Shown: piece by piece, positions 1 to 64,000 of the stretch
Position numbering within the stretch: position 1 is the stretch's first letter
Layout: each line of letters opens with the position of its first letter
From: Microbacterium soli
Lineage (GTDB): Bacteria > Actinomycetota > Actinomycetes > Actinomycetales > Microbacteriaceae
DNA: 64,000 nucleotides
Assembly: GCF_039539005.1 (NCBI RefSeq)
Contig: NZ_BAABCP010000001.1
Coordinates: 1,302,001-1,366,000, forward strand
Direction of reading: 5' to 3'
Made by a program: the position numbers and the translations under genes
The notes under the pieces: model-generated
The model's input: the letters and a program-made list of their open reading frames with translations, nothing else
What the model was told of the DNA's origin: nothing
The model's database searches: none

Positions 1-248
1 CCGTACGGGCCACGGAGGCGGCCGCGAAGGCGCTTCCCGTGGCTCCTGGCAGGAAGGCCAAGCCACAGCCCGGTGCGCGTCGCGCATACCTCGACGAGGT
101 CTCCGCGAAACTCGGTGACAGATTGAACACCCGTGTGCAGATCACTTTGGGCGCGAGAAAAGGCCAGGTCAAGATTGAATTCGCGTCCATTCAGGACCTC
201 AACAGGATCCTCGTCGAGCTCGGTGAGGACGAGTACGGCGCGCGCTGA
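1..248 (+). CDS. parB: Chromosome partitioning protein ParB, C-terminal end (partial)
   Basis: Only the last roughly 80 residues are inside the window; the reading frame is open to the left edge (frame starting at base 3). The end reads LNTRVQITLGARKGQVKIEF followed by a short helix with ILVELGEDEYGAR, which is the typical C-terminal dimerisation domain of actinobacterial ParB. ParB binds parS sites near the origin, spreads on DNA and works with ParA in chromosome segregation. The parB position implies that rsmG, parA and the origin lie to the left. No upstream start is visible, so length and N-terminal CTPase motifs cannot be judged. Confidence 0.85.
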   Translation, partial: VRATEAAAKALPVAPGRKAKPQPGARRAYLDEVSAKLGDRLNTRVQITLGARKGQVKIEFASIQDLNRILVELGEDEYGAR

Positions 249-355
249 GCGCGCCTCGGCACCCCACCGGACTCGGGTCTGCCAGAACGGTCCCGAGCGT
301 CCAGAACGCCGGAGGGGTGCTCCCGCCGCCTGTTCGGGGCGCGTAGGCTGAGACG

Positions 356-688
356 GTGAACGATTCCGTCCCGCACCGCGCGAGTCTCGAGGTGCTCCGC
401 GCGGAAGCCGCGGACGAGTTGGCCGTGCTGATCCAGGAACGATTGCGCGCGGGTGAGGACCCCTGGGACTTCATGGAGGACCTGCCCAGTGTGGACGAGC
501 TCGTGGTGTACCTGCTGCGCGCGGAGAACATCGCCGCCGGTGACGGCGTCCAGCCCGGCCCGGCACGACACTATCGGGTGCTGAGGCAGATCGCCCTGGA
601 GTATCCGCAGCTGACGGAGACGGTGTGGGGGATGCTGGGCTCTCGCAGCCATCGACGCTGGGACCTGCGGGTCGCCGACGCGTCCTGA
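356..688 (+). CDS. Conserved hypothetical protein, 110 aa
   Basis: A small acidic soluble protein of 110 residues, with no signal peptide or membrane segment. It contains an alpha-helical stretch (LEVLRAEAADELAVLIQERL) and a central DPWDFMEDLPSVDELVVYLL segment. I do not recognise a characterised family; small proteins at this place next to parB and trxA occur in related actinobacteria, but I cannot name a function. The chosen start is GTG at 356, because a -10-like TAGGCT at 344-349 lies six bases before it, suggesting a leaderless transcript. It converges on trxA, with a shared hairpin terminator between them. Confidence 0.7.
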   Translation: MNDSVPHRASLEVLRAEAADELAVLIQERLRAGEDPWDFMEDLPSVDELVVYLLRAENIAAGDGVQPGPARHYRVLRQIALEYPQLTETVWGMLGSRSHRRWDLRVADAS

Positions 689-716
689 CCCGTTCGACCC
701 GCTCCGCCCTGCCCAT

Positions 717-755
717 GCAGGAGGCCCGCCACCTCAGCGGTGACGGGCCTCCTGC
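717..755. terminator. Bidirectional hairpin between the hypothetical gene and trxA
   Basis: Perfect 12-bp arms, GCAGGAGGCCCG at 717-728 and its reverse complement at 744-755, enclose a 15-base loop. It sits between two convergent genes, so it can serve both. It has no clear T-run, as is usual for high-GC actinobacterial terminators. Confidence 0.75.
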
Positions 756-766
756 GAGAACGGTGC

Positions 767-1090
767 TCAGCCGATGAAGTCGGCCAGGTCCTTCTCAAGC
801 GCGAATTTCGGCTTTGCGCCGATGATCGTGGTCTTGACCTCGCCGCCCTGAAACACCTTCATGGCGGGGATCGAGGTGATCTGGTACTTCATGGCAAGAT
901 CGGGGTTCTCGTCGACGTTGAGCTTGAGAACCGTGATCTTCTCGGGGTTCTCCGCCTGGATCTCGTCGAGGATCGGCGAGACCATGCGACACGGCCCGCA
1001 CCACGCAGCCCAGAAGTCGACGAGCACGGGGCCGTCGGCCTGGAGCACGTCCTGCTCCCAGGTCGCCTGGGTGGTTGCCTTGGCAGTCAT
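767..1090 (-). CDS. trxA: Thioredoxin
   Basis: 107 residues, the usual length for a thioredoxin. The active site WCGPC is present, with redox cysteines 31 and 34, and the cis-proline loop (TSIPAM) follows. It reduces protein disulfides in the cytoplasm and is itself reduced by TrxB, whose gene lies just upstream on the same strand, 65 bases away, so the two are probably one operon (trxB-trxA). The start ATG at 1090 is preceded by an AAGGAGAATTC ribosome binding site. Confidence 0.97.
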   Translation of the reverse strand: MTAKATTQATWEQDVLQADGPVLVDFWAAWCGPCRMVSPILDEIQAENPEKITVLKLNVDENPDLAMKYQITSIPAMKVFQGGEVKTTIIGAKPKFALEKDLADFIG

Positions 1091-1155
1091 GAATTCTCCT
1101 TGTTCGGTGTCATCCGGTCGAACACCGGTTGCGCTGAAAGTGTTCCCGCCGACCC

Positions 1156-2118
1156 TCAGCCGACGACCTCGGGAACGGCGTTCTCGACGGTGGAATCCTC
1201 CAGGGATGCCAGGAAGTGCTCCACATCGAGGGCCGCGACCACTCCGGACCCGGCGGCCGTGGCGGCCTGGCGGTATGTGGGGTCGATCACGTCGCCCGCG
1301 GCGAACACACCGGGGAGCGACGTGCGCGACGAGCGGCCGTCCACCCAGATGGTGCCCTCCGGGGTGAGCTCGAGTTTGTTGTGCACGAGGTGCGTGCGCG
1401 GGTCGTTGCCGATCGCGACGAAGACGCCCTGCACCTCGAGCTCGCTGGTCGAGCCGTCGACGGTCGAACGCAGCCGCACACCGGTCGTCTCGAACTCGCC
1501 GAGGATCTCCTCGACCTCGCTGTTCCAGACGAACTCGATCTTCTCGTTCGCGAAGGCGCGCTCCTGCATGATCTTGGACGCGCGCAGCGTGTCCTTGCGG
1601 TGGATGACGTACACCTTCGAGGCGAAACGGGTGAGGAAGGTGGCCTCCTCCATGGCGGAGTCCCCGCCGCCGACCACGGCGATGGCCTTCTCACGGAAGA
1701 AGAATCCGTCGCAGGTGGCGCACCACGACACACCGTGTCCGGAGAGGCGCTCCTCGCCCTCGACGCCGAGCTTGCGGTAGGCGGATCCCGTCGCGTACAC
1801 CACTGCGGATGCCTCGTGCACCGCCCCGCTGCCCAGCTCGACCTTCTTGACCGGGCCGTCGAGCTCCAGCGACACGACGTCGTCGTAGACGACCTCGGTG
1901 CCGAACTTCTCGGCCTGCTCCTGGAGCTTCACCATGAGGTCGGGGCCCTGGATTCCCTCGGGGAACCCGGGGAAGTTCTCCACATCGGTGGTCTTGGTCA
2001 GCTCACCGCCGACCTCGACGGAACTCGCGATGAGCAGTGGCTCGAGGTTCGCGCGCGCCGCGTAGATGGCCGCGCTGAAGCCGGACGGACCGGAGCCGAT
2101 GATGATGACCTTGCGCAT
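1156..2118 (-). CDS. trxB: Thioredoxin-disulfide reductase
   Basis: 320 residues, the normal size for a low-molecular-weight TrxB. The FAD-binding GSGPSG motif is at residues 8-13, the redox CATC at 133-136, and an NADPH-binding GGGDSAMEEA follows. The C-terminal FAD motif is GVFAAGDVIDP. The enzyme transfers electrons from NADPH through FAD to thioredoxin. It is encoded immediately upstream of trxA on the same strand and probably co-transcribed. The trxB-trxA pair near parB is a common actinobacterial arrangement. Confidence 0.97.
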   Translation of the reverse strand: MRKVIIIGSGPSGFSAAIYAARANLEPLLIASSVEVGGELTKTTDVENFPGFPEGIQGPDLMVKLQEQAEKFGTEVVYDDVVSLELDGPVKKVELGSGAVHEASAVVYATGSAYRKLGVEGEERLSGHGVSWCATCDGFFFREKAIAVVGGGDSAMEEATFLTRFASKVYVIHRKDTLRASKIMQERAFANEKIEFVWNSEVEEILGEFETTGVRLRSTVDGSTSELEVQGVFVAIGNDPRTHLVHNKLELTPEGTIWVDGRSSRTSLPGVFAAGDVIDPTYRQAATAAGSGVVAALDVEHFLASLEDSTVENAVPEVVG

Positions 2119-2284
2119 GTGCTCTCCTCTGCGGGTGGGCGCGCTGCTGCGCGGCGGACCGCTACGAACCCTTCAACCCATGGTAACCGCGCGGCATTCC
2201 CCCGTTGCCCAGCACGGCGGATGCCGTGCGGCAGGATCAGCGGATGCCGGGATCCACGCTGCTCGGACCGGCGTCCCGGCATCC

Positions 2285-3904
2285 TCATGAGCGATGCGCG
2301 GGAAGGAAACGCCTGATCAGATCGGACACAACGGTCAACTCGGGCGCGCGCAGCAACGCCAGGACGATGAGATACACGGCGAACGCGGCGCCGCAGATGA
2401 CACCGGTGCCGACGGCGCCGGACAGGCGGCCGACCATTCCGGTGCCGCCCACGGACCACCCCGTCGATCCGCCCAGGAGCAGATAGGCCCCCCAGCCGGC
2501 GAAGCCGGCGGGGATCGCGGCGAGCACGAACCGTGCCAGTGAACGTCCGGTGCGCGCGAGCTCCAGGCCACCGAGTCGACGACGCAGCAGGATCACCGCG
2601 ATGACCGTCTGCACGAGGCCGGCGAGAGACTGGCCCAGGGCGATGGCGGCGGCCAGCTGGCTGAGCGGGACGAGGAGCGGGGCCACCAGCGCCGACACGA
2701 GGATGAGCGCGCACTGGACGACCGTGAACCAGAACGGCGTGCGGGTGTCGCCGTAGGCGTAGAACGTGCGCTGCACGATGAACAGCAGTGAGAGCGGAAG
2801 CAGCCCGACCAGATAGCAGATCAGCACGGGAGCGGCCTGCACGGCGAAGGCGCCGTTCTCCGTGAAGATGCGCGTCGCGGGCACGGACGCCACGGCCAGG
2901 CCCACCGTGGAGATGACGATGAACAGGCTGATGGCGCGGATGCTGCGCGCGACATCTCCCCGGACCTGATCGTGCCGGTCCTCGGCGGTGTGCTCGGCGA
3001 TCTGCGTGAAGTAGGGCGTTCCGATCGAGACGGCGAAGATCGAGTACGGGAGCATGAACACGAGCCAGGCGGCGCCCATGATGGTTCCCGCGGGGTGGTC
3101 TCCGGAGGCTTCGGAGACGATCGTCGCCTGGGCCCAGCCGGCGAGCTGGCCGGCGATGACCATCGCGAACGTCCAGCCGGCGAGCTTGCCCACCTGACCG
3201 AGGCCCACTCCCCTCCAGCGGAAGTCGGGCCGCAGACGCAGTCCGGTGCGCCGCCACGCGAGCAGCAGGAGTGCCGCCTGCACGGCGATGCCCAGAGTGG
3301 CCGTGCCGCCCATGACCGCGATCATCGCGGGATCCCACATCTCGACCCTGTTGCGGTTGTCGCCGAACAGCGTCATGAAGGCGATGAACCCCACGATCGA
3401 GATCACGTTGTTCGCGATGGGCGCCCAGGTGTACGGGCCGAACACGCGCTTGGCGTTGAGCGTCTCGCCGATGAGCGCGTAGAGGCCGTAGAAGAAGATC
3501 TGCGGCAGGCACCAGTATGCGAACGCCGTGCCGAGGGCGAGCTGGTCGGGGGTGTACCCCTTGGCGTAGATGAACACGAGCCAGGGGGCCAGCACCATGG
3601 CCACTCCGGTCGCGGCGAGGAACACCGCCGTGCCGAGTGTGAACAGCTTGGAGATGAACGCCTGCCCGCCGTCCTTGTGACTGACCGACTTCACGATCTG
3701 CGGGATGATCACGGCGGTCAGGACGCCGGTCTGGATGATCGTGAAGACGTTGTTGGGCAGCTGGTTAGCCGTGCTGAAGGCGTCGCTGGCGCGCCCGACG
3801 GACCCGATCGCGGCGAGGAGCACGATAGTGCGCACGAGACCCGTGATCCGTGAGATCAGCGTCCCGGCACCGAGGATGGCGCTCGCCCGGCCGAGACCCG
3901 TCAT
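2285..3904 (-). CDS. murJ: Murein biosynthesis lipid II flippase MurJ (MviN family)
   Basis: 539 residues with about 14 predicted hydrophobic segments. The N-terminus (MTGLGRASAILGAGTLISRI) has the amphipathic first helix and SR-TGLVR segment typical of MviN/MurJ. MurJ moves lipid II across the cytoplasmic membrane for peptidoglycan synthesis. The start is ATG at 3904 because it overlaps the stop of the DUF6049 gene by four bases (ATGA), which shows translational coupling. There is no cytoplasmic pseudokinase extension like that of mycobacterial MviN; the protein ends shortly after its last membrane segment. Confidence 0.93.
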   Translation of the reverse strand: MTGLGRASAILGAGTLISRITGLVRTIVLLAAIGSVGRASDAFSTANQLPNNVFTIIQTGVLTAVIIPQIVKSVSHKDGGQAFISKLFTLGTAVFLAATGVAMVLAPWLVFIYAKGYTPDQLALGTAFAYWCLPQIFFYGLYALIGETLNAKRVFGPYTWAPIANNVISIVGFIAFMTLFGDNRNRVEMWDPAMIAVMGGTATLGIAVQAALLLLAWRRTGLRLRPDFRWRGVGLGQVGKLAGWTFAMVIAGQLAGWAQATIVSEASGDHPAGTIMGAAWLVFMLPYSIFAVSIGTPYFTQIAEHTAEDRHDQVRGDVARSIRAISLFIVISTVGLAVASVPATRIFTENGAFAVQAAPVLICYLVGLLPLSLLFIVQRTFYAYGDTRTPFWFTVVQCALILVSALVAPLLVPLSQLAAAIALGQSLAGLVQTVIAVILLRRRLGGLELARTGRSLARFVLAAIPAGFAGWGAYLLLGGSTGWSVGGTGMVGRLSGAVGTGVICGAAFAVYLIVLALLRAPELTVVSDLIRRFLPAHRS

Positions 3905-6030
3905 TCGCTCTCCTTCGCGACGTCGGCGGTGTCCGTCGTGCCGGCGGCATCCTCGGCATCCGCCGCCGCATGCCGCTTCCGACGCACCGTGCGGATGAGG
4001 CCGAAGACCAGCAGCAGCGCGATGACGCCGCCGCCGATGCCGAGGCCGATGCCCTCCCAGTCGGCCCGCAGGGTGACCTCCGCCGACTCGACCGCGCCGA
4101 TCGCGACCCCGGTGGGGCTCGTGAGCCGGAACTCGACGTCGACCTGGCCGCTGGCGACGCGAGCGGTGATGGGCACGTCCACACGGGTGGCGCCGTCGCC
4201 GGCGGCCTCGACCCGGGTCGTCGAGGCGATGTCCAGACGTGGGTCGGACGGGCGGCTGTGCAGCATCACGTGGACGGGCCAGGGCAGATCGTTGCGCACC
4301 CACACCGGCAGCGGCGCGGCGGCTGCGATGAGCTGCACGGGTTTGGGGCGCTGGATGGCGACCGATGCGAGGACGTCCCGGACGTGGTCGGCGCGATCGG
4401 CTGCGGCGGCCGTGAACCCGTCGTCGTCCAATCCCACGGCGATGGCCCTCAGCATCCGGATCCGTTCGGGTGCCATCAACAGCGCGGGCTCCTCCAGGAC
4501 GGAGGAGAACGACCGCATCCGCGCCTCGCCGTCCAGCATCGTCGTGAGCGCGGCGGGTCGCGTCGCGTCCGCGGTCGTGACCAGGGAGGCGGATGCCGGC
4601 TTCGCGGCCTGCAGTCCGCTGAGCCGGACGGCGGGGGAGGCGAAGGCGGTCAGCAGCTGTCGCAGTGCGATGGGCGAGCGGGTCTCGGAGCGCTCCAGAC
4701 CCACGAGCACGGTCGGTGTGGCCCGTGTCTCGAAGAACAGGTGCCCGGCGGCGGCGGCGAGGTCCCGTTCGACGGCCGAGGGATCTGCGAGCTCCGCGGC
4801 GGCGGACAGTCGCGCCGACGACGCGGTCGCCGTGACGAGCACGCTGTGGCCGGCCACCTCGACGTGCGTGGCCGGCGGCACGGTCTCGAAGGAGGTGGAC
4901 GGCAGAATGGTCGTGGTCCGCTCGCCCAGATAGTCGTCGAAGCGGGCGAGATCGTCGGGCGTGATCCCGGGGCGCGGCCAGACCAGCCCGCCGTGCACGC
5001 CGGAGATCTCACTCAGAGTGGACTCCGGGGGCAGCTGGGGCTCGGGCGTCGGGGCGTCGGGGCCGCTCCGCGTGGGTGAGGGTGTGCTCAGCGGGAAGTC
5101 CGCGGGCTGGAGGAGAGCCGTCAGGTCGGGGGCGGTGAGCTGCTCCTCCAGGCCCGCCTGCGACTGCACCGCCAGGTCGGCGTCGCCGAACTGCAGGGCG
5201 AAGACGTCGTTCGGGAGCCGCTCCAGAGCGTCGATCCAGTCGACGGCGGTGGTCGGCGCACGGTCGCCGAGGGCCCGGATCGACGCGGCGATCGCGGGAT
5301 CGACGGCGAGGATCGCCGCCGTCCCGGTGACGGCATCGAGTTCGGCGGTCAGCCTGCCGTCGGGGGACGTGAGCTCCGTCAGCTCCTTCGCGCTGAGCAG
5401 AGCGCCGTCCTCGGGTGTGGCGGTCACCGGCACGAGCACGCCGACGGACTGCGCCTCGGGGCCGGTGACCACCAGCACGGAGCTCGCCGTCGGATTCCAC
5501 ACCGTGCCGTCCGCGTCGTCGGCGGTCACACCGGTCAGGTGCGCGAGCATCGGGTACACCCCGGGGGCGAGGGCGCCCAGTTCCGTGAGATCCGCCACGG
5601 TGCTGACGTCGGCGGTCGCGCCGGCGTCGATGGCGGGGGTGCTCTCCACCGCCACGGTCCGGAACTCGCCCGAGGAGACGCCCTCGTCCAGCCAGGCGTC
5701 CAGAGCCGCGCCGTCGGCGAGCGGAGAGGGACTCACCTCGAACGACGTCGTCCCTGCGCTCAGTGCGCTCTCGGTGCGGTTGACGATCGTGACCGTGCCC
5801 ACCAGCGGACCGGCCGCGTCGATGCGGGCGCCCGTTCCCGCCGAGATGCTCAGTTCGACGGTCGGGTCTTCGGCGGCGGCATCCTCGTCGTCCGCGGCGG
5901 ATGCGGCGGGCGCGGAGCCCAGCGCGACGGAGCCCAGTGCGAGGGAGCCGACGACGAGCACCGCGGCGAGCCGGCTCAGCAGCCTGCGCGCGCGCTGGCG
6001 GGAGCCGTCGCGGGGGGATATCGCAGTCAT
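3901..6030 (-). CDS. DUF6049 family exported, membrane-anchored protein
   Basis: About 709 residues from ATG 6030. An N-terminal signal segment (LAAVLVVGSLALGSVALGS) is followed by a large alanine/threonine-rich extracytoplasmic domain. A single membrane helix (IALLLVFGLIRTV) and a basic, then acidic, cytoplasmic tail close the protein. DUF6049 proteins are encoded next to murJ across actinobacteria; their role is unknown but the link to MurJ suggests the envelope. In-frame starts up to 6087 exist. I prefer 6030, since a TAGAAT -10 box (6072-6077, minus strand) lies upstream of it. The stop overlaps the murJ start. Confidence 0.8.
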   Translation of the reverse strand: MTAISPRDGSRQRARRLLSRLAAVLVVGSLALGSVALGSAPAASAADDEDAAAEDPTVELSISAGTGARIDAAGPLVGTVTIVNRTESALSAGTTSFEVSPSPLADGAALDAWLDEGVSSGEFRTVAVESTPAIDAGATADVSTVADLTELGALAPGVYPMLAHLTGVTADDADGTVWNPTASSVLVVTGPEAQSVGVLVPVTATPEDGALLSAKELTELTSPDGRLTAELDAVTGTAAILAVDPAIAASIRALGDRAPTTAVDWIDALERLPNDVFALQFGDADLAVQSQAGLEEQLTAPDLTALLQPADFPLSTPSPTRSGPDAPTPEPQLPPESTLSEISGVHGGLVWPRPGITPDDLARFDDYLGERTTTILPSTSFETVPPATHVEVAGHSVLVTATASSARLSAAAELADPSAVERDLAAAAGHLFFETRATPTVLVGLERSETRSPIALRQLLTAFASPAVRLSGLQAAKPASASLVTTADATRPAALTTMLDGEARMRSFSSVLEEPALLMAPERIRMLRAIAVGLDDDGFTAAAADRADHVRDVLASVAIQRPKPVQLIAAAAPLPVWVRNDLPWPVHVMLHSRPSDPRLDIASTTRVEAAGDGATRVDVPITARVASGQVDVEFRLTSPTGVAIGAVESAEVTLRADWEGIGLGIGGGVIALLLVFGLIRTVRRKRHAAADAEDAAGTTDTADVAKESE

Positions 6031-6071
6031 AGTTCGCGTCGACGCGTCCAATGGCGGAGTCGACGCCCCCG

Positions 6072-6115
6072 ATTCTAGGCGGCGCACGGTGCGGAACCCT
6101 GAAGGCGCGTAGAGT
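6072..6115. promoter_or_regulatory. Divergent -10 boxes for DUF6049-murJ and the methyltransferase
   Basis: On the minus strand TAGAAT (6077 to 6072) can serve the DUF6049-murJ operon. On the plus strand TAGAGT at 6110-6115 is followed after seven bases by the GTG start at 6123, the spacing of a leaderless transcript. No good -35 boxes are visible. Confidence 0.5.
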
Positions 6116-6122
6116 GACGGCC

Positions 6123-7643
6123 GTGCCGGATCGTGCCCAGCCCCACCCCGACTCCGTTCTCGCGCAGGCTCTCGCCTCGGATCTGGATGCCGCGGACTTC
6201 CGCTCCGATCCGCTGCGGCGGCTGTGGGGAGAGGAGGCCGATGACGCGCTGGCCCGCGGGCTGCGCGAGCCCATCCTGCGGGCGATCACCGGATGCGAGG
6301 ACGCCCTGGCCGTGCTCGGACGGCTGTGGGTGCTCGGGATGCCGCAGCCGCACCACGCCGTCGAGGCGGCCGTGCCCCGCACGGGCGTGCAGGGGCTGAC
6401 GGCGCTGGGGCTGGCGGACTCCGACGGCGCACAGGTGCGGCCGCTGGTGCTCATCCGGCCGCAGTCGTTCGTGGATGCCGACGGGGTCGGCGAGTGGTGG
6501 ATCGCCAGCGACCTCGACGAGGTCGCGCTGGACGGGCCGCTTCCCGCCGACCATGTGCTGGGCGTGGGTGGAGCGTCCCGCACGCTCGCGGAGCTCGTCA
6601 TCCCGGTCGCGGTCGATCGTGCGCTGGATCTGGGGACCGGATGCGGCATCCAGGCGCTGCTGGTGTCCCGCCACGCCCGCGAGGTCGTCGCGACGGACGT
6701 CTCGCCGCGCGCGCTGGCGTTCGCGGAGCTGAACGCACAGCTCAACGGTGTGCGCAACGTGATCTTCCGCGCCGGCAGCATGTTCGAGCCGGTGGACGGC
6801 GAGGCCTTCGACCTCATCGTCTCCAACCCGCCGTTCGTCATCACCCCGCGAGCGTCGGGCATCCCGGAGTACGAGTACCGCGATGGCGGCCTGGTCGGGG
6901 ACGCACTGGTCGAGCGGTTCCTGCGGTCCGCACCCGAGCATCTCGCCCCGGGCGGGGTGGCTCAGCTGCTGGGCAACTGGGAGCGGCGCGACGGCGTGGA
7001 GGGACTGGATCGCGTGCGCTCCTGGGTGCGCGATGATCTGGACGTCTGGGTGATCCAGCGGGAGGTGCTCTCGCCGCTCGCGTACGCCGAGCTGTGGATC
7101 CGCGACGGCGGCACGGTCCCGCGTGACCCCGACTTCGCCCGGATGCTGGTGGCCTGGCTCGACGACTTCGAGGAGCGGCGTGTGACGGAGGTCGGCTTCG
7201 GGTACATCCTGCTGCGGCGACCTTCCCGCGGTTCGGCCGGGGCGGGGGAGCGGCTGCGCCGGTTCGAGACGGTCACGCACCCGGTCTCCGACCTCGGGCG
7301 GGCGCTCGCCGCGGGGCTGGTCGCGCACGACGCGCTCGCCGACGGCATCCCGGAGCGCCTCGTCGTCGCGCCGGACGTGACCGAGGCACGCCACCACCTG
7401 CCCGGCAACGACGACCCCAGTGTGATCGAGCTGCGCCAGGGCGGCGGGCTGGCGCGCACGATCAGCGTCGATCCCGCACTGGCCGGGTTCGTCGGGGCGT
7501 GCGACGGAGAGCTGACCGTCGCGCAGATCGCCGCGGCGCTCGCGGAGCTGTTCGAGGTGCCGCCCGCCGAGCTGTGGTCGGATCTGGAGCCCCGCATCCG
7601 TCGCCTGGTGCAGGACGGTCTGCTGCTGCCCGCCGTGGAATAG
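6123..7643 (+). CDS. DUF7059-type N-terminal / class I SAM-dependent methyltransferase
   Basis: 506 residues. The middle carries the SAM-binding motif LDLGTGCGIQ (near residue 170) and the SNPPF catalytic motif at 234-238, which is typical of methyltransferases acting on ring nitrogens of bases or on glutamine amides (PrmC/RsmC-like). A roughly 150-residue N-terminal domain precedes it. A C-terminal domain of about 200 residues, ending in a winged-helix-like stretch, follows. This three-part design is widespread in actinobacteria; the substrate is not known, with rRNA or a ribosomal or release factor being likely. GTG 6123 is chosen because of the leaderless -10 box seven bases before it. Confidence 0.78.
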   Translation: MPDRAQPHPDSVLAQALASDLDAADFRSDPLRRLWGEEADDALARGLREPILRAITGCEDALAVLGRLWVLGMPQPHHAVEAAVPRTGVQGLTALGLADSDGAQVRPLVLIRPQSFVDADGVGEWWIASDLDEVALDGPLPADHVLGVGGASRTLAELVIPVAVDRALDLGTGCGIQALLVSRHAREVVATDVSPRALAFAELNAQLNGVRNVIFRAGSMFEPVDGEAFDLIVSNPPFVITPRASGIPEYEYRDGGLVGDALVERFLRSAPEHLAPGGVAQLLGNWERRDGVEGLDRVRSWVRDDLDVWVIQREVLSPLAYAELWIRDGGTVPRDPDFARMLVAWLDDFEERRVTEVGFGYILLRRPSRGSAGAGERLRRFETVTHPVSDLGRALAAGLVAHDALADGIPERLVVAPDVTEARHHLPGNDDPSVIELRQGGGLARTISVDPALAGFVGACDGELTVAQIAAALAELFEVPPAELWSDLEPRIRRLVQDGLLLPAVE

Positions 7644-7665
7644 CATCCGCGATCCATGCGTTCGA

Positions 7666-8727
7666 ATGGGCATGAAGGCATTCGGCTTCCTCTCCTTCGG
7701 CCACTACGCGGACGTGCCCGGCTCGGTCACCCGCACGGCGGGCGACATGCTGCGTCAGACCATCGAGATCGCCGAGGGTGCCGACGAGATCGGGGTCAAC
7801 GGCGCCTATGTGCGCGTGCACCACTGGGCCCGGCAGGCGGCGTCCCCCATCCCCCTGCTGACGGCGATGGCCGCGCGCACGAAGCGCATCGAAGTCGGCA
7901 CGGGCGTGATCGACATGCGCTACGAGAACCCCTTCCAGTTCGCGGAGGAGGCCGCCGCGCTCGATCTCATCGCCGACGGCAGGGTCGCGCTCGGCGTGAG
8001 CCGCGGATCACCCGAGACCGCGCTGCGCGGCTACGAGACCTTCGGCTACCACGACGGCGAGGACGTGGAGCGCGGCAGCGTGATGGCGCGGGAGAAGTTC
8101 GACCTGTTCCTGCGGGCCATCGATGGCGAGGCGGTCGCTCCCGGAGACCCGCGGATGGTCGGCGAGGGCCGGTACCTGGCCATCGAGCCGCAGTCCCCCG
8201 GGCTGCGCAGCCGCATCTGGTGGGGCTCCGGCTCGCGCGCCACGGCCGAGACCACGGGGCGGATGGGGCTGAACATGATGAGCTCGACCCTCGTCACCGA
8301 GGCCACCGGGCAGCCGTTCCACGAGCTCCAACGCGAGCAGATCGACGTGTTCCGCGCCGCCTACCGTGAGGCCGGGCACACCGGCGCGCCGCGCGTCTCG
8401 GTCAGCCGCAGCGTGTTCCCGTTGGTCAGCGACCGGGACCGGGCGTACTTCGGGCTGCGCTCGGCGGAGAACGGCGACCAGATCGGGGTCATCGACGGTC
8501 TGCGCTCCACGTTCGGCAAGACCTATGCCGCCGAGCCGGACGTGCTCATCGAGCAGCTGCGCGCCGACGAGGCGGTGATGGCCGCCGACACCCTCATGCT
8601 CACCATCCCCAATCAGCTCGGTCCGGAGTACAACCTGCATGTGCTGCAGGCGTTCGCCGAGCATGTCGCACCGGGGCTGGGGTGGAGGCCCAGCGGTGAG
8701 GGGCCGGTGCAGGGGGAGGCCGTCTGA
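7666..8727 (+). CDS. LLM class flavin-dependent oxidoreductase
   Basis: 353 residues with the luciferase-like (bacterial luciferase alpha/beta) TIM-barrel pattern: an N-terminal MKAFGFLSFGHY strand, the TKRIEVGTGVIDMRYENPFQ segment and the LIADGRVALGVSRGSP motif. Enzymes of this family use reduced FMN with oxygen, or F420. The sequence alone does not decide the cofactor or substrate. It lies 22 bases behind the methyltransferase on the same strand. ATG at 7666 and at 7672 are both possible starts. It is not linked to the F420 genes at 40-46 kb and lacks their operator. Confidence 0.8.
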   Translation: MGMKAFGFLSFGHYADVPGSVTRTAGDMLRQTIEIAEGADEIGVNGAYVRVHHWARQAASPIPLLTAMAARTKRIEVGTGVIDMRYENPFQFAEEAAALDLIADGRVALGVSRGSPETALRGYETFGYHDGEDVERGSVMAREKFDLFLRAIDGEAVAPGDPRMVGEGRYLAIEPQSPGLRSRIWWGSGSRATAETTGRMGLNMMSSTLVTEATGQPFHELQREQIDVFRAAYREAGHTGAPRVSVSRSVFPLVSDRDRAYFGLRSAENGDQIGVIDGLRSTFGKTYAAEPDVLIEQLRADEAVMAADTLMLTIPNQLGPEYNLHVLQAFAEHVAPGLGWRPSGEGPVQGEAV

Positions 8728-8859
8728 GCGCGGAGGATGCCGGCGGCCAGCGCGCTTCACGCTCGCCGCGCGCATGGGAGCGGGCGCCGCGGGCCGGGGC
8801 GAGTCGGACCGAGACGCGGCGGGCGGGGGCCGAGCACCCGCCCCGGTAATCTGGAGACC

Positions 8860-10287
8860 ATGCTCAACATGGCCGACGGCCTCGCCCGACTCGGCGCGCT
8901 CGCCGCGGACCCCGTCGTCTCGGACCTCGCCGACGCCTTCGCCGCGGAGGGCTTCGAGCTCGCCGTCGTGGGCGGGCCCGTCCGCGACGCGCTGCGGGGC
9001 CGCACCACCCACGACCTCGACTTCACCACGAACGCCCGTCCGGACGACATCCTGCGCCTGGTCACGCCGCTGGCGTCCGCGCACTGGGACATCGGCCGCG
9101 CGTTCGGCACGATCGGCGCGCGCGTCCGCGGCGAGCAGGTGGAGATCACGACCTACCGCGCCGACAGCTATGACGGCGTCACCCGCAAGCCCGTCGTCGA
9201 GTTCGGCGACAGCATCGACGGCGATCTGCTGCGTCGCGACTTCACCGTCAACGCGATGGCGCTGCGGGTCCCCGATGTGCGCCTCATCGACCCGACCGGC
9301 GGTGTGGAGGATCTCGTCGCCGGCCGCCTGCGCACGCCCATCGACCCGACGGTCAGCTTCGGTGACGATCCGCTGCGGATGCTGCGGGCGGCGCGGTTCA
9401 GCTCCCAGTTGGAGTTCGAGGTCGACGCCGACGCCATGACGGCCATGGAGCAGCTCGCACCCACCCTGGACATCGTGAGCCCCGAGCGGGTGCAGGGCGA
9501 ACTGATCCGGCTCATGCAGACCGACGACCCGGTGCGGGGGGTGCGCACCCTCGTGGACACCGGACTGATCCAGCGGTTCCTGCCCGAGGTCAGCGCGCTG
9601 CGGCTGGAGGTCGACGAGCACCACCACCACAAGGACGTCTACGAGCACTCGCTCACGGTGCTCCGTCAGGCCATCGACCTGGAGAAGCAGCGTCACCCCG
9701 ACGCCGAGCCCGACGTCCCGCTGCGGATCGCGGCCCTGCTGCATGACATCGGCAAGCCGCGCACCCGCAAGCTCGAGCCCGGCGGTGCGGTCACGTTCCA
9801 CCACCACGACGTCGTCGGCGCGCGCATGGCGCGCAAGCGTCTGCAGGCGCTGCGTTTCGATGGGGAGACCACGGATGCCGTGTCCCGCCTCATCGAGCTG
9901 CACCTGCGGTTCTTCGGCTATGCGGAGGGAGTGTGGACCGACAGCGCTGTGCGCCGCTACGTGCGCGACGCCGGGGCGCTGATCGAGCGGCTGCACATCC
10001 TCGTGCGCGCCGACGTCACCACGCGCAACAGGCGCAAGGCCGCACGGCTGGCCGCCGCCTACGACGACATCGAGCAGCGCATCGTCCAGCTGCGCGAGCA
10101 GGAGGAGCTCGACAGCATCCGCCCGGAGCTGGACGGCAACGAGATCCAGGCGATCCTCGGCATCCGGCCGGGCCGTGAGGTCGGCGAGGCGTACCGGTTC
10201 CTGCTCGATGTGCGGCTCGACGAGGGGATCATCGGTGCGGATGCCGCCGAACGGCGTCTTCGCGAGTGGTGGGCCGCGCGCGGCTGA
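8860..10287 (+). CDS. CCA tRNA nucleotidyltransferase
   Basis: 475 residues. The nucleotidyltransferase head is clear: VVGGPVRDALRG, then HDLDFTTNARPDD with the metal-binding aspartates, then RRDFTVNAMAL. A C-terminal HD domain (LLHDIGKPRT and a further FHHHDVVGA) follows, as in actinobacterial enzymes. The protein adds or repairs the 3'-CCA end of tRNAs. ATG 8860 is chosen over an earlier in-frame GTG because TAATCT at 8847-8852 lies seven bases before it, giving a leaderless mRNA, and because the protein family begins at this point. Confidence 0.95.
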   Translation: MLNMADGLARLGALAADPVVSDLADAFAAEGFELAVVGGPVRDALRGRTTHDLDFTTNARPDDILRLVTPLASAHWDIGRAFGTIGARVRGEQVEITTYRADSYDGVTRKPVVEFGDSIDGDLLRRDFTVNAMALRVPDVRLIDPTGGVEDLVAGRLRTPIDPTVSFGDDPLRMLRAARFSSQLEFEVDADAMTAMEQLAPTLDIVSPERVQGELIRLMQTDDPVRGVRTLVDTGLIQRFLPEVSALRLEVDEHHHHKDVYEHSLTVLRQAIDLEKQRHPDAEPDVPLRIAALLHDIGKPRTRKLEPGGAVTFHHHDVVGARMARKRLQALRFDGETTDAVSRLIELHLRFFGYAEGVWTDSAVRRYVRDAGALIERLHILVRADVTTRNRRKAARLAAAYDDIEQRIVQLREQEELDSIRPELDGNEIQAILGIRPGREVGEAYRFLLDVRLDEGIIGADAAERRLREWWAARG

Positions 10288-10438
10288 GCGTCCACGTGCG
10301 GGGCATCCGTCGACCATGTGACGGTCTCGTCACGATCCTGACCGATCGTTTGGGCGCGTCTTATGCGCGTGACTAGATTTGAGGGCACGAACCGCGCCGA
10401 CAACGTGCGCGGAAACCCGATTCATCAGGGGGCAGGTT

Positions 10439-12076
10439 ATGTCAATGAAGATCTCGAGGGGCCGACTCGGCCTTGCCATCGGCGCCATCGGCGTCACGGC
10501 CCTCGTCCTCTCCGGGTGTGCCACGAGCACCGGGGAGCAGGGCGGCAGCGACGGCGATGCGGAGAGCGGCGGTGACATCATCGTCGGGACCACCGACAAG
10601 ATCGTCTCCCTCGACCCGGCCGGTTCGTATGACAACGGCTCGTTCGCCGTGATGAACCAGATCTATCCGTTCCTGCTCAACAGCCAGTACGGCACCGCCG
10701 ACGTCACCCCCGACATCGCGGAGTCGGCGGAGTTCACCACTCCGACCGAGTACACCGTCACCCTGAAGCCGGGGCTGACCTTCGCCAACGGCAACGACCT
10801 CACCTCCAGCGACGTGAAGTTCTCCTTCGACCGGATGGTGAAGATCGCCGACCCCAACGGTCCCTCCTCGCTGCTGGGCAACCTCGAGTCCGTGGACGCG
10901 CCCGACGACACCACCGTGGTGTTCCACCTCAAGAACGGCAACGACCAGGTCTGGCCGCAGATCCTCTCCAGCCCCGCCGGTCCCATCATCGACGAGGACG
11001 TCTTCTCGCCCGACTCGGTGACCGCGGACGACGTGATCGTCGACGGCAAGGCGTTCGCCGGCCAGTACGTGATCGACGCGTACAGCGTCAACGAGCTGGT
11101 CTCCTACAAGCCGAACCCCGACTACCAGGGCAGCCTCGGCGCCGCGCAGAACTCCGGCGTGCAGACCAAGTACTACGCCGACGCGTCGAACCTGAAGCTC
11201 GCGATCGGCAACGGCGACATCGACGTGGCGTTCCGCAGTCTGTCGGCGACCGACATCGAGGATCTCTCCGGAAACGACGACGTGCAGGTCGTCGACGGCC
11301 CCGGCGGGGAGATCCGCTACACCGTGTTCAACTTCGACACCATGCCGTTCGGTGCGACGACCGCGGAGGCCGACCCGGCCAAGGCGCTCGCCGTCCGGCA
11401 GGCGATGGCCGACCTGATCGACCGCGCCGCCGTCGCGAAGGACGTCTACAAGGACACCTTCAGCCCGCTGTACTCCTTCGTCGCGGACGGCATGACCGGT
11501 GCCACCACGCCGCTGAAGGACCTCTACGGCGACGGCAACGGCGGGCCCGACGTCGACAAGGCCGCCCAGCGCCTCGCGGATGCCGGTGTGCAGACCCCTG
11601 TGACCATCAACCTGCAGTACAACGGCGACCACTACGGACCGTCCTCCGGCGACGAGTACGCCGCGTACAAGACGCAGCTGGAGAAGGGCGGCCTGTTCAC
11701 GGTAAACCTGCAGCAGACCGAGTGGGTGCAGTACTCCAAGGACCGCAGCGCCGACGTGTACCCCGTGTACCAGCTGGGCTGGTTCCCGGACTACTCCGAC
11801 GCCGACAACTACCTGTCGCCGTTCTTCGTGAAGGACAACTTCCTCGCGAACCACTACGACAACCCGGCCGTCGCCGACGCCATCGTCCAGGAGCAGACCG
11901 AGGTCGACCCCGACAAGCGCACCCAGCTGATCGAGCAGATCCAGGACATGGTCGCCAAGGACCTCTCCACGCTGCCGATCCTGCAGGGCAAGCAGGTGTC
12001 GGTCGTCGGCAAGGACGTGAAGGGCACCACTCTGGATGCCTCCTTCAAGTTCCGCTACGCGCCGCTGAACAAGTGA
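10439..12076 (+). CDS. ABC importer substrate-binding lipoprotein, family 5 (peptide/opine type)
   Basis: 545 residues, with a lipoprotein signal (GVTALVLSGCATS; lipobox LSGC) and a mature domain of the DppA/OppA class (DIIVGTTDKIVSLDPAGSYD near the N-terminus; SSDVKFSFDRMV). It is the extracellular receptor of the ABC importer encoded directly downstream. The start ATG 10439 has AGGGGGCAGG about seven bases upstream. Family 5 receptors bind peptides, opines, nickel complexes or oligosaccharides; I cannot assign the ligand. The long upstream spacer has a TAGATT -10 candidate near 10374. Confidence 0.9.
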   Translation: MSMKISRGRLGLAIGAIGVTALVLSGCATSTGEQGGSDGDAESGGDIIVGTTDKIVSLDPAGSYDNGSFAVMNQIYPFLLNSQYGTADVTPDIAESAEFTTPTEYTVTLKPGLTFANGNDLTSSDVKFSFDRMVKIADPNGPSSLLGNLESVDAPDDTTVVFHLKNGNDQVWPQILSSPAGPIIDEDVFSPDSVTADDVIVDGKAFAGQYVIDAYSVNELVSYKPNPDYQGSLGAAQNSGVQTKYYADASNLKLAIGNGDIDVAFRSLSATDIEDLSGNDDVQVVDGPGGEIRYTVFNFDTMPFGATTAEADPAKALAVRQAMADLIDRAAVAKDVYKDTFSPLYSFVADGMTGATTPLKDLYGDGNGGPDVDKAAQRLADAGVQTPVTINLQYNGDHYGPSSGDEYAAYKTQLEKGGLFTVNLQQTEWVQYSKDRSADVYPVYQLGWFPDYSDADNYLSPFFVKDNFLANHYDNPAVADAIVQEQTEVDPDKRTQLIEQIQDMVAKDLSTLPILQGKQVSVVGKDVKGTTLDASFKFRYAPLNK

Positions 12077-12155
12077 CGCGGTCCCCGGGGGCGCTGCCGT
12101 TCGCGCAGCGCCCCCGGGGCATGCCCGCCCGACGAACGCAAGAAGAGGTGTCCGA

Positions 12156-13235
12156 ATGACCGTCGACGCCGGCGCAGCCCTCGCCCCCGTCCAGCCGCGC
12201 AGCCGATCCAAGGGCGGCGGGCTGTGGCGCTACGTCCTGATCAGACTGCTGCTGATCATCCCCACCGTCTTCATCCTCGTGACGACCGTGTTCTTCCTCA
12301 TGCGGATCACCGGAGACCCCATCACGGCCGCGCTCGGCGGGCGGCTCCCCGCCGACCAGCTGCAGGAGCGCATCCACGCCGCCGGTTACGACCGCCCGCT
12401 GTGGGTGCAGTACCTCGAATACCTCGCCGGCGTCGCCCGCGGCGACTTCGGCTCCACCATCACCGACCGCCGTCCCGTCCTGGAGATCCTGCTGCAGTAC
12501 GGCTCGGCCACCCTTGAACTGGCGGTCTACGCGCTCATCGTGGCGCTGCTGGTCAGCATCCCGCTCGGCCTCATCGCCGCCTACCGCCGCGACCGCTGGC
12601 ACGACGCCGTGCTGCGCGTCATGGCGATCCTCGCCTACGCGACCCCCATCTTCTTCGCCGGCCTCCTGCTCAAGCTCATCTTCTCGGTGTGGCTGGGCTG
12701 GCTCCCCGTCTCCGGCCGGGGCAGCACCCGCACCGAGCTGCTGATGGCCGGCATCGACACCCCGACGGGCATCTACCTGCTCGACGCCATCCGGCTCGGC
12801 AACCTTCCCGCCGCCGGTGACGTGCTCGTGCACGCCATCCTCCCCGCCATCGCCCTCGGCCTGCTCACCGCGGGTGTGTTCCTGCGGCTCATCCGCACCA
12901 ACGTCATCGGCACCCTGGGTCAGCAGTTCGTCACCTCGGGCCGCTCCCGCGGCGTGAGCGAGTACCGGCTGCTCACCAAGCACGCCTACCGACCCGCGCT
13001 CATCCCCATCATCACCGTGATGGGCATGCAGATCGCCCTGCTGCTGGCGGGCGCGGTGCTCACCGAGACGACCTTCGAGTGGAAGGGCATCGGCTTCATG
13101 CTCACCGAGTACCTGAAGGCGCGCGACTTCGTCGCCGTGCAGGGCATCGTCGTGATGATCGCCGTGGTGGTCGCCGTGACGAACTTCATCGTCGACATCA
13201 TCGCGGCGTTCATCGACCCGAGGGTGAGGTACTGA
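12156..13235 (+). CDS. ABC importer permease, DppB type
   Basis: 359 residues with six hydrophobic segments. The typical DppB/OppB features are present: an N-terminal YVLIRLLLIIPTVFI segment, a GDFGSTI loop and the coupling EAA loop near FVTSGRSRGVSEYRLL. It forms the membrane channel together with the next gene. It follows the receptor gene by 79 bases with a GAAGAGGTG ribosome binding site and is one base short of touching the next gene. Confidence 0.9.
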   Translation: MTVDAGAALAPVQPRSRSKGGGLWRYVLIRLLLIIPTVFILVTTVFFLMRITGDPITAALGGRLPADQLQERIHAAGYDRPLWVQYLEYLAGVARGDFGSTITDRRPVLEILLQYGSATLELAVYALIVALLVSIPLGLIAAYRRDRWHDAVLRVMAILAYATPIFFAGLLLKLIFSVWLGWLPVSGRGSTRTELLMAGIDTPTGIYLLDAIRLGNLPAAGDVLVHAILPAIALGLLTAGVFLRLIRTNVIGTLGQQFVTSGRSRGVSEYRLLTKHAYRPALIPIITVMGMQIALLLAGAVLTETTFEWKGIGFMLTEYLKARDFVAVQGIVVMIAVVVAVTNFIVDIIAAFIDPRVRY

Positions 13236-13236
13236 C

Positions 13237-14280
13237 ATGGCCGGGATCCCCGACACCCATGACGAGACGCCCACCCCGAAGACGGCGGCGCTCGCCGCCG
13301 TCCCACCGCGCAGGAGGAGCTGGGTCGAGAAGACGCCCGTGCTCCGGGAGCTGCGCCAGAGCGTCGGCCTGCAGCGCGGCATGCTCGTGACCGGTCTGGT
13401 CATCACGGCGGTGTTCATCCTCGTCGCCGCGTTCGCCCCTCTGCTCGCACCGTACTCCTGGGCGCAGCAGCAGACCGCCGACGGGGTCCCGTTCGGCACC
13501 CAGCAGGCGCCCAACGCCCTCAACGTGCTGGGCACGACCGTGTCCGGGTTCGACGTGCTCTCCCGGGTGGTGTGGGGAGCGCAGACGGCGCTGCTGGTCA
13601 TCCTCGCCGCCATCGTCTGCTCGATCTTCATCGGCATCGCGCTGGGTCTGGTCTCCGGGTACTTCGGCGGGTGGCTCGATCGCATCCTCGTCGTCATCGC
13701 CGATGCGATCTACGCGTTCCCGTCGCTGCTGCTGGCGATCGTCATGTCGATCGTCATCAGCCGGGGCCAGTCCAAGCTCGCCGGCGGCATCATGGCCACG
13801 GCGATCGCCATCACCGTGGTGTTCGTGCCGCAGTACTTCCGCGTCGTGCGCTCGGAGGTCGTGCGCGTGCGGGCCGAGCCGTTCGTCGACTCCGCGAAGG
13901 TGATCGGCGTGCCGACCACCCGCATCCTGCTCCGGCACGTGCTGCGCAACTCCACCCGGTCGCTGCCGGTGATCCTCACCCTCAACGCCTCCGAGGCGCT
14001 GCTGACCCTCGCCGGTCTCGGGTTCCTCGGCTTCGGCATCGAGGCGACCGCCGCCGCCGAATGGGGGTACGACCTCAACCGCGCCATGCAGGACGTCACG
14101 AGCGGCATCTGGTGGACCAGCGTGTTCCCCGGGCTGGCCATCGTGCTGGTCGTGCTGGGGGTGACGCTGGTCGGCGAGAGCCTCAACGATCTTGCCGACC
14201 CGCGCCTGCGCCTGCGGCGCCGCGCCGGTGGACGGAAGCGGAAGCGGACCGGGGCCGCGAGCGAAGGAGCGCAGTCATGA
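13237..14280 (+). CDS. ABC importer permease, DppC type
   Basis: 347 residues. A cytoplasmic N-terminus of about 50 residues precedes the first membrane helix (VTGLVITAVFILVAAFAPLL). The channel domain has LGTTVSGFDVLSRVVWG and the EAA-loop region AKVIGVPTTRILLRHVL. It pairs with the DppB-type permease. The stop overlaps the start of the ATPase gene by four bases (ATGA). Confidence 0.9.
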   Translation: MAGIPDTHDETPTPKTAALAAVPPRRRSWVEKTPVLRELRQSVGLQRGMLVTGLVITAVFILVAAFAPLLAPYSWAQQQTADGVPFGTQQAPNALNVLGTTVSGFDVLSRVVWGAQTALLVILAAIVCSIFIGIALGLVSGYFGGWLDRILVVIADAIYAFPSLLLAIVMSIVISRGQSKLAGGIMATAIAITVVFVPQYFRVVRSEVVRVRAEPFVDSAKVIGVPTTRILLRHVLRNSTRSLPVILTLNASEALLTLAGLGFLGFGIEATAAAEWGYDLNRAMQDVTSGIWWTSVFPGLAIVLVVLGVTLVGESLNDLADPRLRLRRRAGGRKRKRTGAASEGAQS

Positions 14281-15992
14281 CCGCCGCACAGCAGAGCCCG
14301 GTCGCCGAGATCCGCGACCTCCGGGTGGTCTTCGCCACGGACGACCAGCCGGTCGAGGCCGTCAAAGGCATCTCGCTGACCGCCCACGCCGGTGAGGTCC
14401 TCGCGATCGTCGGCGAGTCGGGATCCGGCAAGACCGTGACGGCCAACACGCTGCTGGGGCTGCTGCCGGAGACGGCCACCACCTCCGGCGCGGTGATCGT
14501 GCGCGGCCGGAACGGCGACGAGACCGACGTCGTGCACGCGAGCCACAGCCGGATGCGCCACATGCGCGGGCGGGATGCCGCGATGGTGTTCCAGGAGCCG
14601 TCCACGGCACTGAACCCGGTGTACACCGTCGGATGGCAGATCGCGGAGGGACTGCGCGCGCACGCGAAGATCTCGAAGAGGGATGCCAGGGCGCGGGCCA
14701 TCGACATCATGCGCCGTGTCGGCATCCCCGACCCCGAACGGCGCGTCGACGACTACCCGCATCAGTTCTCCGGCGGGCAGAAGCAGCGCATCGTCATCGC
14801 CATGGCGCTCGTGCTGGATGCCGGGCTGATCATCGCCGATGAGCCGACCACGGCGCTCGATGTGACGGTGCAGGCGGAGATCCTCGACCTGCTGCGCACG
14901 TGCCGGGACGAGTTCGGCGCGACCATCGTGCTCATCACGCACAACATGGGGGTGGTGGCCGATCTCGCCGACCGGGTGGTCGTCATGTTCGAGGGCGACA
15001 TCGTCGAGGAGGCGCCGGTCGCGGAGCTGTTCGCCAACCCCCGTGAGGAGTACACCCGCAAGCTCCTGGCGGCGGTGCCGCACGTCGGACAGGGCAAGTC
15101 GGCATCCGCCCCCGTCGCTGTCTCGGAGCAGACGGATGCCCCGCACGTCGCGCCGCCCGTCCCCGAGGGGAGCCTCATCGTCGCCACCGGGGCCGAGATC
15201 GGCTACCCGGGGCGATTCGGCCGCAGCGCGGTCGTCGCCGTGAAGGGCGTCGACTTCCATGTCGGCCCGGGCGAGGTGGTGGGCCTGGTCGGCGAGTCCG
15301 GTTCGGGGAAGACGACGATCGGCCGCGCGGTCGTGGGCCTGACCACCGTTCTCGGTGGCTCGCTGACCGTGCTCGGACAGGAGATGCGGGGGGTGCGCAA
15401 CCGGACGCTCACGCCGCTGCGCCCGCAGATCGGGTTCGTCTTCCAGGACCCGGCGACGAGCTTCAACCCGCTGCTGACCATCGCGGAGTGCATCGCCGAG
15501 CCGCTGATCGTGCACGGCCGGGCGTCCTCCCTGCAGACGGCGCGGCCGCGCGTGAACGAGCTGCTGGACGCGGTGCGGCTGCCCGCGAGCTTCGGCGACC
15601 GCTACCCGCACGAGCTCTCCGGCGGTCAGCGGCAGCGCGCCTCCCTGGCGCGAGCCCTCGCCCTGGACCCGAAGCTGCTCATCGCCGACGAGCCGACCAG
15701 CGCGCTGGACGTGTCCGTGCAGGCGACGGTGCTCGAGCTGTTCGTGCAGCTGCAGGCCGAGCTCGGCTTCGCGTCGCTGTTCATCAGCCACGACCTGGCC
15801 GTGATCGACGCGGTCTCGGATCGGATCATCGTGCTGCAGCAGGGGCGGATCATGGAGCAGGGCACGACCGCGCAGGTGCTCGGCGACCCGCGCGACCCGT
15901 ACACCCGGGAGCTGCTCGCGGCCCTGCCCGTGCCCGACCCGGTGGCGCAGGCCGAGCGCCGCGCGCAGTGGGAGGCCGTGCGGCGGCACTGA
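14277..15992 (+). CDS. Fused dual ATPase of a peptide-type ABC importer (DppD-DppF fusion)
   Basis: 571 residues with two complete ABC cassettes. The first has Walker A GESGSGKT, signature FSGGQKQRIVIAMAL and Walker B LIIADEPTTALD. The second, after a linker of about 60 residues, repeats Walker A GESGSGKT, signature LSGGQRQRASLARAL and LLIADEPTSALD. Both carry the C-terminal extension (YTRKLLAAVPH, YTRELLAALPV) typical of DppD and DppF. Separate genes in many bacteria are joined here, which is common in actinobacteria. It energises the importer of the three preceding genes. Confidence 0.93.
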   Translation: MTAAQQSPVAEIRDLRVVFATDDQPVEAVKGISLTAHAGEVLAIVGESGSGKTVTANTLLGLLPETATTSGAVIVRGRNGDETDVVHASHSRMRHMRGRDAAMVFQEPSTALNPVYTVGWQIAEGLRAHAKISKRDARARAIDIMRRVGIPDPERRVDDYPHQFSGGQKQRIVIAMALVLDAGLIIADEPTTALDVTVQAEILDLLRTCRDEFGATIVLITHNMGVVADLADRVVVMFEGDIVEEAPVAELFANPREEYTRKLLAAVPHVGQGKSASAPVAVSEQTDAPHVAPPVPEGSLIVATGAEIGYPGRFGRSAVVAVKGVDFHVGPGEVVGLVGESGSGKTTIGRAVVGLTTVLGGSLTVLGQEMRGVRNRTLTPLRPQIGFVFQDPATSFNPLLTIAECIAEPLIVHGRASSLQTARPRVNELLDAVRLPASFGDRYPHELSGGQRQRASLARALALDPKLLIADEPTSALDVSVQATVLELFVQLQAELGFASLFISHDLAVIDAVSDRIIVLQQGRIMEQGTTAQVLGDPRDPYTRELLAALPVPDPVAQAERRAQWEAVRRH

Positions 15993-16034
15993 ACCGAGGA
16001 TCGCGCCGGTTCGGTTCCGGCAGGGCGCCGCGGC

Positions 16035-17213
16035 TCAGCGCAGGAGCATCATGCCGAGGGCCCCGAGCACGTGGGGCACGACGGTGAACCCGATCACGAG
16101 CAGGACCACGACGATCGTCATCCACGGCAGGGTGCGTCTCAGCCGCCGACCCTGGACGGCGACTCCCGGCGGCGGTGTGAGCATCCCGGCGGGCGGCGCG
16201 AACGGCAGCGCGCCGCCCGCGGACGGCTCCGCTCCGACGGCGGACGGTCCCGGCTGCGCGGAGACGGGCGCGGGAGACGTCGCGACCGCCTGGGCCTCGC
16301 GCAGCCGGTCGTCGCGCCAGCGCGCCCACTGGTCGAACTTCGTCATCAGCGCCCCGACGGCGCCGAACAGCCAGGCCCAGGTCGCGGCATCCGTGGTGGA
16401 GGCCTGTCGCTGCATGTACAGGAACATCCAGTCGTCGACGATCTCCACGTCGAGCTGGGCGGCGTGGTCGATGAAGCGCGCCATGACGTCCGGGGTGAAC
16501 AGGTACAGGGCGTCGGCCTCGTAACCCTGCGGGCAGTACAGCGAGAAGTACCGGTCGAAGTCCCCTTCGAGCGAGAGCCGCTGGTCGCGGGAGAACGACG
16601 CGGGCAGGTTGGTGCCCAGCGTGTTGTTGCCCAGCGCGTCGAGCACGATGTTCGGCAGCGGCACATCCAGCTTGACGGCGACATAGCCCCAGGTGTGGGT
16701 GGTGCGGTTCTTCCCCGACCCGGTCGTGTACTGGTGGTTGCCGAACTCCACGAAGCGCGGCGAGTGCCCCCGCACCAGGGAGGTCGCCACGCGGGAGGAT
16801 CCGCGCTGGAAGATCATGCCCGGCAGGGGCGGGTCGTCCACCCTGTGCTCGTACGTCATGCCGTTGGCGGCCGCGAACTGCGCGATGCGGAACGCCGTCA
16901 CGCGGCGGATGCGGGCGGCGCGGAAGGCGAGCGGGATGCCGACTGCGGCGATCACGACGGTCAGCAGCACCGGGACCGCGACGGCGAAGCGCGCCGGTCC
17001 CGTGTCGCCGGCCAGCGCGATGCTGAACAGGGAGAGCCCCAGCATGGGCAGAAGGATCATGACGCCGACCACGCCGATGATGATCCACACGACCACCGCG
17101 CCGACCGGAGAGGGGCGCTTCGCGCGGATCCCCCGCCAGAACTCCGCGACCGACCGGGCGTCGACCGGGTCCGTCAGCGCGCGGGTGTCGAACGGGTACG
17201 TCTGCGCCGTCAT
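16035..17213 (-). CDS. Uncharacterised membrane protein
   Basis: 392 residues. Two hydrophobic segments near the N-terminus (VVVWIIIGVVGVMILLPMLG and a second one about 30 residues on) and a C-terminal helix (MTIVVVLLVIGFTVV) flank a soluble central domain. A proline/alanine-rich stretch precedes the last helix. The centre (residues about 120-290) resembles small actinobacterial proteins of unknown function; I do not recognise a catalytic motif. The start at 17213 overlaps the stop of the next upstream gene by four bases, so the two are an operon. Confidence 0.7.
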   Translation of the reverse strand: MTAQTYPFDTRALTDPVDARSVAEFWRGIRAKRPSPVGAVVVWIIIGVVGVMILLPMLGLSLFSIALAGDTGPARFAVAVPVLLTVVIAAVGIPLAFRAARIRRVTAFRIAQFAAANGMTYEHRVDDPPLPGMIFQRGSSRVATSLVRGHSPRFVEFGNHQYTTGSGKNRTTHTWGYVAVKLDVPLPNIVLDALGNNTLGTNLPASFSRDQRLSLEGDFDRYFSLYCPQGYEADALYLFTPDVMARFIDHAAQLDVEIVDDWMFLYMQRQASTTDAATWAWLFGAVGALMTKFDQWARWRDDRLREAQAVATSPAPVSAQPGPSAVGAEPSAGGALPFAPPAGMLTPPPGVAVQGRRLRRTLPWMTIVVVLLVIGFTVVPHVLGALGMMLLR

Positions 17214-18211
17214 CGGTTCACCTCGTCGGCCCGCCAGCTCAGGTCGGCGCCCCCCGGCAGGGGGAGCGCCTCGATGACCGGGTCCTCGCAGAGGGCGCGG
17301 ATCAGCTCGGCGGTGCCGGCGACCACGGTCGAATCGAAGTCGATCTCGCTGACCATGACCCAACTGCGGTCGGCCGGCCAGATCAGGTTCGGATGCTGTG
17401 CGGACGGCGGGAAGCCGCACTGCTCGGCCACCACATCGCGCCAGGGCGCGTCGAGGATCCAGTTCGGGTCGGCGAAGGTGCGCGGCGGGGCGGAGAAGAG
17501 GACATGGCCGCGGCCCGGCAGCCGGAGGCGGGGGCCGGTGGAGATCTCGTCGGAGAGGATGCCGGGCTGCCAGACCTCCTTGCGGAAGCCGTTGTTGAAC
17601 GGATCGTGGATGCTGCGCCGCAGCATCTCCTCGTGCCGCGCGTCGGCCTCTGCCCGGCCGGACTCGTTCGCCTCATCGCCCCAGCCGAAGAACACGCGGG
17701 ACCGCGTCTCTCCGAAGAAGCCGAGTAGACCGCCGTACCCCTCCCAGATCGCGGCGAATCCGGTGTCCGGCGTGCTCGTGTGCCTGACGAGGTGCCCGGC
17801 GACCGATGCCAGAAGCTCGGGCGGCATCTCGCCCTCCGGCGGTGCGCTGAACTCGCGGCCGTCCGGGGCGATCCTCGTGCGCCAGTCCCCACCGGCGGGA
17901 GTGCGCACGATGCGCTGCCACTGGGCGAGCGGATGCAGCTGTGTGCCGAACACGCCGGCGGTGACCGTCCAGGTGACCGTGTCGTCGACGTACAGCGGCA
18001 GGAGCGCGGCGCGCTCCGCATCCGGCATCCGCTCGTACTCCTCCTGCGTGGGGACGGGACGATCCGGCAGCGAACGGACGGATGCCGGGTGGAAGACGCG
18101 CGCGTAGGCGGGGAATCCGCGCGGGACCACGCCGTGCATCGTGGCGCACCCCTCGTCCAGCCGTTCGCGCAGCCATCTCCCCGCGGTCTCCGGGTCGCCG
18201 ATCCACTCCAT
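17210..18211 (-). CDS. Uncharacterised soluble protein, 333 aa
   Basis: 333 residues, with no signal peptide or membrane segment. It begins MEWIGDPETAGRWLRERLDE and contains many tryptophan/glycine-rich patches (GFAAIWEGYGGLLGFFG, FFGWGDEANES). It ends in a segment with SWVMVSEIDFDSTVVAG, reminiscent of actinobacterial proteins of unknown function that are often encoded beside membrane proteins. I see no catalytic motif I can name. It is the first gene of a two-gene operon with the membrane protein. Confidence 0.7.
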   Translation of the reverse strand: MEWIGDPETAGRWLRERLDEGCATMHGVVPRGFPAYARVFHPASVRSLPDRPVPTQEEYERMPDAERAALLPLYVDDTVTWTVTAGVFGTQLHPLAQWQRIVRTPAGGDWRTRIAPDGREFSAPPEGEMPPELLASVAGHLVRHTSTPDTGFAAIWEGYGGLLGFFGETRSRVFFGWGDEANESGRAEADARHEEMLRRSIHDPFNNGFRKEVWQPGILSDEISTGPRLRLPGRGHVLFSAPPRTFADPNWILDAPWRDVVAEQCGFPPSAQHPNLIWPADRSWVMVSEIDFDSTVVAGTAELIRALCEDPVIEALPLPGGADLSWRADEVNR

Positions 18212-18280
18212 GTGTCAACGCTACCTGCGCACGCATGGCACGCGCCGACGCCGGGGCGGCGGGCACGGCCTGCGATCCGG

Positions 18281-18398
18281 TAGACTGTTGTGGTTGTCCG
18301 CCCGGCGGCACTCTGCCGAAGGAGCGGACGACGTGCACAACACCCTCCTGCTTCCGGGAAAGCCCCGGGAGCCGTTCTAGTCCGAAGGAGGTGGGTAA
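18281..18398 (+). promoter_or_regulatory. Promoter and leader of the rpsF operon, possible S6:S18-type control
   Basis: TAGACT at about 18281 is a good -10 box, followed by a leader of over 100 bases. CCTCCT at 18344-18349 can pair with the Shine-Dalgarno AGGAGG at 18386-18391. A short CCGGG/CCCGG stem with nearby CCG trinucleotides lies between them. Leaders of rpsF operons in many bacteria bind the S6:S18 complex; here this is a suggestion from position and pairing only. Confidence 0.4.
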
Positions 18399-18764
18399 GT
18401 GACGCACCAGTACGAGCTCATGGTCATTCTGACCCCCGAGCTGGACGAGCGCCAGGTCGCCCCCAACCTCGACAAGTTCCTGAAGGTCATCACGAATGAT
18501 GGTGGCTCGATCGACAAGGTCGACATCTGGGGCAAGCGCCGTTTCGCCTACGAGATCAACAAGAAGAGCGAGGGCATCTACGCCGTCGTCAACTTCACCG
18601 CGACGAGCGTGGCCACCCAGGAGCTCGACCGTCAGCTGAAGCTGAGCGAGCTCGTCTTCCGCACCAAGGTCCTCCGCGCCGAAGAGGCACAGGCCATGGT
18701 CGCCGCCGAGGCCAGGCGCGCCGCCGACAAGGCCGCGCGCAAGTCCAAGGTCGCGAAGGCGTAA
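18399..18764 (+). CDS. rpsF: 30S ribosomal protein S6
   Basis: 121 residues starting with GTG ([16 protein letters not shown]), the standard S6 opening, with [16 protein letters not shown] in the middle. S6 binds S18 and 16S rRNA in the platform of the small subunit. The alanine/lysine-rich C-terminal extension ([17 protein letters not shown]) is typical of actinobacterial S6. It is the first gene of rpsF-ssb-rpsR-rplI and has a strong AGGAGG ribosome binding site. Confidence 0.97.
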
Positions 18765-18769
18765 GCACC

Positions 18770-19255
18770 ATGGCCGGCGAAACCGTCATCACCGTGGTGG
18801 GGAACCTCACGGCGGACCCCGAGCTGCGCTACACGCAGAACGGCCTGCCGGTGGCGAACTTCACGATCGCCTCGACCCCGCGCACCTTCGACCGTCAGTC
18901 GAACGAGTGGAAGGACGGCGAGGCGCTCTTCCTGCGCGCTTCCGTCTGGCGCGATTTCGCCGAGCACGTGGCGGGATCGCTCACCAAGGGCATGCGCGTC
19001 GTCGCCCAGGGTCGTCTGCGTCAGCGCTCCTACCAGGACCGCGACGGCAACAACCGCACGACGATCGAGCTGGAGGTCGATGAGATCGGCCCGTCGCTGC
19101 GATACGCGACGGCGCAGGTCACGCGGGCCGCGTCCGGCGGCGGACAGTCGCGTCCGCAACAGCAGGTCTCCTCGGAGCCCTGGTCGACCCCCGGGTCCTC
19201 GAGCGCCGACGCCTGGAGCACTCCGGGCAGCTTCGGCGACGACACCCCGTTCTGA
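18770..19255 (+). CDS. ssb: Single-stranded DNA-binding protein
   Basis: 161 residues. The N-terminal OB fold is evident ([20 protein letters not shown], then [11 protein letters not shown] and [18 protein letters not shown]). A glycine/serine/glutamine-rich linker leads to the acidic protein-binding tip GDDTPF, the local version of the usual DDDIPF. SSB coats single-stranded DNA and recruits replication and repair partners. The gene starts five bases behind rpsF, the classic actinobacterial rpsF-ssb-rpsR-rplI arrangement. Confidence 0.97.
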
Positions 19256-19320
19256 ACTCCGGGTTCCGCTCCCGACCTCGGGCCGCGGCATCCGATCACA
19301 TCTCTTCTTAAGGAAAACTC

Positions 19321-19575
19321 ATGGCTGGAAAGTCAAGCGGCGACCGCCGCAAGCCGCGGAAGGGTGGCAAGCCCACCGCTCCTGCGAAGTCCATCCGCGT
19401 GGGCGTCATCGACTACAAGGACGTCGCGACGCTGCGCAAGTTCGTCTCCGAGCGCGGGAAGATCCGCGCCCGCCGTATCACCGGTGTCTCCGTGCAGGAG
19501 CAGCGTCTGATCGCCAAGGCGATCAAGAACGCTCGCGAGATGGCTCTCCTGCCCTACGCCGGCGCCGGCCGCTGA
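19321..19575 (+). CDS. rpsR: 30S ribosomal protein S18
   Basis: 84 residues, the expected length. It has a basic N-terminus and the conserved core [22 protein letters not shown] and [20 protein letters not shown]. It binds S6 in the platform of the small subunit. An AAGGAAAA ribosome binding site precedes the ATG. There are no CXXC zinc motifs at the N-terminus, so this is a zinc-independent form. Confidence 0.97.
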
Positions 19576-19586
19576 GGGGTGCTGAC

Positions 19587-20039
19587 ATGGCAAAGCTGAT
19601 TCTCACGAACGAGGTCGCCGGGCTCGGAAGCGCCGGTGACGTCATCGAGGTCAAGGACGGGTACGCCCGCAACTACCTCATCCCCCAGGGCTACGCGACG
19701 GCGTGGACCCGTGGTGGCGCCAAGCAGGTCGAGTCGATCCAGGCCGCCCGCCGGGCGCGTCAGATCCACGACCTCGACGAGGCCAACGACCTCAAGGACA
19801 GGCTTCAGGCGACCAAGGTCCGCCTGACCGTCAAGGCCGGTTCCGGCGGACGGCTGTTCGGCTCGGTGAAGACCGGTGATGTGGCGGATGCCGTCGCCGC
19901 GGCCGGACTGGGCAGCATCGACAAGCGCAAGGTCAACTTCACGGCTCCGATCAAGTCGGTCGGCGAGCACGAGGCGACCGTGCGTCTGCACGAGGACGTC
20001 ACCGCTGTGATCACCCTGCAGGTCGTCGCCGCGAAGTAA
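19587..20039 (+). CDS. rplI: 50S ribosomal protein L9
   Basis: 150 residues, the normal length. The N-terminal rRNA-binding domain reads [20 protein letters not shown] with [13 protein letters not shown]; a long connecting helix and the C-terminal domain ([16 protein letters not shown]) follow. L9 binds 23S rRNA near the L1 stalk and helps keep the reading frame. The ATG 19587 is 12 bases behind rpsR. A strong hairpin follows, so the operon ends here. Confidence 0.97.
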
Positions 20040-20054
20040 CCCCACGGCGCTGCG

Positions 20055-20091
20055 AGAAGATCCCGGATCCAGTGCGGATCCGGGATCTTCT
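20055..20091 (+). terminator. Terminator of the rpsF-rplI operon
   Basis: Perfect 16-bp arms (AGAAGATCCCGGATCC at 20055-20070 and its complement at 20076-20091) with a five-base loop, 15 bases behind the rplI stop. A few T residues follow. Confidence 0.9.
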
Positions 20092-20186
20092 GCGTTTCAC
20101 GGCGTACGGTCCTGACGGGAGCCGCGCGATCGGCGTGGCAGGAGGCGACTGTGGCCGTTGAGCGTGGGAGCGCGCCCACGCGCGTC

Positions 20187-20216
20187 TTGACATTGTGGAA
20201 CGGGTGGGCGTACTGT
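20187..20216 (+). promoter_or_regulatory. Promoter of the beta-glucosidase gene
   Basis: A consensus -35 box TTGACA (20187-20192) and a -10-like TACTGT (20211-20216) are 18 bases apart. Transcription would start near 20223, leaving a leader of about 190 bases before the ATG at 20411. Apart from this promoter and the operator below, I see nothing else in the stretch 20092-20410. Confidence 0.7.
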
Positions 20217-20233
20217 GACGACGAAATAAAGAG

Positions 20234-20243
20234 GAAGCGCTTC
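20234..20243. promoter_or_regulatory. Probable LacI-family operator
   Basis: The 10-bp palindrome GAAGCGCTTC lies just downstream of the predicted transcription start of the beta-glucosidase gene. A central CG palindrome of this size is the usual form of LacI-family sites, and a LacI-family gene follows at 21967. A bound repressor here would block transcription. Confidence 0.6.
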
Positions 20244-20410
20244 GATGATGTGTCATGAAAGCGCACCCATCACATCCCGTACTCACGACATCCGCACAAG
20301 GAAGCGATCTCCATGAACGCATCACGGGGAGGATCGCCGCATCCCGCGCCGGCGCTGCGCGGGCAAGCAGTTCGTGGCGGGAATCATGCAAGGCGCAGTG
20401 AAAGGCTGAC

Positions 20411-21865
20411 ATGACACTCGAATCCTCCCCCCTCATCAAGGGCAGCCCCGACTACCGGGACACCGGCCTGGTCTTCCCCGCCGATTTCCTGCTCGGCGCG
20501 GCCACCGCCTCGTACCAGATCGAGGGCGCGGCGACCGCGGACGGACGAGGCCCGTCCATCTGGGACACCTTCAGCGCCACGCCGGGCAAGGTCGTCGACG
20601 GCGACACCGGAGAGGTCGCCGACGATCATTACAACAGACTCGAGGCCGACCTGGACCTCATGGCGGAACTGGGCCTGGAGGCCTACCGCTTCTCGATCGC
20701 CTGGCCGCGCATCCAGCCCACGGGCACGGGTCCGGTCAACCAGCCGGGACTGGACTTCTACAGCCGTCTCGTCGATGGGCTGATCGCGCGCGGCATCCGC
20801 CCCATCGCGACGCTCTACCATTGGGATCTGCCGCAGGCGCTCGAGGATGCCGGCGGATGGACCAACCGTGACACCGCCCATCACTTCGCGACCTACGTGC
20901 GTCACGTGGCGGAGGCACTGGGCGACCGGGTGGCGGTCTGGACGACACTCAACGAGCCATGGTGCAGCGCCTTCCTCGGCTACGGCTCCGGTGCGCACGC
21001 GCCCGGCCGCACCGACGGCGTCGCCGCGCTGCGCGCACTGCACCACCTGAACCTCGCCCACGGCCTGGCGGTGAAGGTCCTCCGCGAGGTCGCGCCGCGA
21101 GCGCAGGTCTCGGTGACGTTGAACTTCCACGTCATCCGCAACGAGGACGGCGCGTTCGGCCAGGCCGGGAACGACGAGGCCGTGCGGCGCATCGACGCGC
21201 TGGCCAACCGCTCGTTCACGCAGCCGATGCTCGTCGGAGGCTACCCGAGCGACCTGCTGGAGGACACCGCATCCGTCACGGACTGGGCTTTCGTGCTGCC
21301 GGGGGACACCGAGATCATCCACCAGCCGCTGGACTTCCTCGGCGTGAACTACTACGCCACCACCCGCGTGCGCATGTGGGACGGTGTCGCGCCTCGGCAG
21401 CGCGCGGACGGGCACAAGGACGTCGGCGGGTCGGCCTGGCCCGGCAGTGACGACGTCGAGTTCCTCCCTCAGGAGGGGCCCTACACCGCCATGGGGTGGA
21501 ACATCGCTCCCGACGGACTCGAGCACCTGCTGCTGACGCTGAGTCGCGAGCACCCGACGCTGCCGCTCATGGTCACCGAGAACGGCGCCGCGTTCGAGGA
21601 CGAGGTGGTCGACGATCGGGTGAAGGACGACGAGCGCCTGGACTACCTGCGCCGTCACTTCACGGCCGCGCACCGGGCGCTGGAGCAGGGCGTCGACCTG
21701 CGCGGATACCTGGTGTGGTCTCTGCTGGACAACTTCGAGTGGGGGTACGGATACAGCAAGCGTTTCGGCATCGTGCACGTGGACTATCGGACGCAGAAGC
21801 GCACCGTGAAGGACAGTGGACGCTGGTACTCCCGTCTCATCAAGGGGCATGTCATTCCCGAGTGA
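20411..21865 (+). CDS. GH1 family beta-glucosidase
   Basis: 484 residues, the usual length of family 1 glycosidases. The N-terminal [15 protein letters not shown] motif is present. The acid/base is Glu182 in TLNEPW and the nucleophile is Glu390 in VTENGA. There is no signal peptide, so the enzyme acts in the cytoplasm on imported beta-glucosides or cello-oligosaccharides. No sugar importer is encoded next to it in this window. Regulation is probably by the LacI-family gene directly downstream, through the palindrome at 20234-20243. Confidence 0.95.
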
Positions 21866-21966
21866 GGATGCGTGAACTCCGGCGCCGCCGTGGCGTACGG
21901 TGAAGGGACCGCCCCGGCTGCGCGAGGAGTCACCGGACGATGCGGGCGGGCAGCAGGAGAGACGAC

Positions 21967-23001
21967 ATGACGATCGACACGTCCGGCAGGAACGTCCCGT
22001 GGAGCCCGACTCTGGAGGAGGTCGCGGCTCTCGCGGGTGTCTCCAGCTCGACAGCGTCACGCGTGATCAACGGCTCGCCGCGGGTCACGGAGGAGACCAT
22101 CGCCCGTGTGAACGCCGCCATCGCCAAGGTCGGGTACGTCCCCAACCGCGCAGCGCGCAACCTCGCCAGCCGGCGCACGCAGAACGTGGCCATGGTGATC
22201 CCGGAGCAGACGGCGGAGTTCTTCGCCGACCCGTACTTCGCCGAGGTCATCCAGGGCGCGGCCATGCATGCGTCCTCCTCCGACTACTTCCTGTCGCTGC
22301 TGATCGAGTCGGAGCACGAGCCGCACAGGACGCGCCAGTTCCTCCGACGCGGCAACGTCGACGGCGCACTGGTGCTGTCGCATCACAGTGCGTCGTCCTC
22401 GTACCGCGATCTCGCGCGCACGCTGCCCGTGGTGTTCGGCGTGCGCCCGCCGGGGGAGTACGGCGACGCGGTGCACGTCGTGGACGTGGACAACGTCGCT
22501 GCCGGTGCGCTCGGCACGCAGCATCTGATCGATCGCGGGCGTCGGCGCATCGCCACCATCACCGGCCCGCTGAGCACCTCGGCAGGACGCGACCGGATGC
22601 AGGGCTGGAGCGATGCGATCGCCGCGGCCGGGCTCGCGACGGGCGCGCAGGAGGAGGGCGACTACACGCCGTCAGGCGGTGCGGCCGCCGCCCGGCGACT
22701 GCTGGATGCGGACGGATCGTTCGACGCCGTCTTCATCGCGTCCGCGCAGATGGCATCCGGCGCCCTGACCGTGTTCAACGAGCGGGGACTCCGCGTCCCC
22801 GTCGATGTGGCGGTGTCGACCGTGGACAACAACGTCTTCTCGACCAGCAGCACGCCCCGTCTGACGACCGTCGACGTGCACACCTCCGAGAAGGGGGCGA
22901 CGATGATGGCGACGATCATCCGTCTCATCTCGGGGGAGCAGGTGCCCGCCGAGACTCGCGTGCCCATCGATCTCATCGTGCGCGAGTCGACGGTGCTCTG
23001 A
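21967..23001 (+). CDS. LacI family transcriptional regulator
   Basis: 344 residues. The N-terminal helix-turn-helix is TLEEVAALAGVSSSTASRVI, followed by the hinge helix (PNRAARNLASRRT) and a periplasmic-binding-protein-like ligand domain (QNVAMVIPEQ, DRGRRRIATITGP). It probably represses the preceding beta-glucosidase gene and is released by a sugar. ATG 21967 is chosen for the AGGAGAGACGAC ribosome binding site. It lies 101 bases behind the glucosidase on the same strand. Confidence 0.93.
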   Translation: MTIDTSGRNVPWSPTLEEVAALAGVSSSTASRVINGSPRVTEETIARVNAAIAKVGYVPNRAARNLASRRTQNVAMVIPEQTAEFFADPYFAEVIQGAAMHASSSDYFLSLLIESEHEPHRTRQFLRRGNVDGALVLSHHSASSSYRDLARTLPVVFGVRPPGEYGDAVHVVDVDNVAAGALGTQHLIDRGRRRIATITGPLSTSAGRDRMQGWSDAIAAAGLATGAQEEGDYTPSGGAAAARRLLDADGSFDAVFIASAQMASGALTVFNERGLRVPVDVAVSTVDNNVFSTSSTPRLTTVDVHTSEKGATMMATIIRLISGEQVPAETRVPIDLIVRESTVL

Positions 23002-23024
23002 GGTACCGCATCAGACCCTGTGTT

Positions 23025-23048
23025 TTGGATCCAGAGCGCAGGATTCTG
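23025..23048. promoter_or_regulatory. Half-sites of the regulon element in the GntR gene's own promoter
   Basis: TTGGATCCAGA at 23025-23035 matches the first 11 bases of the 17-bp element found at 36.4, 40.7, 46.6 and 54.0 kb. GGATTCTG at 23041-23048 is the reverse complement of its CAGAATCC part. The two overlap the -35 area of the promoter whose -10 box is TAGCCT at 23061-23066, seven bases before the ATG. This fits autoregulation. Confidence 0.55.
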
Positions 23049-23073
23049 CGAACTTTCCGATAGCCTCGAAGTC

Positions 23074-23805
23074 ATGAGCCAGATCACTGATGCCGCCGCC
23101 CCTCAGGAGAGCGCCGTCGCCCTGCAGAAGATCGCCCAGCGCCACGGCGCCGGCTATCGATCGGTGGGCGCGATGGCGTACGACATCATCCGCGAAGGCA
23201 TCCTCGACGGAACCCTCCCACCCGGCATGAAACTGCGGCAGGAGACGCTGGCCGAGCTGATCGGGATCTCCCGCGTGCCCATCCGATCCGCGCTCACCCA
23301 GCTGGAGGCCGACGGGCTCGTCGAGGTGCACGCTCGCAGAGGAGCGATGGTGCGCGTGCTCTCCCTCGACGAGGCACAGGAGGTCTACGACCTGCGCATC
23401 CTGCTCGAGACGCAGGCGCTGCGCCTGTCGATGGCGGAGATGACGCCGGAGCGCATCGAACAGCTCCGCGGTCTCGCCGAGACGGCCGACGCCATCTCGG
23501 AGGGCGGCGAATTCGTCACCGCCCGCGCCGACTTCTACCGGCACCTCTACGACGCCGAGCGGCGGCCGCTGACCTGGGAGCTCATCGAGCAGCTGCGGCT
23601 GAAGCTCGGCCGCTACGTCCTCGGCTGGCGCCTGGTCGGCCACGACGACCACCACGAATCGCACAGCCACCTCATCGACGCCGTCGAGAGCGGAGACGTC
23701 GAGCGTGCGACCCGGATGCTCGTGTCCCACCTCACCCGGGTGCGCGACGGCGTGTTCGCCCTGCTGCGCGAGGCGACCGGCGAGACCCCGGCGCGCGGCG
23801 ACTGA
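23074..23805 (+). CDS. GntR family regulator, FCD type
   Basis: 243 residues. The N-terminal winged helix (YDIIREGILDGTLPPGMKLR, then LAELIGISRVPIRSAL and VHARRGAMVRVL) is standard GntR. The C-terminal all-helical FCD ligand domain has the metal/ligand-binding residues expected of the family (DLRILLETQAL, ADFYRHLYDA, ESHSHLIDAVESGD). FCD regulators usually respond to small acids in catabolic pathways. The transcript is probably leaderless. Because its promoter carries half-sites of the element found before four operons at 36-58 kb, it is the best candidate for their repressor. It converges on the kynureninase operon. Confidence 0.92.
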   Translation: MSQITDAAAPQESAVALQKIAQRHGAGYRSVGAMAYDIIREGILDGTLPPGMKLRQETLAELIGISRVPIRSALTQLEADGLVEVHARRGAMVRVLSLDEAQEVYDLRILLETQALRLSMAEMTPERIEQLRGLAETADAISEGGEFVTARADFYRHLYDAERRPLTWELIEQLRLKLGRYVLGWRLVGHDDHHESHSHLIDAVESGDVERATRMLVSHLTRVRDGVFALLREATGETPARGD

Positions 23806-23847
23806 CTCGAGGCGCCGCCGCGGCGCGCACCGGGGAGACGGTGGGGC

Positions 23848-25116
23848 TCAGGTGACCTCGCCGCGCCGCTCGAAGTGGGCCTCGCGCCACACGCCGGTGG
23901 TCAGGATGTCCTCCAGCCGCACCACCGCATCCCACACGTCGGTGAACGACGTGTACAGCGGGGTGAACCCGAAGCGAATCAGGTCGGGAGCGCGGAAGTC
24001 GCCGATCACACCGCGCTCGATGAGCGCCTGCATGATCGGGTATCCGCCGTCCACCCGCAGCGACACCTGGCTGCCGCGACGGTGATGCTCGCGCGGGGTC
24101 ACGACCTCCGCGCCGAAGCGGTCCGCGAGCCTGGTGTCGACGAGGTCGATGAACAGGTCCGTCAAGGCGAGGCTCTTCTTGCGGATGCGCGCCATGTCGA
24201 CCTCCGCCCACATCCGCAGCGACGCCTCCAGCCCCGCGGCCGACAGCAGCTGCGGCGTCCCGATGCGGAACCGGGTGATACCGGGAGCCGGCGCGTAGTC
24301 GACCGTGAAGTCGAACGGCTTCGCATGCCCGTGCCAGCCGGTCAGCGGCGGACGGACGGCGGCCTGATGCCTCTCGGCCACCCAGATGAAGGACGGGGAT
24401 CCGGGCCCGCCGTTGAGGTACTTGTAGGTGCAGCCGACGGCGAGATCCGCTCCCGCCGCGTTCAGGTCGACAGGCACCGCGCCCACGCTGTGGCACAGGT
24501 CCCAGACGACCACCGCGCCGGCCTCGTGCACCTGTCGTGTCACCTCGGCCATGTCGTGCATCCGTCCCGTGCGGTAGTCCACGTGCGTGAGCACGACCAC
24601 CGCGACGTCCTCGTCGAGCACGTCGGCGAGGGTCGGGCCGTCGTCGGCGATGAGTCTCCGCTCCAGCGCCGTGCCGCCGCCCATGAGCTCCTGCACGCTC
24701 TCGAGCATGTAGAGGTCGGTGGGGAAGTTGCCGCGCTCGGCCACGATCACGCGGCGCTTCGGGCGCAGGCGCGCGGCGGCGGCGGCCGCCTGGAACAGGC
24801 TGGTCGAGGTCGACTCGGCGATGACCGTCTCGCCGGGCGCGGCGCCGATGATCGGTGCGAGGCGGTCGCCGAGATCGGTGGGCTTGGCGAACCAGCCGGC
24901 GTCGTTCCAGCTGCGGATGAGACCGACGCCCCACTCCTCGCGCATCACGTGCTGCACGAACGCGGGGGTGTCGCGGGGGAGTGCGCCGAGGGAGTTGCCG
25001 TCGAGGTAGACGACCCCCTCCGGCAGGTCGAAGCGGGAGCGGAAGGATGCCAGTGGGTCGGCGGCGTCGAGCGCCGCACAGGCCCGTCGGTCGATCCCCG
25101 CCGGTGCGTGCGTCAT
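23848..25116 (-). CDS. kynU: Kynureninase
   Basis: 422 residues, the usual length. Recognisable parts are VVYLDGNSLGALPRDT near the N-terminus, DVAVVVLTHVDYRTGRMHDM, and VGCTYKYLNGGPGSPSF, which holds the PLP lysine. It cleaves kynurenine or 3-hydroxykynurenine to anthranilate or 3-hydroxyanthranilate and alanine. It is the last gene of the nine-gene operon and its ATG overlaps the stop of the ACMS decarboxylase gene. With 3-hydroxyanthranilate dioxygenase in the same operon, 3-hydroxykynurenine is the likely substrate. Tryptophan dioxygenase, formamidase and kynurenine monooxygenase are not in this window. Confidence 0.95.
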   Translation of the reverse strand: MTHAPAGIDRRACAALDAADPLASFRSRFDLPEGVVYLDGNSLGALPRDTPAFVQHVMREEWGVGLIRSWNDAGWFAKPTDLGDRLAPIIGAAPGETVIAESTSTSLFQAAAAAARLRPKRRVIVAERGNFPTDLYMLESVQELMGGGTALERRLIADDGPTLADVLDEDVAVVVLTHVDYRTGRMHDMAEVTRQVHEAGAVVVWDLCHSVGAVPVDLNAAGADLAVGCTYKYLNGGPGSPSFIWVAERHQAAVRPPLTGWHGHAKPFDFTVDYAPAPGITRFRIGTPQLLSAAGLEASLRMWAEVDMARIRKKSLALTDLFIDLVDTRLADRFGAEVVTPREHHRRGSQVSLRVDGGYPIMQALIERGVIGDFRAPDLIRFGFTPLYTSFTDVWDAVVRLEDILTTGVWREAHFERRGEVT

Positions 25117-26153
25117 GAGCGTGAGCTCCTTTCGAGGGTGGGGGTGTCGGCGTCGAGCCCGAGGAAGCGCAGTGCGTTGCCGCGCCGGATCGCGTGCCGG
25201 TGTGCGTCGTCGAGGAACGTCGAGCGGTCGACGACCGCGCCGACGGGGTGCTCGCCGAGCGGGTACGGGTAGTCGCTGCCGACCATCACCTGGGACGCCC
25301 CGAGGGTGTCCACGAGCAGGCGCAGCGCATCCGGGTCGAACACGACCGTGTCGACGCTGAACCGGTCGACGTAGTGCGACGGGGGCTGCTCGCTGACGCC
25401 GATGAGGTCGCGACGGCGCTGCCACGCGTTCTCGAACCTGCCCAGCCAGAAGGCGAACGAGCCGCCGCCGTGCGCGAACGCGAGCCGCAGCGAGTCCGGC
25501 ACGCGGTCGAACACCCCGCCGAGGATGAGGGCGATGATCGACAGGTGCGTCTCGGCGGGCATGCCGGTCAGCCAGCGCGCCATCCAGCGGTTCAGGCGCG
25601 GACCCTCCGGCATGTCCCACGGATGGACGAACACGGGGATGCCGCTGCTCGCGCAGTGCTGGAGGAAGGTCACCAGACCCGCGTCGTCGAGGTCGCGGTC
25701 GCCGACGTGGTTGCCGATCTCGACGCCGAAGTGCCCGGAGGCCAGGGCGCGGTCGGCCTCCGCGCAGGCGGCGTCCGGATCCTGCAGCGGCACCTGCGCG
25801 AACGGGAGCAGCCGGCCCGCACCGGGCTCGCAGATCTCCAGCGCGAGGTCGTTGAAGATGCGGGCGACCTTCGCCGCCTGCGAGCCGGAGCTGTCGTAGG
25901 CGAAGAACACCGGGGTGGGGGAGACCACCTGCAGGTCCACACCGTCGGCATCCATGTCGGCGAGGCGCTCCGACGCGTCCCAGCAGTTCGAGCCGATGCG
26001 CCGGAACTCGCGATCGCCGAGCATGATCATCGCCTCGCGCTCGGACTCCACGCGCAGCGACGGCCACACACCGGGCCCGACCTCGGTGGCGAGGTCGGGC
26101 CAGGCGCGCGGCACGAAGTGCGTGTGGACGTCGATCGTGCCCAAGACGGTCAT
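25113..26153 (-). CDS. 2-amino-3-carboxymuconate-6-semialdehyde decarboxylase (ACMSD)
   Basis: 346 residues of the amidohydrolase-2 family. The N-terminal metal motif IDVHTHFVP supplies His10 and His12. The conserved FVHPWDMPEGPRLNRWM and VMVSDYPYP-like end (QVMVGSDYPYPLG, with the metal aspartate) are present. The enzyme decarboxylates the ring-opened product of 3-hydroxyanthranilate to 2-aminomuconate semialdehyde. Both ends overlap neighbouring genes by four bases (ATGA). The directly upstream dioxygenase and downstream kynureninase leave little doubt about the role. Confidence 0.94.
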   Translation of the reverse strand: MTVLGTIDVHTHFVPRAWPDLATEVGPGVWPSLRVESEREAMIMLGDREFRRIGSNCWDASERLADMDADGVDLQVVSPTPVFFAYDSSGSQAAKVARIFNDLALEICEPGAGRLLPFAQVPLQDPDAACAEADRALASGHFGVEIGNHVGDRDLDDAGLVTFLQHCASSGIPVFVHPWDMPEGPRLNRWMARWLTGMPAETHLSIIALILGGVFDRVPDSLRLAFAHGGGSFAFWLGRFENAWQRRRDLIGVSEQPPSHYVDRFSVDTVVFDPDALRLLVDTLGASQVMVGSDYPYPLGEHPVGAVVDRSTFLDDAHRHAIRRGNALRFLGLDADTPTLERSSRS

Positions 26154-26674
26154 CCCTTGCCGGGGTGGACGGTGCCGCACTCCGGGCAGGTGCGGCCGTC
26201 TTCGCTCTCGTAGAACTCCGTGAACACCGGTGGGAGGTCCTCGACGATGTCCCGCACCTGCAGCTCGACCTCGTGCACCTTGGTGTTGCAGTTCGGGCAG
26301 AACCAGGCGAACTTCTCCAGCGTGCCCTCCTCGCGGATGCGCTCGATCACGATGCCGATCGAGCCCTCCTCGGGCCGCTGCGGGGAGTGGAAGACGTTGC
26401 CGGGCAGCAGCCACATCTCGCCCTCGCGGATGTCGATCCGCTGCAGACCCTCGGGGGTCTGGATGTTGACGTGCATGTTGCCCTTGTACTGGTAGAACCA
26501 CTCCTCGTACGGGTCGAAGTGGAAGTCGGTGCGCTGGTTCGGCCCGCCGACGACCTGCACGATGAAGTCGCTCATCGGCGTGAACGCCTGCTTGTTGTTC
26601 ACCGGCGGCTTGAGGAGATGCTCGTTCTCCTTGATCCACTTCGGGAAGTCGATGACGGGTGGGATGCTGCTCAT
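26150..26674 (-). CDS. nbaC: 3-hydroxyanthranilate 3,4-dioxygenase
   Basis: 174 residues, the bacterial length. A cupin fold with iron ligands in DFHFDPYEEWFYQYKG and VFHSPQRPEE. The C-terminus adds the two CXXC pairs (CPNC and CPEC) that bind a second, rubredoxin-like iron in bacterial enzymes. It opens the ring of 3-hydroxyanthranilate between C3 and C4 with oxygen. An AAGGAGGAATC ribosome binding site precedes the ATG; the gene starts 27 bases behind the deaminase gene. Confidence 0.96.
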   Translation of the reverse strand: MSSIPPVIDFPKWIKENEHLLKPPVNNKQAFTPMSDFIVQVVGGPNQRTDFHFDPYEEWFYQYKGNMHVNIQTPEGLQRIDIREGEMWLLPGNVFHSPQRPEEGSIGIVIERIREEGTLEKFAWFCPNCNTKVHEVELQVRDIVEDLPPVFTEFYESEDGRTCPECGTVHPGKG

Positions 26675-26701
26675 GATTCCTCCTTGAACTCGGTTGTCTG
26701 G

Positions 26702-27127
26702 TCAGTGGTCGGGCTGGATGCGGGCGATGGCCTGGATCTCGATCCGCAGATGCGGGTGGGGCAGCTGGTGCACCGCCACGGTGGTGCGGGCCGGGCCGGT
26801 CTCGTCGAAGTACTCGGCCCACACCGCGTTGTACTCGGCGAAGTCGTTCATGTCGACGAGGAACGCGGTCATCTGCACGAGGTCCTCGAAGCGCGCTCCG
26901 GCCTCGAGGAGGAGCTCGCGGATGTTCTCCAGCACCGCACGGGTCTGCACGGTGATGTCGAGCCGGGTGGCGCCGAACTCGTCGGCCTCCGCCCCGGCGA
27001 TGCTGTTGTCGGGGCGGCGACTGGACGTGCCGGAGACGAAGACCAGGTCGCCCGCCACTTTCACGTGCGGGAAGCGCCCCCGCGGGGTCGCCTTGCCCGG
27101 CACCGTGATGCCCTCGGATGCCGTCAT
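26702..27127 (-). CDS. RidA family 2-aminomuconate deaminase
   Basis: 141 residues of the RidA/YjgF fold ([52 protein letters not shown], ending IEIQAIARI). In kynurenine and 2-nitrobenzoate pathways members of this family hydrolyse 2-aminomuconate to 4-oxalocrotonate and ammonia. The operon position, between the decarboxylase and dioxygenase genes, supports that. The start overlaps the stop of the preceding decarboxylase gene by four bases. Confidence 0.88.
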
Positions 27128-27888
27128 CGGCCCGCTCCTTCCGCTGTGCGCACCGACACGCGGCCCAGGCCCGCGACGGTGGCCTCGATGACGCCGCGCG
27201 CGGGAACGGGCACGGCCTCGGTGGCGGCTCCCGCCAGCAGGATGCCGCCGGCGTTCGATCCGAAGCCGTGCGCACCGGCCAGCCGCTCCGCAGCGCCGCG
27301 CGCACGGGCCGGATCGCCGCAGATCGCGGCCGTGGAGCCGGTCTGCACGATCCTGCCGTCGATCTCCAGCCGCACGGCCCGATTGCCCAGCGGGCCCGCC
27401 TCGGCCCGGGAACGCCATTCGCCGACGACGAAGGCGCACGCCGACGTGTTGTCGGCCACGACGTCGCCGAGGTCGAAGCGGAAGTCCGCGTAGCGGGAGT
27501 CGATGATCTCCAGCGCCGGCGCGACGGCCGTGATGCGACCGTCGCGGTCCATCCGGTAGGCGACCTCCGGCTCGATGCGGGGGTGGATGCCGGCTGCGGG
27601 GTCGAACACCCCGCCGTCGGGGATCCGCATCCGGTCGGTCAGGGTGCCGAGGATGAGTTCGTGCACTCCCATCTGCACCGCCTTGGCGCGGCTGGTGAAC
27701 CCGAGCTTGAGGCCCACGATGCGCTCGCCGCGCGCCGTGCGGCGAGCCAGCAGTGCGTGCTGCACGCGGTACGCGTCGTGGATGTCGAGCGCGCCCGACT
27801 GCGAGAGCTGCGCGGTCGGCGCGGCCCGCAGCTGCGCGTCGTCGAGGACGGCCGCGCAGGCGGCGATCGCCTCGAGCGATGCGGTCAT
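27124..27888 (-). CDS. dmpH: 2-oxo-3-hexenedioate (4-oxalocrotonate) decarboxylase
   Basis: 254 residues of the fumarylacetoacetate-hydrolase-like hydratase/decarboxylase family. Typical segments are [29 protein letters not shown] and [21 protein letters not shown] with the metal-binding acidic residues. It converts 2-oxo-3-hexenedioate to 2-oxopent-4-enoate. It is paralogous to the hydratase at 29845-30672; I assign the decarboxylase role to this copy because of the [10 protein letters not shown] segment and the LGFTS motif, and the hydratase role to the other. These two could be swapped. Confidence 0.82.
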
Positions 27889-28910
27889 GCCGCACCTCCG
27901 GCGTCCCGCGCCGCGGCCAGGTCGAGTGCGACGTCGATGATGAGGTCCTCCTGGCCGCCGACCATGCGACGCCGTCCGACCTCCACGAGGATGTCCCTGG
28001 CGTCGAGCCCGTAGCGCTGTGCGGCGCGCTCGGCGTGCAGGAGGAAGCTGGAGTACACGCCCGCGTAGCCGAGGGTGAGGGTCTCGCGGTCCACGCGCAC
28101 CGGCCGGGTCTGCAGCGGGCGGATCAGCTCCTCCGCGGCGTCCTGCAGGGCGAACAGGTCGCAGGCGTGCTCCCAGCCCAGCAGGCTCGCGACGGCGATG
28201 AACGGCTCGATCGGGCAGTTCCCCGCGCCGGCTCCCTGCCCGGCGAGCGAGGCGTCGACGCGGTGCGCGCCGTGCTCGACGGCGGTGACGGAGTTGGCCA
28301 CCGACAGCGAGAGGTTCTCGTGGGCGTGGATGCCGATCTGCGTCTCGGGCGCCAGCACCGCGCGGTAGGCGTCGATCCGCTCCGCGACGTCGTGCATGGT
28401 GAGCCTGCCGCCGGAGTCGGTGACGTACACGCAGTGCGCGCCGTAGGACTCCATGAGCTTCGCCTGCTGCGCGAGCGATTCGGGGTCGTTCATGTGGCTC
28501 ATCATGAGGAAGCCGGACACGTCCATGCCGTGCTCGCGCGCCCAGGCGATGTGCTGCGCGGCGACGTCGGCCTCGGTGCAGTGGGTGGCCACGCGCACGC
28601 TCTGCACACCCAGGTCGCGGGCGCGCTCGAGGTCTTCGATCGTGCCGATGCCGGGGAGGATGAGGGTGGTGAGCCTGGCGTTCTTCACGACGTCGGCGGC
28701 TGCGGCGATCCACTGCAGGTCGGTGGCCGCACCGTGTCCGTAGGTCACGCTGGAGCCGCCCAGGCCGTCGCCGTGGGCGACCTCGATGGCGTCCACGCCG
28801 GCGGCGTCGAGCGCGGCGGCGATCGTGCGGACGTCGTCGATCGAGTAGCGGTGGCTGACGGCGTGCATGCCGTCGCGCAGGGTCACGTCCTGCACGTACA
28901 CACGGGTCAT
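27885..28910 (-). CDS. dmpG: 4-hydroxy-2-oxovalerate aldolase
   Basis: 341 residues. The HMGL-like TIM barrel begins [20 protein letters not shown] and carries [15 protein letters not shown] with the metal-binding histidines and the C-terminal communication domain. It splits 4-hydroxy-2-oxopentanoate to pyruvate and acetaldehyde and normally channels acetaldehyde to the dehydrogenase encoded next to it. Four-base overlaps at both ends indicate coupled translation. Confidence 0.95.
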
Positions 28911-29848
28911 GCGCTCTCCTCCGTCCTGTCCGACGCGCGGCCGGCGACGAGATGCTCGGCGGTGCGCAGCGCGGCGCTCGTCATGATGTCGAGATTGCCG
29001 GCGTACTCCGGCAGGTAGTGCCCGGCGCCGGCGACCTCCAGCAGCACGGTCACCCTGGTGCCGCGGAACGGTCCGCCCAGTGCCGGCACGTGGTCGTGCT
29101 CGACGGCGTCGAACTGCACCTGCTGCTTGAGGCGGTAGCCGCCGACGTACTCGCCGACCGCGGCGACCGTGTCCTGGATGGACCGCTGCACGGCATCCCG
29201 ATCCGCGTCGCCCTCGACCAGGCACAGCACGGTGTCGCGCATCATGAGCGGCGGCTCGGCGGGGTTCAGCACGATGATGGCCTTGCCGTGGCGGGCGCCG
29301 CCGACCTGCTCGATCGCGCGGGAGGTGGTCTCGGTGAACTCGTCGATGTTGGCGCGCGTGCCGGGGCCGGCCGACTTCGAGGCGATGGAGGCGACGATCT
29401 CGGCGTACGCGACCGGGGCGACGGCGGAGACGGCGGCGACGATAGGGACCGTCGCCTGACCGCCGCACGTGACCATGTTCACATTCTCGGCGTCGCGATG
29501 CGCGTCGATGTTGACGACCGGCACGACGTAGGGGCCGATGGCGGCCGGGGTCAGGTCGACCATGAGGCGGCCGGCGCCGCGGACGAGCTCGTCGTTGCGG
29601 GCGTGCGCGCCGGCGGACGTGGCGTCGAACACCAGCCGCACCTCGTCCCACTCCGGCATCCGCAGCAGCCCGTCCACCCCCTCGTGGGTGGTCGCGACGC
29701 CGAGGCGGCGCGCACGCGCCAGGCCGTCGGACGCCTCGTCGATGCCCGCCATCGCCGCGACGTGCAGCGTGGAGGACAGCCTCTTGACCTTGATGAGCAG
29801 ATCGGTCCCGATGTTCCCCGAGCCGATGATGGCGACGCCGACGGTCAT
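28907..29848 (-). CDS. dmpF: Acetaldehyde dehydrogenase (acetylating)
   Basis: 313 residues. The N-terminal NAD-binding motif is [17 protein letters not shown] and the catalytic cysteine is in [16 protein letters not shown]. The enzyme oxidises acetaldehyde to acetyl-CoA in complex with the aldolase. It matches the BphJ/DmpF length and features. It overlaps both neighbours by four bases. Confidence 0.95.
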
Positions 29849-30672
29849 GCCGTGGCTCCTTCCTTCGAGACGGATGCCCGGAAGTCGGCGTGCACATCGC
29901 CGAGACCGTCCAGGCGGGCCCGGTGCACCCCGGGCCGAGCGATGACCATGGGCCCCAGTGCGCCGGACAGGATGACCTCGCCGGCCCGCAGCGGGGCGCC
30001 GCGCCGGGCGACCTCACGGGCGAGCCACGCGACGGCGATGACCGGACTGCCCAGGCACGCGGCGCCCGAGCCGGTGGACACCGGGTCCCCGCCGTGCTCC
30101 AGCGTCGCGCCGACCTCGCCGAGATCCAGCCCGACCAGGCTGCGCGGCGTGGTGCCGAGGACGACGGCGCCGCTGGACGCGTTGTCCGCGATGGTGTCGG
30201 CCAGTCGGATGTCCCAGTCGGCGATGCGCGAATCGACGATCTCGATCGCCGGCAGCACGAACTCCGTCGCACGCAGCACGTCCGCGACGTGGGCGACGGG
30301 GGAGTCCAGGTCCCGCCCGAGCACGAAGGCGACCTCCGCCTCGACCTTGGGCTGCAGGAAGCGGCCGATGTCGATGGGCTCGCGGTCGGCGAAGATCATG
30401 TCGTCGAACAGCACGCCGAAGTCGGGGGAGTCCACGCCGAGCTGCCGCTGCACGGCGAGGGAGGTCAGGCCGATCTTGCGGCCCACCAGCCGATGCCCGG
30501 CCGCGAGCCGGCGGGCGGTGCGCAGCGACTGCACGGCGTAGGCCGCGTCCTGATCGGTCTCGCCGATCAGATCGCGCACCGGGGCGCAGGGCACGCCGGT
30601 GTCGGCGGCCTGCTGCAGCCGGGCGTCGGCGGCCCGGATGGCCTCCGTCGCTTCTGCGTCGATGGTGTTCAC
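29845..30672 (-). CDS. dmpE: 2-oxopent-4-enoate hydratase
   Basis: 275 residues of the hydratase/decarboxylase family ([65 protein letters not shown]). It adds water to 2-oxopent-4-enoate to give 4-hydroxy-2-oxopentanoate. The chosen start is GTG at 30672, which overlaps the stop of the aldehyde dehydrogenase gene by four bases (GTGA). The FGVLFDDM motif is more like hydratases than decarboxylases, the basis for separating it from its paralogue at 27124-27888. Confidence 0.85.
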
Positions 30673-32177
30673 AGCTGCACGCACACGTTCGTCGGCTCGG
30701 TGTAGAAGGCCATCGAGTGCATCCCGCCCTCCCGGCCGATGCCGGACAGTCCGGTTCCGCCGAAGGGGCTGCGCAGGTCGCGCAGGTACCAGGTGTTCAC
30801 CCAGGACATCCCCACGCGCATGCGCTGCGCGACACGGTGGCCGCGGCTGAGGTCGCTGGTCCAGGTCACCGCGGCCAGCCCGTACTCGGTGTCGTTGGCG
30901 AGGGCCACGGCCTCGTCCTCGCTGTCGAAGGGGATCAGCGCGGCGGCGGGGCCGAACACCTCCTCGCGCACGGTCCGGCTGGTGTTGTCCAGTCCCGTCC
31001 ACAGGGTGGGCTGGATCCACGATCCGTCGTCGAGGCCGTCGCCGAGCGTGGGGATGCCGCCGCCGGCGAGCAGCTCGGCGCCCTCCTCGATCGCGAGCTC
31101 GTAGTAGGAGAGGACCTTGTCCCGATGGGTCCGGGAGATCAGCGGCCCGGTGGTGGTCGCGGGGTTCTCGGGGCGGCCCAGGCGCAGCCGGTTCGCCTGC
31201 TCGGCGAGCCCGTCGGCCACGTCGGCGAACACCGAGCGCTCCACGTAGATGCGCTCGGTGCACAGGCACACCTGCCCCGTGTTGAGGTAGGTGGAGCGCG
31301 CGAGTCCGGCGATCGCGGCGTCGAGGTCGGCGTCGGCGAACACCACGGCGGCGTTCTTGCCGCCCAGCTCGAAGGAGACCGGTCGCACCCGCGGGGCGAC
31401 GGCCCTCATGATCGCCGATCCCGTGGACGACTCTCCGGTGAAGGTCACCCCGTCGATGCCGGGATGGGTCGTGAGCATCTCACCGGCGGAGTCCGGACCG
31501 AACCCGTGCACGACGTTGACGACGCCGGCGGGCACACCGGCCTCGAGCAGGATCTCCGCCAGCAGCGTCGCCGACGACGGGGTGTCCTCGGAGGGCTTGA
31601 TGACGACGGTGTTGCCGGAGATGAGCGCGGGGGCCAGCTTCCAGGTCAGCAGCAGCAGCGGCAGGTTCCAGGGGACGATCACGGCGACCACGCCCAGCGG
31701 CTTGCGCACGGCGTAGTTCAGCGCCTTCCGACCGTCCGGCAGCTCGGTCAGGTACGAGTCCAGGCCGGCGGCCGAACCGGTGTCGGCGAAGGATCGGAAG
31801 TTGGCGGAGGCCCGGGCGACGTCCAGATCCCGGGCCAGGGCCACGGGTTTGCCGGTGTCGCCGACCTCGGCGGCGACCAGCTCCGCGGAGCGGCGGTCGA
31901 TCATGTCGGCGGCCCGGCGCATCAGCCGGGCGCGGTCGGCCGTCGACATCCGCCCCCACGGCCCGTCGAGGGCGGTGCGGGCGGCGGCGACGGCACGATC
32001 GACGTGCTCGCGGCCCGCCTCGTGCACGTCGGCGATGACCGTGCCGTCGACCGGGTTGATCTTGGGGAAGGTCCGCACGCCGTCCACGTGCTCGCCGTCG
32101 ATCACGTTGCGGATCGCGCGGCGCTCGCCGTCCGGCGCGGCGGGCGCCGACAGCGGTGAGATCGTCTGGGAGGCCAT
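30669..32177 (-). CDS. 2-aminomuconate / 2-hydroxymuconate semialdehyde dehydrogenase
   Basis: 502 residues of the aldehyde dehydrogenase superfamily. Key parts are PWNLPLLLLTWKLAPAL, the NAD loop FTGESSTG, the catalytic glutamate in FELGGKNAA and the catalytic cysteine in NTGQVCLCTERIYV. In this operon it oxidises 2-aminomuconate semialdehyde to 2-aminomuconate. It is the first gene of the nine-gene operon; TAGCCT lies six bases before its ATG, so the operon mRNA appears to be leaderless. Confidence 0.92.
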   Translation of the reverse strand: MASQTISPLSAPAAPDGERRAIRNVIDGEHVDGVRTFPKINPVDGTVIADVHEAGREHVDRAVAAARTALDGPWGRMSTADRARLMRRAADMIDRRSAELVAAEVGDTGKPVALARDLDVARASANFRSFADTGSAAGLDSYLTELPDGRKALNYAVRKPLGVVAVIVPWNLPLLLLTWKLAPALISGNTVVIKPSEDTPSSATLLAEILLEAGVPAGVVNVVHGFGPDSAGEMLTTHPGIDGVTFTGESSTGSAIMRAVAPRVRPVSFELGGKNAAVVFADADLDAAIAGLARSTYLNTGQVCLCTERIYVERSVFADVADGLAEQANRLRLGRPENPATTTGPLISRTHRDKVLSYYELAIEEGAELLAGGGIPTLGDGLDDGSWIQPTLWTGLDNTSRTVREEVFGPAAALIPFDSEDEAVALANDTEYGLAAVTWTSDLSRGHRVAQRMRVGMSWVNTWYLRDLRSPFGGTGLSGIGREGGMHSMAFYTEPTNVCVQL

Positions 32178-32183
32178 GGGCTC

Positions 32184-32213
32184 AGGCTAGGAAGAGAAGA
32201 GGGATGCCGACAA
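32184..32213 (-). promoter_or_regulatory. Promoter of the kynurenine/aminomuconate operon
   Basis: On the minus strand, -35 TTGTCG (32213 to 32208) and -10 TAGCCT (32189 to 32184) are 18 bases apart. The -10 box is six bases from the ATG at 32177, so transcription starts at or next to the start codon. Confidence 0.65.
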
Positions 32214-32235
32214 ATACCTCTCTTGGCGCTGTGCC

Positions 32236-32254
32236 ATGCCTGAACGGCTATAGT
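32236..32254. promoter_or_regulatory. LysR-type regulator box, copy 1
   Basis: ATGCCTGAACGGCTATAGT contains an imperfect dyad of the T-N11-A kind. Its centre is about 68 bases upstream of the predicted operon start at 32177, the standard activator position for LysR regulators, and it overlaps the lysR -10 box (TATAGT, 32249-32254), the standard arrangement for self-repression. A second copy with 17 of 19 bases identical is at 33199. Confidence 0.65.
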
Positions 32255-32261
32255 GCCCTGC

Positions 32262-33206
32262 ATGGCAACCGATCGACTCCTCGACGGCCGGGTCAAGATC
32301 CGGCATCTCGTGCTCGTCACCGCGGTGGCGGATGCCGGAACGTTGGTCCGCGCCGCCGAGACGCTGCACATCACCCAGCCCGTCGTCACCCGCGGGCTGC
32401 GCGAGCTGGAGGACGTGCTGGGGGTGCGGCTGTTCGACCGGCTGCCGCGCGGCGTCTCGCCCACGCCCTACGGAGTGTCGTTCATCGAGCACGCCCGTTC
32501 GGTGCTCGCCGAGCTGCGCTCGGCGGGCGAGGAGGTGCGGCTGCTGAGATCCGGTCAGCTCGGGACGGTGACCGTGGGCACCCACCTGGCCGGCTCCAAC
32601 CTGCTCCTGCCCCGGGCCATCGCGACGCTGAAGGCGCAGCATCCGAAGCTCACCGTGGTCGTGCGCGAGGGCACCCCGGACATGCTCGAGCAGCTGCTGC
32701 TGACCGGCGATCTCGACCTCACCGTCGGCCGTCTCTCGCCCACGGTTCCGGGGAGGCTGCAGCAGGAGCGCCTGCACCAGGAGCCCATCCGTCTGGTGGC
32801 CCGCGCCGGGCATCCGGTCGTGGGCACGGCGGACGCGTCGTCGCTGGCGGCCCTCATCCGCTATCCGTGGATCTTCCCCGTCGCCCAGACGGCGCTGCGC
32901 GCCGAGCTCGAGGCGGTGTTCTTCCAGGAGGGACTGCCGGTGCCCGCGGACCGGGTCGAGTGCACCTCGATGCTCACCCTCCGCAACCTTCTCGTGTCCA
33001 CCGACGTCATCGCCGCACTGCCGATGTTCATCGCCGCCGACGACAGCCAGCTGCGCCTGCTGCCGACCCCGCTCAGCTCGATCCGCCGCCATGTCGGCAT
33101 CACGAGGGCGAAGGACAGATCGCCCTCTCCGGCCGCGGCGGTGCTGCTCACGCACCTGCGGGAGGAGGGCGCGCGACTGGCCGAGCAGGAAACCAGGTAT
33201 GCCTGA
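32262..33206 (+). CDS. LysR family transcriptional regulator, PcaQ/GbpR-like
   Basis: About 314 residues. The N-terminal winged helix (VKIRHLVLVTAVADAGTLVR, then ETLHITQPVVTRGLRELED) starts with the KIRHL phrase common in PcaQ and GbpR-type regulators. The C-terminal co-inducer domain has TVTVGTHLAGSNLLLPRAI. ATG 32262 is chosen because TATAGT ends seven bases before it (leaderless). It is divergent from the kynurenine operon and is its likely activator; the inducer may be a pathway intermediate. Confidence 0.93.
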   Translation: MATDRLLDGRVKIRHLVLVTAVADAGTLVRAAETLHITQPVVTRGLRELEDVLGVRLFDRLPRGVSPTPYGVSFIEHARSVLAELRSAGEEVRLLRSGQLGTVTVGTHLAGSNLLLPRAIATLKAQHPKLTVVVREGTPDMLEQLLLTGDLDLTVGRLSPTVPGRLQQERLHQEPIRLVARAGHPVVGTADASSLAALIRYPWIFPVAQTALRAELEAVFFQEGLPVPADRVECTSMLTLRNLLVSTDVIAALPMFIAADDSQLRLLPTPLSSIRRHVGITRAKDRSPSPAAAVLLTHLREEGARLAEQETRYA

Positions 33207-33217
33207 ACGGTCATAGT
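33199..33217. promoter_or_regulatory. LysR-type regulator box, copy 2
   Basis: ATGCCTGAACGGTCATAGT differs from copy 1 at two bases only. With the base before it the element reads as TATG-N10-CATA, a clean dyad. It overlaps the lysR stop codon and lies about 100 bases before the LVIVD-repeat gene, so the same LysR protein probably controls the LVIVD-MFS pair. Confidence 0.55.
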
Positions 33218-33317
33218 TCGAAGCGATAAGGATATTGGACAGCATCGCACCGCTCGGGTGACGCTGTGGTGGACGACATGACGTCGTGATGATCTCACCA
33301 CAGCCGATGGAGGCGAC

Positions 33318-34925
33318 ATGGCCGGCTCACCCTACGTGCCCGATGCGAAGAAGTACCGCCCCGAGGACTTTCCGCGAGTCGACGGCGAGCCCGCCGATCC
33401 GGAACCCGGCAGCTGGGGCATGCAGCCCGACGGCACCTTCCTGCCGCCCGCGCACAGCCCCTCCGTCCCGCGCGACGTGTTCGTCGACTGGCCCGGCCAG
33501 CTCGACCACTACGACGAGGAGACCTACAGCCTCAACACCGAGGTGGAGGCGTTCTACCCGATCGTCGTGAACACCAGCCACTCCTGGCAGTGCATCTACG
33601 ACTGGGACGGCAAGCGGTACATGCTGCACTACGGCGGCGGCAACCACTGGAAGCTCTACGACATCACCGACCCCCGCGCCCTGACGATCGTCGACGAGGA
33701 GCAGTGGGGCTGGGGCGACCCGCGCCCCGAGTTCGGCGCCACCACCGTGCAGTGGAACGAGCGGCTCGGCAAGCACATCGCCATCCAGGCCAGCGAGACC
33801 CCGCGCTACTTCCTCAACGGCCGAGTCGCCAACAAGTGGCTCGACGACACCGTCGAGGGTCAGCTCAAGCAGTGGGAGGGCCTGCGCGGCTTCCGCACCT
33901 TCGAGATGAACGGTCCGAGCCCGCGCGACTGGACGCTGCTGACCGAGGTCTCCACCGACCCCAACCACTCTCCGGGCGAGATCCAGGAGGGCAACGGCGT
34001 CCTCGACCTTCCGGTCTACTACGGCGACAAGTACCTGTTCGTCGCGACGGCGCCCGACAACACCTTCACCAACCAGCCCTACCGGACCACCCTGTGGACA
34101 GCCGGGCACGCCGCCTACGACGTCTCCGACCCGGCCGCTCCGCGGCTGCTGTCCACGTGGTGGGTGCCCGGCTCGCGCGCCGGCGAGGAGGACGACTCCC
34201 CGTACCTGGCCACCAACGAGCGGTGGAACAACAAGACGTCGTGGTTCGGCTCCCGAATGGGCGTCTTCATGCCGCGCTCGGTCGAGTCCGGCTGGAAGTA
34301 CGCCTACGCGGCGCAGGGCGGTCAGGGCTTCTTCGTGCTCGACGTCTCCGACCCCGCGAACATCCACCACGTCGGCTGGTGCCACCTGCCCGTCAGCGTC
34401 GCCGGCACCGAGGGCGACAACGTCGACACGACCCAGGTCGAGGAGACCGGCTACGTCTACGTGTCGGGCTACCCCATGAACACCGACTGCTACGAGCCCG
34501 CCAAGGAGATCTACCAGATCGACGTCAGCGATCCGACGAACCCGCGCGTGGTGCGGACGCTGCCCCGCCCGGTCCCGCCGGCGGGTGCGAAGATCACCGA
34601 CTACGCGCAGCGCCGTGGCTCGTTCGGGCCCAAGCGCTCGGGCTACTTCACCAACACCGGCACACCGCACGGCGGCGTCATCCCCTACGCGTTCTACGCC
34701 GGCGGGCTGCAGATCTTCGACGTCAACGACCCGGAGAACCCCACGGTGGGCGCCTACTTCGTGCCCCCGATGGGGCTCAAGCAGGACGACGACATGGCCG
34801 CGCCCGTGCACGGCATCTTCGTGGAGTGGGATCGCAACATCATCTGGCTGTTCGCGAACCACGGCATCTACGCCATCTCCACCAGCTACCTCGGCGAGCC
34901 CGTCATCGGAGTCCCCGGATCCTGA
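33318..34925 (+). CDS. LVIVD-repeat (beta-propeller-like) protein of unknown function
   Basis: 535 residues, with no signal peptide. Several blades share the pattern of LVIVD repeats: AAYDVSDPAAPRLLSTW, GFFVLDVSDPANIHHVGW, IYQIDVSDPTNPRVVRTL and GLQIFDVNDPENPTVGAY. The chain is unusually rich in tryptophan and tyrosine. The function is not known; related proteins occur beside aromatic or terpenoid catabolic genes, but I cannot assign a reaction. It probably forms an operon with the MFS gene (one shared base) and may belong to the LysR regulon through the box at 33199. Confidence 0.75.
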   Translation: MAGSPYVPDAKKYRPEDFPRVDGEPADPEPGSWGMQPDGTFLPPAHSPSVPRDVFVDWPGQLDHYDEETYSLNTEVEAFYPIVVNTSHSWQCIYDWDGKRYMLHYGGGNHWKLYDITDPRALTIVDEEQWGWGDPRPEFGATTVQWNERLGKHIAIQASETPRYFLNGRVANKWLDDTVEGQLKQWEGLRGFRTFEMNGPSPRDWTLLTEVSTDPNHSPGEIQEGNGVLDLPVYYGDKYLFVATAPDNTFTNQPYRTTLWTAGHAAYDVSDPAAPRLLSTWWVPGSRAGEEDDSPYLATNERWNNKTSWFGSRMGVFMPRSVESGWKYAYAAQGGQGFFVLDVSDPANIHHVGWCHLPVSVAGTEGDNVDTTQVEETGYVYVSGYPMNTDCYEPAKEIYQIDVSDPTNPRVVRTLPRPVPPAGAKITDYAQRRGSFGPKRSGYFTNTGTPHGGVIPYAFYAGGLQIFDVNDPENPTVGAYFVPPMGLKQDDDMAAPVHGIFVEWDRNIIWLFANHGIYAISTSYLGEPVIGVPGS

Positions 34926-36406
34926 TGGAGACCTCCGCCCGGCCCTGGTCCGCCCTCTGGGCGCTGCTCATCGGCTTCTTCATGATCCTGATGGACACGA
35001 CCATCGTGTCCATCGCGAACCCGGCGATCCTCGCCGCGTTCGCCGCGGATCTCAGCCTTGTGATCTGGGCGACCAGCGCGTACCTGCTCGCGTACGCCGC
35101 GCCGCTGCTGATCACCGGCCGACTGGGCGACCGCTTCGGTCCGAAGCGGGTCTACCTCGCGGGTCTCGCGGTGTTCACCCTGGCATCGCTGGCCTGCGGG
35201 CTGGCGGGCTCGATCGGGGTGCTGGTGGCGGTCCGTGCCGTCCAGGGCATCGGGGCGGCCATGATGACCCCGCAGACCATGGCCATCATCACGCGCATCT
35301 TCCCTCCGCAGGGTCGGGGCGCGGCGATGGGGCTGTGGGGCAGCGTGGCCGGTGTCGCGACGCTCGTGGGCCCGTTGCTGGGCGGCGTGCTCGTGCAGAC
35401 GCTCGGCTGGGAGTGGATCTTCTTCGTCAACGTGCCCGTGGGCGTGGTCGGCTTCATCGCCGCCTGGCGGCTCGTCCCCGCGCTGTCGACCCGCGCGCAC
35501 CGGATCGACGGGCTCGGGGTCGCGCTCTCGGGGGTCGGGATGCTGTTCCTCGTGTTCGCGATCCAGGAGGGCCGCTCCTTCGACTGGGGCGTCATCGCCG
35601 GGATCGTGAGCATTCCCGGGCTCCTCATCGCCGGCATCGTGCTGATCGTCCTGTTCCTCGTGTGGCAGCGGGTCATGCGCGGCGAGCCGCTGCTGCCGCT
35701 GACGCTGTTCCGGGACCGCAGCTTCTCGCTGTCGAACGCGGCGATCTTCCTCGTCGGCATCGCGATCACGGCCCTGCCGATCCCGCTCGCCTTCTACTTC
35801 CAGGATGCCCGGGGGCTCACCCCCACGGTCGCGGCGCTCATGATCGCGCCCATGGCGGTGGTCTCCGGCATCCTCGGGCCGTACATCGGACGGCTCACCG
35901 ACCGCATCGGACCCCGCTGGGTCACCTGCGGGTGCGCGCTGTCCGCGGCGGGAGCGCTGACCTGGTACGCGCTCTCGCTGAGCGCAGACGCGCCGCTGGG
36001 GATGCTCCTGCTCCCCTCCGCCGTGCTGGGCGTCGGGGTCGCGGGGATCTTCGCCCCGGTCGCCTCGAGCGCGACGCGCAACCTGCCGCGCGAGCTGGCG
36101 GGGGCGGGGTCGGGCGCGTACAGCGCCATCCGCCAGGTCGGGTCGGTGCTGGGCTCGGCGGCCGTCGCTGCGGTGATGGCGATGCGGATCGCGGCCGAGG
36201 CGCCGGGCGCCGCCGGCGCGGGATCCGCCGGGCGCGCTCCCGCGGACGTCGCCGGCTATGCGGCCGCACTCGGTCAGTCGCTCTGGCTGCCGGCATCCGC
36301 GTTCCTGCTGTGCGCGGTCGTGGTGGCGTTCTATCCGCCCCTCGCACGCACCGCATTGATTCAAACTGGATCCAGTATTCAAACGATGAATGGAGGCCGC
36401 CGATGA
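34925..36406 (+). CDS. MFS transporter, DHA2 (14-TM, EmrB/QacA) type
   Basis: 493 residues with about 14 hydrophobic segments. The typical opening (LLIGFFMILMDTTIVSIANP), the motif A-like GRLGDRFGPKRVYLAGL and motif C (WGSVAGVATLVGPLLGG) identify the drug:proton antiporter-2 family. Members export drugs or aromatic compounds. Its ATG shares one base with the LVIVD gene stop. The 3' end of the gene holds the regulon element at 36366-36382, so the last 13 codons encode IQTGSSIQT, which looks unlike a usual transporter tail. The stop overlaps the ATPase start (ATGA). Confidence 0.88.
   Translation: METSARPWSALWALLIGFFMILMDTTIVSIANPAILAAFAADLSLVIWATSAYLLAYAAPLLITGRLGDRFGPKRVYLAGLAVFTLASLACGLAGSIGVLVAVRAVQGIGAAMMTPQTMAIITRIFPPQGRGAAMGLWGSVAGVATLVGPLLGGVLVQTLGWEWIFFVNVPVGVVGFIAAWRLVPALSTRAHRIDGLGVALSGVGMLFLVFAIQEGRSFDWGVIAGIVSIPGLLIAGIVLIVLFLVWQRVMRGEPLLPLTLFRDRSFSLSNAAIFLVGIAITALPIPLAFYFQDARGLTPTVAALMIAPMAVVSGILGPYIGRLTDRIGPRWVTCGCALSAAGALTWYALSLSADAPLGMLLLPSAVLGVGVAGIFAPVASSATRNLPRELAGAGSGAYSAIRQVGSVLGSAAVAAVMAMRIAAEAPGAAGAGSAGRAPADVAGYAAALGQSLWLPASAFLLCAVVVAFYPPLARTALIQTGSSIQTMNGGRR
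36366..36382. promoter_or_regulatory. Regulon element, copy A (before the PotABCD-type importer)
   Basis: CTGGATCCAGTATTCAA matches the consensus TTGGATCCAGWATCCAA at 15 of 17 positions. It lies inside the last codons of the MFS gene and 20 bases before the ATPase ATG. Confidence 0.7.
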
Positions 36407-37533
36407 ACGCATCGGAGAGCACTGCCGGAGGACGGCTGGTCGTCGACGCGCTGAAGAAGGACTACGAGTTCGACGGGACCTCCGTCCCCGTCGTCAAGGA
36501 CGTCACCTTCACCATCGAGCCGGGCATGTTCTATTCGCTGCTGGGACCGTCCGGCTGCGGGAAGACCACCACCCTGCGCTGCGTCGCGGGGCTGGAGCGC
36601 AGCAACGGCGGGCTCATCTCGCTCGACGGCGAGGTGCTGTCCACAGACAGGACGCACGTCACACCCGACAAGCGCGGCATCGGGATGGTGTTCCAGAACT
36701 ACGCGATCTGGCCGCACATGACCGTGTTCGCCAATGCGGTGTTCCCGCTGCAGGTGTCCGGCACGAAGGTCTCCAAGGCCGAGGCCCGCGCGCGGGCGAT
36801 GGACGCGCTCGAGCTCGTGCAGCTCGACCACCTCGCCCAGCGCCCCGCCACGGCCCTCTCCGGGGGTCAGCAGCAGCGCCTGGCGCTGGCCAGGGCGCTC
36901 GCCCACCGGCCGCGCCTGCTGCTGCTGGACGAGCCGCTGTCGAACCTCGATGCCAAACTGCGCGACACGATGCGCAACGAGCTGCGCAGCCTGCAGCGCG
37001 AACTGGGCATCAGCGCGCTGTACGTCACGCACGACCAGTCCGAGGCGCTGTCGATGTCGGATCGCGTCGCCGTCATGAACGGCGGCCGCATCGTCCAGGA
37101 GGCGGCTCCTCGGGAGCTCTACGACCGTCCCGCGGACAGGTTCGTCGCCGACTTCGTCGGCAGGGCGAACATGATCGACGCCGTCGTGCAAGACGTCGAC
37201 GGCGCCGGCGACGCGGTCGTCGAGGCCCTGGGCACCAGCCTGCGCACCCCGGTCCCCGGCGGCGTCTCCGTCGGGGAGGGCGTCACCCTCACCGTCCGCC
37301 CCGAGAGCCTGCGCTGGCACGAGGGCGCCCAGGACCGGCCCAACGTGCTGCCCGCACGGGTCGTGCGCGTCGAATTCCTCGGAGAGATCGTCGAGTACGA
37401 GACGGAGATCGTCTCCGGCGGCGAGGTGGTCGGCACCCTCGTCGGTCGCGGGGCGCCCATGGCGAGCCCTCCCGAGGGCGGGCGGGTCTTCGTCGAACTG
37501 GCGCCGCACGCCTGCCGGGTGCTCGCCGCATGA
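36403..37533 (+). CDS. ABC importer ATPase, PotA/FbpC type
   Basis: 376 residues. Walker [11 protein letters not shown]-loop FQNYAIWPHMTV, signature LSGGQQQRLALARAL and Walker B LLLLDEPLSNLD are all present. A C-terminal TOBE-like domain (VTLTVRPESLRWHEG) follows. It energises the importer with the following receptor and permease genes. The YAIWPHMTVF sequence is typical of the iron, putrescine, thiamine and phosphonate importer group. The ATG overlaps the MFS stop by four bases, but the element before it suggests its own promoter. Confidence 0.92.
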   Translation: MNASESTAGGRLVVDALKKDYEFDGTSVPVVKDVTFTIEPGMFYSLLGPSGCGKTTTLRCVAGLERSNGGLISLDGEVLSTDRTHVTPDKRGIGMVFQNYAIWPHMTVFANAVFPLQVSGTKVSKAEARARAMDALELVQLDHLAQRPATALSGGQQQRLALARALAHRPRLLLLDEPLSNLDAKLRDTMRNELRSLQRELGISALYVTHDQSEALSMSDRVAVMNGGRIVQEAAPRELYDRPADRFVADFVGRANMIDAVVQDVDGAGDAVVEALGTSLRTPVPGGVSVGEGVTLTVRPESLRWHEGAQDRPNVLPARVVRVEFLGEIVEYETEIVSGGEVVGTLVGRGAPMASPPEGGRVFVELAPHACRVLAA

Positions 37534-37601
37534 ACCCCACACCCACCCACAACCCATCACCACCCGAATCACACCGATGTATGTCAGAGAGGACATCGAC
37601 C

Positions 37602-38765
37602 ATGAAGAGAACGCTGGGACTCGCCGCGCTCGCCGCGGCCACCGCACTCGTGCTGTCCGGCTGCGGCACGCAGCAGGCGCAGGAGGCGCCCACCGCCGTG
37701 GAGCCGAGCGGCGGTGCCGCGGACGTCGTCTGCGACGCCGTCGAGGTCGGCGCGATCACGCGCTGCGAGAACTTCTACGAGGACTACTGGCCGGAGATCG
37801 ACCGTCAGCTCGACGCCCTCTATGAGAAGGCGAAGGAGACCGACGGCGGTCGGCTCGTCATCTGGGACTGGTACGAGCTCTCGCCCGAGATCATCGCCCA
37901 GTTCAACAAGCGCTTCCCCGACATCACCATCGAGACGCAGGGGCTCACCTACAATCTGTCGTCGGCGATCATCTCGGCGAAGGCCACCGGCTCCCGCAAC
38001 ACGGATGTCGTGTCGGGCTCCATCACCTCGATGGCCGCCATGTACGACGAGGGCTTCTGGGAGAAGGTCGACTGGACCACCTTCGGCGTCCCGGCGGAGT
38101 ACCTCACCATCGGCGCCCCCGAGCTCATGCCCGACAGCATCAACGGCACGCTCATGCAGTACAACACCGACAAGGTCGACGCGGTGCCGGACAGCCTCGA
38201 CGGGCTGCGGGACCCGCAGTACAAGGGCAAGGTCTCGGTCGCGGGCTACAACGCCATCGTCTTCGCCGGCTACGGCATGGCCGAGGGCGAGGACGCGATG
38301 CTGAAGCTCATCGACGACCTCTCCTCCTCCGGCAACCTCAAGCTGCTCGAGGACCAGGGCGCCCCGCTCTCCAGCGGCGACGTCCCGATCGCGCTGAACC
38401 AGACCCTCTACAACCCGAACCCGGTGCTGAAGGTGGCGCCGTTCGAGCACTCCGGCGTGTTCGCGCAGTTCTCCGGCGTCAACTCGGATGCCGAGAACAA
38501 GCCCGGCGCCATGCTGTGGGCGCTGTGGAACGCGTACGACCCGGACTGGATCGAGCTGCGCATGACCGATGAGAACTTCTCCAGCACGCAGGTGCCGTTC
38601 GCGGGCCTGCCCACCTCGGTGTTCGATCAGGCGACGGGTCTCATGAAGGCCAACGCGGACGCCCTGCTGCAGGGGCTGGCGAACGGCGCCGAGACCGAGA
38701 CGCAGGACACCCGTGACCAGTGGCAGGCGATGATCAACGCCGCCGACGAGGCGCTGAACGGATAA
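37602..38765 (+). CDS. ABC importer substrate-binding lipoprotein, family 1/6
   Basis: 387 residues. A lipoprotein signal ends in LSGCGTQQ. The mature part has GGRLVIWDWYELSPEIIAQF and PDITIETQGLTYNLSSAIIS, features of Fe(III)/putrescine/2-aminoethylphosphonate-type receptors. The ligand is not evident; no tyrosine pair typical of ferric-iron binding can be assigned. ATG 37602 is preferred to the in-frame ATG at 37581 because of the GAGAGGA ribosome binding site between them. The TAA stop shares its last base with the permease ATG. Confidence 0.88.
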   Translation: MKRTLGLAALAAATALVLSGCGTQQAQEAPTAVEPSGGAADVVCDAVEVGAITRCENFYEDYWPEIDRQLDALYEKAKETDGGRLVIWDWYELSPEIIAQFNKRFPDITIETQGLTYNLSSAIISAKATGSRNTDVVSGSITSMAAMYDEGFWEKVDWTTFGVPAEYLTIGAPELMPDSINGTLMQYNTDKVDAVPDSLDGLRDPQYKGKVSVAGYNAIVFAGYGMAEGEDAMLKLIDDLSSSGNLKLLEDQGAPLSSGDVPIALNQTLYNPNPVLKVAPFEHSGVFAQFSGVNSDAENKPGAMLWALWNAYDPDWIELRMTDENFSSTQVPFAGLPTSVFDQATGLMKANADALLQGLANGAETETQDTRDQWQAMINAADEALNG

Positions 38766-40657
38766 TGATGTTCCAGGCAGGACGGACCACGGGGCGCAGA
38801 CGTCGCCCCTCCACCATGACGACGGCGATGATCGTCTCCGGCGCGGCCGTGTTCATCCTTCTCGCCGTTCCGCTGATCGTTCAGCTGATCACGGCGTTCC
38901 GTGGTCCGTTCCTGCCCTTCGGGGTCTCCTCCGCCAAGTGGGGCGTGGAGAACTTCGTCACCCTCTGGGAGCTCCGCGAGGACTTCTGGGGAGTGCTCGG
39001 CGCCACGGGCGCGTTCGTGGGCGGCTCGACGGTGCTCTCCCTGCTGATGGCGTTCGGGCTCGCCTGGGTCACGGTGCGCACGGATGCGCCGATGCGCCGC
39101 ATCATCTCGGTGCTCGTGATCGTGCCCTACATCATCCCGCCGATCGTCAAGGCGCAGGCCTACCTGCTGATGCTGTCGCCGGAATCCGGTGTGCTCAACC
39201 AGCTGCTGCGCCTGCTGCCGTTCCTGGGCGAGACGCCCATCGACCCCTACGCGTTCCCGACGATGATCTTCATCCAGTCGCTGACCAACGTGACCTTCCC
39301 GTTCCTGATGATCGTGCCGATCCTCACCAACATGGACGGCTCGCTCGAGGAGTCGGCGCGCGTGTCCGGCGCCTCCTGGCCCAAGACCCTGCGCAGGGTG
39401 ACCCTGCCGATGCTGTGGCCCGGCCTCCTGGGCGTGGCGGTGCTGACGTTCATCCTGGGGCTGGGGAGCCTGGAGGTGCCGCTGCTGTTCGGGCAGGACT
39501 CCGGCAAGAACATCTTCGCCCTCAAGCTGTGGACCCTGATCAGCTCGAGCGCGGGAGAGCTGCCGCAGTACGGACTGGCCGCCGCCTGGGGTCTGGTGTT
39601 CCTCGTCATCACCACGATCGCCTTCGCCGTGTACCTGCGCGCCACGCGGGACGCCGAGCGCCGGGCATCCGTGTCCGGAAAGGGCTTCCGCCCGTCGACC
39701 ATGCGGATGGGCGGCTGGCGGGTGCCCGTGCTGACGCTCGTCGGCGTGTACGTGCTGCTCACCGGCATCCTCCCCCTGCTCTCGCTGCTGTGGGGGGCGA
39801 TCACGCCGTTCCCCATCGCCTTCTCGATCGACGCCCTCGTGAGCCAGACGCGGTGGAGTTCGTTCGGCGCCGTGCTCGGCGACCCGGAGTTCTGGGCGTC
39901 GCTGGGGCGCACCGTGATCATCGCCGGGGTGAGCTCGACGCTCGCCGTGACGGTGGCGACCGTGCTCGCCTACGGCATCGCGCGCTCGAAGAAGACGGGA
40001 TGGGTGAAGGCGGCCGACCTGTTCGCCTCCTCGTCGGTCGCGATCCCCGCCACCATCGCGGGTTTCGCGACGTTCCTCACCTTCATGGTGCTCAACCCGA
40101 TCATCCCGCTGGCGGGCACGCTCATCGCCCTCATCATCGCCTACGCGTACCGGGTGTCGATCGCGTACCGCACCTCGTACAGCGCGACGCTGCAGATCAA
40201 GCCCGAGCTGGAGGAGGCGGCACTGGTGAGCGGCGCGGGCCGGTTCGCGACGTTCCGGCGGGTGGTGGCGCCGCTGCTGCTGCCGTCGGCGATGGCGGTG
40301 TGGATCCAGATGTTCATCCTCGCCACCAACGAGTTCACGCTGCCCGCGTTCCTGGCGACACCGGCGTCGCGGCCGCTGTCGATGTACATCTACGCGACGA
40401 TCAGCCCCCGTGCGGCGCAGCTGTACTCGCCCGACAAGGGCGCGGCGATGGCGCTGATCTTCACGCTCATGGTCTTCGCGATCGGCTACGGGACGCAGGC
40501 CCTGCTGGCCAGGCGCGCCATCGGTCGCGCACGGAGGGCGACGGCGTCCGCCGCCGTCCCGGTGCTCCCCGGCGCCCGTGCCGAGGACGGCGGCGGCGGC
40601 CTGTCCACCACGGTCACGGTGGCCGTGCGACGACGGCGCGACGGCGCGGAGGACTGA
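38765..40657 (+). CDS. ABC importer double permease (fused two-domain, FbpB/ThiP type)
   Basis: 630 residues with about 12 hydrophobic segments in two homologous halves. Each half has an EAA loop: EESARVSGASWPKTLRRVTL in the first and EEAALVSGAGRFATFRRVVA in the second. One chain therefore supplies both channel halves, as in FbpB and ThiP. It completes the importer encoded by the two preceding genes. The last 25 codons are alanine/glycine-rich and cytoplasmic. Confidence 0.92.
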   Translation: MMFQAGRTTGRRRRPSTMTTAMIVSGAAVFILLAVPLIVQLITAFRGPFLPFGVSSAKWGVENFVTLWELREDFWGVLGATGAFVGGSTVLSLLMAFGLAWVTVRTDAPMRRIISVLVIVPYIIPPIVKAQAYLLMLSPESGVLNQLLRLLPFLGETPIDPYAFPTMIFIQSLTNVTFPFLMIVPILTNMDGSLEESARVSGASWPKTLRRVTLPMLWPGLLGVAVLTFILGLGSLEVPLLFGQDSGKNIFALKLWTLISSSAGELPQYGLAAAWGLVFLVITTIAFAVYLRATRDAERRASVSGKGFRPSTMRMGGWRVPVLTLVGVYVLLTGILPLLSLLWGAITPFPIAFSIDALVSQTRWSSFGAVLGDPEFWASLGRTVIIAGVSSTLAVTVATVLAYGIARSKKTGWVKAADLFASSSVAIPATIAGFATFLTFMVLNPIIPLAGTLIALIIAYAYRVSIAYRTSYSATLQIKPELEEAALVSGAGRFATFRRVVAPLLLPSAMAVWIQMFILATNEFTLPAFLATPASRPLSMYIYATISPRAAQLYSPDKGAAMALIFTLMVFAIGYGTQALLARRAIGRARRATASAAVPVLPGARAEDGGGGLSTTVTVAVRRRRDGAED

Positions 40658-40712
40658 GCGCACCACGACGGATGCCGGGATCCGTCGCCGTGCGTCACAG
40701 TATCCGCTATTG

Positions 40713-40729
40713 TTGGATCCAGTATCCAA
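40713..40729. promoter_or_regulatory. Regulon element, copy B (before fgd-fbiD-fbiA)
   Basis: TTGGATCCAGTATCCAA is a full match to the consensus, with perfect TTGGAT/ATCCAA arms. It directly follows a -10-like TATTGT at 40708-40713. An extra CAGTATCC half-site lies at 40698-40705. The fgd start is 147 bases downstream. Confidence 0.78.
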
Positions 40730-40875
40730 TCAGCAAGAAGCGCACTGGAGCTGCCGGGACGCGCGCGAGCACGGGGCCCGGAGGACGACCCGTCCCGGCC
40801 GGACGCCCGTGAGGCGCCGGTCGGGGAGAACGCGACGGCCACAGGGCCGCGCACGGCGAGAAGGAGAGTTGACCC

Positions 40876-41886
40876 ATGGCACTGAGACTCGGATACAAGG
40901 CGAGTGCTGAGCAGTTCGATCCGCGCGAGCTCGTGGAGATCTCCGTGGAGGCGGAGAGGCACGGCATGGAATCGGTGTTCGCGAGCGACCACTTCCAGCC
41001 CTGGCGTCACACCGGCGGCCACGCGCCCTTCTCGCTGACCTGGCTCGCCGCCGTGGGCGAGCGCACCTCGTCGATACGGCTCGGGACCTCGGTGCTCACC
41101 CCGACGTTCCGGTACAACCCGGCCGTGCTCGCGCAGGCCTTCGCGAGCCTCGGCTGCCTGTACCCGGAGCGGATCATCCTCGGCGTCGGATCGGGGGAGG
41201 CGCTCAACGAGATCGCCACCGGGTTCCAGGGCGCGGGCGAGCAGACCTGGCCCGAGTTCCGGGAGCGCTACGCGCGCCTGCGCGAGTCGGTGCGGTTGAT
41301 GCGCGCGCTGTGGACGGGGGAGCGCACGTCCTTCGACGGCGAGTACTACTCCACGCACGACGCGTCGATCTACGACGTGCCGGCCGGCGGCGTGCCGATC
41401 TACATCGCCGCCGGCGGCCCGCAGGTCGCGAAGTACGCCGGGCGCGCCGGCGACGGGTTCATCTGCACCTCCGGCAAGGGCCGTGAACTTTACGAGGACC
41501 GGCTGATGCCCGCCGTGCGCGAGGGCGTGGAGCTCTCGGAGCGTCCGTTCGACGACTACGACCGGATGATCGAGATCAAACTCTCCTACGAGGAGACGCA
41601 GGAGGCGGCGATGGAGAACACCAGATTCTGGTCGCCGCTGTCGCTGTCGAAGGAGCAGAAGCACGACATCACCGACCCGGTCGAGATGGAGCAGGCCGCC
41701 GATGCGCTGCCGCTGGAGACCATCGCGAAGCGCTGGATCGTCGGCAGCGACCCGGACGAGGTCGTGGCGCAGATCCGGCAGTACGTGGACTGGGGCTTCA
41801 ACCACCTGGTCTTCCACGCCCCCGGTCACGACCAGCGCCGGTTCCTGCGGCTGTTCGAGCGCGACATCGCCCCCCGTCTGCGCTGA
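40876..41886 (+). CDS. fgd: F420-dependent glucose-6-phosphate dehydrogenase
   Basis: 336 residues. It closely follows mycobacterial FGD1: [71 protein letters not shown] and the end [21 protein letters not shown] stretch. It oxidises glucose 6-phosphate while reducing cofactor F420, so it supplies F420H2 to other enzymes in the cytoplasm. An AAGGAGAGTT ribosome binding site precedes the ATG. It leads the fgd-fbiD-fbiA unit, whose promoter region carries element B. A fully functional F420 economy is therefore expected in this organism. Confidence 0.96.
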
Positions 41887-41922
41887 CCCGTGCGATGGAT
41901 TCTCGAGGGGGGGGAGGCACAC

Positions 41923-42570
41923 ATGAGCGGTCCGGAGCCACCGCGGTGGTCCATCGTGATCCCCGTGAAGGCCGCATCCATCGGCAAGAGCCGACTGCGC
42001 ATCGACGGCGCCGACCATGAGCGGCTGGCGCGTGCGATCGCCCTCGACACCATCCACGCCGCGGCGCGCTGCGCGGCCGTCACCGGCATCCGGGTCGTGA
42101 CGGCGGATGCCGCGCTCCGGCGAGAGCTGGACGGTATCCGCGGGGTGACGGTCGTCGCGGACTCCGGCGAGGGCCTGAACGCCGCCCTGCGCACCGGACT
42201 CGCGGCGGCGGGCGAGCGCACTGATCGCGCGGTGCTGCTGGGAGATCTACCCGCCCTGCAGACCGTCGAGCTGGAGGTGGCCCTCGGCGCGGCGGCGGGG
42301 TTCGAGCGCGCGTTCGTGCCGGATGCCGACCTCACCGGCACGGTGCTCGCGACCGCCCGCCGCGGCGTGGAGCTGACGCCGCTGTTCGGCCCGCGATCGG
42401 CCGACGCGCATCGTCGGGCGGGATTCGTGCCCGTGGCGATGCCCGCCCGGTCCGGGCTGCGCCGAGACGTCGACCTGGCCGCGCACCTGCGCGCCGTGCG
42501 ACGACTGGGGCCTCGCACCCGTGCCGCACTGCCCGCCGGTGCTCGCGCCGCGTCCCAGGCTTCCGCATGA
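41923..42570 (+). CDS. fbiD: Phosphoenolpyruvate guanylyltransferase (FbiD/CofC)
   Basis: 215 residues of the CofC/FbiD nucleotidyltransferase family. The opening IVIPVKAASIGKSRLRI is the nucleotide-binding motif and AVLLGDLPALQTVELEVAL carries the GDLPAL signature. It activates phosphoenolpyruvate (2-phospholactate in archaea) with GTP for F420 synthesis. The start ATG 41923 follows a GGGGGGAGG ribosome binding site, 36 bases behind fgd. The stop overlaps the fbiA start. Confidence 0.93.
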   Translation: MSGPEPPRWSIVIPVKAASIGKSRLRIDGADHERLARAIALDTIHAAARCAAVTGIRVVTADAALRRELDGIRGVTVVADSGEGLNAALRTGLAAAGERTDRAVLLGDLPALQTVELEVALGAAAGFERAFVPDADLTGTVLATARRGVELTPLFGPRSADAHRRAGFVPVAMPARSGLRRDVDLAAHLRAVRRLGPRTRAALPAGARAASQASA

Positions 42571-43577
42571 GCGCGCCGCGCGTGGCGGTGCTGGCGGGAG
42601 GAGTCGGCGGGTCGAAGTTCGCCGTCGGGCTGCGCGACGCGCTGCGTCGACGGTTCCCCGACGGGGACGGCGGCTCCACGGCATCCGTCACCGTCATCGT
42701 CAACACGGGTGACGATCTCTGGCTGAACGGGCTGCGGCTGCAGCCCGACATCGACTCCGTGCTGTACGCGCTGGCCGCCGTGAACGACGTCGAGCGCGGG
42801 TGGGGTCGCGACGGCGACACCGACCGCGTCTCCGCCGAGCTGCGCGCGTGGGGCACCGGCTGGCCGTGGTTCACCCTGGGCGATCTCGACCTCGGCACGC
42901 ACATCGCCCGCACGGGCTGGCTGCGCGACGGGCTCTCCGTCGGCGAGGTCGTGGAGCGGCTGTCCGCGCGCTGGCCGCTGGGCGCACGGGTGCTGCCGAT
43001 GACGGAGGCCGAGGTCGACACCCACGTGGTCACCGATCGGGGGCGCATGCACTTCCAGGAGTGGTGGACGCGCCATCGCGCCGGCATCCCCGCGATCGGA
43101 TTCGAGTCCCCGGGGATCGCGGCCGCCCGCCCCGCCCCCGGGGTGCTCGAGGCCATCACCGGAGCGGATGCCGTGCTGCTCGCGCCCTCCAATCCGGTGG
43201 TCTCCGTCGGCCGGATCCTCGCCGTGCCGGGCATCGCGGACGCCGTCCGTCGCGCGCCGGGAGGCGTCGCCGGGGTGTCCCCCGTCATCGGCGGGTCCCC
43301 TGTGCGCGGCATGGCCGACGCCTGCCTGGATGCCGTCGGCATCCGCACCGCGGCGGACACGGTCGGCGCGCACTACGGGTCGCGCGCGGGCGGCGGTCTG
43401 CTGGACGCCTGGCTGATCGCCGAGGAGGATGCGGCGCTCGCCGCGCCCCTGCGGGCATCCGGACTGCGCGCCGAGGTGCGACCGCTGTGGATGCGCGATC
43501 CGCCGTCGGCGGAGCAGGTCGCCTCCGACGCCCTCGATGCGGCGCTGTGCGCGTCCCGGTCCGCCGCCCGGGGGTGA
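42567..43577 (+). CDS. fbiA: F420 biosynthesis transferase FbiA (CofD)
   Basis: 336 residues matching CofD/FbiA throughout: VAVLAGGVGGSKFAVGL, VNTGDDLWLNGLRLQPDIDS, HFQEWWTRHRAGIPAIGF, LLAPSNPVVSVGRILAVPGI and SPVIGGSPVRGMADACLDAVG. It joins the activated phosphoenolpyruvate to the deazaflavin Fo to give dehydro-F420-0. fbiC (Fo synthase) and fbiB (glutamate ligase/reductase) are not in this window. It converges on the importer genes with a six-base gap. Confidence 0.95.
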   Translation: MSAPRVAVLAGGVGGSKFAVGLRDALRRRFPDGDGGSTASVTVIVNTGDDLWLNGLRLQPDIDSVLYALAAVNDVERGWGRDGDTDRVSAELRAWGTGWPWFTLGDLDLGTHIARTGWLRDGLSVGEVVERLSARWPLGARVLPMTEAEVDTHVVTDRGRMHFQEWWTRHRAGIPAIGFESPGIAAARPAPGVLEAITGADAVLLAPSNPVVSVGRILAVPGIADAVRRAPGGVAGVSPVIGGSPVRGMADACLDAVGIRTAADTVGAHYGSRAGGGLLDAWLIAEEDAALAAPLRASGLRAEVRPLWMRDPPSAEQVASDALDAALCASRSAARG

Positions 43578-43583
43578 TTCGGC

Positions 43584-44381
43584 TCAGGAGGGCGATCCCG
43601 TGCGGGAGCCGAAGACGATGAGGGGACGGCCGGTGCGGGGATGCGCGAGCACGTCGGCGTCCACGCCCCACACCGCGGAGATGAGCGCCGGGGTGAGCAC
43701 CTCGGCGGGGGTGCCGGATGCCCGGACGCGGCGATCCGCGAGCACGACGACCCGGTCGGCGTGGGCGGCCGCGTGATTCAGGTCGTGCAGCGCCGCCATG
43801 ATCGCCATGCCGTCGCGGGCGAGTCCGCGCAGCAGCGCGAGGGTGTCGAGCTGAGCGCGGATGTCGAGGTGATTCGTCGGCTCGTCGCACAGCAGCAGGG
43901 ACGGCTGCTGTGCGAGCGCGCGGGCGAGGTTGATGCGCTGGCGCTCGCCGCCGGAGAGCGTCGCGGCGTCCTGCGCGGCGAAGGGCAGGGCGCCCGCGCG
44001 GGCGAGGCTCGCGTCGATGACGGCGTCGTCATCGGCATCCGCTGCGAACCAGCCCTGGTGCGGCACCCGGCCGAGGGCGACGACGTCGCGGCCGGCGAGA
44101 CCCTCGGCGGCGACCCACTCCTGCTCGACCAGGGCCACGCGCTGCGCGCGCTCGCGGCGGCGCATGGCGGAGAGGGCGCGGCCGTCGAAGCCGATGTCTC
44201 CGGCATCCGCCTGCAGGGCCCCGACGACCAGTCGCAGCAGCGTGCTCTTGCCGGCGCCGTTCGCGCCCAGCAGTGCGGTGACCTCGCCTCGGGATGCCGT
44301 GATGTCGACGCCGTCGACGATCATCCGGCCGGCGCGGGAGAACCGCAGCCGGAAGAGGTCGAGACCCGCGGGATCGCTCAT
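43584..44381 (-). CDS. Proposed F420-0 ABC importer, ATPase
   Basis: 265 residues, FecE/BtuD class: Walker A LLGANGAGKSTLL, signature LSGGERQRINLARALA, Walker B LLLCDEPTNHLD. By itself it could serve a siderophore or cobalamin importer. The neighbourhood of fgd, fbiD and fbiA fits the actinobacterial cassette that TIGRFAMs proposed to import F420-0, usually next to F420 genes. Its start overlaps the permease stop (ATGA). Confidence 0.8.
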   Translation of the reverse strand: MSDPAGLDLFRLRFSRAGRMIVDGVDITASRGEVTALLGANGAGKSTLLRLVVGALQADAGDIGFDGRALSAMRRRERAQRVALVEQEWVAAEGLAGRDVVALGRVPHQGWFAADADDDAVIDASLARAGALPFAAQDAATLSGGERQRINLARALAQQPSLLLCDEPTNHLDIRAQLDTLALLRGLARDGMAIMAALHDLNHAAAHADRVVVLADRRVRASGTPAEVLTPALISAVWGVDADVLAHPRTGRPLIVFGSRTGSPS

Positions 44382-45487
44382 GCCCGCCCCTTCTTCATCC
44401 GCATCATCAGCACGGCGAACACCGGGCCGCCGATGAGGGCGGTGACGATCCCGACCGGGAGCTCGCGCGGCTCGAACAGGGTGCGCGAGAGCGTGTCGGC
44501 CCACACGAGGAACAGCGCCCCGGCCAGGAACGACAGCGGCAGCAGCACCCGATGCCGAGCGCCGACCACGGCACGCACGGCATGCGGCAGGATGAGGCCG
44601 AGGAAGCCGATCGAACCGCTGACGGCGACCAGCGCGCCGGTCAGCAGCGCCGTGCACAGGAACAGCAGCACGCGCACCCGGGCGGCCGCGACGCCCAGGG
44701 CCGTGGCGGCGGTGTCGCCGAGCACGAGGGCGTCCAGCGTGCGCGCGGAGCCGATCAGCGGGATCGCGCACACCAGTGTCACGACGCCCGCCAGTGCCGC
44801 GTCCGCCCAGTCCGCACCGCCCAGGGAGCCCAGCAGCCAGCTGAGGATCTCGCGATAGCTGTCGCCGGTCGCGCTCCAGAAGATGACCAGGCTCGTCAGC
44901 GCCGACAGCACCGACGAGACCGCCAGCCCGGCCAGCACGACGGCGGTGGGAGAGAACGATCCTGCCGCTCGGGACAGCAGCAGCGTCAGGCCGAGCGCCA
45001 GCAGCGCGCCGGCGAACGCCGCGACCGGCAGGGCCAGCGCCGCGCCGAGGACGATGACCACCACGGCACCCGTGGACGCCCCGGAGGAGAGCCCCAGCAG
45101 ATACGGGTCGGCGAGCGGGTTGCGAGTGAGCGCCTGCATGACCGCCCCGCAGAGCGCCAGCCCGCCGCCGACGGCCGCGGCGGTCAGCGCGCGGGGCACG
45201 CGCCCCTCCCAGATGATCGCATCGCGCAGGGGCGGTGGCCCGGCATCCGCTCCCACCAGGTGCCGCCACAGGCTGCGGGCGACCTCGGATCCCGAGATGT
45301 CGGCGGGCCCGATCACGACGGCGGCCACCAGCGAGGCGGCCAGGGCCAGCAGCAGCACCGCGGCCACGACCGCGGCGCGCCCCGGGCGTGCGCGCATGCT
45401 CGGCGACGGCGACGGCGTCGGCGGCGACGTCCTCCGCGCGGCGGCTGCGGACGTCGTGACCGGCGCTCGCAGCGTCGAGACGCTCAC
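44378..45487 (-). CDS. Proposed F420-0 ABC importer, permease
   Basis: 369 residues, FecCD family, with about nine to ten hydrophobic segments. The conserved GAVMQALTRNPLADPYLLGL with GASTGAVVV is the FecCD signature and GSIGFLGLILPHAVRAVVG lies in the second half. The N-terminal 30 residues before the first helix are low-complexity. The chosen GTG at 45487 overlaps the receptor gene's stop by four bases; an ATG at 45398 is an alternative start that would remove the low-complexity segment. Confidence 0.8.
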   Translation of the reverse strand: MSVSTLRAPVTTSAAAARRTSPPTPSPSPSMRARPGRAAVVAAVLLLALAASLVAAVVIGPADISGSEVARSLWRHLVGADAGPPPLRDAIIWEGRVPRALTAAAVGGGLALCGAVMQALTRNPLADPYLLGLSSGASTGAVVVIVLGAALALPVAAFAGALLALGLTLLLSRAAGSFSPTAVVLAGLAVSSVLSALTSLVIFWSATGDSYREILSWLLGSLGGADWADAALAGVVTLVCAIPLIGSARTLDALVLGDTAATALGVAAARVRVLLFLCTALLTGALVAVSGSIGFLGLILPHAVRAVVGARHRVLLPLSFLAGALFLVWADTLSRTLFEPRELPVGIVTALIGGPVFAVLMMRMKKGRA

Positions 45488-46497
45488 GGGAGCTCGGCGA
45501 GGTCGTCGACGAGCGCGGCCACCGCATCGACGTTGCGGATCCCGGCCTCCGTCGCGGGGAAGTCGACGATGAGGAAGCGCTTCTCGCGCACGGCGTCCAG
45601 CTGCGCGGTGATGGGGTTCGACCTGAGCCGCTCGATCTTCGATTCCGCGGTGTTCCACGCCGCATCGACGAGCACGATCACGTCGGGGTTCGCGGCGGCG
45701 ACGAGCTCCCACGAGGTCGAGGTCCAGGTGTCGTGCACGTCGGCGAAGACGTTCGAGAGCCCGGCCGCCGACATGATCATCTCCGGCGCCCCGATCCCGG
45801 CGCCCACGTACGGCTGGTCCGTGCCGGAGGAGTACCACACGGCGGTGAGGTCACGCGTGTCGGGCGCGATGTCCGCCAGCTGCGCGCGCTGCCGCGCCAC
45901 GAGGTCCGCCGCGGCGTCCCGCTCGCCGACGAGCCTTCCGGCCTCCTCGAAGCCCGCGAAGACCGCGTCGAAGGTGAGCGGGTCGGGCATGTAGCCCGCC
46001 GCCTTGCAGGCGGCGGGCGCGACGTAGGTGGTCACGCCGAGGCGCTGCAGCTCGTCGCGCTCGCCGACGCCCTCCGTCGAGAAGTTGGACTCCCATCCGG
46101 CGAACACCAGATCGGGCTCCAGGGCCAGCACCGACTCCCGCGAGGGGAGCTTGTCCGAGAGCACCGGTATGCCCTCGCCCTCATCGGCGAGGTCCGCGGG
46201 CAGCGGCCCGTCGGAGAAGGCGGAGCCGATGATCCGGTCGCCGGCTCCGAGGGCGAGCAGCAGCTCGAGCGGCGACGACTTGATCGCGATGATGCGCTGG
46301 GCGGGATGCTCGACGGTCACCTCCGTGCCGCAGTTGTCGATGGGGGCGGATGCGATGGCATCGGCGGCACCGTCGGCAGCGGCCGGACCGGCGTTGCCGC
46401 CGGCCGGCGCGGCGGGATCGATGCCGCATCCGGCGAGGGCGACGACGAGGAGCAGGGCGGGGGCGACGCCGATGACGGCGCGGCGGATGGGGGACAT
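45484..46497 (-). CDS. Proposed F420-0 ABC importer, binding lipoprotein
   Basis: 337 residues. The lipoprotein signal ends in VALAGCGI. The mature TroA/FecB-type domain has RIIAIKSSPLELLLALGAGD and the PAACKAAGYMPDPLTFDAV segment that I associate with the proposed F420-0 receptor rather than with siderophore receptors. It heads a three-gene cassette on the minus strand. The double element at 46617-46664, in its promoter, ties its expression to fgd and the catabolic genes. A cobalamin or siderophore role is the alternative. Confidence 0.75.
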   Translation of the reverse strand: MSPIRRAVIGVAPALLLVVALAGCGIDPAAPAGGNAGPAAADGAADAIASAPIDNCGTEVTVEHPAQRIIAIKSSPLELLLALGAGDRIIGSAFSDGPLPADLADEGEGIPVLSDKLPSRESVLALEPDLVFAGWESNFSTEGVGERDELQRLGVTTYVAPAACKAAGYMPDPLTFDAVFAGFEEAGRLVGERDAAADLVARQRAQLADIAPDTRDLTAVWYSSGTDQPYVGAGIGAPEMIMSAAGLSNVFADVHDTWTSTSWELVAAANPDVIVLVDAAWNTAESKIERLRSNPITAQLDAVREKRFLIVDFPATEAGIRNVDAVAALVDDLAELP

Positions 46498-46616
46498 GGT
46501 TCTCCGACTCGGGATGGTTCGCAGGGCGGGTGCGGCGCGCATCTCCAGCGCCGACGCGCGGCCCAGTCCCGGACCACTTCGACCCGGCCAATCGGGTCGG
46601 GGCATCGGGGAGATCA

Positions 46617-46664
46617 TAACTTGGATCCAGAATCCAAACAAGACTGGATTCTGGATCCAAGTTA
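46617..46664. promoter_or_regulatory. Double regulon element in the divergent promoter region (copies C1 and C2)
   Basis: TTGGATCCAGAATCCAA at 46621-46637 and the inverted copy at 46644-46660 (one mismatch) together form a perfect 20-bp inverted repeat around an eight-base spacer. On the minus strand TTGTTT and TATGAT (-10, 46618 to 46613) are 17 bases apart with C1 filling the spacer, so binding there would block the importer promoter. The rightward promoter is less clear (CATGAT at 46668). Confidence 0.78.
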
Positions 46665-46739
46665 AGTCATGATGGTGCGAGGTCGCATGCAGCGACGCAG
46701 AGGACGAGTGCGCAGCCGCACTCCGGCCGAGAGGATTCC

Positions 46740-47690
46740 ATGCAGACAACAGCCGTCTCATTCTTCAGCGAGGGTCACCGCATCGCCGCCGAATGGCGCA
46801 CCCCCGACGCCCCCGGCCCGTACCGTGCGATCGTCCAGGGCCCCGGCTGGCTCGGCCTCAAGGACGCCAAGCTCTACGTCCGCTATCACGAGGCGCTGAT
46901 CGAGGCGGGCTTCGCCGTGCTCGTGATCGACTACCGTGGGTTCGGCGACTCCGAGGGCGACCGCGGCTACCTGTCGCCGGCCTGGCAGCTGCAGGACCTC
47001 GTCAACGCCGTCAGCTACCTCACGACCCGCGACGACGTCATCGCCGACGCGATCGGCGTGTTCGGCACCGGCGGCACGGGCGGCGGGAACGCCGTGCTGC
47101 TGGCCGACGCGGACCCGCGCATCAAGGCCGCCGTCAGCCAGGTCCCCGTCGCGGACGGCGAGGACTGGCTGCACCGCATGCGCAGCGAGTCCGAATGGCT
47201 CGACTTCCTGAAGGCCATCGACGAGGACCGCCGGGCGCGGGTCACGACCGGTCAGGGGCGCATCGTGCACCCTCGCGAGGAGATCATGATCCCCTCGGCC
47301 GAGCGCCGCGTCACCAAGGTCAAGGCCGACGTCGACGGCCGCATCCCCACCGCCGTGCCGTTCGCCTGCGCGGAGGGCATCATCGCCTACCGCCCCATCG
47401 ACGCCGCCGCGCGCCTGACCACCCCGCTGCTCGTGATCGGGGTCGAGGGCGACGCCACCACCCCCACCGACCACGCCGAAGCGCTGTACGAGGCCGCGAA
47501 GGGGCCCAAGCAGCTCATCCTGCAGCGGCACACGACCCACTACGCCGCCTACGACACGTACTGGGAGCAGACCACCCCCGTGATCGTCGACTGGTTCGAC
47601 CGCCACGTCCGCCCCGCGCACCTCATCCACCGCTCCGTCGCGTCTCCGGCATCCGGCGACGCCATCACCCCCCAGGAGGTCCAGCGATGA
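46740..47690 (+). CDS. Alpha/beta hydrolase with an unusual nucleophile motif
   Basis: 316 residues of the alpha/beta hydrolase fold: VLVIDYRGFGDSEGDRGYLSP, IGVFGTGGTGGGNAVL and a late aspartate (VEGDATTPTDHAEAL) and histidine (RHTTHYAAYD). The nucleophile elbow, normally G-x-S-x-G, reads G111-G112-T113-G114-G115, so threonine replaces serine, or the protein is not a serine hydrolase. It is encoded right behind element C and four bases overlap the cyclic amidohydrolase gene. The role could be C-C, ester or amide hydrolysis in the same pathway. Confidence 0.82.
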   Translation: MQTTAVSFFSEGHRIAAEWRTPDAPGPYRAIVQGPGWLGLKDAKLYVRYHEALIEAGFAVLVIDYRGFGDSEGDRGYLSPAWQLQDLVNAVSYLTTRDDVIADAIGVFGTGGTGGGNAVLLADADPRIKAAVSQVPVADGEDWLHRMRSESEWLDFLKAIDEDRRARVTTGQGRIVHPREEIMIPSAERRVTKVKADVDGRIPTAVPFACAEGIIAYRPIDAAARLTTPLLVIGVEGDATTPTDHAEALYEAAKGPKQLILQRHTTHYAAYDTYWEQTTPVIVDWFDRHVRPAHLIHRSVASPASGDAITPQEVQR

Positions 47691-49096
47691 CCATCGAACT
47701 CAAGATCACCGGCGGCACCGTCGTCACGCCGTCCGGTCCCGTCGAGGCGGACCTGCTCGTCGCCGACGGCAGGGTCGCCGGCATCGTGGCATCCGGCATC
47801 GGCGTCGAGGCGGACCGCACGATCGACGCGACCGGCAAGCTCGTGCTGCCCGGCATGGTCGACGTGCACGTGCACACCCGCGAGCCCGGCTACGAGCACA
47901 AGGACGACGTGTACACCACGAGTCTGCAGGCCGCCGCCGGCGGCGTGACCACCATCTTCGGGATGCCGAACCTCAAGCCCCCGACGACCGACGTCGCCAC
48001 CCTGACCGACGTGTTCGAGCGCTACGAGAGCAGCTCGATCGTGGATTGGAACCACAACCCGGCCCCGACGAAGTTCGACGAGATCGCGGGCATGAGCGAG
48101 CTGGGCATCCGCGCCTACAAGATCTACATGGTCGTCGACACCGGCCGCGACTACCCGCACCCCTCGGGCACGGGCATCCACGACCACGGCCACCTGCTCG
48201 AGATCATGGACCACATCGCCAGGACCGGGAAGCGCTTCATCGTGCACCCCCACGACCAGGCGCTGATGGATTACATCGAGGGCCAGTACCTCGCCCGCGG
48301 GGAGAACACCCCGCAGGGATACGCCTCCGCCTACGCCGCGCGCGAAGGCGTCATCTGGGACACCGCGATCGACGTCGTGCTGCGGCTGGCGGAGGCGTCC
48401 GGATGTCCTGTGCACATCGCGCACATCCAGACGCGCCGGTCGATCGAGGCCGTCCGCCGAGCCAAGGCCCGCGGCATCGACGTGACCTGCGAGGTCAACC
48501 ACTGGGCGCCGTTCCTGTCCACCTGGAACGACGTCGAGACCCTCGGTCCCTACGCGCTGAGCTACTACGTCCCCGACGACAACCGCGCCGCCGTGTGGGA
48601 GGGCATGCGCGACGGCACCATCGACATGGCCGCCAGCGACCACGCTCCGCACACCCGTGAGGAGAAGGAGATCGGCTGGACGAAGATGTGGAGCTCGCAC
48701 ACGGGCACCCCCGGCATCCAGTACTACTACGAGCTCATGCTCGACGCCGTCAACAAGGGCGAGCTGGAGCTGCAGCGCGCGATCGACATGGTCGCGCACA
48801 TCCCCGCGGCGAAGTTCGGGCTGGCGGGCGTGAAGGGCGCACTGACCGTCGGGGCGGATGCCGACATCGTCATCGCCGACATGGCGCAGGAGTGGACGAT
48901 CACCAACGACGACGTCCTCTCCAAGACCGGCTGGACGCCGTACGACGGACGCTCCATCAGCGCGCGCATCGTGCGCACCCTCGTGCGGGGCACCGATGTC
49001 TACGTCGGCACGGAGGTCGTCGGCGACCGCACGCACGGAAAGCTCGCCGCCTCGGCGGAAGACAGGGCGGCGCTGGCCGCCGCAGAAGGGAACTGA
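47687..49096 (+). CDS. Cyclic amidohydrolase (dihydroorotase/allantoinase/hydantoinase type)
   Basis: 469 residues. The binuclear metal centre is complete: His61 and His63 in DVHVHTREPG, carboxylated lysine candidate Lys145 in RAYKIYM, His187/189 in FIVHPHD, a further histidine in PVHIAHIQT and the aspartate in ASDHAPHT. Such enzymes open cyclic amides such as hydantoins, dihydropyrimidines, dihydroorotate or allantoin. No pyrimidine-synthesis genes surround it; it sits between an alpha/beta hydrolase and a luciferase-like enzyme, so a catabolic role on a ring amide is likely. The exact substrate is unknown. Confidence 0.88.
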   Translation: MTIELKITGGTVVTPSGPVEADLLVADGRVAGIVASGIGVEADRTIDATGKLVLPGMVDVHVHTREPGYEHKDDVYTTSLQAAAGGVTTIFGMPNLKPPTTDVATLTDVFERYESSSIVDWNHNPAPTKFDEIAGMSELGIRAYKIYMVVDTGRDYPHPSGTGIHDHGHLLEIMDHIARTGKRFIVHPHDQALMDYIEGQYLARGENTPQGYASAYAAREGVIWDTAIDVVLRLAEASGCPVHIAHIQTRRSIEAVRRAKARGIDVTCEVNHWAPFLSTWNDVETLGPYALSYYVPDDNRAAVWEGMRDGTIDMAASDHAPHTREEKEIGWTKMWSSHTGTPGIQYYYELMLDAVNKGELELQRAIDMVAHIPAAKFGLAGVKGALTVGADADIVIADMAQEWTITNDDVLSKTGWTPYDGRSISARIVRTLVRGTDVYVGTEVVGDRTHGKLAASAEDRAALAAAEGN

Positions 49097-49097
49097 C

Positions 49098-50072
49098 ATG
49101 AAATTCGGACTGCTGCTGCCGCACTTCGGCGAGGAGGCGAGCAGGGAGAAGCTGCTCGAGGGGTCCAAGCTCGCCGAGAGCTACGGCTTCGACTCCGTGT
49201 GGGTGCGCGATCACCTCGTGTTCGAGCCGCACGGGGAGATGGAGAAGCCCAACCGCACCTTCTACGACGCGCTCACCACGCTCACCGCGATCGGCGCCGT
49301 CACCGAGAAGCTCGAGCTGGGCACGGGCTCGCTCATCCCGTTCCGCCACCCGCTGGTCACCGCCCTGATGGCGGGCACCATGACTCAGCTGCTCGGTCCG
49401 CGCCTCATCCTCGGGTTCGGCGCCGGCACCTTCGACCACGAGTTCGAGGCCATCGGCTGGGGCGACCGGGATCGCGTCGAGCTGGTGCGCTCGAACGCCG
49501 AGATCCTCCGTCGCGTGTTCACGGAGAACGACGTCAGCTACGACGACGGCGTGTTCTCCTTCGACAACGTCACCATCGAGCCCAAGCCCGTCGGCGGAGC
49601 CGTGCCGTTCTGGTACTGCGGTGCGACCCCCCGCTCGGCCCGCCTCGCGGCGGAGTTCTGCGACGGCTGGATGCCGGGACGCACGGGCCTGGCGACGATG
49701 GAGAAGCGCATCAAGACCATGCGCGACATCACCGACGAGAACGGCCGGAAGATGCCGACCGTCGCCGTGATTCCGCCGACCTCCATCGAGGACACCCGTG
49801 AGGAGGCCCTCAAGCACGTGAACATCCCCGGCCTGCTGGCGTGGGCCAACAAGGCCAAGTTCGCCGTCAAGCCGCCGTCCGGCAGCTTCGAGACCGTGGA
49901 GGACCTGAAGGGCCAGCTCATCGTCGGCAGCCCCGACGAGGCCGTCGAGCAGGTGAAGGAGTTCGAGGCCATCGGCACCGAGCACCTGGTGTTCGACTTC
50001 CGCTTCAAGTTCGACCGCTTCTTCGAGCAGATCGAGCTGCTCGGCACCGAGGTGCTGCCGAAGCTGCGCTGA
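49098..50072 (+). CDS. LLM class oxidoreductase, possibly F420-dependent
   Basis: 324 residues with the luciferase-like barrel: KFGLLLPHFGEEASREKLLE, GFDSVWVRDHLVF, EKLELGTGSLIPFRHPL, LLGPRLILGFGAGTFDHEFE and VPFWYCGATPRSARLAAEF. The opening and the WVRDHL strand resemble F420-dependent members, and the regulon also contains fgd and F420 synthesis genes. FMN use cannot be excluded. In the operon with a cyclic amidohydrolase, it could oxidise, reduce or open a ring. It starts one base behind the amidohydrolase stop. Confidence 0.82.
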   Translation: MKFGLLLPHFGEEASREKLLEGSKLAESYGFDSVWVRDHLVFEPHGEMEKPNRTFYDALTTLTAIGAVTEKLELGTGSLIPFRHPLVTALMAGTMTQLLGPRLILGFGAGTFDHEFEAIGWGDRDRVELVRSNAEILRRVFTENDVSYDDGVFSFDNVTIEPKPVGGAVPFWYCGATPRSARLAAEFCDGWMPGRTGLATMEKRIKTMRDITDENGRKMPTVAVIPPTSIEDTREEALKHVNIPGLLAWANKAKFAVKPPSGSFETVEDLKGQLIVGSPDEAVEQVKEFEAIGTEHLVFDFRFKFDRFFEQIELLGTEVLPKLR

Positions 50073-50078
50073 TCCCGA

Positions 50079-50109
50079 GGGCGGGTCGCGCGCGCAGCGC
50101 GGCCCGCCC
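50079..50109 (+). terminator. Hairpin between the LLM gene and the importer genes
   Basis: GGGCGGG (50079-50085) pairs with CCCGCCC (50103-50109), and CGCGC with GCGCG inside. It has no T-run. It may end or reduce transcription before the importer at 50305; the rest of 50110-50304 shows no element or clear promoter. Confidence 0.5.
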
Positions 50110-50304
50110 GCACGGTGCACCTCTCCGACGGCGAGGGGCACCGGCTCCGCCGCGGCGGAGCGACCCGAAGCCCGTTCACCCGGGCAGGACGCGAATCAAT
50201 GCCGACCCGTGTCCTGCAGGCAGCGCTCGGACGGCGGCCGGATGCGGCGGCCGGACGACGATGTGGTCGGCAGACCCGATCGATGAAGACCGTGGAGAGC
50301 CCCG

Positions 50305-51147
50305 ATGAGTGATCACCCCCCTACCGTCTCCGCACCGCAGCGCGCGCCGGAACGTCCGCTGATCGACGTGCGGAACCTGACCGTCCGCTACAGCATCTCG
50401 CGCACCGGCCAGACCCTCACCGCCGTCGAGAACGTCAATCTGACGATCGAGGCCGGTGAGTTCGTCACCGTGCTGGGCCCGTCCGGCTGCGGCAAGACGA
50501 CGGTGATGAACGTCATCGCCGGGCTCGTGCGGGCCACCGAGGGCGAGGTGCTCGTCGACGGCGTGCCCGTCGACGGGCCGAGCCCCGACCGCGCCGTCGT
50601 GTTCCAGGACTACGCGCTGCTGCCGTGGCGGACGGTCTTCGACAACGTGCGCTTCGGCGTCGAGATGCAGAAGCAGTACCGCGGCGTCGACATGCACGAC
50701 AAGGTGCAGGAGACGATCGAGATCGTCGGGCTGAAGGGCTTCGAGAAGTCCTATCCGCGCGAGCTGTCCGGAGGCATGCAGCAGCGCGTGGGACTCGCCA
50801 GAGCGCTCGTGGGCGGCCCTCGCGTGCTGCTCATGGACGAGCCGCTCGGTGCTGTCGACGCGCTCACGCGTGAGGTGATGCGCGCCGAGCTGGAGAGGAT
50901 CATCCAGGCCACCGGGTCGACGGTCGTGTTCATCACCCACTCCATCGAGGAGGCCATCCTCCTGGGCGATCGCATCGTCGTGTTCAAGAGCCATCCCGGA
51001 TCCGTGCTGGAGGTGCACGAGACGAACATGAGCAGGCCGCGCAGCGAGCGCGGCGCTCAGGGCGACCCGCGCTACATCGAGCTGCGCGATCACCTGTGGG
51101 CCGCGCTCGAGCGCGAGGCCACCGACGCGGTGCGGGCGCGGGCATGA
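50305..51147 (+). CDS. ABC importer ATPase, taurine/nitrate (SsuB/TauB) type
   Basis: 280 residues. Walker [14 protein letters not shown]-loop [19 protein letters not shown], signature [17 protein letters not shown] and Walker [17 protein letters not shown] identify the TauB/SsuB group. It powers the importer formed with the next two permeases and the NMT1-type receptor at 52884. The stop overlaps the next start by four bases. Confidence 0.93.
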
Positions 51148-51977
51148 GCGCGACCGCGAGTCTCGCCGCGGTCCGCGCGGGCAGCGGACGAGCCCGGCCG
51201 CGGACCTCATGGCTGCGCCGCCGCGGGCTCTGGCTCTCCCTCGTCGATCTCGTGATCATCGTCGGCATCTGGCATCTCGTCGTCGTCACGTTCGGTCTGG
51301 TGAGCAGAGTGTTCCTCCCCGCCCCCGCCGACGTCGTGCTGGGCTTCGGTCAGCTGGCGGAGGCCGGCGTGCTGTGGTCGAACATGGGGTTCAGCGCCGT
51401 GACGTGGCTGATCGGCTTCGGCCTCGGCACCCTCGCCGGCATCGTCACGGGTCTGGTCGTGGGCAGTGTGCACGTCGTCTACAAGCTGGCGATGCCGGTC
51501 CTCTGGGCGGCCTGGGCGACGCCGCTGGTGGCGATCCAGCCCATCATCGGCGTCTGGTTCGGCTTCGGGATGACCCCCAACGTCGTGCTGGTGTTCCTCA
51601 GCACGGCGATCCCCATCTCGCTGAACACCGTCGCCGGCGTCGCGGGCGTGAGCCCCTCGATCCTCCGCGCGGCGACGGTGTACGGCGCCGGCCCTGTCCA
51701 GGCGTACCTGAAGGTGCGGCTGCCGTGGACGTTCCCGTACATCGTCGGCGGCATCCGTCTGGCCATCCCCACCAGCCTGATCGGGCTGCTCATCGGGGAG
51801 ATGGTGTCGAGCCCCATGGGCATGGGGTCGCTCATCGTGACGTCGCTGTCGCGGTTCCGCACGAATCAGGCGTTCTCGGCGATCATCTTCTTCATCGTCG
51901 TCTCGGTGGTCCTCGTCTCGGTCGCGGACCGCCTCGAGCGCCGAACCGGTCGCTGGCGGGAGGTGGACGCCCGATGA
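51144..51977 (+). CDS. ABC importer permease 1, SsuC/TauC type
   Basis: 277 residues with about six hydrophobic segments ([20 protein letters not shown] first). The coupling loop is [21 protein letters not shown]. This importer has two different permease genes where most SsuABC systems have one, so the channel is probably a heterodimer. ATG 51144 overlaps the ATPase stop, and the stop overlaps the second permease start. Confidence 0.9.
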
Positions 51978-52804
51978 GCGCGGCAGCCGTCATCGCGGAT
52001 CGGCAGCGCCCGCACCGGATGCGGATGCTGTGGGATGCGACACGCTGGCAGCTCGCGATCCTCGTCGAGCTGGTCGTCATCCTGCTGGTGTGGCAGTACC
52101 TGCAGTCCGCCGTGGAGTTCTGGAGCCCGGTCTTCCTGCCCCCGCCCTCGGAGATCTGGGCGGCGCTGACCGACATGGCGGGCTCGGGAGTGCTGTGGGG
52201 GAGCCTCGCGTACAGCGCCGGCAACGCGATCGCCGGTTTCCTGCTGGCGGCGCTCTTCGGCGTGTTCACCGGACTGCTCCTGGGGTCGTCGAGGCTGTTC
52301 TACGACATCGTCGGCGGTCCGTTCTGGACGCTGTACGCCACCCCGCGCATCGCGTTCCAGCCGCTGCTGGTGCTGTGGATGGGCTTCGGCAGCGGTCCCA
52401 AGATCCTCATCATCTTCCTGATGGCGTACTTCCCCGTCGCGATCAGCACGATGGACGGCATCCGCGGCGTGGACCGCTCGCTCGTGCGCGCGGCGCGCGT
52501 GTACGGGGCGTCCCGCGCGGAGGTCTTCTTCAAGGTGCAGCTGTGGGCGGCGCTCCCGCTCATCCTGACCGGGCTGCGCATGGGCGTCGCGCGGGCGATG
52601 ATCGGCATCGTCGTCGGGGAGTTCATCGGCGGATCCGAGGGGCTGGGCCACCTGATCCGCAAGAAGGCCGGCGAGCTCGAGCTCGGAGCCGCGATAGGGA
52701 TCACGATCCTGCTGGTCGTGATCGCGATCGTCGGCATGGCGATCCTCAACCTCGTCAAGAGGATCGTCGCCCCCTGGTACGTCGAGGGCGTCGCGCGCGG
52801 GTGA
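51974..52804 (+). CDS. ABC importer permease 2, SsuC/TauC type
   Basis: 276 residues, homologous to permease 1. Its coupling loop is LVRAARVYGASRAEVFFKVQL. The first helix is AILVELVVILLVWQYLQSA. It probably pairs with permease 1. An 80-base gap separates it from the receptor gene. Confidence 0.9.
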   Translation: MSAAAVIADRQRPHRMRMLWDATRWQLAILVELVVILLVWQYLQSAVEFWSPVFLPPPSEIWAALTDMAGSGVLWGSLAYSAGNAIAGFLLAALFGVFTGLLLGSSRLFYDIVGGPFWTLYATPRIAFQPLLVLWMGFGSGPKILIIFLMAYFPVAISTMDGIRGVDRSLVRAARVYGASRAEVFFKVQLWAALPLILTGLRMGVARAMIGIVVGEFIGGSEGLGHLIRKKAGELELGAAIGITILLVVIAIVGMAILNLVKRIVAPWYVEGVARG

Positions 52805-52883
52805 TCCGCGGGCGCACCCTCACCTCCGGCGTGCACCCGCACGTCGCATCGCAGGACGGAACAGAAACAGAAAGAAGGTACTC

Positions 52884-53906
52884 ATGAAGAAGAGCATCAT
52901 CGCCGCTGCTCTGGCGGGCACCCTCCTCCTGAGCGGATGCTCGGGATCTCCCGGAGGGAGCGGGGAGCAGGCCCCCGAGGTCTCGGTGGACACCCCGATC
53001 GGCGCGCCGGAGACCACGGAACTCACGATCGCGCTGTCGGCGCCGAACCTCGACAGCCAGGCTCCGGTGTACATCGCGCTCGACAAGGGCTACTACGAGG
53101 ACGAGGGCCTGACGATCAACGTCATCGACGCGGACAACATCAGGGAGGGGCTGATCGGCGGCAGCCTCGACGTCGCCGTCGAGGACGCCGCGGCGGTCGT
53201 GGACGCCGCGGTGGCGGGCACCGGGCTGAAGATCGTCGCGGGCTACCGGGCCCGGCAGCCGTACATCATCGCCGCGAGCGCCGACATCCAGGACCCCTCG
53301 GATCTCGAGGGTCGGCAGATCATCCTCGGCGACGCACCGGGTGTGCCCATCAACGACGTCCGCATGGACATCATGGCGCAGGAGGGCGGCTTCGACATCC
53401 GCGACGTCGGCTGGAAGGACGTCTACCCTCCTGGATTCTCCAACGCCTGGGTGGAGAATTTCGTGGCGGGGCAGGTGGCGCTCACGCCGGTGTTCCCGCG
53501 GCACATCCCCATCGTGGAGGAGGCGGGAGGGCACTTCATCATCAACACGATGAAGGAGTGGCCGAATGACGTCCTGGCGGCCTCGGAGAGCTGGATCTCG
53601 GCGAACCCGAACACGCTCGCCCGGTTCATCCGGGCGACCACGAAGGGCATGGCGCTGTACAAGGACCTGTCCCAGCAGGAGTACGTGCAGTCGATGATGG
53701 AGAAGGCGGATTTCAAGATCACCGACACCGAGCGCGAGCCCGAGATCTATGCGTACGGGCCCGAGCTGTACAACGAGAACATGCTGATGCTCGAGGAGAG
53801 CCGGTACGCCGAGGCGCTGTCGGCGTTCGGGATGGACATGCCGGAGTGGAGCACGTTCGTGGACACGACGCAGCTCGAGCGGGCGCAGAAGTCGCTCGAC
53901 GAGTGA
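52884..53906 (+). CDS. ABC importer substrate-binding lipoprotein, NMT1/SsuA type
   Basis: 340 residues. The lipoprotein signal ends in LLLSGCSGS. The mature part has the NMT1/THI5-like pattern: APNLDSQAPVYIALDKGYYE, GLIGGSLDVAVEDAAAVVDA and GYRARQPYIIAAS. Receptors of this class bind taurine, alkyl sulfonates, nitrate, pyrimidines, riboflavin or phthalate-like aromatics. The ligand is probably the substrate of the surrounding catabolic genes. An AGAAAGAAGG ribosome binding site precedes the ATG. Confidence 0.9.
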   Translation: MKKSIIAAALAGTLLLSGCSGSPGGSGEQAPEVSVDTPIGAPETTELTIALSAPNLDSQAPVYIALDKGYYEDEGLTINVIDADNIREGLIGGSLDVAVEDAAAVVDAAVAGTGLKIVAGYRARQPYIIAASADIQDPSDLEGRQIILGDAPGVPINDVRMDIMAQEGGFDIRDVGWKDVYPPGFSNAWVENFVAGQVALTPVFPRHIPIVEEAGGHFIINTMKEWPNDVLAASESWISANPNTLARFIRATTKGMALYKDLSQQEYVQSMMEKADFKITDTEREPEIYAYGPELYNENMLMLEESRYAEALSAFGMDMPEWSTFVDTTQLERAQKSLDE

Positions 53907-53986
53907 TGTCGGGGCTCCGGGCGGCGGTCGTCGGACGCCGCTGCCCGGCGCCCGTACTCCTGCGGGAGGCGAATCGCTCCTGCAGT

Positions 53987-54016
53987 TTGGATCCAGAATC
54001 CAATGAATGCTAGTGT
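53987..54016 (+). promoter_or_regulatory. Regulon element, copy D, overlapping the promoter of the six-gene operon
   Basis: TTGGATCCAGAATCCAA at 53987-54003 is a full consensus match. Its first six bases, TTGGAT, can also act as the -35 box, 18 bases before TAGTGT (54011-54016). A protein on this site would cover the promoter, which supports repression. Confidence 0.8.
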
Positions 54017-54052
54017 AGAGCTCGACGCTGTTCGACGATGAAGAGGTGACGG

Positions 54053-54538
54053 ATGAGTATCTGGCTGCTGCTGAAGGCGACCCACGTGGTCGGCGCGATC
54101 ATGCTCATGGGTCCCGCGTTCGGGTACGGCATCATCGCCGCGATGGGGCAGCGGCAGCCGCAGCATCGCGGCTTCGCGAACACCGTCGTCGGGGTGCTGG
54201 ACAAGCGCATGTTCAAGCCGGGACTCGCGCTCGTGATCGCGTCCGGCCTGCTCATGGGCATCCTGAGCCTGACATCCGAGTACGGCAACGTCTTCGCGGA
54301 AGGATGGCTGATCGTCTCGATCATCATCACCGCGCTCGCGCTGGGCTACTCGCACACCGTGCACCGCGGCAACCAGCGCCGGATCGGCGAGCTCGCCCGC
54401 CAGGCCGCCGGAGACGGAGCCGATGCCGCGCTCGAGGAGCAGATCGTCGCCGTGCGCCGCAGGCTCAAGATCGGCGGCAAGGCCATCGCGTACTCGTACG
54501 GTGTCGTCGCCGCACTCATGGTCCTGAAGCCGTTCTGA
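54053..54538 (+). CDS. DUF2269 family integral membrane protein
   Basis: 161 residues with four hydrophobic segments (LLKATHVVGAIMLMGPAFGY, ALVIASGLLMGILSL, LIVSIIITALALGYSHTV, and a C-terminal AYSYGVVAALMVL). This pattern with the early K-x-x-H motif fits DUF2269, whose function is unknown. It heads the operon behind element D and may take part in membrane redox or transport. An AAGAGGTGACGG ribosome binding site precedes the ATG. Confidence 0.75.
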   Translation: MSIWLLLKATHVVGAIMLMGPAFGYGIIAAMGQRQPQHRGFANTVVGVLDKRMFKPGLALVIASGLLMGILSLTSEYGNVFAEGWLIVSIIITALALGYSHTVHRGNQRRIGELARQAAGDGADAALEEQIVAVRRRLKIGGKAIAYSYGVVAALMVLKPF

Positions 54539-54558
54539 GCAGTCGGGAGAGGATGATC

Positions 54559-55563
54559 ATGCGCGCTGCCGTCCTGAGCGGACACGACCTCCGCGAACTC
54601 GCGGTCACCGACACCGCCCTGCCCGAGCCCGGCCCGGGCGAGGTCGTCGTGAAGGTCGAGACCGTCGGCGTGAACCAGCTCGACCTCAACGTCATCGCCG
54701 GCGTCGGCCCCGGCGCCCGCGCAGCACTCCCGCGCATCCTCGGCATTGATCCCGCCGGGGTGATCGTCGACGTCGGCGAGGGCGTCGACGTCGCCCGGAT
54801 CGGCGAGCCCGTCGCCGTCAAGCCCAACATCCCCTGCGGCTCCTGCGCCGCCTGCGCGATCGGCGCCGAGGAGGACTGCCCGCGCCAGAGCGTCGTGGGG
54901 GTGCACCGCGACGGCGGCGCTGCCGAGTTCGTCACCGTTCCCGCCACCAGCGCGTTCGCCCGTCCGGGGCTCGACGCGGCCCAGGCCACCGCCGTCATGC
55001 ACAGCGCCGCCATCGTGCTCAACGCCGTGGAGGAGACCGGTGTCGCACCGGGCGACCGGATGCTCGTGATGGGCGCCGGCGGCACCCTCGGCCGCGCCGC
55101 CGTGGCGATCGGACTGCACCGCAGCGCCCGGGTCACGGCGGCCTCGCGCCGCCCCCTCGACGCGATCGGCTCGGAGCGGATCGTCACCGCCCCCGACAAC
55201 AGCGCGCTCGAGGCCGCACTCGCCCACGAGGAGCCCTTCGACGCGCTCGTCGACGTGACCGGACACGCCCCCACCCTCGGCGTCGGCATCGCCACGCTCG
55301 GCTGGGGCGGACGCGCGGTGTTCTGCTCCGCATCCGTCGACCCCGACCTGCGCATCGACGCCCGCGACTTCTACCTGCGCCGCAAGCGGCTCAGCGGCGT
55401 CGCCAGCGCCGGCTACCGGCACGTGCGGGAGGCGCTCGAGCTCGCCGCATCCGGCGTGATCCCCGACCTGGTCGGTGATCGCTACCCGCTCGACGACATC
55501 GTCCGGGCGTACACGGCATTCCCGACCAAGAAGAACGGCAAGGTGATCATCGATGTCCGCTGA
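54559..55563 (+). CDS. Zinc-type alcohol dehydrogenase / quinone oxidoreductase family protein
   Basis: 334 residues, medium-chain dehydrogenase family. The structural-zinc loop is there (CGSCAACAIGAEEDC) and the NAD(P)-binding GAGGTLGRAAVAIGL. At the place of the usual catalytic zinc cysteine the sequence is VNQLDLNVIAG, so it is more like quinone or enoyl reductases. ATG 54559 is preferred to 54553 because of the spacing to GGGAGAGG. The last 11 bases overlap the CoA-transferase gene. Confidence 0.85.
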   Translation: MRAAVLSGHDLRELAVTDTALPEPGPGEVVVKVETVGVNQLDLNVIAGVGPGARAALPRILGIDPAGVIVDVGEGVDVARIGEPVAVKPNIPCGSCAACAIGAEEDCPRQSVVGVHRDGGAAEFVTVPATSAFARPGLDAAQATAVMHSAAIVLNAVEETGVAPGDRMLVMGAGGTLGRAAVAIGLHRSARVTAASRRPLDAIGSERIVTAPDNSALEAALAHEEPFDALVDVTGHAPTLGVGIATLGWGGRAVFCSASVDPDLRIDARDFYLRRKRLSGVASAGYRHVREALELAASGVIPDLVGDRYPLDDIVRAYTAFPTKKNGKVIIDVR

Positions 55564-56734
55564 GACCCCGAGAACGGGCGGCCCGCTGGCCGGCATCCGC
55601 GTGCTGGAGCTCGGCCAGTACATCTCCGGCCCCTTCGCCGCCAAGCAGTTGGCGGACCTGGGCGCCGAGGTCATCAAGATCGAACCGCCCGACGGCGATC
55701 CCATGCGCCGCTGGGAGGGCAGGGCGACCATGAGCCCGCAGTTCGCGGCGTACAACCGCGGCAAGAGCAGCATGACGCTCGACCTGAAGGACCCCGACGA
55801 TCTCGAACGGCTGCTGGCGCTGACCGAGAGCGCCGACGTCGTGCTGGACAACTTCCGCCCCGGGGTCACCGAGCGCCTCGGCATCGGACCGGAGGCGCTC
55901 GCCGCGCGGAACCCGCGGCTGATCACCTGCTCGATCACCGGATTCGGGCCGACGGGGCCGTACTCCGCGCGCCCCGCGTACGACACCGTCATCTCCGCCG
56001 TCGGCGGCATGTACAGTCAGGTCGTGCCGGCCTCCACCGTGCGACCGATGGGGCCGGCGTTCTCCGACCTGCTCTCCGGGATGTCCGCCGCGCAGGCCGT
56101 GCTGGCGGCCCTGCACGCCCGCAGCATCACGGGCGTCGGCGAGCATGTGGAGGTGTCGATGGTCGGCGCCCTCATCGACTTCCTCACGGAGTCCGCATCC
56201 GCCTTCCTGGAGACCGGACAGGTCGCCGGACCCGACTCCCGTCCCCGCCGCGCACAGGCGTATGCGTGCACCGGATCGGACGGGAAGGCGTTCGTGGTCC
56301 ACATGTCCGTGCCGGAGAAGTTCTGGACGGGGCTGCTGGATGTGCTCGAGCACCACGAGCTCGCGGACGATCCGAGATTCGCCACGCGCGAGGCGCGGGT
56401 GCGCAACTACGACGAGCTGGATGCCGTGCTCAAGCGGATCACGGCGACGCAGCCGCGCGCGCACTGGCTGGAGCGCCTGGCCGCGCACGACATCCCGCAC
56501 GGCCCGCTGAACACCGTCGCCGACCTCTTCGACGACCCGCAGATCCAGAGCATGGGACTCGTCGGCGAGCTCGACGGGCCCGACGGCACGGTCCGCGTGC
56601 CCATGCCGAGCACCCGGTTCCACCGCAGCGGTCGGGCGCGGCTCGCGTACGCGCCCCTGCTGGGCGGGCGGACGGATGCCGTGTCCGCCGGCTCCCCGGC
56701 ATCCGATCCCACCTCAGAAGGAGCCCGAGCATGA
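55553..56734 (+). CDS. Class III CoA-transferase (CaiB/BaiF family)
   Basis: 393 residues. The CaiB/BaiF features are clear: GIRVLELGQYISGPFAAKQL, LGAEVIKIEPPDGDPMRRW, YNRGKSSMTLDLKDP, VDVVLDNF-like SADVVLDNFRPGV and the ITGFGPTGPYSARPAYD motif. The catalytic aspartate should be in or near EVSMVGALID. It moves CoA between organic acids, so a ring-cleavage product or an upstream aromatic acid may be handled as a CoA thioester. The stop overlaps the amidohydrolase start. Confidence 0.92.
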   Translation: MSAETPRTGGPLAGIRVLELGQYISGPFAAKQLADLGAEVIKIEPPDGDPMRRWEGRATMSPQFAAYNRGKSSMTLDLKDPDDLERLLALTESADVVLDNFRPGVTERLGIGPEALAARNPRLITCSITGFGPTGPYSARPAYDTVISAVGGMYSQVVPASTVRPMGPAFSDLLSGMSAAQAVLAALHARSITGVGEHVEVSMVGALIDFLTESASAFLETGQVAGPDSRPRRAQAYACTGSDGKAFVVHMSVPEKFWTGLLDVLEHHELADDPRFATREARVRNYDELDAVLKRITATQPRAHWLERLAAHDIPHGPLNTVADLFDDPQIQSMGLVGELDGPDGTVRVPMPSTRFHRSGRARLAYAPLLGGRTDAVSAGSPASDPTSEGARA

Positions 56735-57591
56735 GCATCGACGACCTCGTCGCCATCGACGTGCACACCCACCCGCAGACCGAGGAGTTCATCGCGGCGA
56801 TGGGCAGTCGCCACAAGCAGATGGCGGCGCACTTCGGCAGGCAGCGGCCGGTGGTCTCCTTCGCGGAGCAGGCCGACCAGTACCGGGAGCGCCGGATGAT
56901 GGCGGTCATCGTCAACTCCGACTCCGAGACCACCAGCGGCATCAAGGGCGCCCCCAACGACCTGCTCGGGCGGGCGCAGCAGGACCATCCCGACGTCTTC
57001 CTCGCCTTCGCGGGCATCGACCCGTGGAAGGGGGAGGCGGCGATCGCCGAGATCCGCCGCATGCACGACGAGTACGGCATCAAGGGCGTGGGCGAGCTGA
57101 ACCCGTCGCGGCAGAAGTTCCTCGCCAACGACCGCCGGTTCTACCCGATCTGGGAGACCTGCGCGGAGCTGGGACTGGTCGTCATGTTCCACAGCGGCTT
57201 CCCCGGCGCCGGCGCCGGGACCCCGGGCGGCGGCGGGTACCGCCTCGAGAACGCGCGGCCCGTGCCCTACATCGACGACGTCGCGGCCGACTTCCCGGAG
57301 CTGAACATCATCAGCGCGCACCCGGCGTGGCCGTGGCACCTGGAGAACCTGGCGATGGTGTGGCACAAGTCCAACGTCTTCCTCGACCTGTCCGGGTGGG
57401 CGCCGAAGTACCTGCCCGAGGAGGTCAGGCACTACGCGAACTCGGTGATCACCGACCGCGTGCTCTTCGGCTCCGACTGGCCGGTCATGACGGCGGACCG
57501 CTGGATGGCGGAGTTCGACGAGCTGGGCTTCAAGGAGGAGTCCCGCAGGAAGATCCTGCTCGGCAACGCCAAGCGGCTGTTCCGGCTGTGA
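56731..57591 (+). CDS. Amidohydrolase family 2 protein
   Basis: 286 residues. Metal ligands His12 and His14 are in AIDVHTHPQ, followed by a histidine in VMFHSGFPG, one in IISAHPAWPWHLE and the aspartate in VLFGSDWPVM. The family includes ACMSD, gamma-resorcylate decarboxylase and 4-oxalomesaconate or lactone hydrolases. Its place before a LigB-type dioxygenase suggests decarboxylation of an aromatic acid or hydrolysis of a ring-cleavage product. It is distinct from the ACMSD at 25113. Confidence 0.85.
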   Translation: MSIDDLVAIDVHTHPQTEEFIAAMGSRHKQMAAHFGRQRPVVSFAEQADQYRERRMMAVIVNSDSETTSGIKGAPNDLLGRAQQDHPDVFLAFAGIDPWKGEAAIAEIRRMHDEYGIKGVGELNPSRQKFLANDRRFYPIWETCAELGLVVMFHSGFPGAGAGTPGGGGYRLENARPVPYIDDVAADFPELNIISAHPAWPWHLENLAMVWHKSNVFLDLSGWAPKYLPEEVRHYANSVITDRVLFGSDWPVMTADRWMAEFDELGFKEESRRKILLGNAKRLFRL

Positions 57592-57621
57592 TGCTGTTCA
57601 CCCCGATGGAGAGGACGTTCT

Positions 57622-58467
57622 GTGGCTGACCTGGTCATGGCGGCGATGACGCCGCACAATCCCCTGCTGTGGCGCGCGATGCGCGACCCCGTGCCCGATG
57701 ATCTCAAGCCCGTGGCGGCGAACTTCGCCCGCATCCGCGACGCCGTCGAGAAGCACCGGCTCGACGCGCTCATCGTGATCGGCACCGATCATCTGCGGCA
57801 GTTCTACTACGAGAACTCGCCGGCATTCGTGATCGGCACCGCGGCCTCGTACCACGGCACCTGGCAGAACGAGGTGCGCACCTTCGGCATGGAGTACTGC
57901 GAGGTGCCCGGCCACACCGGGCTCGCCGAGGCGCTGTCCGGACGCTCCCTCCTTCCGGAGGCCGTCGACTTCTCGATCAGCCGGGAGTGGCGACTCGACC
58001 ACAGCTACGTCATCCCGCTGCGGTATGTGCGCCCCGCGCTGGACATCCCCGTCGTGCCCATCCACACCAACGCGTCGATGCCGCCGGTGCCCTCCGCGCA
58101 CCGCTTCGCCGCGCTCGGCAGGCACGTGCGCGATGCCGTGCAGGCTTGGGATGCGGAGGCGCGCGTGGGCATCCTCACCTCCGGCCATATGGCCAACGAC
58201 GTGGGCGGGCCGAAGACCTTCGCCGGCTCGCCGGATCCCGACTTCGACCGGTCGGCCTGGGAGTGGATGCGCGACGGCGACCTGGATGCCGCCATCGCCG
58301 GATGCCTGGACGTCGACCGGCTCTCGGAGGCCGGATCGATGACGTACCAGTACCTGAACGCGATCGCCGCGCTGGCGGCGATGGGGGGTCGCGCGGCGGA
58401 TCACGCGGATGCCACGCCCTCGCGCTTCGCGAGCAGTCCCTTCTTCCTGTGGGAGGAGCAGTCATGA
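57622..58467 (+). CDS. LigB-type class III extradiol ring-cleavage dioxygenase, catalytic subunit
   Basis: 281 residues from GTG 57622 (GAGAGGA ribosome binding site). His12 (TPHNPLLW) and His57 (IVIGTDHLRQF) match the iron ligands His12 and His61 of LigB. His127 (RLDHSYVIPL) and His189 (LTSGHMAND) match the conserved acid/base region. The glutamate ligand expected near residue 240 is not evident: the helix reads AGSMTYQYLNAIAAL, with Gln243 near the usual place. The family opens catechol-type rings next to one hydroxyl. The following gene encodes the LigA-like partner. Confidence 0.85.
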   Translation: MADLVMAAMTPHNPLLWRAMRDPVPDDLKPVAANFARIRDAVEKHRLDALIVIGTDHLRQFYYENSPAFVIGTAASYHGTWQNEVRTFGMEYCEVPGHTGLAEALSGRSLLPEAVDFSISREWRLDHSYVIPLRYVRPALDIPVVPIHTNASMPPVPSAHRFAALGRHVRDAVQAWDAEARVGILTSGHMANDVGGPKTFAGSPDPDFDRSAWEWMRDGDLDAAIAGCLDVDRLSEAGSMTYQYLNAIAALAAMGGRAADHADATPSRFASSPFFLWEEQS

Positions 58468-58805
58468 GCGACTACATGATCGGCAAGTTCATCCGCAGCG
58501 TCGAGATGGACGACGCCGTGCTCGCGCGGTACATCGCCGATCCGGCGGCGTACGTGCGGGAGTGGCTCGCGGGCGGCAGCGGGCCGGAGGCGGCGACGGA
58601 CGATCGCATCCTCAGCCCCGAGGAGCAGGCGGCCTTCGCCGCGCGCGACTACGGGGCGCTCTTCCGGCTCGGCGCGCACCCCTATCTGCTGTGGCACTTC
58701 ACCGAGGCGATCTACGAGCACGAGTACACCGAGGGCTTCGGATGGCGGGAACTCGTGGAGCGCTATCGTGCGGCCATCGCGCCGGCGGGAGGGCCCTCCG
58801 CCTGA
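58464..58805 (+). CDS. LigA-like small subunit of the extradiol dioxygenase
   Basis: 113 residues, the length of a LigA alpha subunit. The pattern is a short N-terminal segment (YMIGKFIRSVEMDDAVLARY), then LSPEEQAAFAARDYGALFRL and GAHPYLLWHFTEAIYE, as in the LigA domain that closes over the active site of LigB. The start overlaps the LigB stop by four bases. It is the last gene of the operon and a strong hairpin follows. Confidence 0.88.
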   Translation: MSDYMIGKFIRSVEMDDAVLARYIADPAAYVREWLAGGSGPEAATDDRILSPEEQAAFAARDYGALFRLGAHPYLLWHFTEAIYEHEYTEGFGWRELVERYRAAIAPAGGPSA

Positions 58806-58836
58806 GCCCGTCGGCTTGAGCGCGGAGTCCGCGCCG

Positions 58837-58870
58837 CGGATGCCCGGAGTCCTCGGACTCCGGGCATCCG
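58837..58870 (+). terminator. Terminator of the six-gene operon
   Basis: CGGATGCCCGGAGTCC (58837-58852) and its perfect complement (58855-58870) form a 16-bp stem with a tiny loop, 31 bases behind the LigA-like stop. Confidence 0.88.
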
Positions 58871-59284
58871 TCGTGTGCGGGCCGTGCGGGCAGTTCGCCC
58901 CGTTGCGGCGCGGGTGGGCCGTTCGGGTCTGCGCGGGCTGAGCCGCCGGAGGGCGGTCGCAGAGCCGTTTCCCGGGCCGGGAAAGGGGCGGCGCCGCGGG
59001 GGAGGGGATTCCCGCGGCGCCGCAGGACGCCGGGCGCGCGGGACGCGGGGAAGCGTCACTGGGCGCGATGCCACGGCATCCGATCCGTCGACGGCGCTCG
59101 CCTTCCCCCGAAGGCGGCGTCCTCGTCGGCGGAAGTCGTCAGGCCGTGCGGTGCCGGCGTTCGCCCGTGCGGGCGGGGTGCACTGTCGTGTGCATGAGGT
59201 GATCTCCTGATCCGTGGTCGGGTGTTCGCGGCGCGTCGGAGCGCGCTCGGCGACGGAGACGACGCGAGTCGCCGATACCCCGGA
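58871..59284. other. Gene-poor stretch between the ligand-cleavage operon and the exported protein
   Basis: The first 170 bases are very G+C-rich with only frame shadows. The rest includes the small minus-strand ORF at 59139-59195 and a weak hairpin around 59240-59275 downstream of the exported protein gene. I see no RNA gene, promoter or mobile element. Confidence 0.5.
59139..59195 (-). CDS. Possible 18-aa peptide
   Basis: ATG at 59195 with AGGAG eight bases upstream starts an 18-residue reading frame (MHTTVHPARTGERRHRTA). It is basic and has no similarity I recognise. The good ribosome binding site is the only argument; after its stop, another frame continues with a Microbacteriaceae-like small ORF to 59056, so a frameshift or an upstream peptide is possible. 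Confidence 0.2.
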   Translation of the reverse strand: MHTTVHPARTGERRHRTA

Positions 59285-60130
59285 TCAGTCGGGTGAGACG
59301 TCGGCGGAGCCGACGGGAGAATCGGGGAGCAGATCCTGCCCACCGCGTGGCGCGGACGGCCCCGAGGACAGCGGAACGTCGTGGCCGACGGCATCGGGGA
59401 GCGCCCCGACGGCGACAGGGGCGTGTGCGCCGGATGATGCCGACGACGGCGCGGCGGGCGGATGCTGTCCGTACGCTGAATGCGATCCCGCGGGGTGCTG
59501 CGCGGGAGGCGCGGGCAGGACGGACTCCGCCGGCGGTGCCGGAGTGATGGCCGCGGTGGTGGCGTGTGCGGCTGTCGGAGACGTGCCGAAGGCGTGGGCG
59601 GCAACCCGCGCCGTGGGAGTCAGGAGCGTGGCGGGCGCGACGTGCTGGTTCGTGCTGCGATGCTTCCTCGCGGCATCCGCGGCCTGCGGGGGGCGGGTGT
59701 TGGGGCCGACGGCGTGTGCGGGGCGGGTGTTGGGGCCGACGGCGTGTGCGGGGCGGGTGTTGGGGCCGACCGCGTGCGGCGGGACGGTGTGTTGGGAGCC
59801 GACGGGAACGTCCTGGACGGCGGCCGTGGACGCCGTCGGTGTCGTGGGCGTCGTCGGTGCCTTCGTCGCCTGCGCTCTCGAAGACGAGGGCGCCTTCTGC
59901 TGACCCGGGATGTTCTGCTTCTGCGGTGCGTGCTTCGTACCGGTGTCGGCGCTGCCGGCGGGTTGTGCCGCCGCCGGAGGCTGTTGCGCCTGGGCCGGTG
60001 CTGCGGGACCGTCCTGTGCGTGAGCGGGTGCTCCCCCAAAGAGCACGCTGAGCGCAACCCAGATGAGCACGCCGAGGCCGACCAGCAGCCACATCAGTCG
60101 GCTGCGGTTGCCGATGACCTCGAACCGCAC
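59285..60130 (-). CDS. Exported or membrane-anchored Pro/Ala/Thr-rich low-complexity protein
   Basis: About 281 residues. One N-terminal membrane segment (LMWLLVGLGVLIWVALSVLF) is followed directly by APAHAQ, so it is either a signal peptide with cleavage or an anchor. The rest is a disordered, proline/alanine/threonine/histidine-rich chain with three tandem HAVGPNTRPA repeats. No catalytic domain is seen; a wall-spanning or surface stalk is plausible. GTG 60130 is preferred because GGGGAG lies six bases upstream; ATG 60136 is the alternative. Confidence 0.6.
   Translation of the reverse strand: MRFEVIGNRSRLMWLLVGLGVLIWVALSVLFGGAPAHAQDGPAAPAQAQQPPAAAQPAGSADTGTKHAPQKQNIPGQQKAPSSSRAQATKAPTTPTTPTASTAAVQDVPVGSQHTVPPHAVGPNTRPAHAVGPNTRPAHAVGPNTRPPQAADAARKHRSTNQHVAPATLLTPTARVAAHAFGTSPTAAHATTAAITPAPPAESVLPAPPAQHPAGSHSAYGQHPPAAPSSASSGAHAPVAVGALPDAVGHDVPLSSGPSAPRGGQDLLPDSPVGSADVSPD
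59691..59780 (-). repeat. Three tandem 30-bp repeats inside the low-complexity gene
   Basis: Units at 59691-59720 and 59721-59750 are identical and the third (59751-59780) differs only in its last ten bases. Each encodes ten residues (HAVGPNTRPA). There are no spacers, so this is a coding minisatellite, not a CRISPR array. Confidence 0.9.
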
Positions 60131-60331
60131 GTGCATCTCCCCGGGGGTTCGCGGATGATTCTCACGACCCAGTCTGTGAGACCCTACATGCCCGATGGCG
60201 CGGTGTCCATACCCCTGGAGACGTTCTACAGATTCGTCGTGTTCGAACGGAACTCCCCCTTGACTTTCCCCAGGGTTCTGCACACGCAGTCCGATACGCG
60301 GAAACCTTAAATCTTCGCTTGAAGTCGAATC

Positions 60332-60474
60332 TCATCCACAGGGTGGGGAGAAGGATAAGACCAGGTCAGACAGGAGAAGGCGTTGATTCAACACCACTCT
60401 CCACCGTGTTATCCACAGTCCTTGTGCACAGACACTCCCGAGTTGTCCGCACCCTCTCCACAGAGTTATCCACA
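60332..60474. promoter_or_regulatory. DnaA-box cluster upstream of dnaB
   Basis: TTATCCACA occurs perfectly at 60409-60417 and 60466-60474. One-mismatch forms are at 60332-60340 (TCATCCACA) and 60422-60430 (TTGTGCACA). They lie in the 486-base gap between the exported protein gene and dnaB. Apart from these I see no gene in 60137-60622. The main origin should be left of parB, so these boxes more likely regulate dnaB or titrate DnaA. Confidence 0.65.
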
Positions 60475-60622
60475 GGCGGTGTTGCGCTTGCCGGAGGCTG
60501 CTCCTACGTTGAGTGGAACCGGATGTCCGAGGCTCGTGATTCGCTGTGTGCACGGCCGCACGGATGTCGGTCGTGTGGGTCCGCGACACGCCAGCGTGTC
60601 GTCGGCGGCGGGGAGGAGCACA

Positions 60623-62008
<1,386 letters not shown>

Positions 62009-62083
62009 GCGGCCGCTTCACTGAGCGGATTGGGGCGAGTGATTCCGGCGTAGCTGGACGGATCGGAGATCCGCCCCGCCCCG

Positions 62084-62836
62084 TCACCCCCGCCGGTGGT
62101 CCTCGCTCCGCAGCCACTCCTCGAAGTCGATGCGCCCGGTCTCGGCATCCGCTCCGCCGCGCAGCGAGCCGGACGCGAGGCCGCGACCGTAGGCGCCGGG
62201 GAAGCGCACCTCGATGACGCGACGGCGGATGCCGTCGAAGGCGAGCTGTCTGCGGGCGAGGTCGGCGAGGTCCTCGTCGCGCGGACCCACGAGGTCGGAG
62301 GCGCGGCCCTGCGGGCCGGCCTCCACGACGCGCACCAGGTGGGCGCCGACCTCGCGTGCGGCGACAGGCCGCACGCGAGCGCGGGGGACCACGGCGAACG
62401 GACCGGGCACACCGCTCAGCAGCTGACCGGCGAACTCGTGGAACTGCGCGGCGCGGGCGATCGTGAACGGGACGGCACTCGCCGCGACCGCCCGCTCCTG
62501 CGCGAGCTTGCCGGCGTAGTAGGAGGCGTCGATGTCGTCGATCCCGACGATCGACAGGGCGACGTGGTGGCGGACGCCCGCCCGCTCCTCGGCCGCGAGC
62601 AGGTGCCGGGTGCCGTTCTCGAAGAACGCCCGTGCGCGCTTCGCCGACAGCGAGGTCAGGTTCGTCACGTCGATCACGGCATCCGCCCCGATGAGAGCGT
62701 CATCGAGCCCTTCTCCCGTCAGCACGTCGGTGCCGGATGCCCGGGAGAGCACCACCACCTCGTGCCCGGCGTCCCGCGCGGCCCTCGTCACGTGCCTTCC
62801 GACTGTGCCGGTGCCGCCGGCGATCGCGATCCTCAT
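62084..62836 (-). CDS. NmrA-like NAD(P)-binding protein (atypical SDR), copy 1
   Basis: 250 residues. The N-terminal nucleotide-binding motif is AIAGGTGTVGRHVTRAARD. The middle shows HHVALSIVGIDDIDASYYAGKLAQE, the atypical SDR/NmrA pattern with the Y-x-x-x-K-like YYAGK. Such proteins act as redox sensors or as reductases of unknown specificity. It is followed upstream on the same strand by two further copies (62897-63652 and the partial one at the edge), which together look like a tandem duplication. Confidence 0.82.
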   Translation of the reverse strand: MRIAIAGGTGTVGRHVTRAARDAGHEVVVLSRASGTDVLTGEGLDDALIGADAVIDVTNLTSLSAKRARAFFENGTRHLLAAEERAGVRHHVALSIVGIDDIDASYYAGKLAQERAVAASAVPFTIARAAQFHEFAGQLLSGVPGPFAVVPRARVRPVAAREVGAHLVRVVEAGPQGRASDLVGPRDEDLADLARRQLAFDGIRRRVIEVRFPGAYGRGLASGSLRGGADAETGRIDFEEWLRSEDHRRG

Positions 62837-62896
62837 CCGTCCCTCTCCGTCCTCATGTCGTCCGTCTTCGATCCGTCCGCCTTCACGCCGTCCGGG

Positions 62897-63652
62897 CTAC
62901 TTGCGCGGCGGGTTCAGCGGCAGCCACGCCTCCAGCGTCGTCTCGAAGATCTGCGCGCCCTCCAGGGGGATGAGCGTGCGCTCCTCGATCTGCGCGCCGT
63001 AGTAGGGCGCGCTGTCGTCGCGGACCACGGTGCGCGGGTCGCCGCGGAAGGCGAGCGCGCGGCGGGCGAACTCGTCCATCCCGAACGCCTCCGGTCCTGC
63101 GATCTCCACGTCGCCCACCGGTGCGCCCGCGGCGGTGCGTGCCACGGCCGTGGCCACGTCCTCCGCCGCGATCGGCTGGATCAGCGCTCCGGGCAGGGAG
63201 ACGACGTCGCCCTCGGTGGAGATGTCGGCGATGCTGCCGACGAACTCGAAGAACTGCGTCGCGTGCACGAGCGAGTAGCCGATGCCCGATGCGCGGATGA
63301 GTTCCTCCTGCGCGGTCTTCGCGGCGAAGTAGTCGATGTTCTGCGGACGGTTCGTGCCGACGATGGTCAGCGCAACGTGGTGGGTGACACCCGCCGCGGC
63401 CTCGGCCGCCAGCAGGTTGCAGGTGGAGGTCGTGAAGAACTTCATCACGTCCTCCGCGGCGAACGACGGTGAGTTCGACACGTCCACGACGGTGCTCGCA
63501 CCGGCCAGGACTTCAGCCAGGCCCTCGCCCGTGAGTGCGTTCACGCCCGTCTGCGGGGAGGCCGCGATGGCCTCGTGTCCGTGCGCATTCAGCTTCGCGA
63601 CGACCTTCGAGCCGATCAGGCCCGTGCCTCCGATGACGACGATCTTGGTCAT
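62897..63652 (-). CDS. NmrA-like NAD(P)-binding protein (atypical SDR), copy 2
   Basis: 251 residues, paralogous to copy 1: VVIGGTGLIGSKVVAKL at the N-terminus, HHVALTIVGTNRPQNIDYFAAKTAQE in the middle and a C-terminus ending in LEAWLPLNPPRK. A TAGGAGTGGAC ribosome binding site precedes the ATG at 63652. It lies 60 bases upstream of copy 1 on the same strand, so they may be co-transcribed. Confidence 0.84.
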   Translation of the reverse strand: MTKIVVIGGTGLIGSKVVAKLNAHGHEAIAASPQTGVNALTGEGLAEVLAGASTVVDVSNSPSFAAEDVMKFFTTSTCNLLAAEAAAGVTHHVALTIVGTNRPQNIDYFAAKTAQEELIRASGIGYSLVHATQFFEFVGSIADISTEGDVVSLPGALIQPIAAEDVATAVARTAAGAPVGDVEIAGPEAFGMDEFARRALAFRGDPRTVVRDDSAPYYGAQIEERTLIPLEGAQIFETTLEAWLPLNPPRK

Positions 63653-63734
63653 GTCCACTCCTACTTCTCGTGACTGCTCGATGTGCGTTGTGCGACGCCG
63701 ATGCCGGCGTCTGCCACGGCGTCGCTTCCGGCGC

Positions 63735-64000
63735 CTACAGGGATGACCGCTCGTGCCTCGCGGATGTGACAGGCCCCGCGGATGTGACGGGCGCCGTCCC
63801 CGCACCGGTCGTCCGCTTCCGCCAGTCGCGGTAGCGCGTGGGCGCGAGTGTGGCGGTGGCCTCGGGCAGTAGGTCGCGGCGGTCCAGCCGGGCGCCGAAG
63901 TACGTCCCCAGCGGGTCGGCGGCCACCTCGCGGTCGTCGTGCCGTGCATGCAGATCCATGGACGCGATGTCTCGGAGGCTGAACACCTCGGGGCCGCCCC
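63735..64000 (-). CDS. Probable third NmrA-like/SDR protein, C-terminal part (partial)
   Basis: The reading frame is open to the right edge. The visible end reads GGPEVFSLRDIASMDLHA, then AADPLGTYFGARLDRRDLLP and TRYRDWRKR. A GPEV-S-L-D-A phrase is the place where NmrA/atypical SDR proteins enter their C-terminal part, and it is followed on the same strand by two full-length NmrA-like genes. The last 20 residues (serine/threonine/arginine-rich) are not conserved in that family as far as I can tell. Confidence 0.55.
   Translation of the reverse strand, partial: GGPEVFSLRDIASMDLHARHDDREVAADPLGTYFGARLDRRDLLPEATATLAPTRYRDWRKRTTGAGTAPVTSAGPVTSARHERSSL

Follow-up and report, generated by a model that had tools for sequence, protein, structure and literature searches.

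Catabolic regulons controlled by FCD-type (FadR-subfamily) GntR proteins, such as those of HypR, LldR and NanR, are among the closest described systems to the locus reported here. It lies in a stretch of 64,000 nt of the Microbacterium soli genome, the whole of which was analysed and is hereafter called the window. It shares with these regulons the GntR plus FCD architecture, a palindromic operator near promoters, a likely autoregulation and the putative control of a catabolic pathway together with a transporter. In the excerpt of PMC4494728 the typical operator of the subfamily is given as TKGT-N2/3-ACMA, a characteristic but not defining feature with NanR and BioR as exceptions, whereas the window exhibits the wider arrangement TTGGAT-N5-ATCCAA. 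Moreover, the putative regulon differs by including cofactor supply.

A second relative is the putative F420-0 ABC transporter cassette (TIGR03868/03869/03873). In the window two of its subunits, the permease and the substrate-binding protein, exceed the cut-off (TIGR03868, TIGR03869), whereas the ATPase stays below (TIGR03873, 338.3 bits at a cut-off of 372.4), and the cassette is found within a predicted catabolic regulon together with CofC/CofD. The lum riboflavin/lumichrome cluster, as far as the excerpt of PMC12746152 describes it, resembles the predicted pathway in that actinobacteria use it to break down a ring system, by hydrolytic opening and extradiol cleavage. According to the same excerpt that pathway depends on a P450 and on thiamin decarboxylase, xanthine-oxidase-like and Rieske enzymes. 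The regulon genes scanned include none of these. Lumichrome was considered as pathway substrate and dropped.

Among the matches listed in the open-access literature there is no description of an F420/GntR regulon. Likewise, no open-access paper among the matches listed contains the exact 17-mers presented below; solely the 10-mer TTGGATCCAA occurs, in unrelated papers. Based on sequence comparison, we consider it highly probable that the repeat is the operator of an FCD-GntR, likely acting by repression, and that it joins pathway, transport and F420 supply in one regulon.

A rare inverted repeat in front of catabolic and F420 genes

The element is a 17-bp inverted repeat, TTGGATCCAGWATCCAA, with the arms TTGGAT and ATCCAA 5 bp apart; the wider operator consensus is TTGGATMCRGWATCCAA. 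Sites and gene groups of the putative regulon are located as follows.

23025..23048, plus strand: decayed operator (TTGGATCCAG and AGGATTCTG) in the gntR promoter, letters read by eye
23074..23805, plus strand: FCD-type GntR, proposed operator-binding protein (Pfam GntR and FCD, co-occurrence, tree)
36366..36382, plus strand: operator with 2 mismatches, the ABC ATPase starting 20 bp further on; membership least certain
36403..40657, plus strand: ABC importer (ATPase 36403-37533, SBP_bac_6-like protein 37602-38765, fused permease 38816-40657)
40713..40729, plus strand: operator, exact, upstream of fgd-fbiD-fbiA
40876..43577, plus strand: Fgd (F420-dependent glucose-6-phosphate dehydrogenase), CofC/FbiD and CofD/FbiA, all three over the NCBIfam cut-off
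43584..46497, minus strand: putative F420-0 ABC importer (NCBIfam), made up of an ATPase, a permease and the substrate-binding protein at 45484-46497
46621..46637, plus strand: operator copy 1 of the divergent promoter, exact
46644..46660, minus strand: operator copy 2 of the divergent promoter, 1 mismatch
46740..50072, plus strand: trio of alpha/beta hydrolase, hydantoinase/dihydroorotase-like amidohydrolase and F420-type LLM oxidoreductase
50368..53906, plus strand: NMT1/SsuA-type ABC importer, without an operator of its own here but with one in Leifsonia (L077)
53987..54003, plus strand: operator, exact, upstream of the DUF2269-to-LigA operon
54053..58805, plus strand: DUF2269, Zn-type alcohol dehydrogenase, class III CoA-transferase, Amidohydro_2, LigB and LigA

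The genome (3,116,214 bases, 4 contigs) contains five copies of TTGGATCCAGWATCCAA with up to 2 mismatches. All of them lie inside the window and none was found outside, while the reversed pattern gave 0 matches in the same scan. With up to 3 mismatches 0.02 copies per window are expected by chance. A previous sequence-only reading had placed all five sites correctly and judged their distribution to exceed chance. Its judgement agrees with these counts, and the dozens of unrelated copies that would have spoken against it are absent from the genome. Its view of five identical copies has to be corrected, however, as only those at 40713, 46621 and 53987 are exact. The operons behind the sites are as it had named them, except that the site at 36366 falls within the last bases of an upstream MFS gene (34925-36406; ATPase start at 36403). 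This site is the weakest regulon member.

Conservation of the operator among relatives

The site at 46644 is 98% identical over 26 aligned promoters (25 fetched loci with the importer divergent from the hydrolase, plus the window), compared to 53-61% in the flanks. Its neighbour at 46621 is less conserved (49% over 26 sequences). Nothing was found in favour of a dispersed repeat element or mere coincidence: the sites in promoter position persist between genera while their flanks diverge, and chance predicts 0.02 copies. Given this footprint and no copies elsewhere in the genome, we regard such an origin as practically excluded. Judged by position and conservation, the 17-bp motif is a real, conserved operator.

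Counterparts of the other sites were found as well. The 40713 site recurs with 1 mismatch in three genomes of the genus (G002, G066, G077), the 36366 site in G066, and in relatives the ADH operon is preceded by counterparts of the 53987 site. In G002 the ABC ATPase gene that corresponds to 36403 has none within 3 mismatches in front of it; in G087 a site is located 1.4 kb upstream of the counterpart.

All three trio proteins were matched in 72 of 79 fetched LLM loci. The consensus gives 113 matches in 43 of the 79, 110 of them ≤ 400 bp upstream of a mapped gene, although it was derived from the same loci and close relatives are not independent. Forty permuted patterns yielded 0.9 matches on average and 17 at most, the latter from a pattern keeping the same arms. 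In 19 of 74 loci the region upstream of the hydrolase holds no match within 3 of the 12 arm positions (76 loci tried, 2 without hydrolase). At the family level a site is present in 3 of 150 genomes including that of the window (control 0). The two sites of G239 adjoin a 60% identical GntR and precede the hydrolase; the single site of G022 is a stray one without a cluster gene in its vicinity, and that of G176 adjoins a CoA-transferase relative (38%).

Arms of the TTGTAT type, set equally wide apart, are seen in distant loci, L095 and L051 among them. TTGGATCCAG forms a 10-bp palindrome with an ATCCAA box ~7-12 nt from its centre, reminiscent of the extra half-site by GntR palindromes in the excerpt of PMC4494728. 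Unlike that scheme, so far as the excerpt presents it, the second operator flavour TTGGATACNGTATCCAA has no inner palindrome and shares the outer arms alone.

An FCD-GntR is the putative regulator

The protein encoded at 23074-23805 matches GntR (PF00392, 61.4 bits) and FCD (PF07729, 68.4 bits), both over the cut-off. The His of the FCD "FH" motif, which we take to be a metal site not required for membership, is replaced by Tyr (residue 155 of the window protein) in 19 of 19 linked members of our own selection; Phe-His is retained in L125, the one paralogue row printed.

Across 99 Microbacterium genomes, clustered sites, the F420-type LLM and a 63-100% identical GntR occur in the same five; the next GntR has 40% identity. 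The association of sites and GntR orthologue reaches p 1.4e-8 (Fisher), a value assuming independent genomes, which they are not. Orthologues were moreover present in all 24 further site-bearing genomes whose fetched stretch had none, with 59-74% identity in 20 Microbacterium/Agromyces genomes and 44-47% in the other 4. The tracking of the 17-mer with this gene, proposed by the sequence-only reading, is thus observed in both sets.

In the window, the gntR promoter keeps the left 10 bases of the repeat perfectly (23025-23034), with 4 mismatches over 23025-23041 and AGGATTCTG at 23040-23048. Hence the half-sites reported there earlier can be read as a decayed operator copy. With 2-3 mismatches, a site precedes gntR in 4/4 genus relatives of the 99-genome set and in 7/7 further Microbacterium genomes (L139-L145). 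Twenty-three of the 24 additional gntR genes adjoin a site; none was found beside the GntR of L162 or beside a second, 55% copy (L163). The scan of these neighbourhoods gave 35 matches in 25 stretches, whereas 20 permuted patterns averaged 0.05. In 13 Agromyces stretches the site nearest to gntR lies on the downstream side, towards the next operon, and 6 of the 13 also have a site upstream (3 mismatches). Autoregulation of gntR is likely from this arrangement.

Alternatively, the operator could belong to another regulator, with the GntR merely travelling with the island; candidates are the LacI at 22063, the LysR at 32310 and any further regulator of the genome. The LysR is indeed part of the same Microbacterium island, and gntR is 13 kb away from the nearest good site. 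Yet L077 (Leifsonia), L079 (Ruania) and L099 (Agromyces soli; two short called genes without Pfam match) possess sites and a GntR, and their called genes include neither a LysR nor a LacI relative; in L077 and L079 the GntR is the only regulator found among these genes. No site occurs in the window between the kynurenine operon and the LysR gene, and the proximity of sites to gntR (4/4 and 23/24) is opposed to this idea too. In the tree, calculated after removing 4 of 53 rows (two duplicates, one frame-broken, one poor match), GntRs from site-bearing loci group together. That of the window belongs to a supported group of 13 rows, 12 of them different, and each row stems from a genome with the trio. 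Four rows labelled linked by our choice fall outside this group, namely the two L095 GntRs and the second copy in each of L064 and L073, as do L105 and others. Another regulator is therefore very improbable in our view.

Owing to the rarity of the motif, co-occurrence, sites beside gntR, the 98% footprint and its being the sole regulator among the called genes in Leifsonia and Ruania, the FCD-GntR is well supported as putative regulator, in line with the earlier proposal. The kynurenine operon (23848-32177) was rejected as regulon member since it has no site within 3 mismatches.

Promoter context and proposed mechanism

A formal scan of 36000-54200 predicted one sigma-70-like site (0.7 expected), not at any operator. 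A looser script placed TATTGT across the first base of the 40713 site and found the 46621/46644 pair flanked by CATGAT on the plus and TATGAT on the minus strand; no box was detected for 36366, 53987 or gntR. The overlap of two copies with promoter boxes, claimed earlier, is thus only partly supported, at or near these positions by the loose script but not by the formal one.

From the site position the GntR is most likely a repressor. Weak promoter boxes and a distance between site and start codon varying from 20 bp (36366) to 146 bp (40713) would also suit an activator, or a protein repressing at some copies and activating at others. In the best conserved promoter, however, the site covers the expected -35/spacer region just upstream of a -10-like nATGATG (60-99% conserved), and the 40713 site overlaps the edge of its TATTGT box. 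Characterised FCD-GntR catabolic regulators are mostly repressors. We hence find activation, be it at all copies or at some, unlikely.

For the repressor, we infer a GntR dimer that would sit on or beside the promoters and leave the DNA upon binding a pathway compound. This would switch on the pathway, its transport and cofactor supply as one regulon, which probably comprises the hydrolase-hydantoinase-LLM pathway, the aromatic-cleavage operon, the F420-0-type importer, Fgd, CofC and CofD. The predicted order is hydrolase, hydantoinase-like amidohydrolase and F420-type LLM enzyme, followed by ADH, CoA-transferase, amidohydrolase and LigAB ring cleavage. Precursor import and CofC/CofD would supply F420, to be reduced by Fgd. 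In sequence searches against the PDB, the neighbours of the trio are L-hydantoinase/dihydroorotase, enzymes of the F420 or luciferase-like kind and various alpha/beta hydrolases; those of the Amidohydro_2 protein are the unassigned BB4693 and aryl decarboxylases. These matches single out no substrate; the pathway compound probably carries a cyclic amide or ureide.

F420 supply

FbiC/CofG gave 0 matches in the 99.97% complete genome; it is over the cut-off in 52 of 99 genomes of the genus. CofE is encoded elsewhere in the genome and the only CofD detected is that of the window. For these reasons the F420 part resembles salvage: uptake of an F420 precursor seems to be built into the regulon, and de novo synthesis is apparently impossible for this cell.

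We give an even chance to an inducible salvage in which the FO-deficient cell imports FO (or F420-0) of its neighbours, CofC, CofD and CofE finish the cofactor, and one repressor governs import and finishing together with the F420-dependent pathway that needs them. It is possible, if somewhat doubtful, that the importer carries F420-0 or F420 instead of FO and that CofC/CofD use FO from some unrecognised route. NCBIfam names the importer family for F420-0, and G004 and G013 exhibit importer, CofE and Fgd with neither CofG over the cut-off nor CofD, so that only F420-0 or F420 would help there. On the other hand, CofC/CofD are kept next to the importer in G000, G002, G066 and G077, where they would be useless if F420-0 alone were imported; G000 encodes two diverged importers, whose cargo may not be the same.

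Implications

An operator and its putative regulator are now available for testing in a widespread, uncharacterised actinobacterial pathway, and the uptake and finishing of F420 would follow the demand of catabolism. The lack of FbiC beside retained CofC, CofD, CofE and importer predicts natural F420-precursor auxotrophs, and exchange of deazaflavins between bacteria could therefore be checked by simple feeding. If inducible salvage holds true, F420 would be a shared good in bacterial communities and the F420-0 transporter family would gain a physiological role.

Operator copies in the window and the whole genome

The 17-bp inverted repeat (arms TTGGAT and ATCCAA, 5 bp between) is present at all five positions named in the sequence-only reading. 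The copies had been described as exact, which is correct for only three; the other two differ at 1 and 2 positions. Promoter boxes placed at two of the sites turned out to be weak. The chance expectation for the 17-mer with ≤ 3 mismatches is 0.02 per window. Dozens of unrelated copies had been named as counter-evidence to a regulon. As the five window copies are the only matches within 2 mismatches in the whole 3.1-Mb genome, this test does not speak against it; the reversed pattern, used as a control, gives 0 matches. Based on gene calls and family scans the sites are arranged as follows.

Operator sites and the genes that they precede
36366: PotA/Phn-type ABC importer
40713: Fgd, CofC/FbiD, CofD/FbiA
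46621 and 46644 (-): paired sites between the divergent putative F420-0 importer (43584-46497, -) and the trio of alpha/beta hydrolase, hydantoinase-like amidohydrolase and F420-type LLM oxidoreductase (46740-50072, +)
53987: DUF2269, ADH, CoA-transferase III, Amidohydro_2, LigB, LigA

A counterpart of the 36366 site was found in the relative G066; in G002 the corresponding gene has no match upstream at ≤ 3 mismatches.

Some neighbouring genes were recorded as well. An operon on the minus strand (23848-32177) resembles a kynureninase/3-hydroxyanthranilate meta-cleavage pathway, and no operator lies in it; together with a LysR gene (32310-33206) it is kept near gntR in Microbacterium relatives, likewise without operator. 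Permeases and binding protein of an NMT1-type importer (51252-53906) show 67-80% identity to Leifsonia (L077) vs about 30-44% to their positional counterparts in other Microbacterium clusters, which indicates a transporter swap. ARAGORN calls a tRNA-Arg (gcg) at 51496-51578 within its permease gene 51252-51977, probably falsely. Microbacterium sp. MYb62 (L048) carries extra genes past the LLM gene, among them two ABC importer gene sets, with one operator ahead of each (14303-14319 and 19469-19485 of that locus).

Conservation of the operator across genera

Using the LLM enzyme, 79 loci were fetched, 72 of which match all three trio genes. The consensus TTGGATMCRGWATCCAA has 113 matches (≤ 2 mismatches) across 43 loci, a count that reflects conservation and not independent events since the consensus was read off the same loci and many are close relatives. 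Nearly all matches (110/113) lie within 400 bp upstream of a mapped gene. Forty permuted patterns gave 0.9 matches on average and 17 at most, the latter from a pattern keeping the same arms.

The arms were also searched within 250 bp upstream of the hydrolase gene in 76 loci, two of which lack this gene. A match with ≤ 3 mismatches of 12 was found in 55 of the remaining 74 and none in 19. These matches reach Mycobacterium, Jiangella, Amycolatopsis and Actinomadura, and are individually weak there. An alignment covered 26 importer/hydrolase intergenic regions from Microbacterium, Agromyces and PHSC20C1, the window's own among them. Identity to the window is 98% at the second site (46644), 49% at the first (46621) and 53-61% in the flanks. 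Directly downstream of the second site follows nATGATG (60-99% conserved); so placed, the site suits a repressor.

Co-occurrence with the GntR regulator

The FCD-type GntR encoded at 23074-23805 (+) had been proposed as binding protein, and the 17-mer was expected to track with its orthologues. Among 99 genomes of the genus Microbacterium, six have a site at ≤ 2 mismatches. Five of them (G000, the window genome, and G002, G066, G077, G087) have 2 to 5 sites each, and exactly these five encode the LLM enzyme (E 1e-30) and a GntR of 63-100% identity, such that the expectation holds in the genus; the sixth, G022, has a single stray site away from any cluster gene. Some GntR match at E 1e-20 exists in 50/99 genomes, the next best at 40%. 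All four relatives have a site with 2-3 mismatches upstream of gntR; the window's copy there (23025-23048) is decayed. In G066 and G077 gntR and trio are on different contigs and linkage is not readable. At family level (150 genomes, slightly wider pattern, ≤ 1 mismatch) three genomes including the window's own have a site (control 0). The two sites of G239 adjoin a 60% GntR and lie upstream of the hydrolase, unlike the single site of G176, which does neither.

A GntR match (34-67%) lies within the fetched stretch in 16 of the 43 site-bearing loci. Regarding the other 27, L044 and L046 belong to the G066 and G077 genomes, L118 was left out and 24 were examined. All 24 genomes encode a GntR (59-74% in 20 Microbacterium/Agromyces, 44-47% in 4 others), with a site beside the best gene (≤ 3 mismatches) in 23, L162 being the exception; none within 3 mismatches is found beside a second, 55% copy (L163). 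In total, 25 gntR stretches hold 35 site matches, whereas 20 permuted patterns average 0.05. Seven Microbacterium stretches have the site upstream of gntR, as do L159-L161 with 3 mismatches; in 13 Agromyces stretches it is located just downstream, ahead of the next operon, and 6 of these have a further 3-mismatch copy upstream. The operator is a predicted site of GntR action.

A compact case is Leifsonia Root4 (L077), where GntR, LLM2, hydrolase, amidohydrolase, LLM, importer, ADH to LigA and CofE follow one another in a single run, and a site lies ahead of each of gntR, LLM2 and the importer. A Pfam scan of the unmapped called genes, which covers gene calls only, found no second regulator there or in Ruania (L079).

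Features of the regulator

In the GntR tree, whose deeper branches are long and uncertain, a supported set includes the window protein; its 13 rows (12 different) all come from genomes with the trio. This group has the recognition helix SR[LIV]P[VI]R[STA]AL vs SRVPVREA[IL] in 7 genus paralogues. The operator spacing differs from that usual for the FadR subfamily (PMC4494728). The changed helix might explain the unusual spacing.

At residue 155 of the window GntR, 19/19 selected linked GntRs have Tyr where the FCD 'FH' motif has His, which hints at altered or metal-free ligand binding.

F420 supply

CofG/FbiC exceeds the cut-off in 52/99 genus genomes and has 0 matches in the window genome; among the five cluster genomes it occurs in G087 alone, with weak partial matches far below cut-off in G002 and G077. 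CofE of the window genome is encoded at G000:C1:1653839, in a second F420 locus (L133, G000:C1:1648001-1666000). Its other genes are an LLM, an 83% Fgd copy and a second, diverged F420-0 importer, and a scan at ≤ 3 mismatches finds no operator there. The binding protein of the putative F420-0 importer is over cut-off in 7/99 genomes, in six of which FbiC does not reach its own.

CofD was searched in 20 chosen genomes. It is present in 5/5 cluster genomes (in G087 apart from the cluster, near FbiC), in 3/3 further FbiC genomes and in 0/10 genomes without FbiC and importer. G004 (L134) and G013 (L135) both lack CofD though importer, CofE and Fgd are present; neither genome has CofG over cut-off. 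The single CofD detected in the window genome is the one in the putative GntR regulon.

G087 shows that import and synthesis can coexist. G004 and G013 are candidates for obligate F420-0/F420 import. The simplest reading is that these two would salvage F420-0 or F420, and that the window genome may salvage FO as well.
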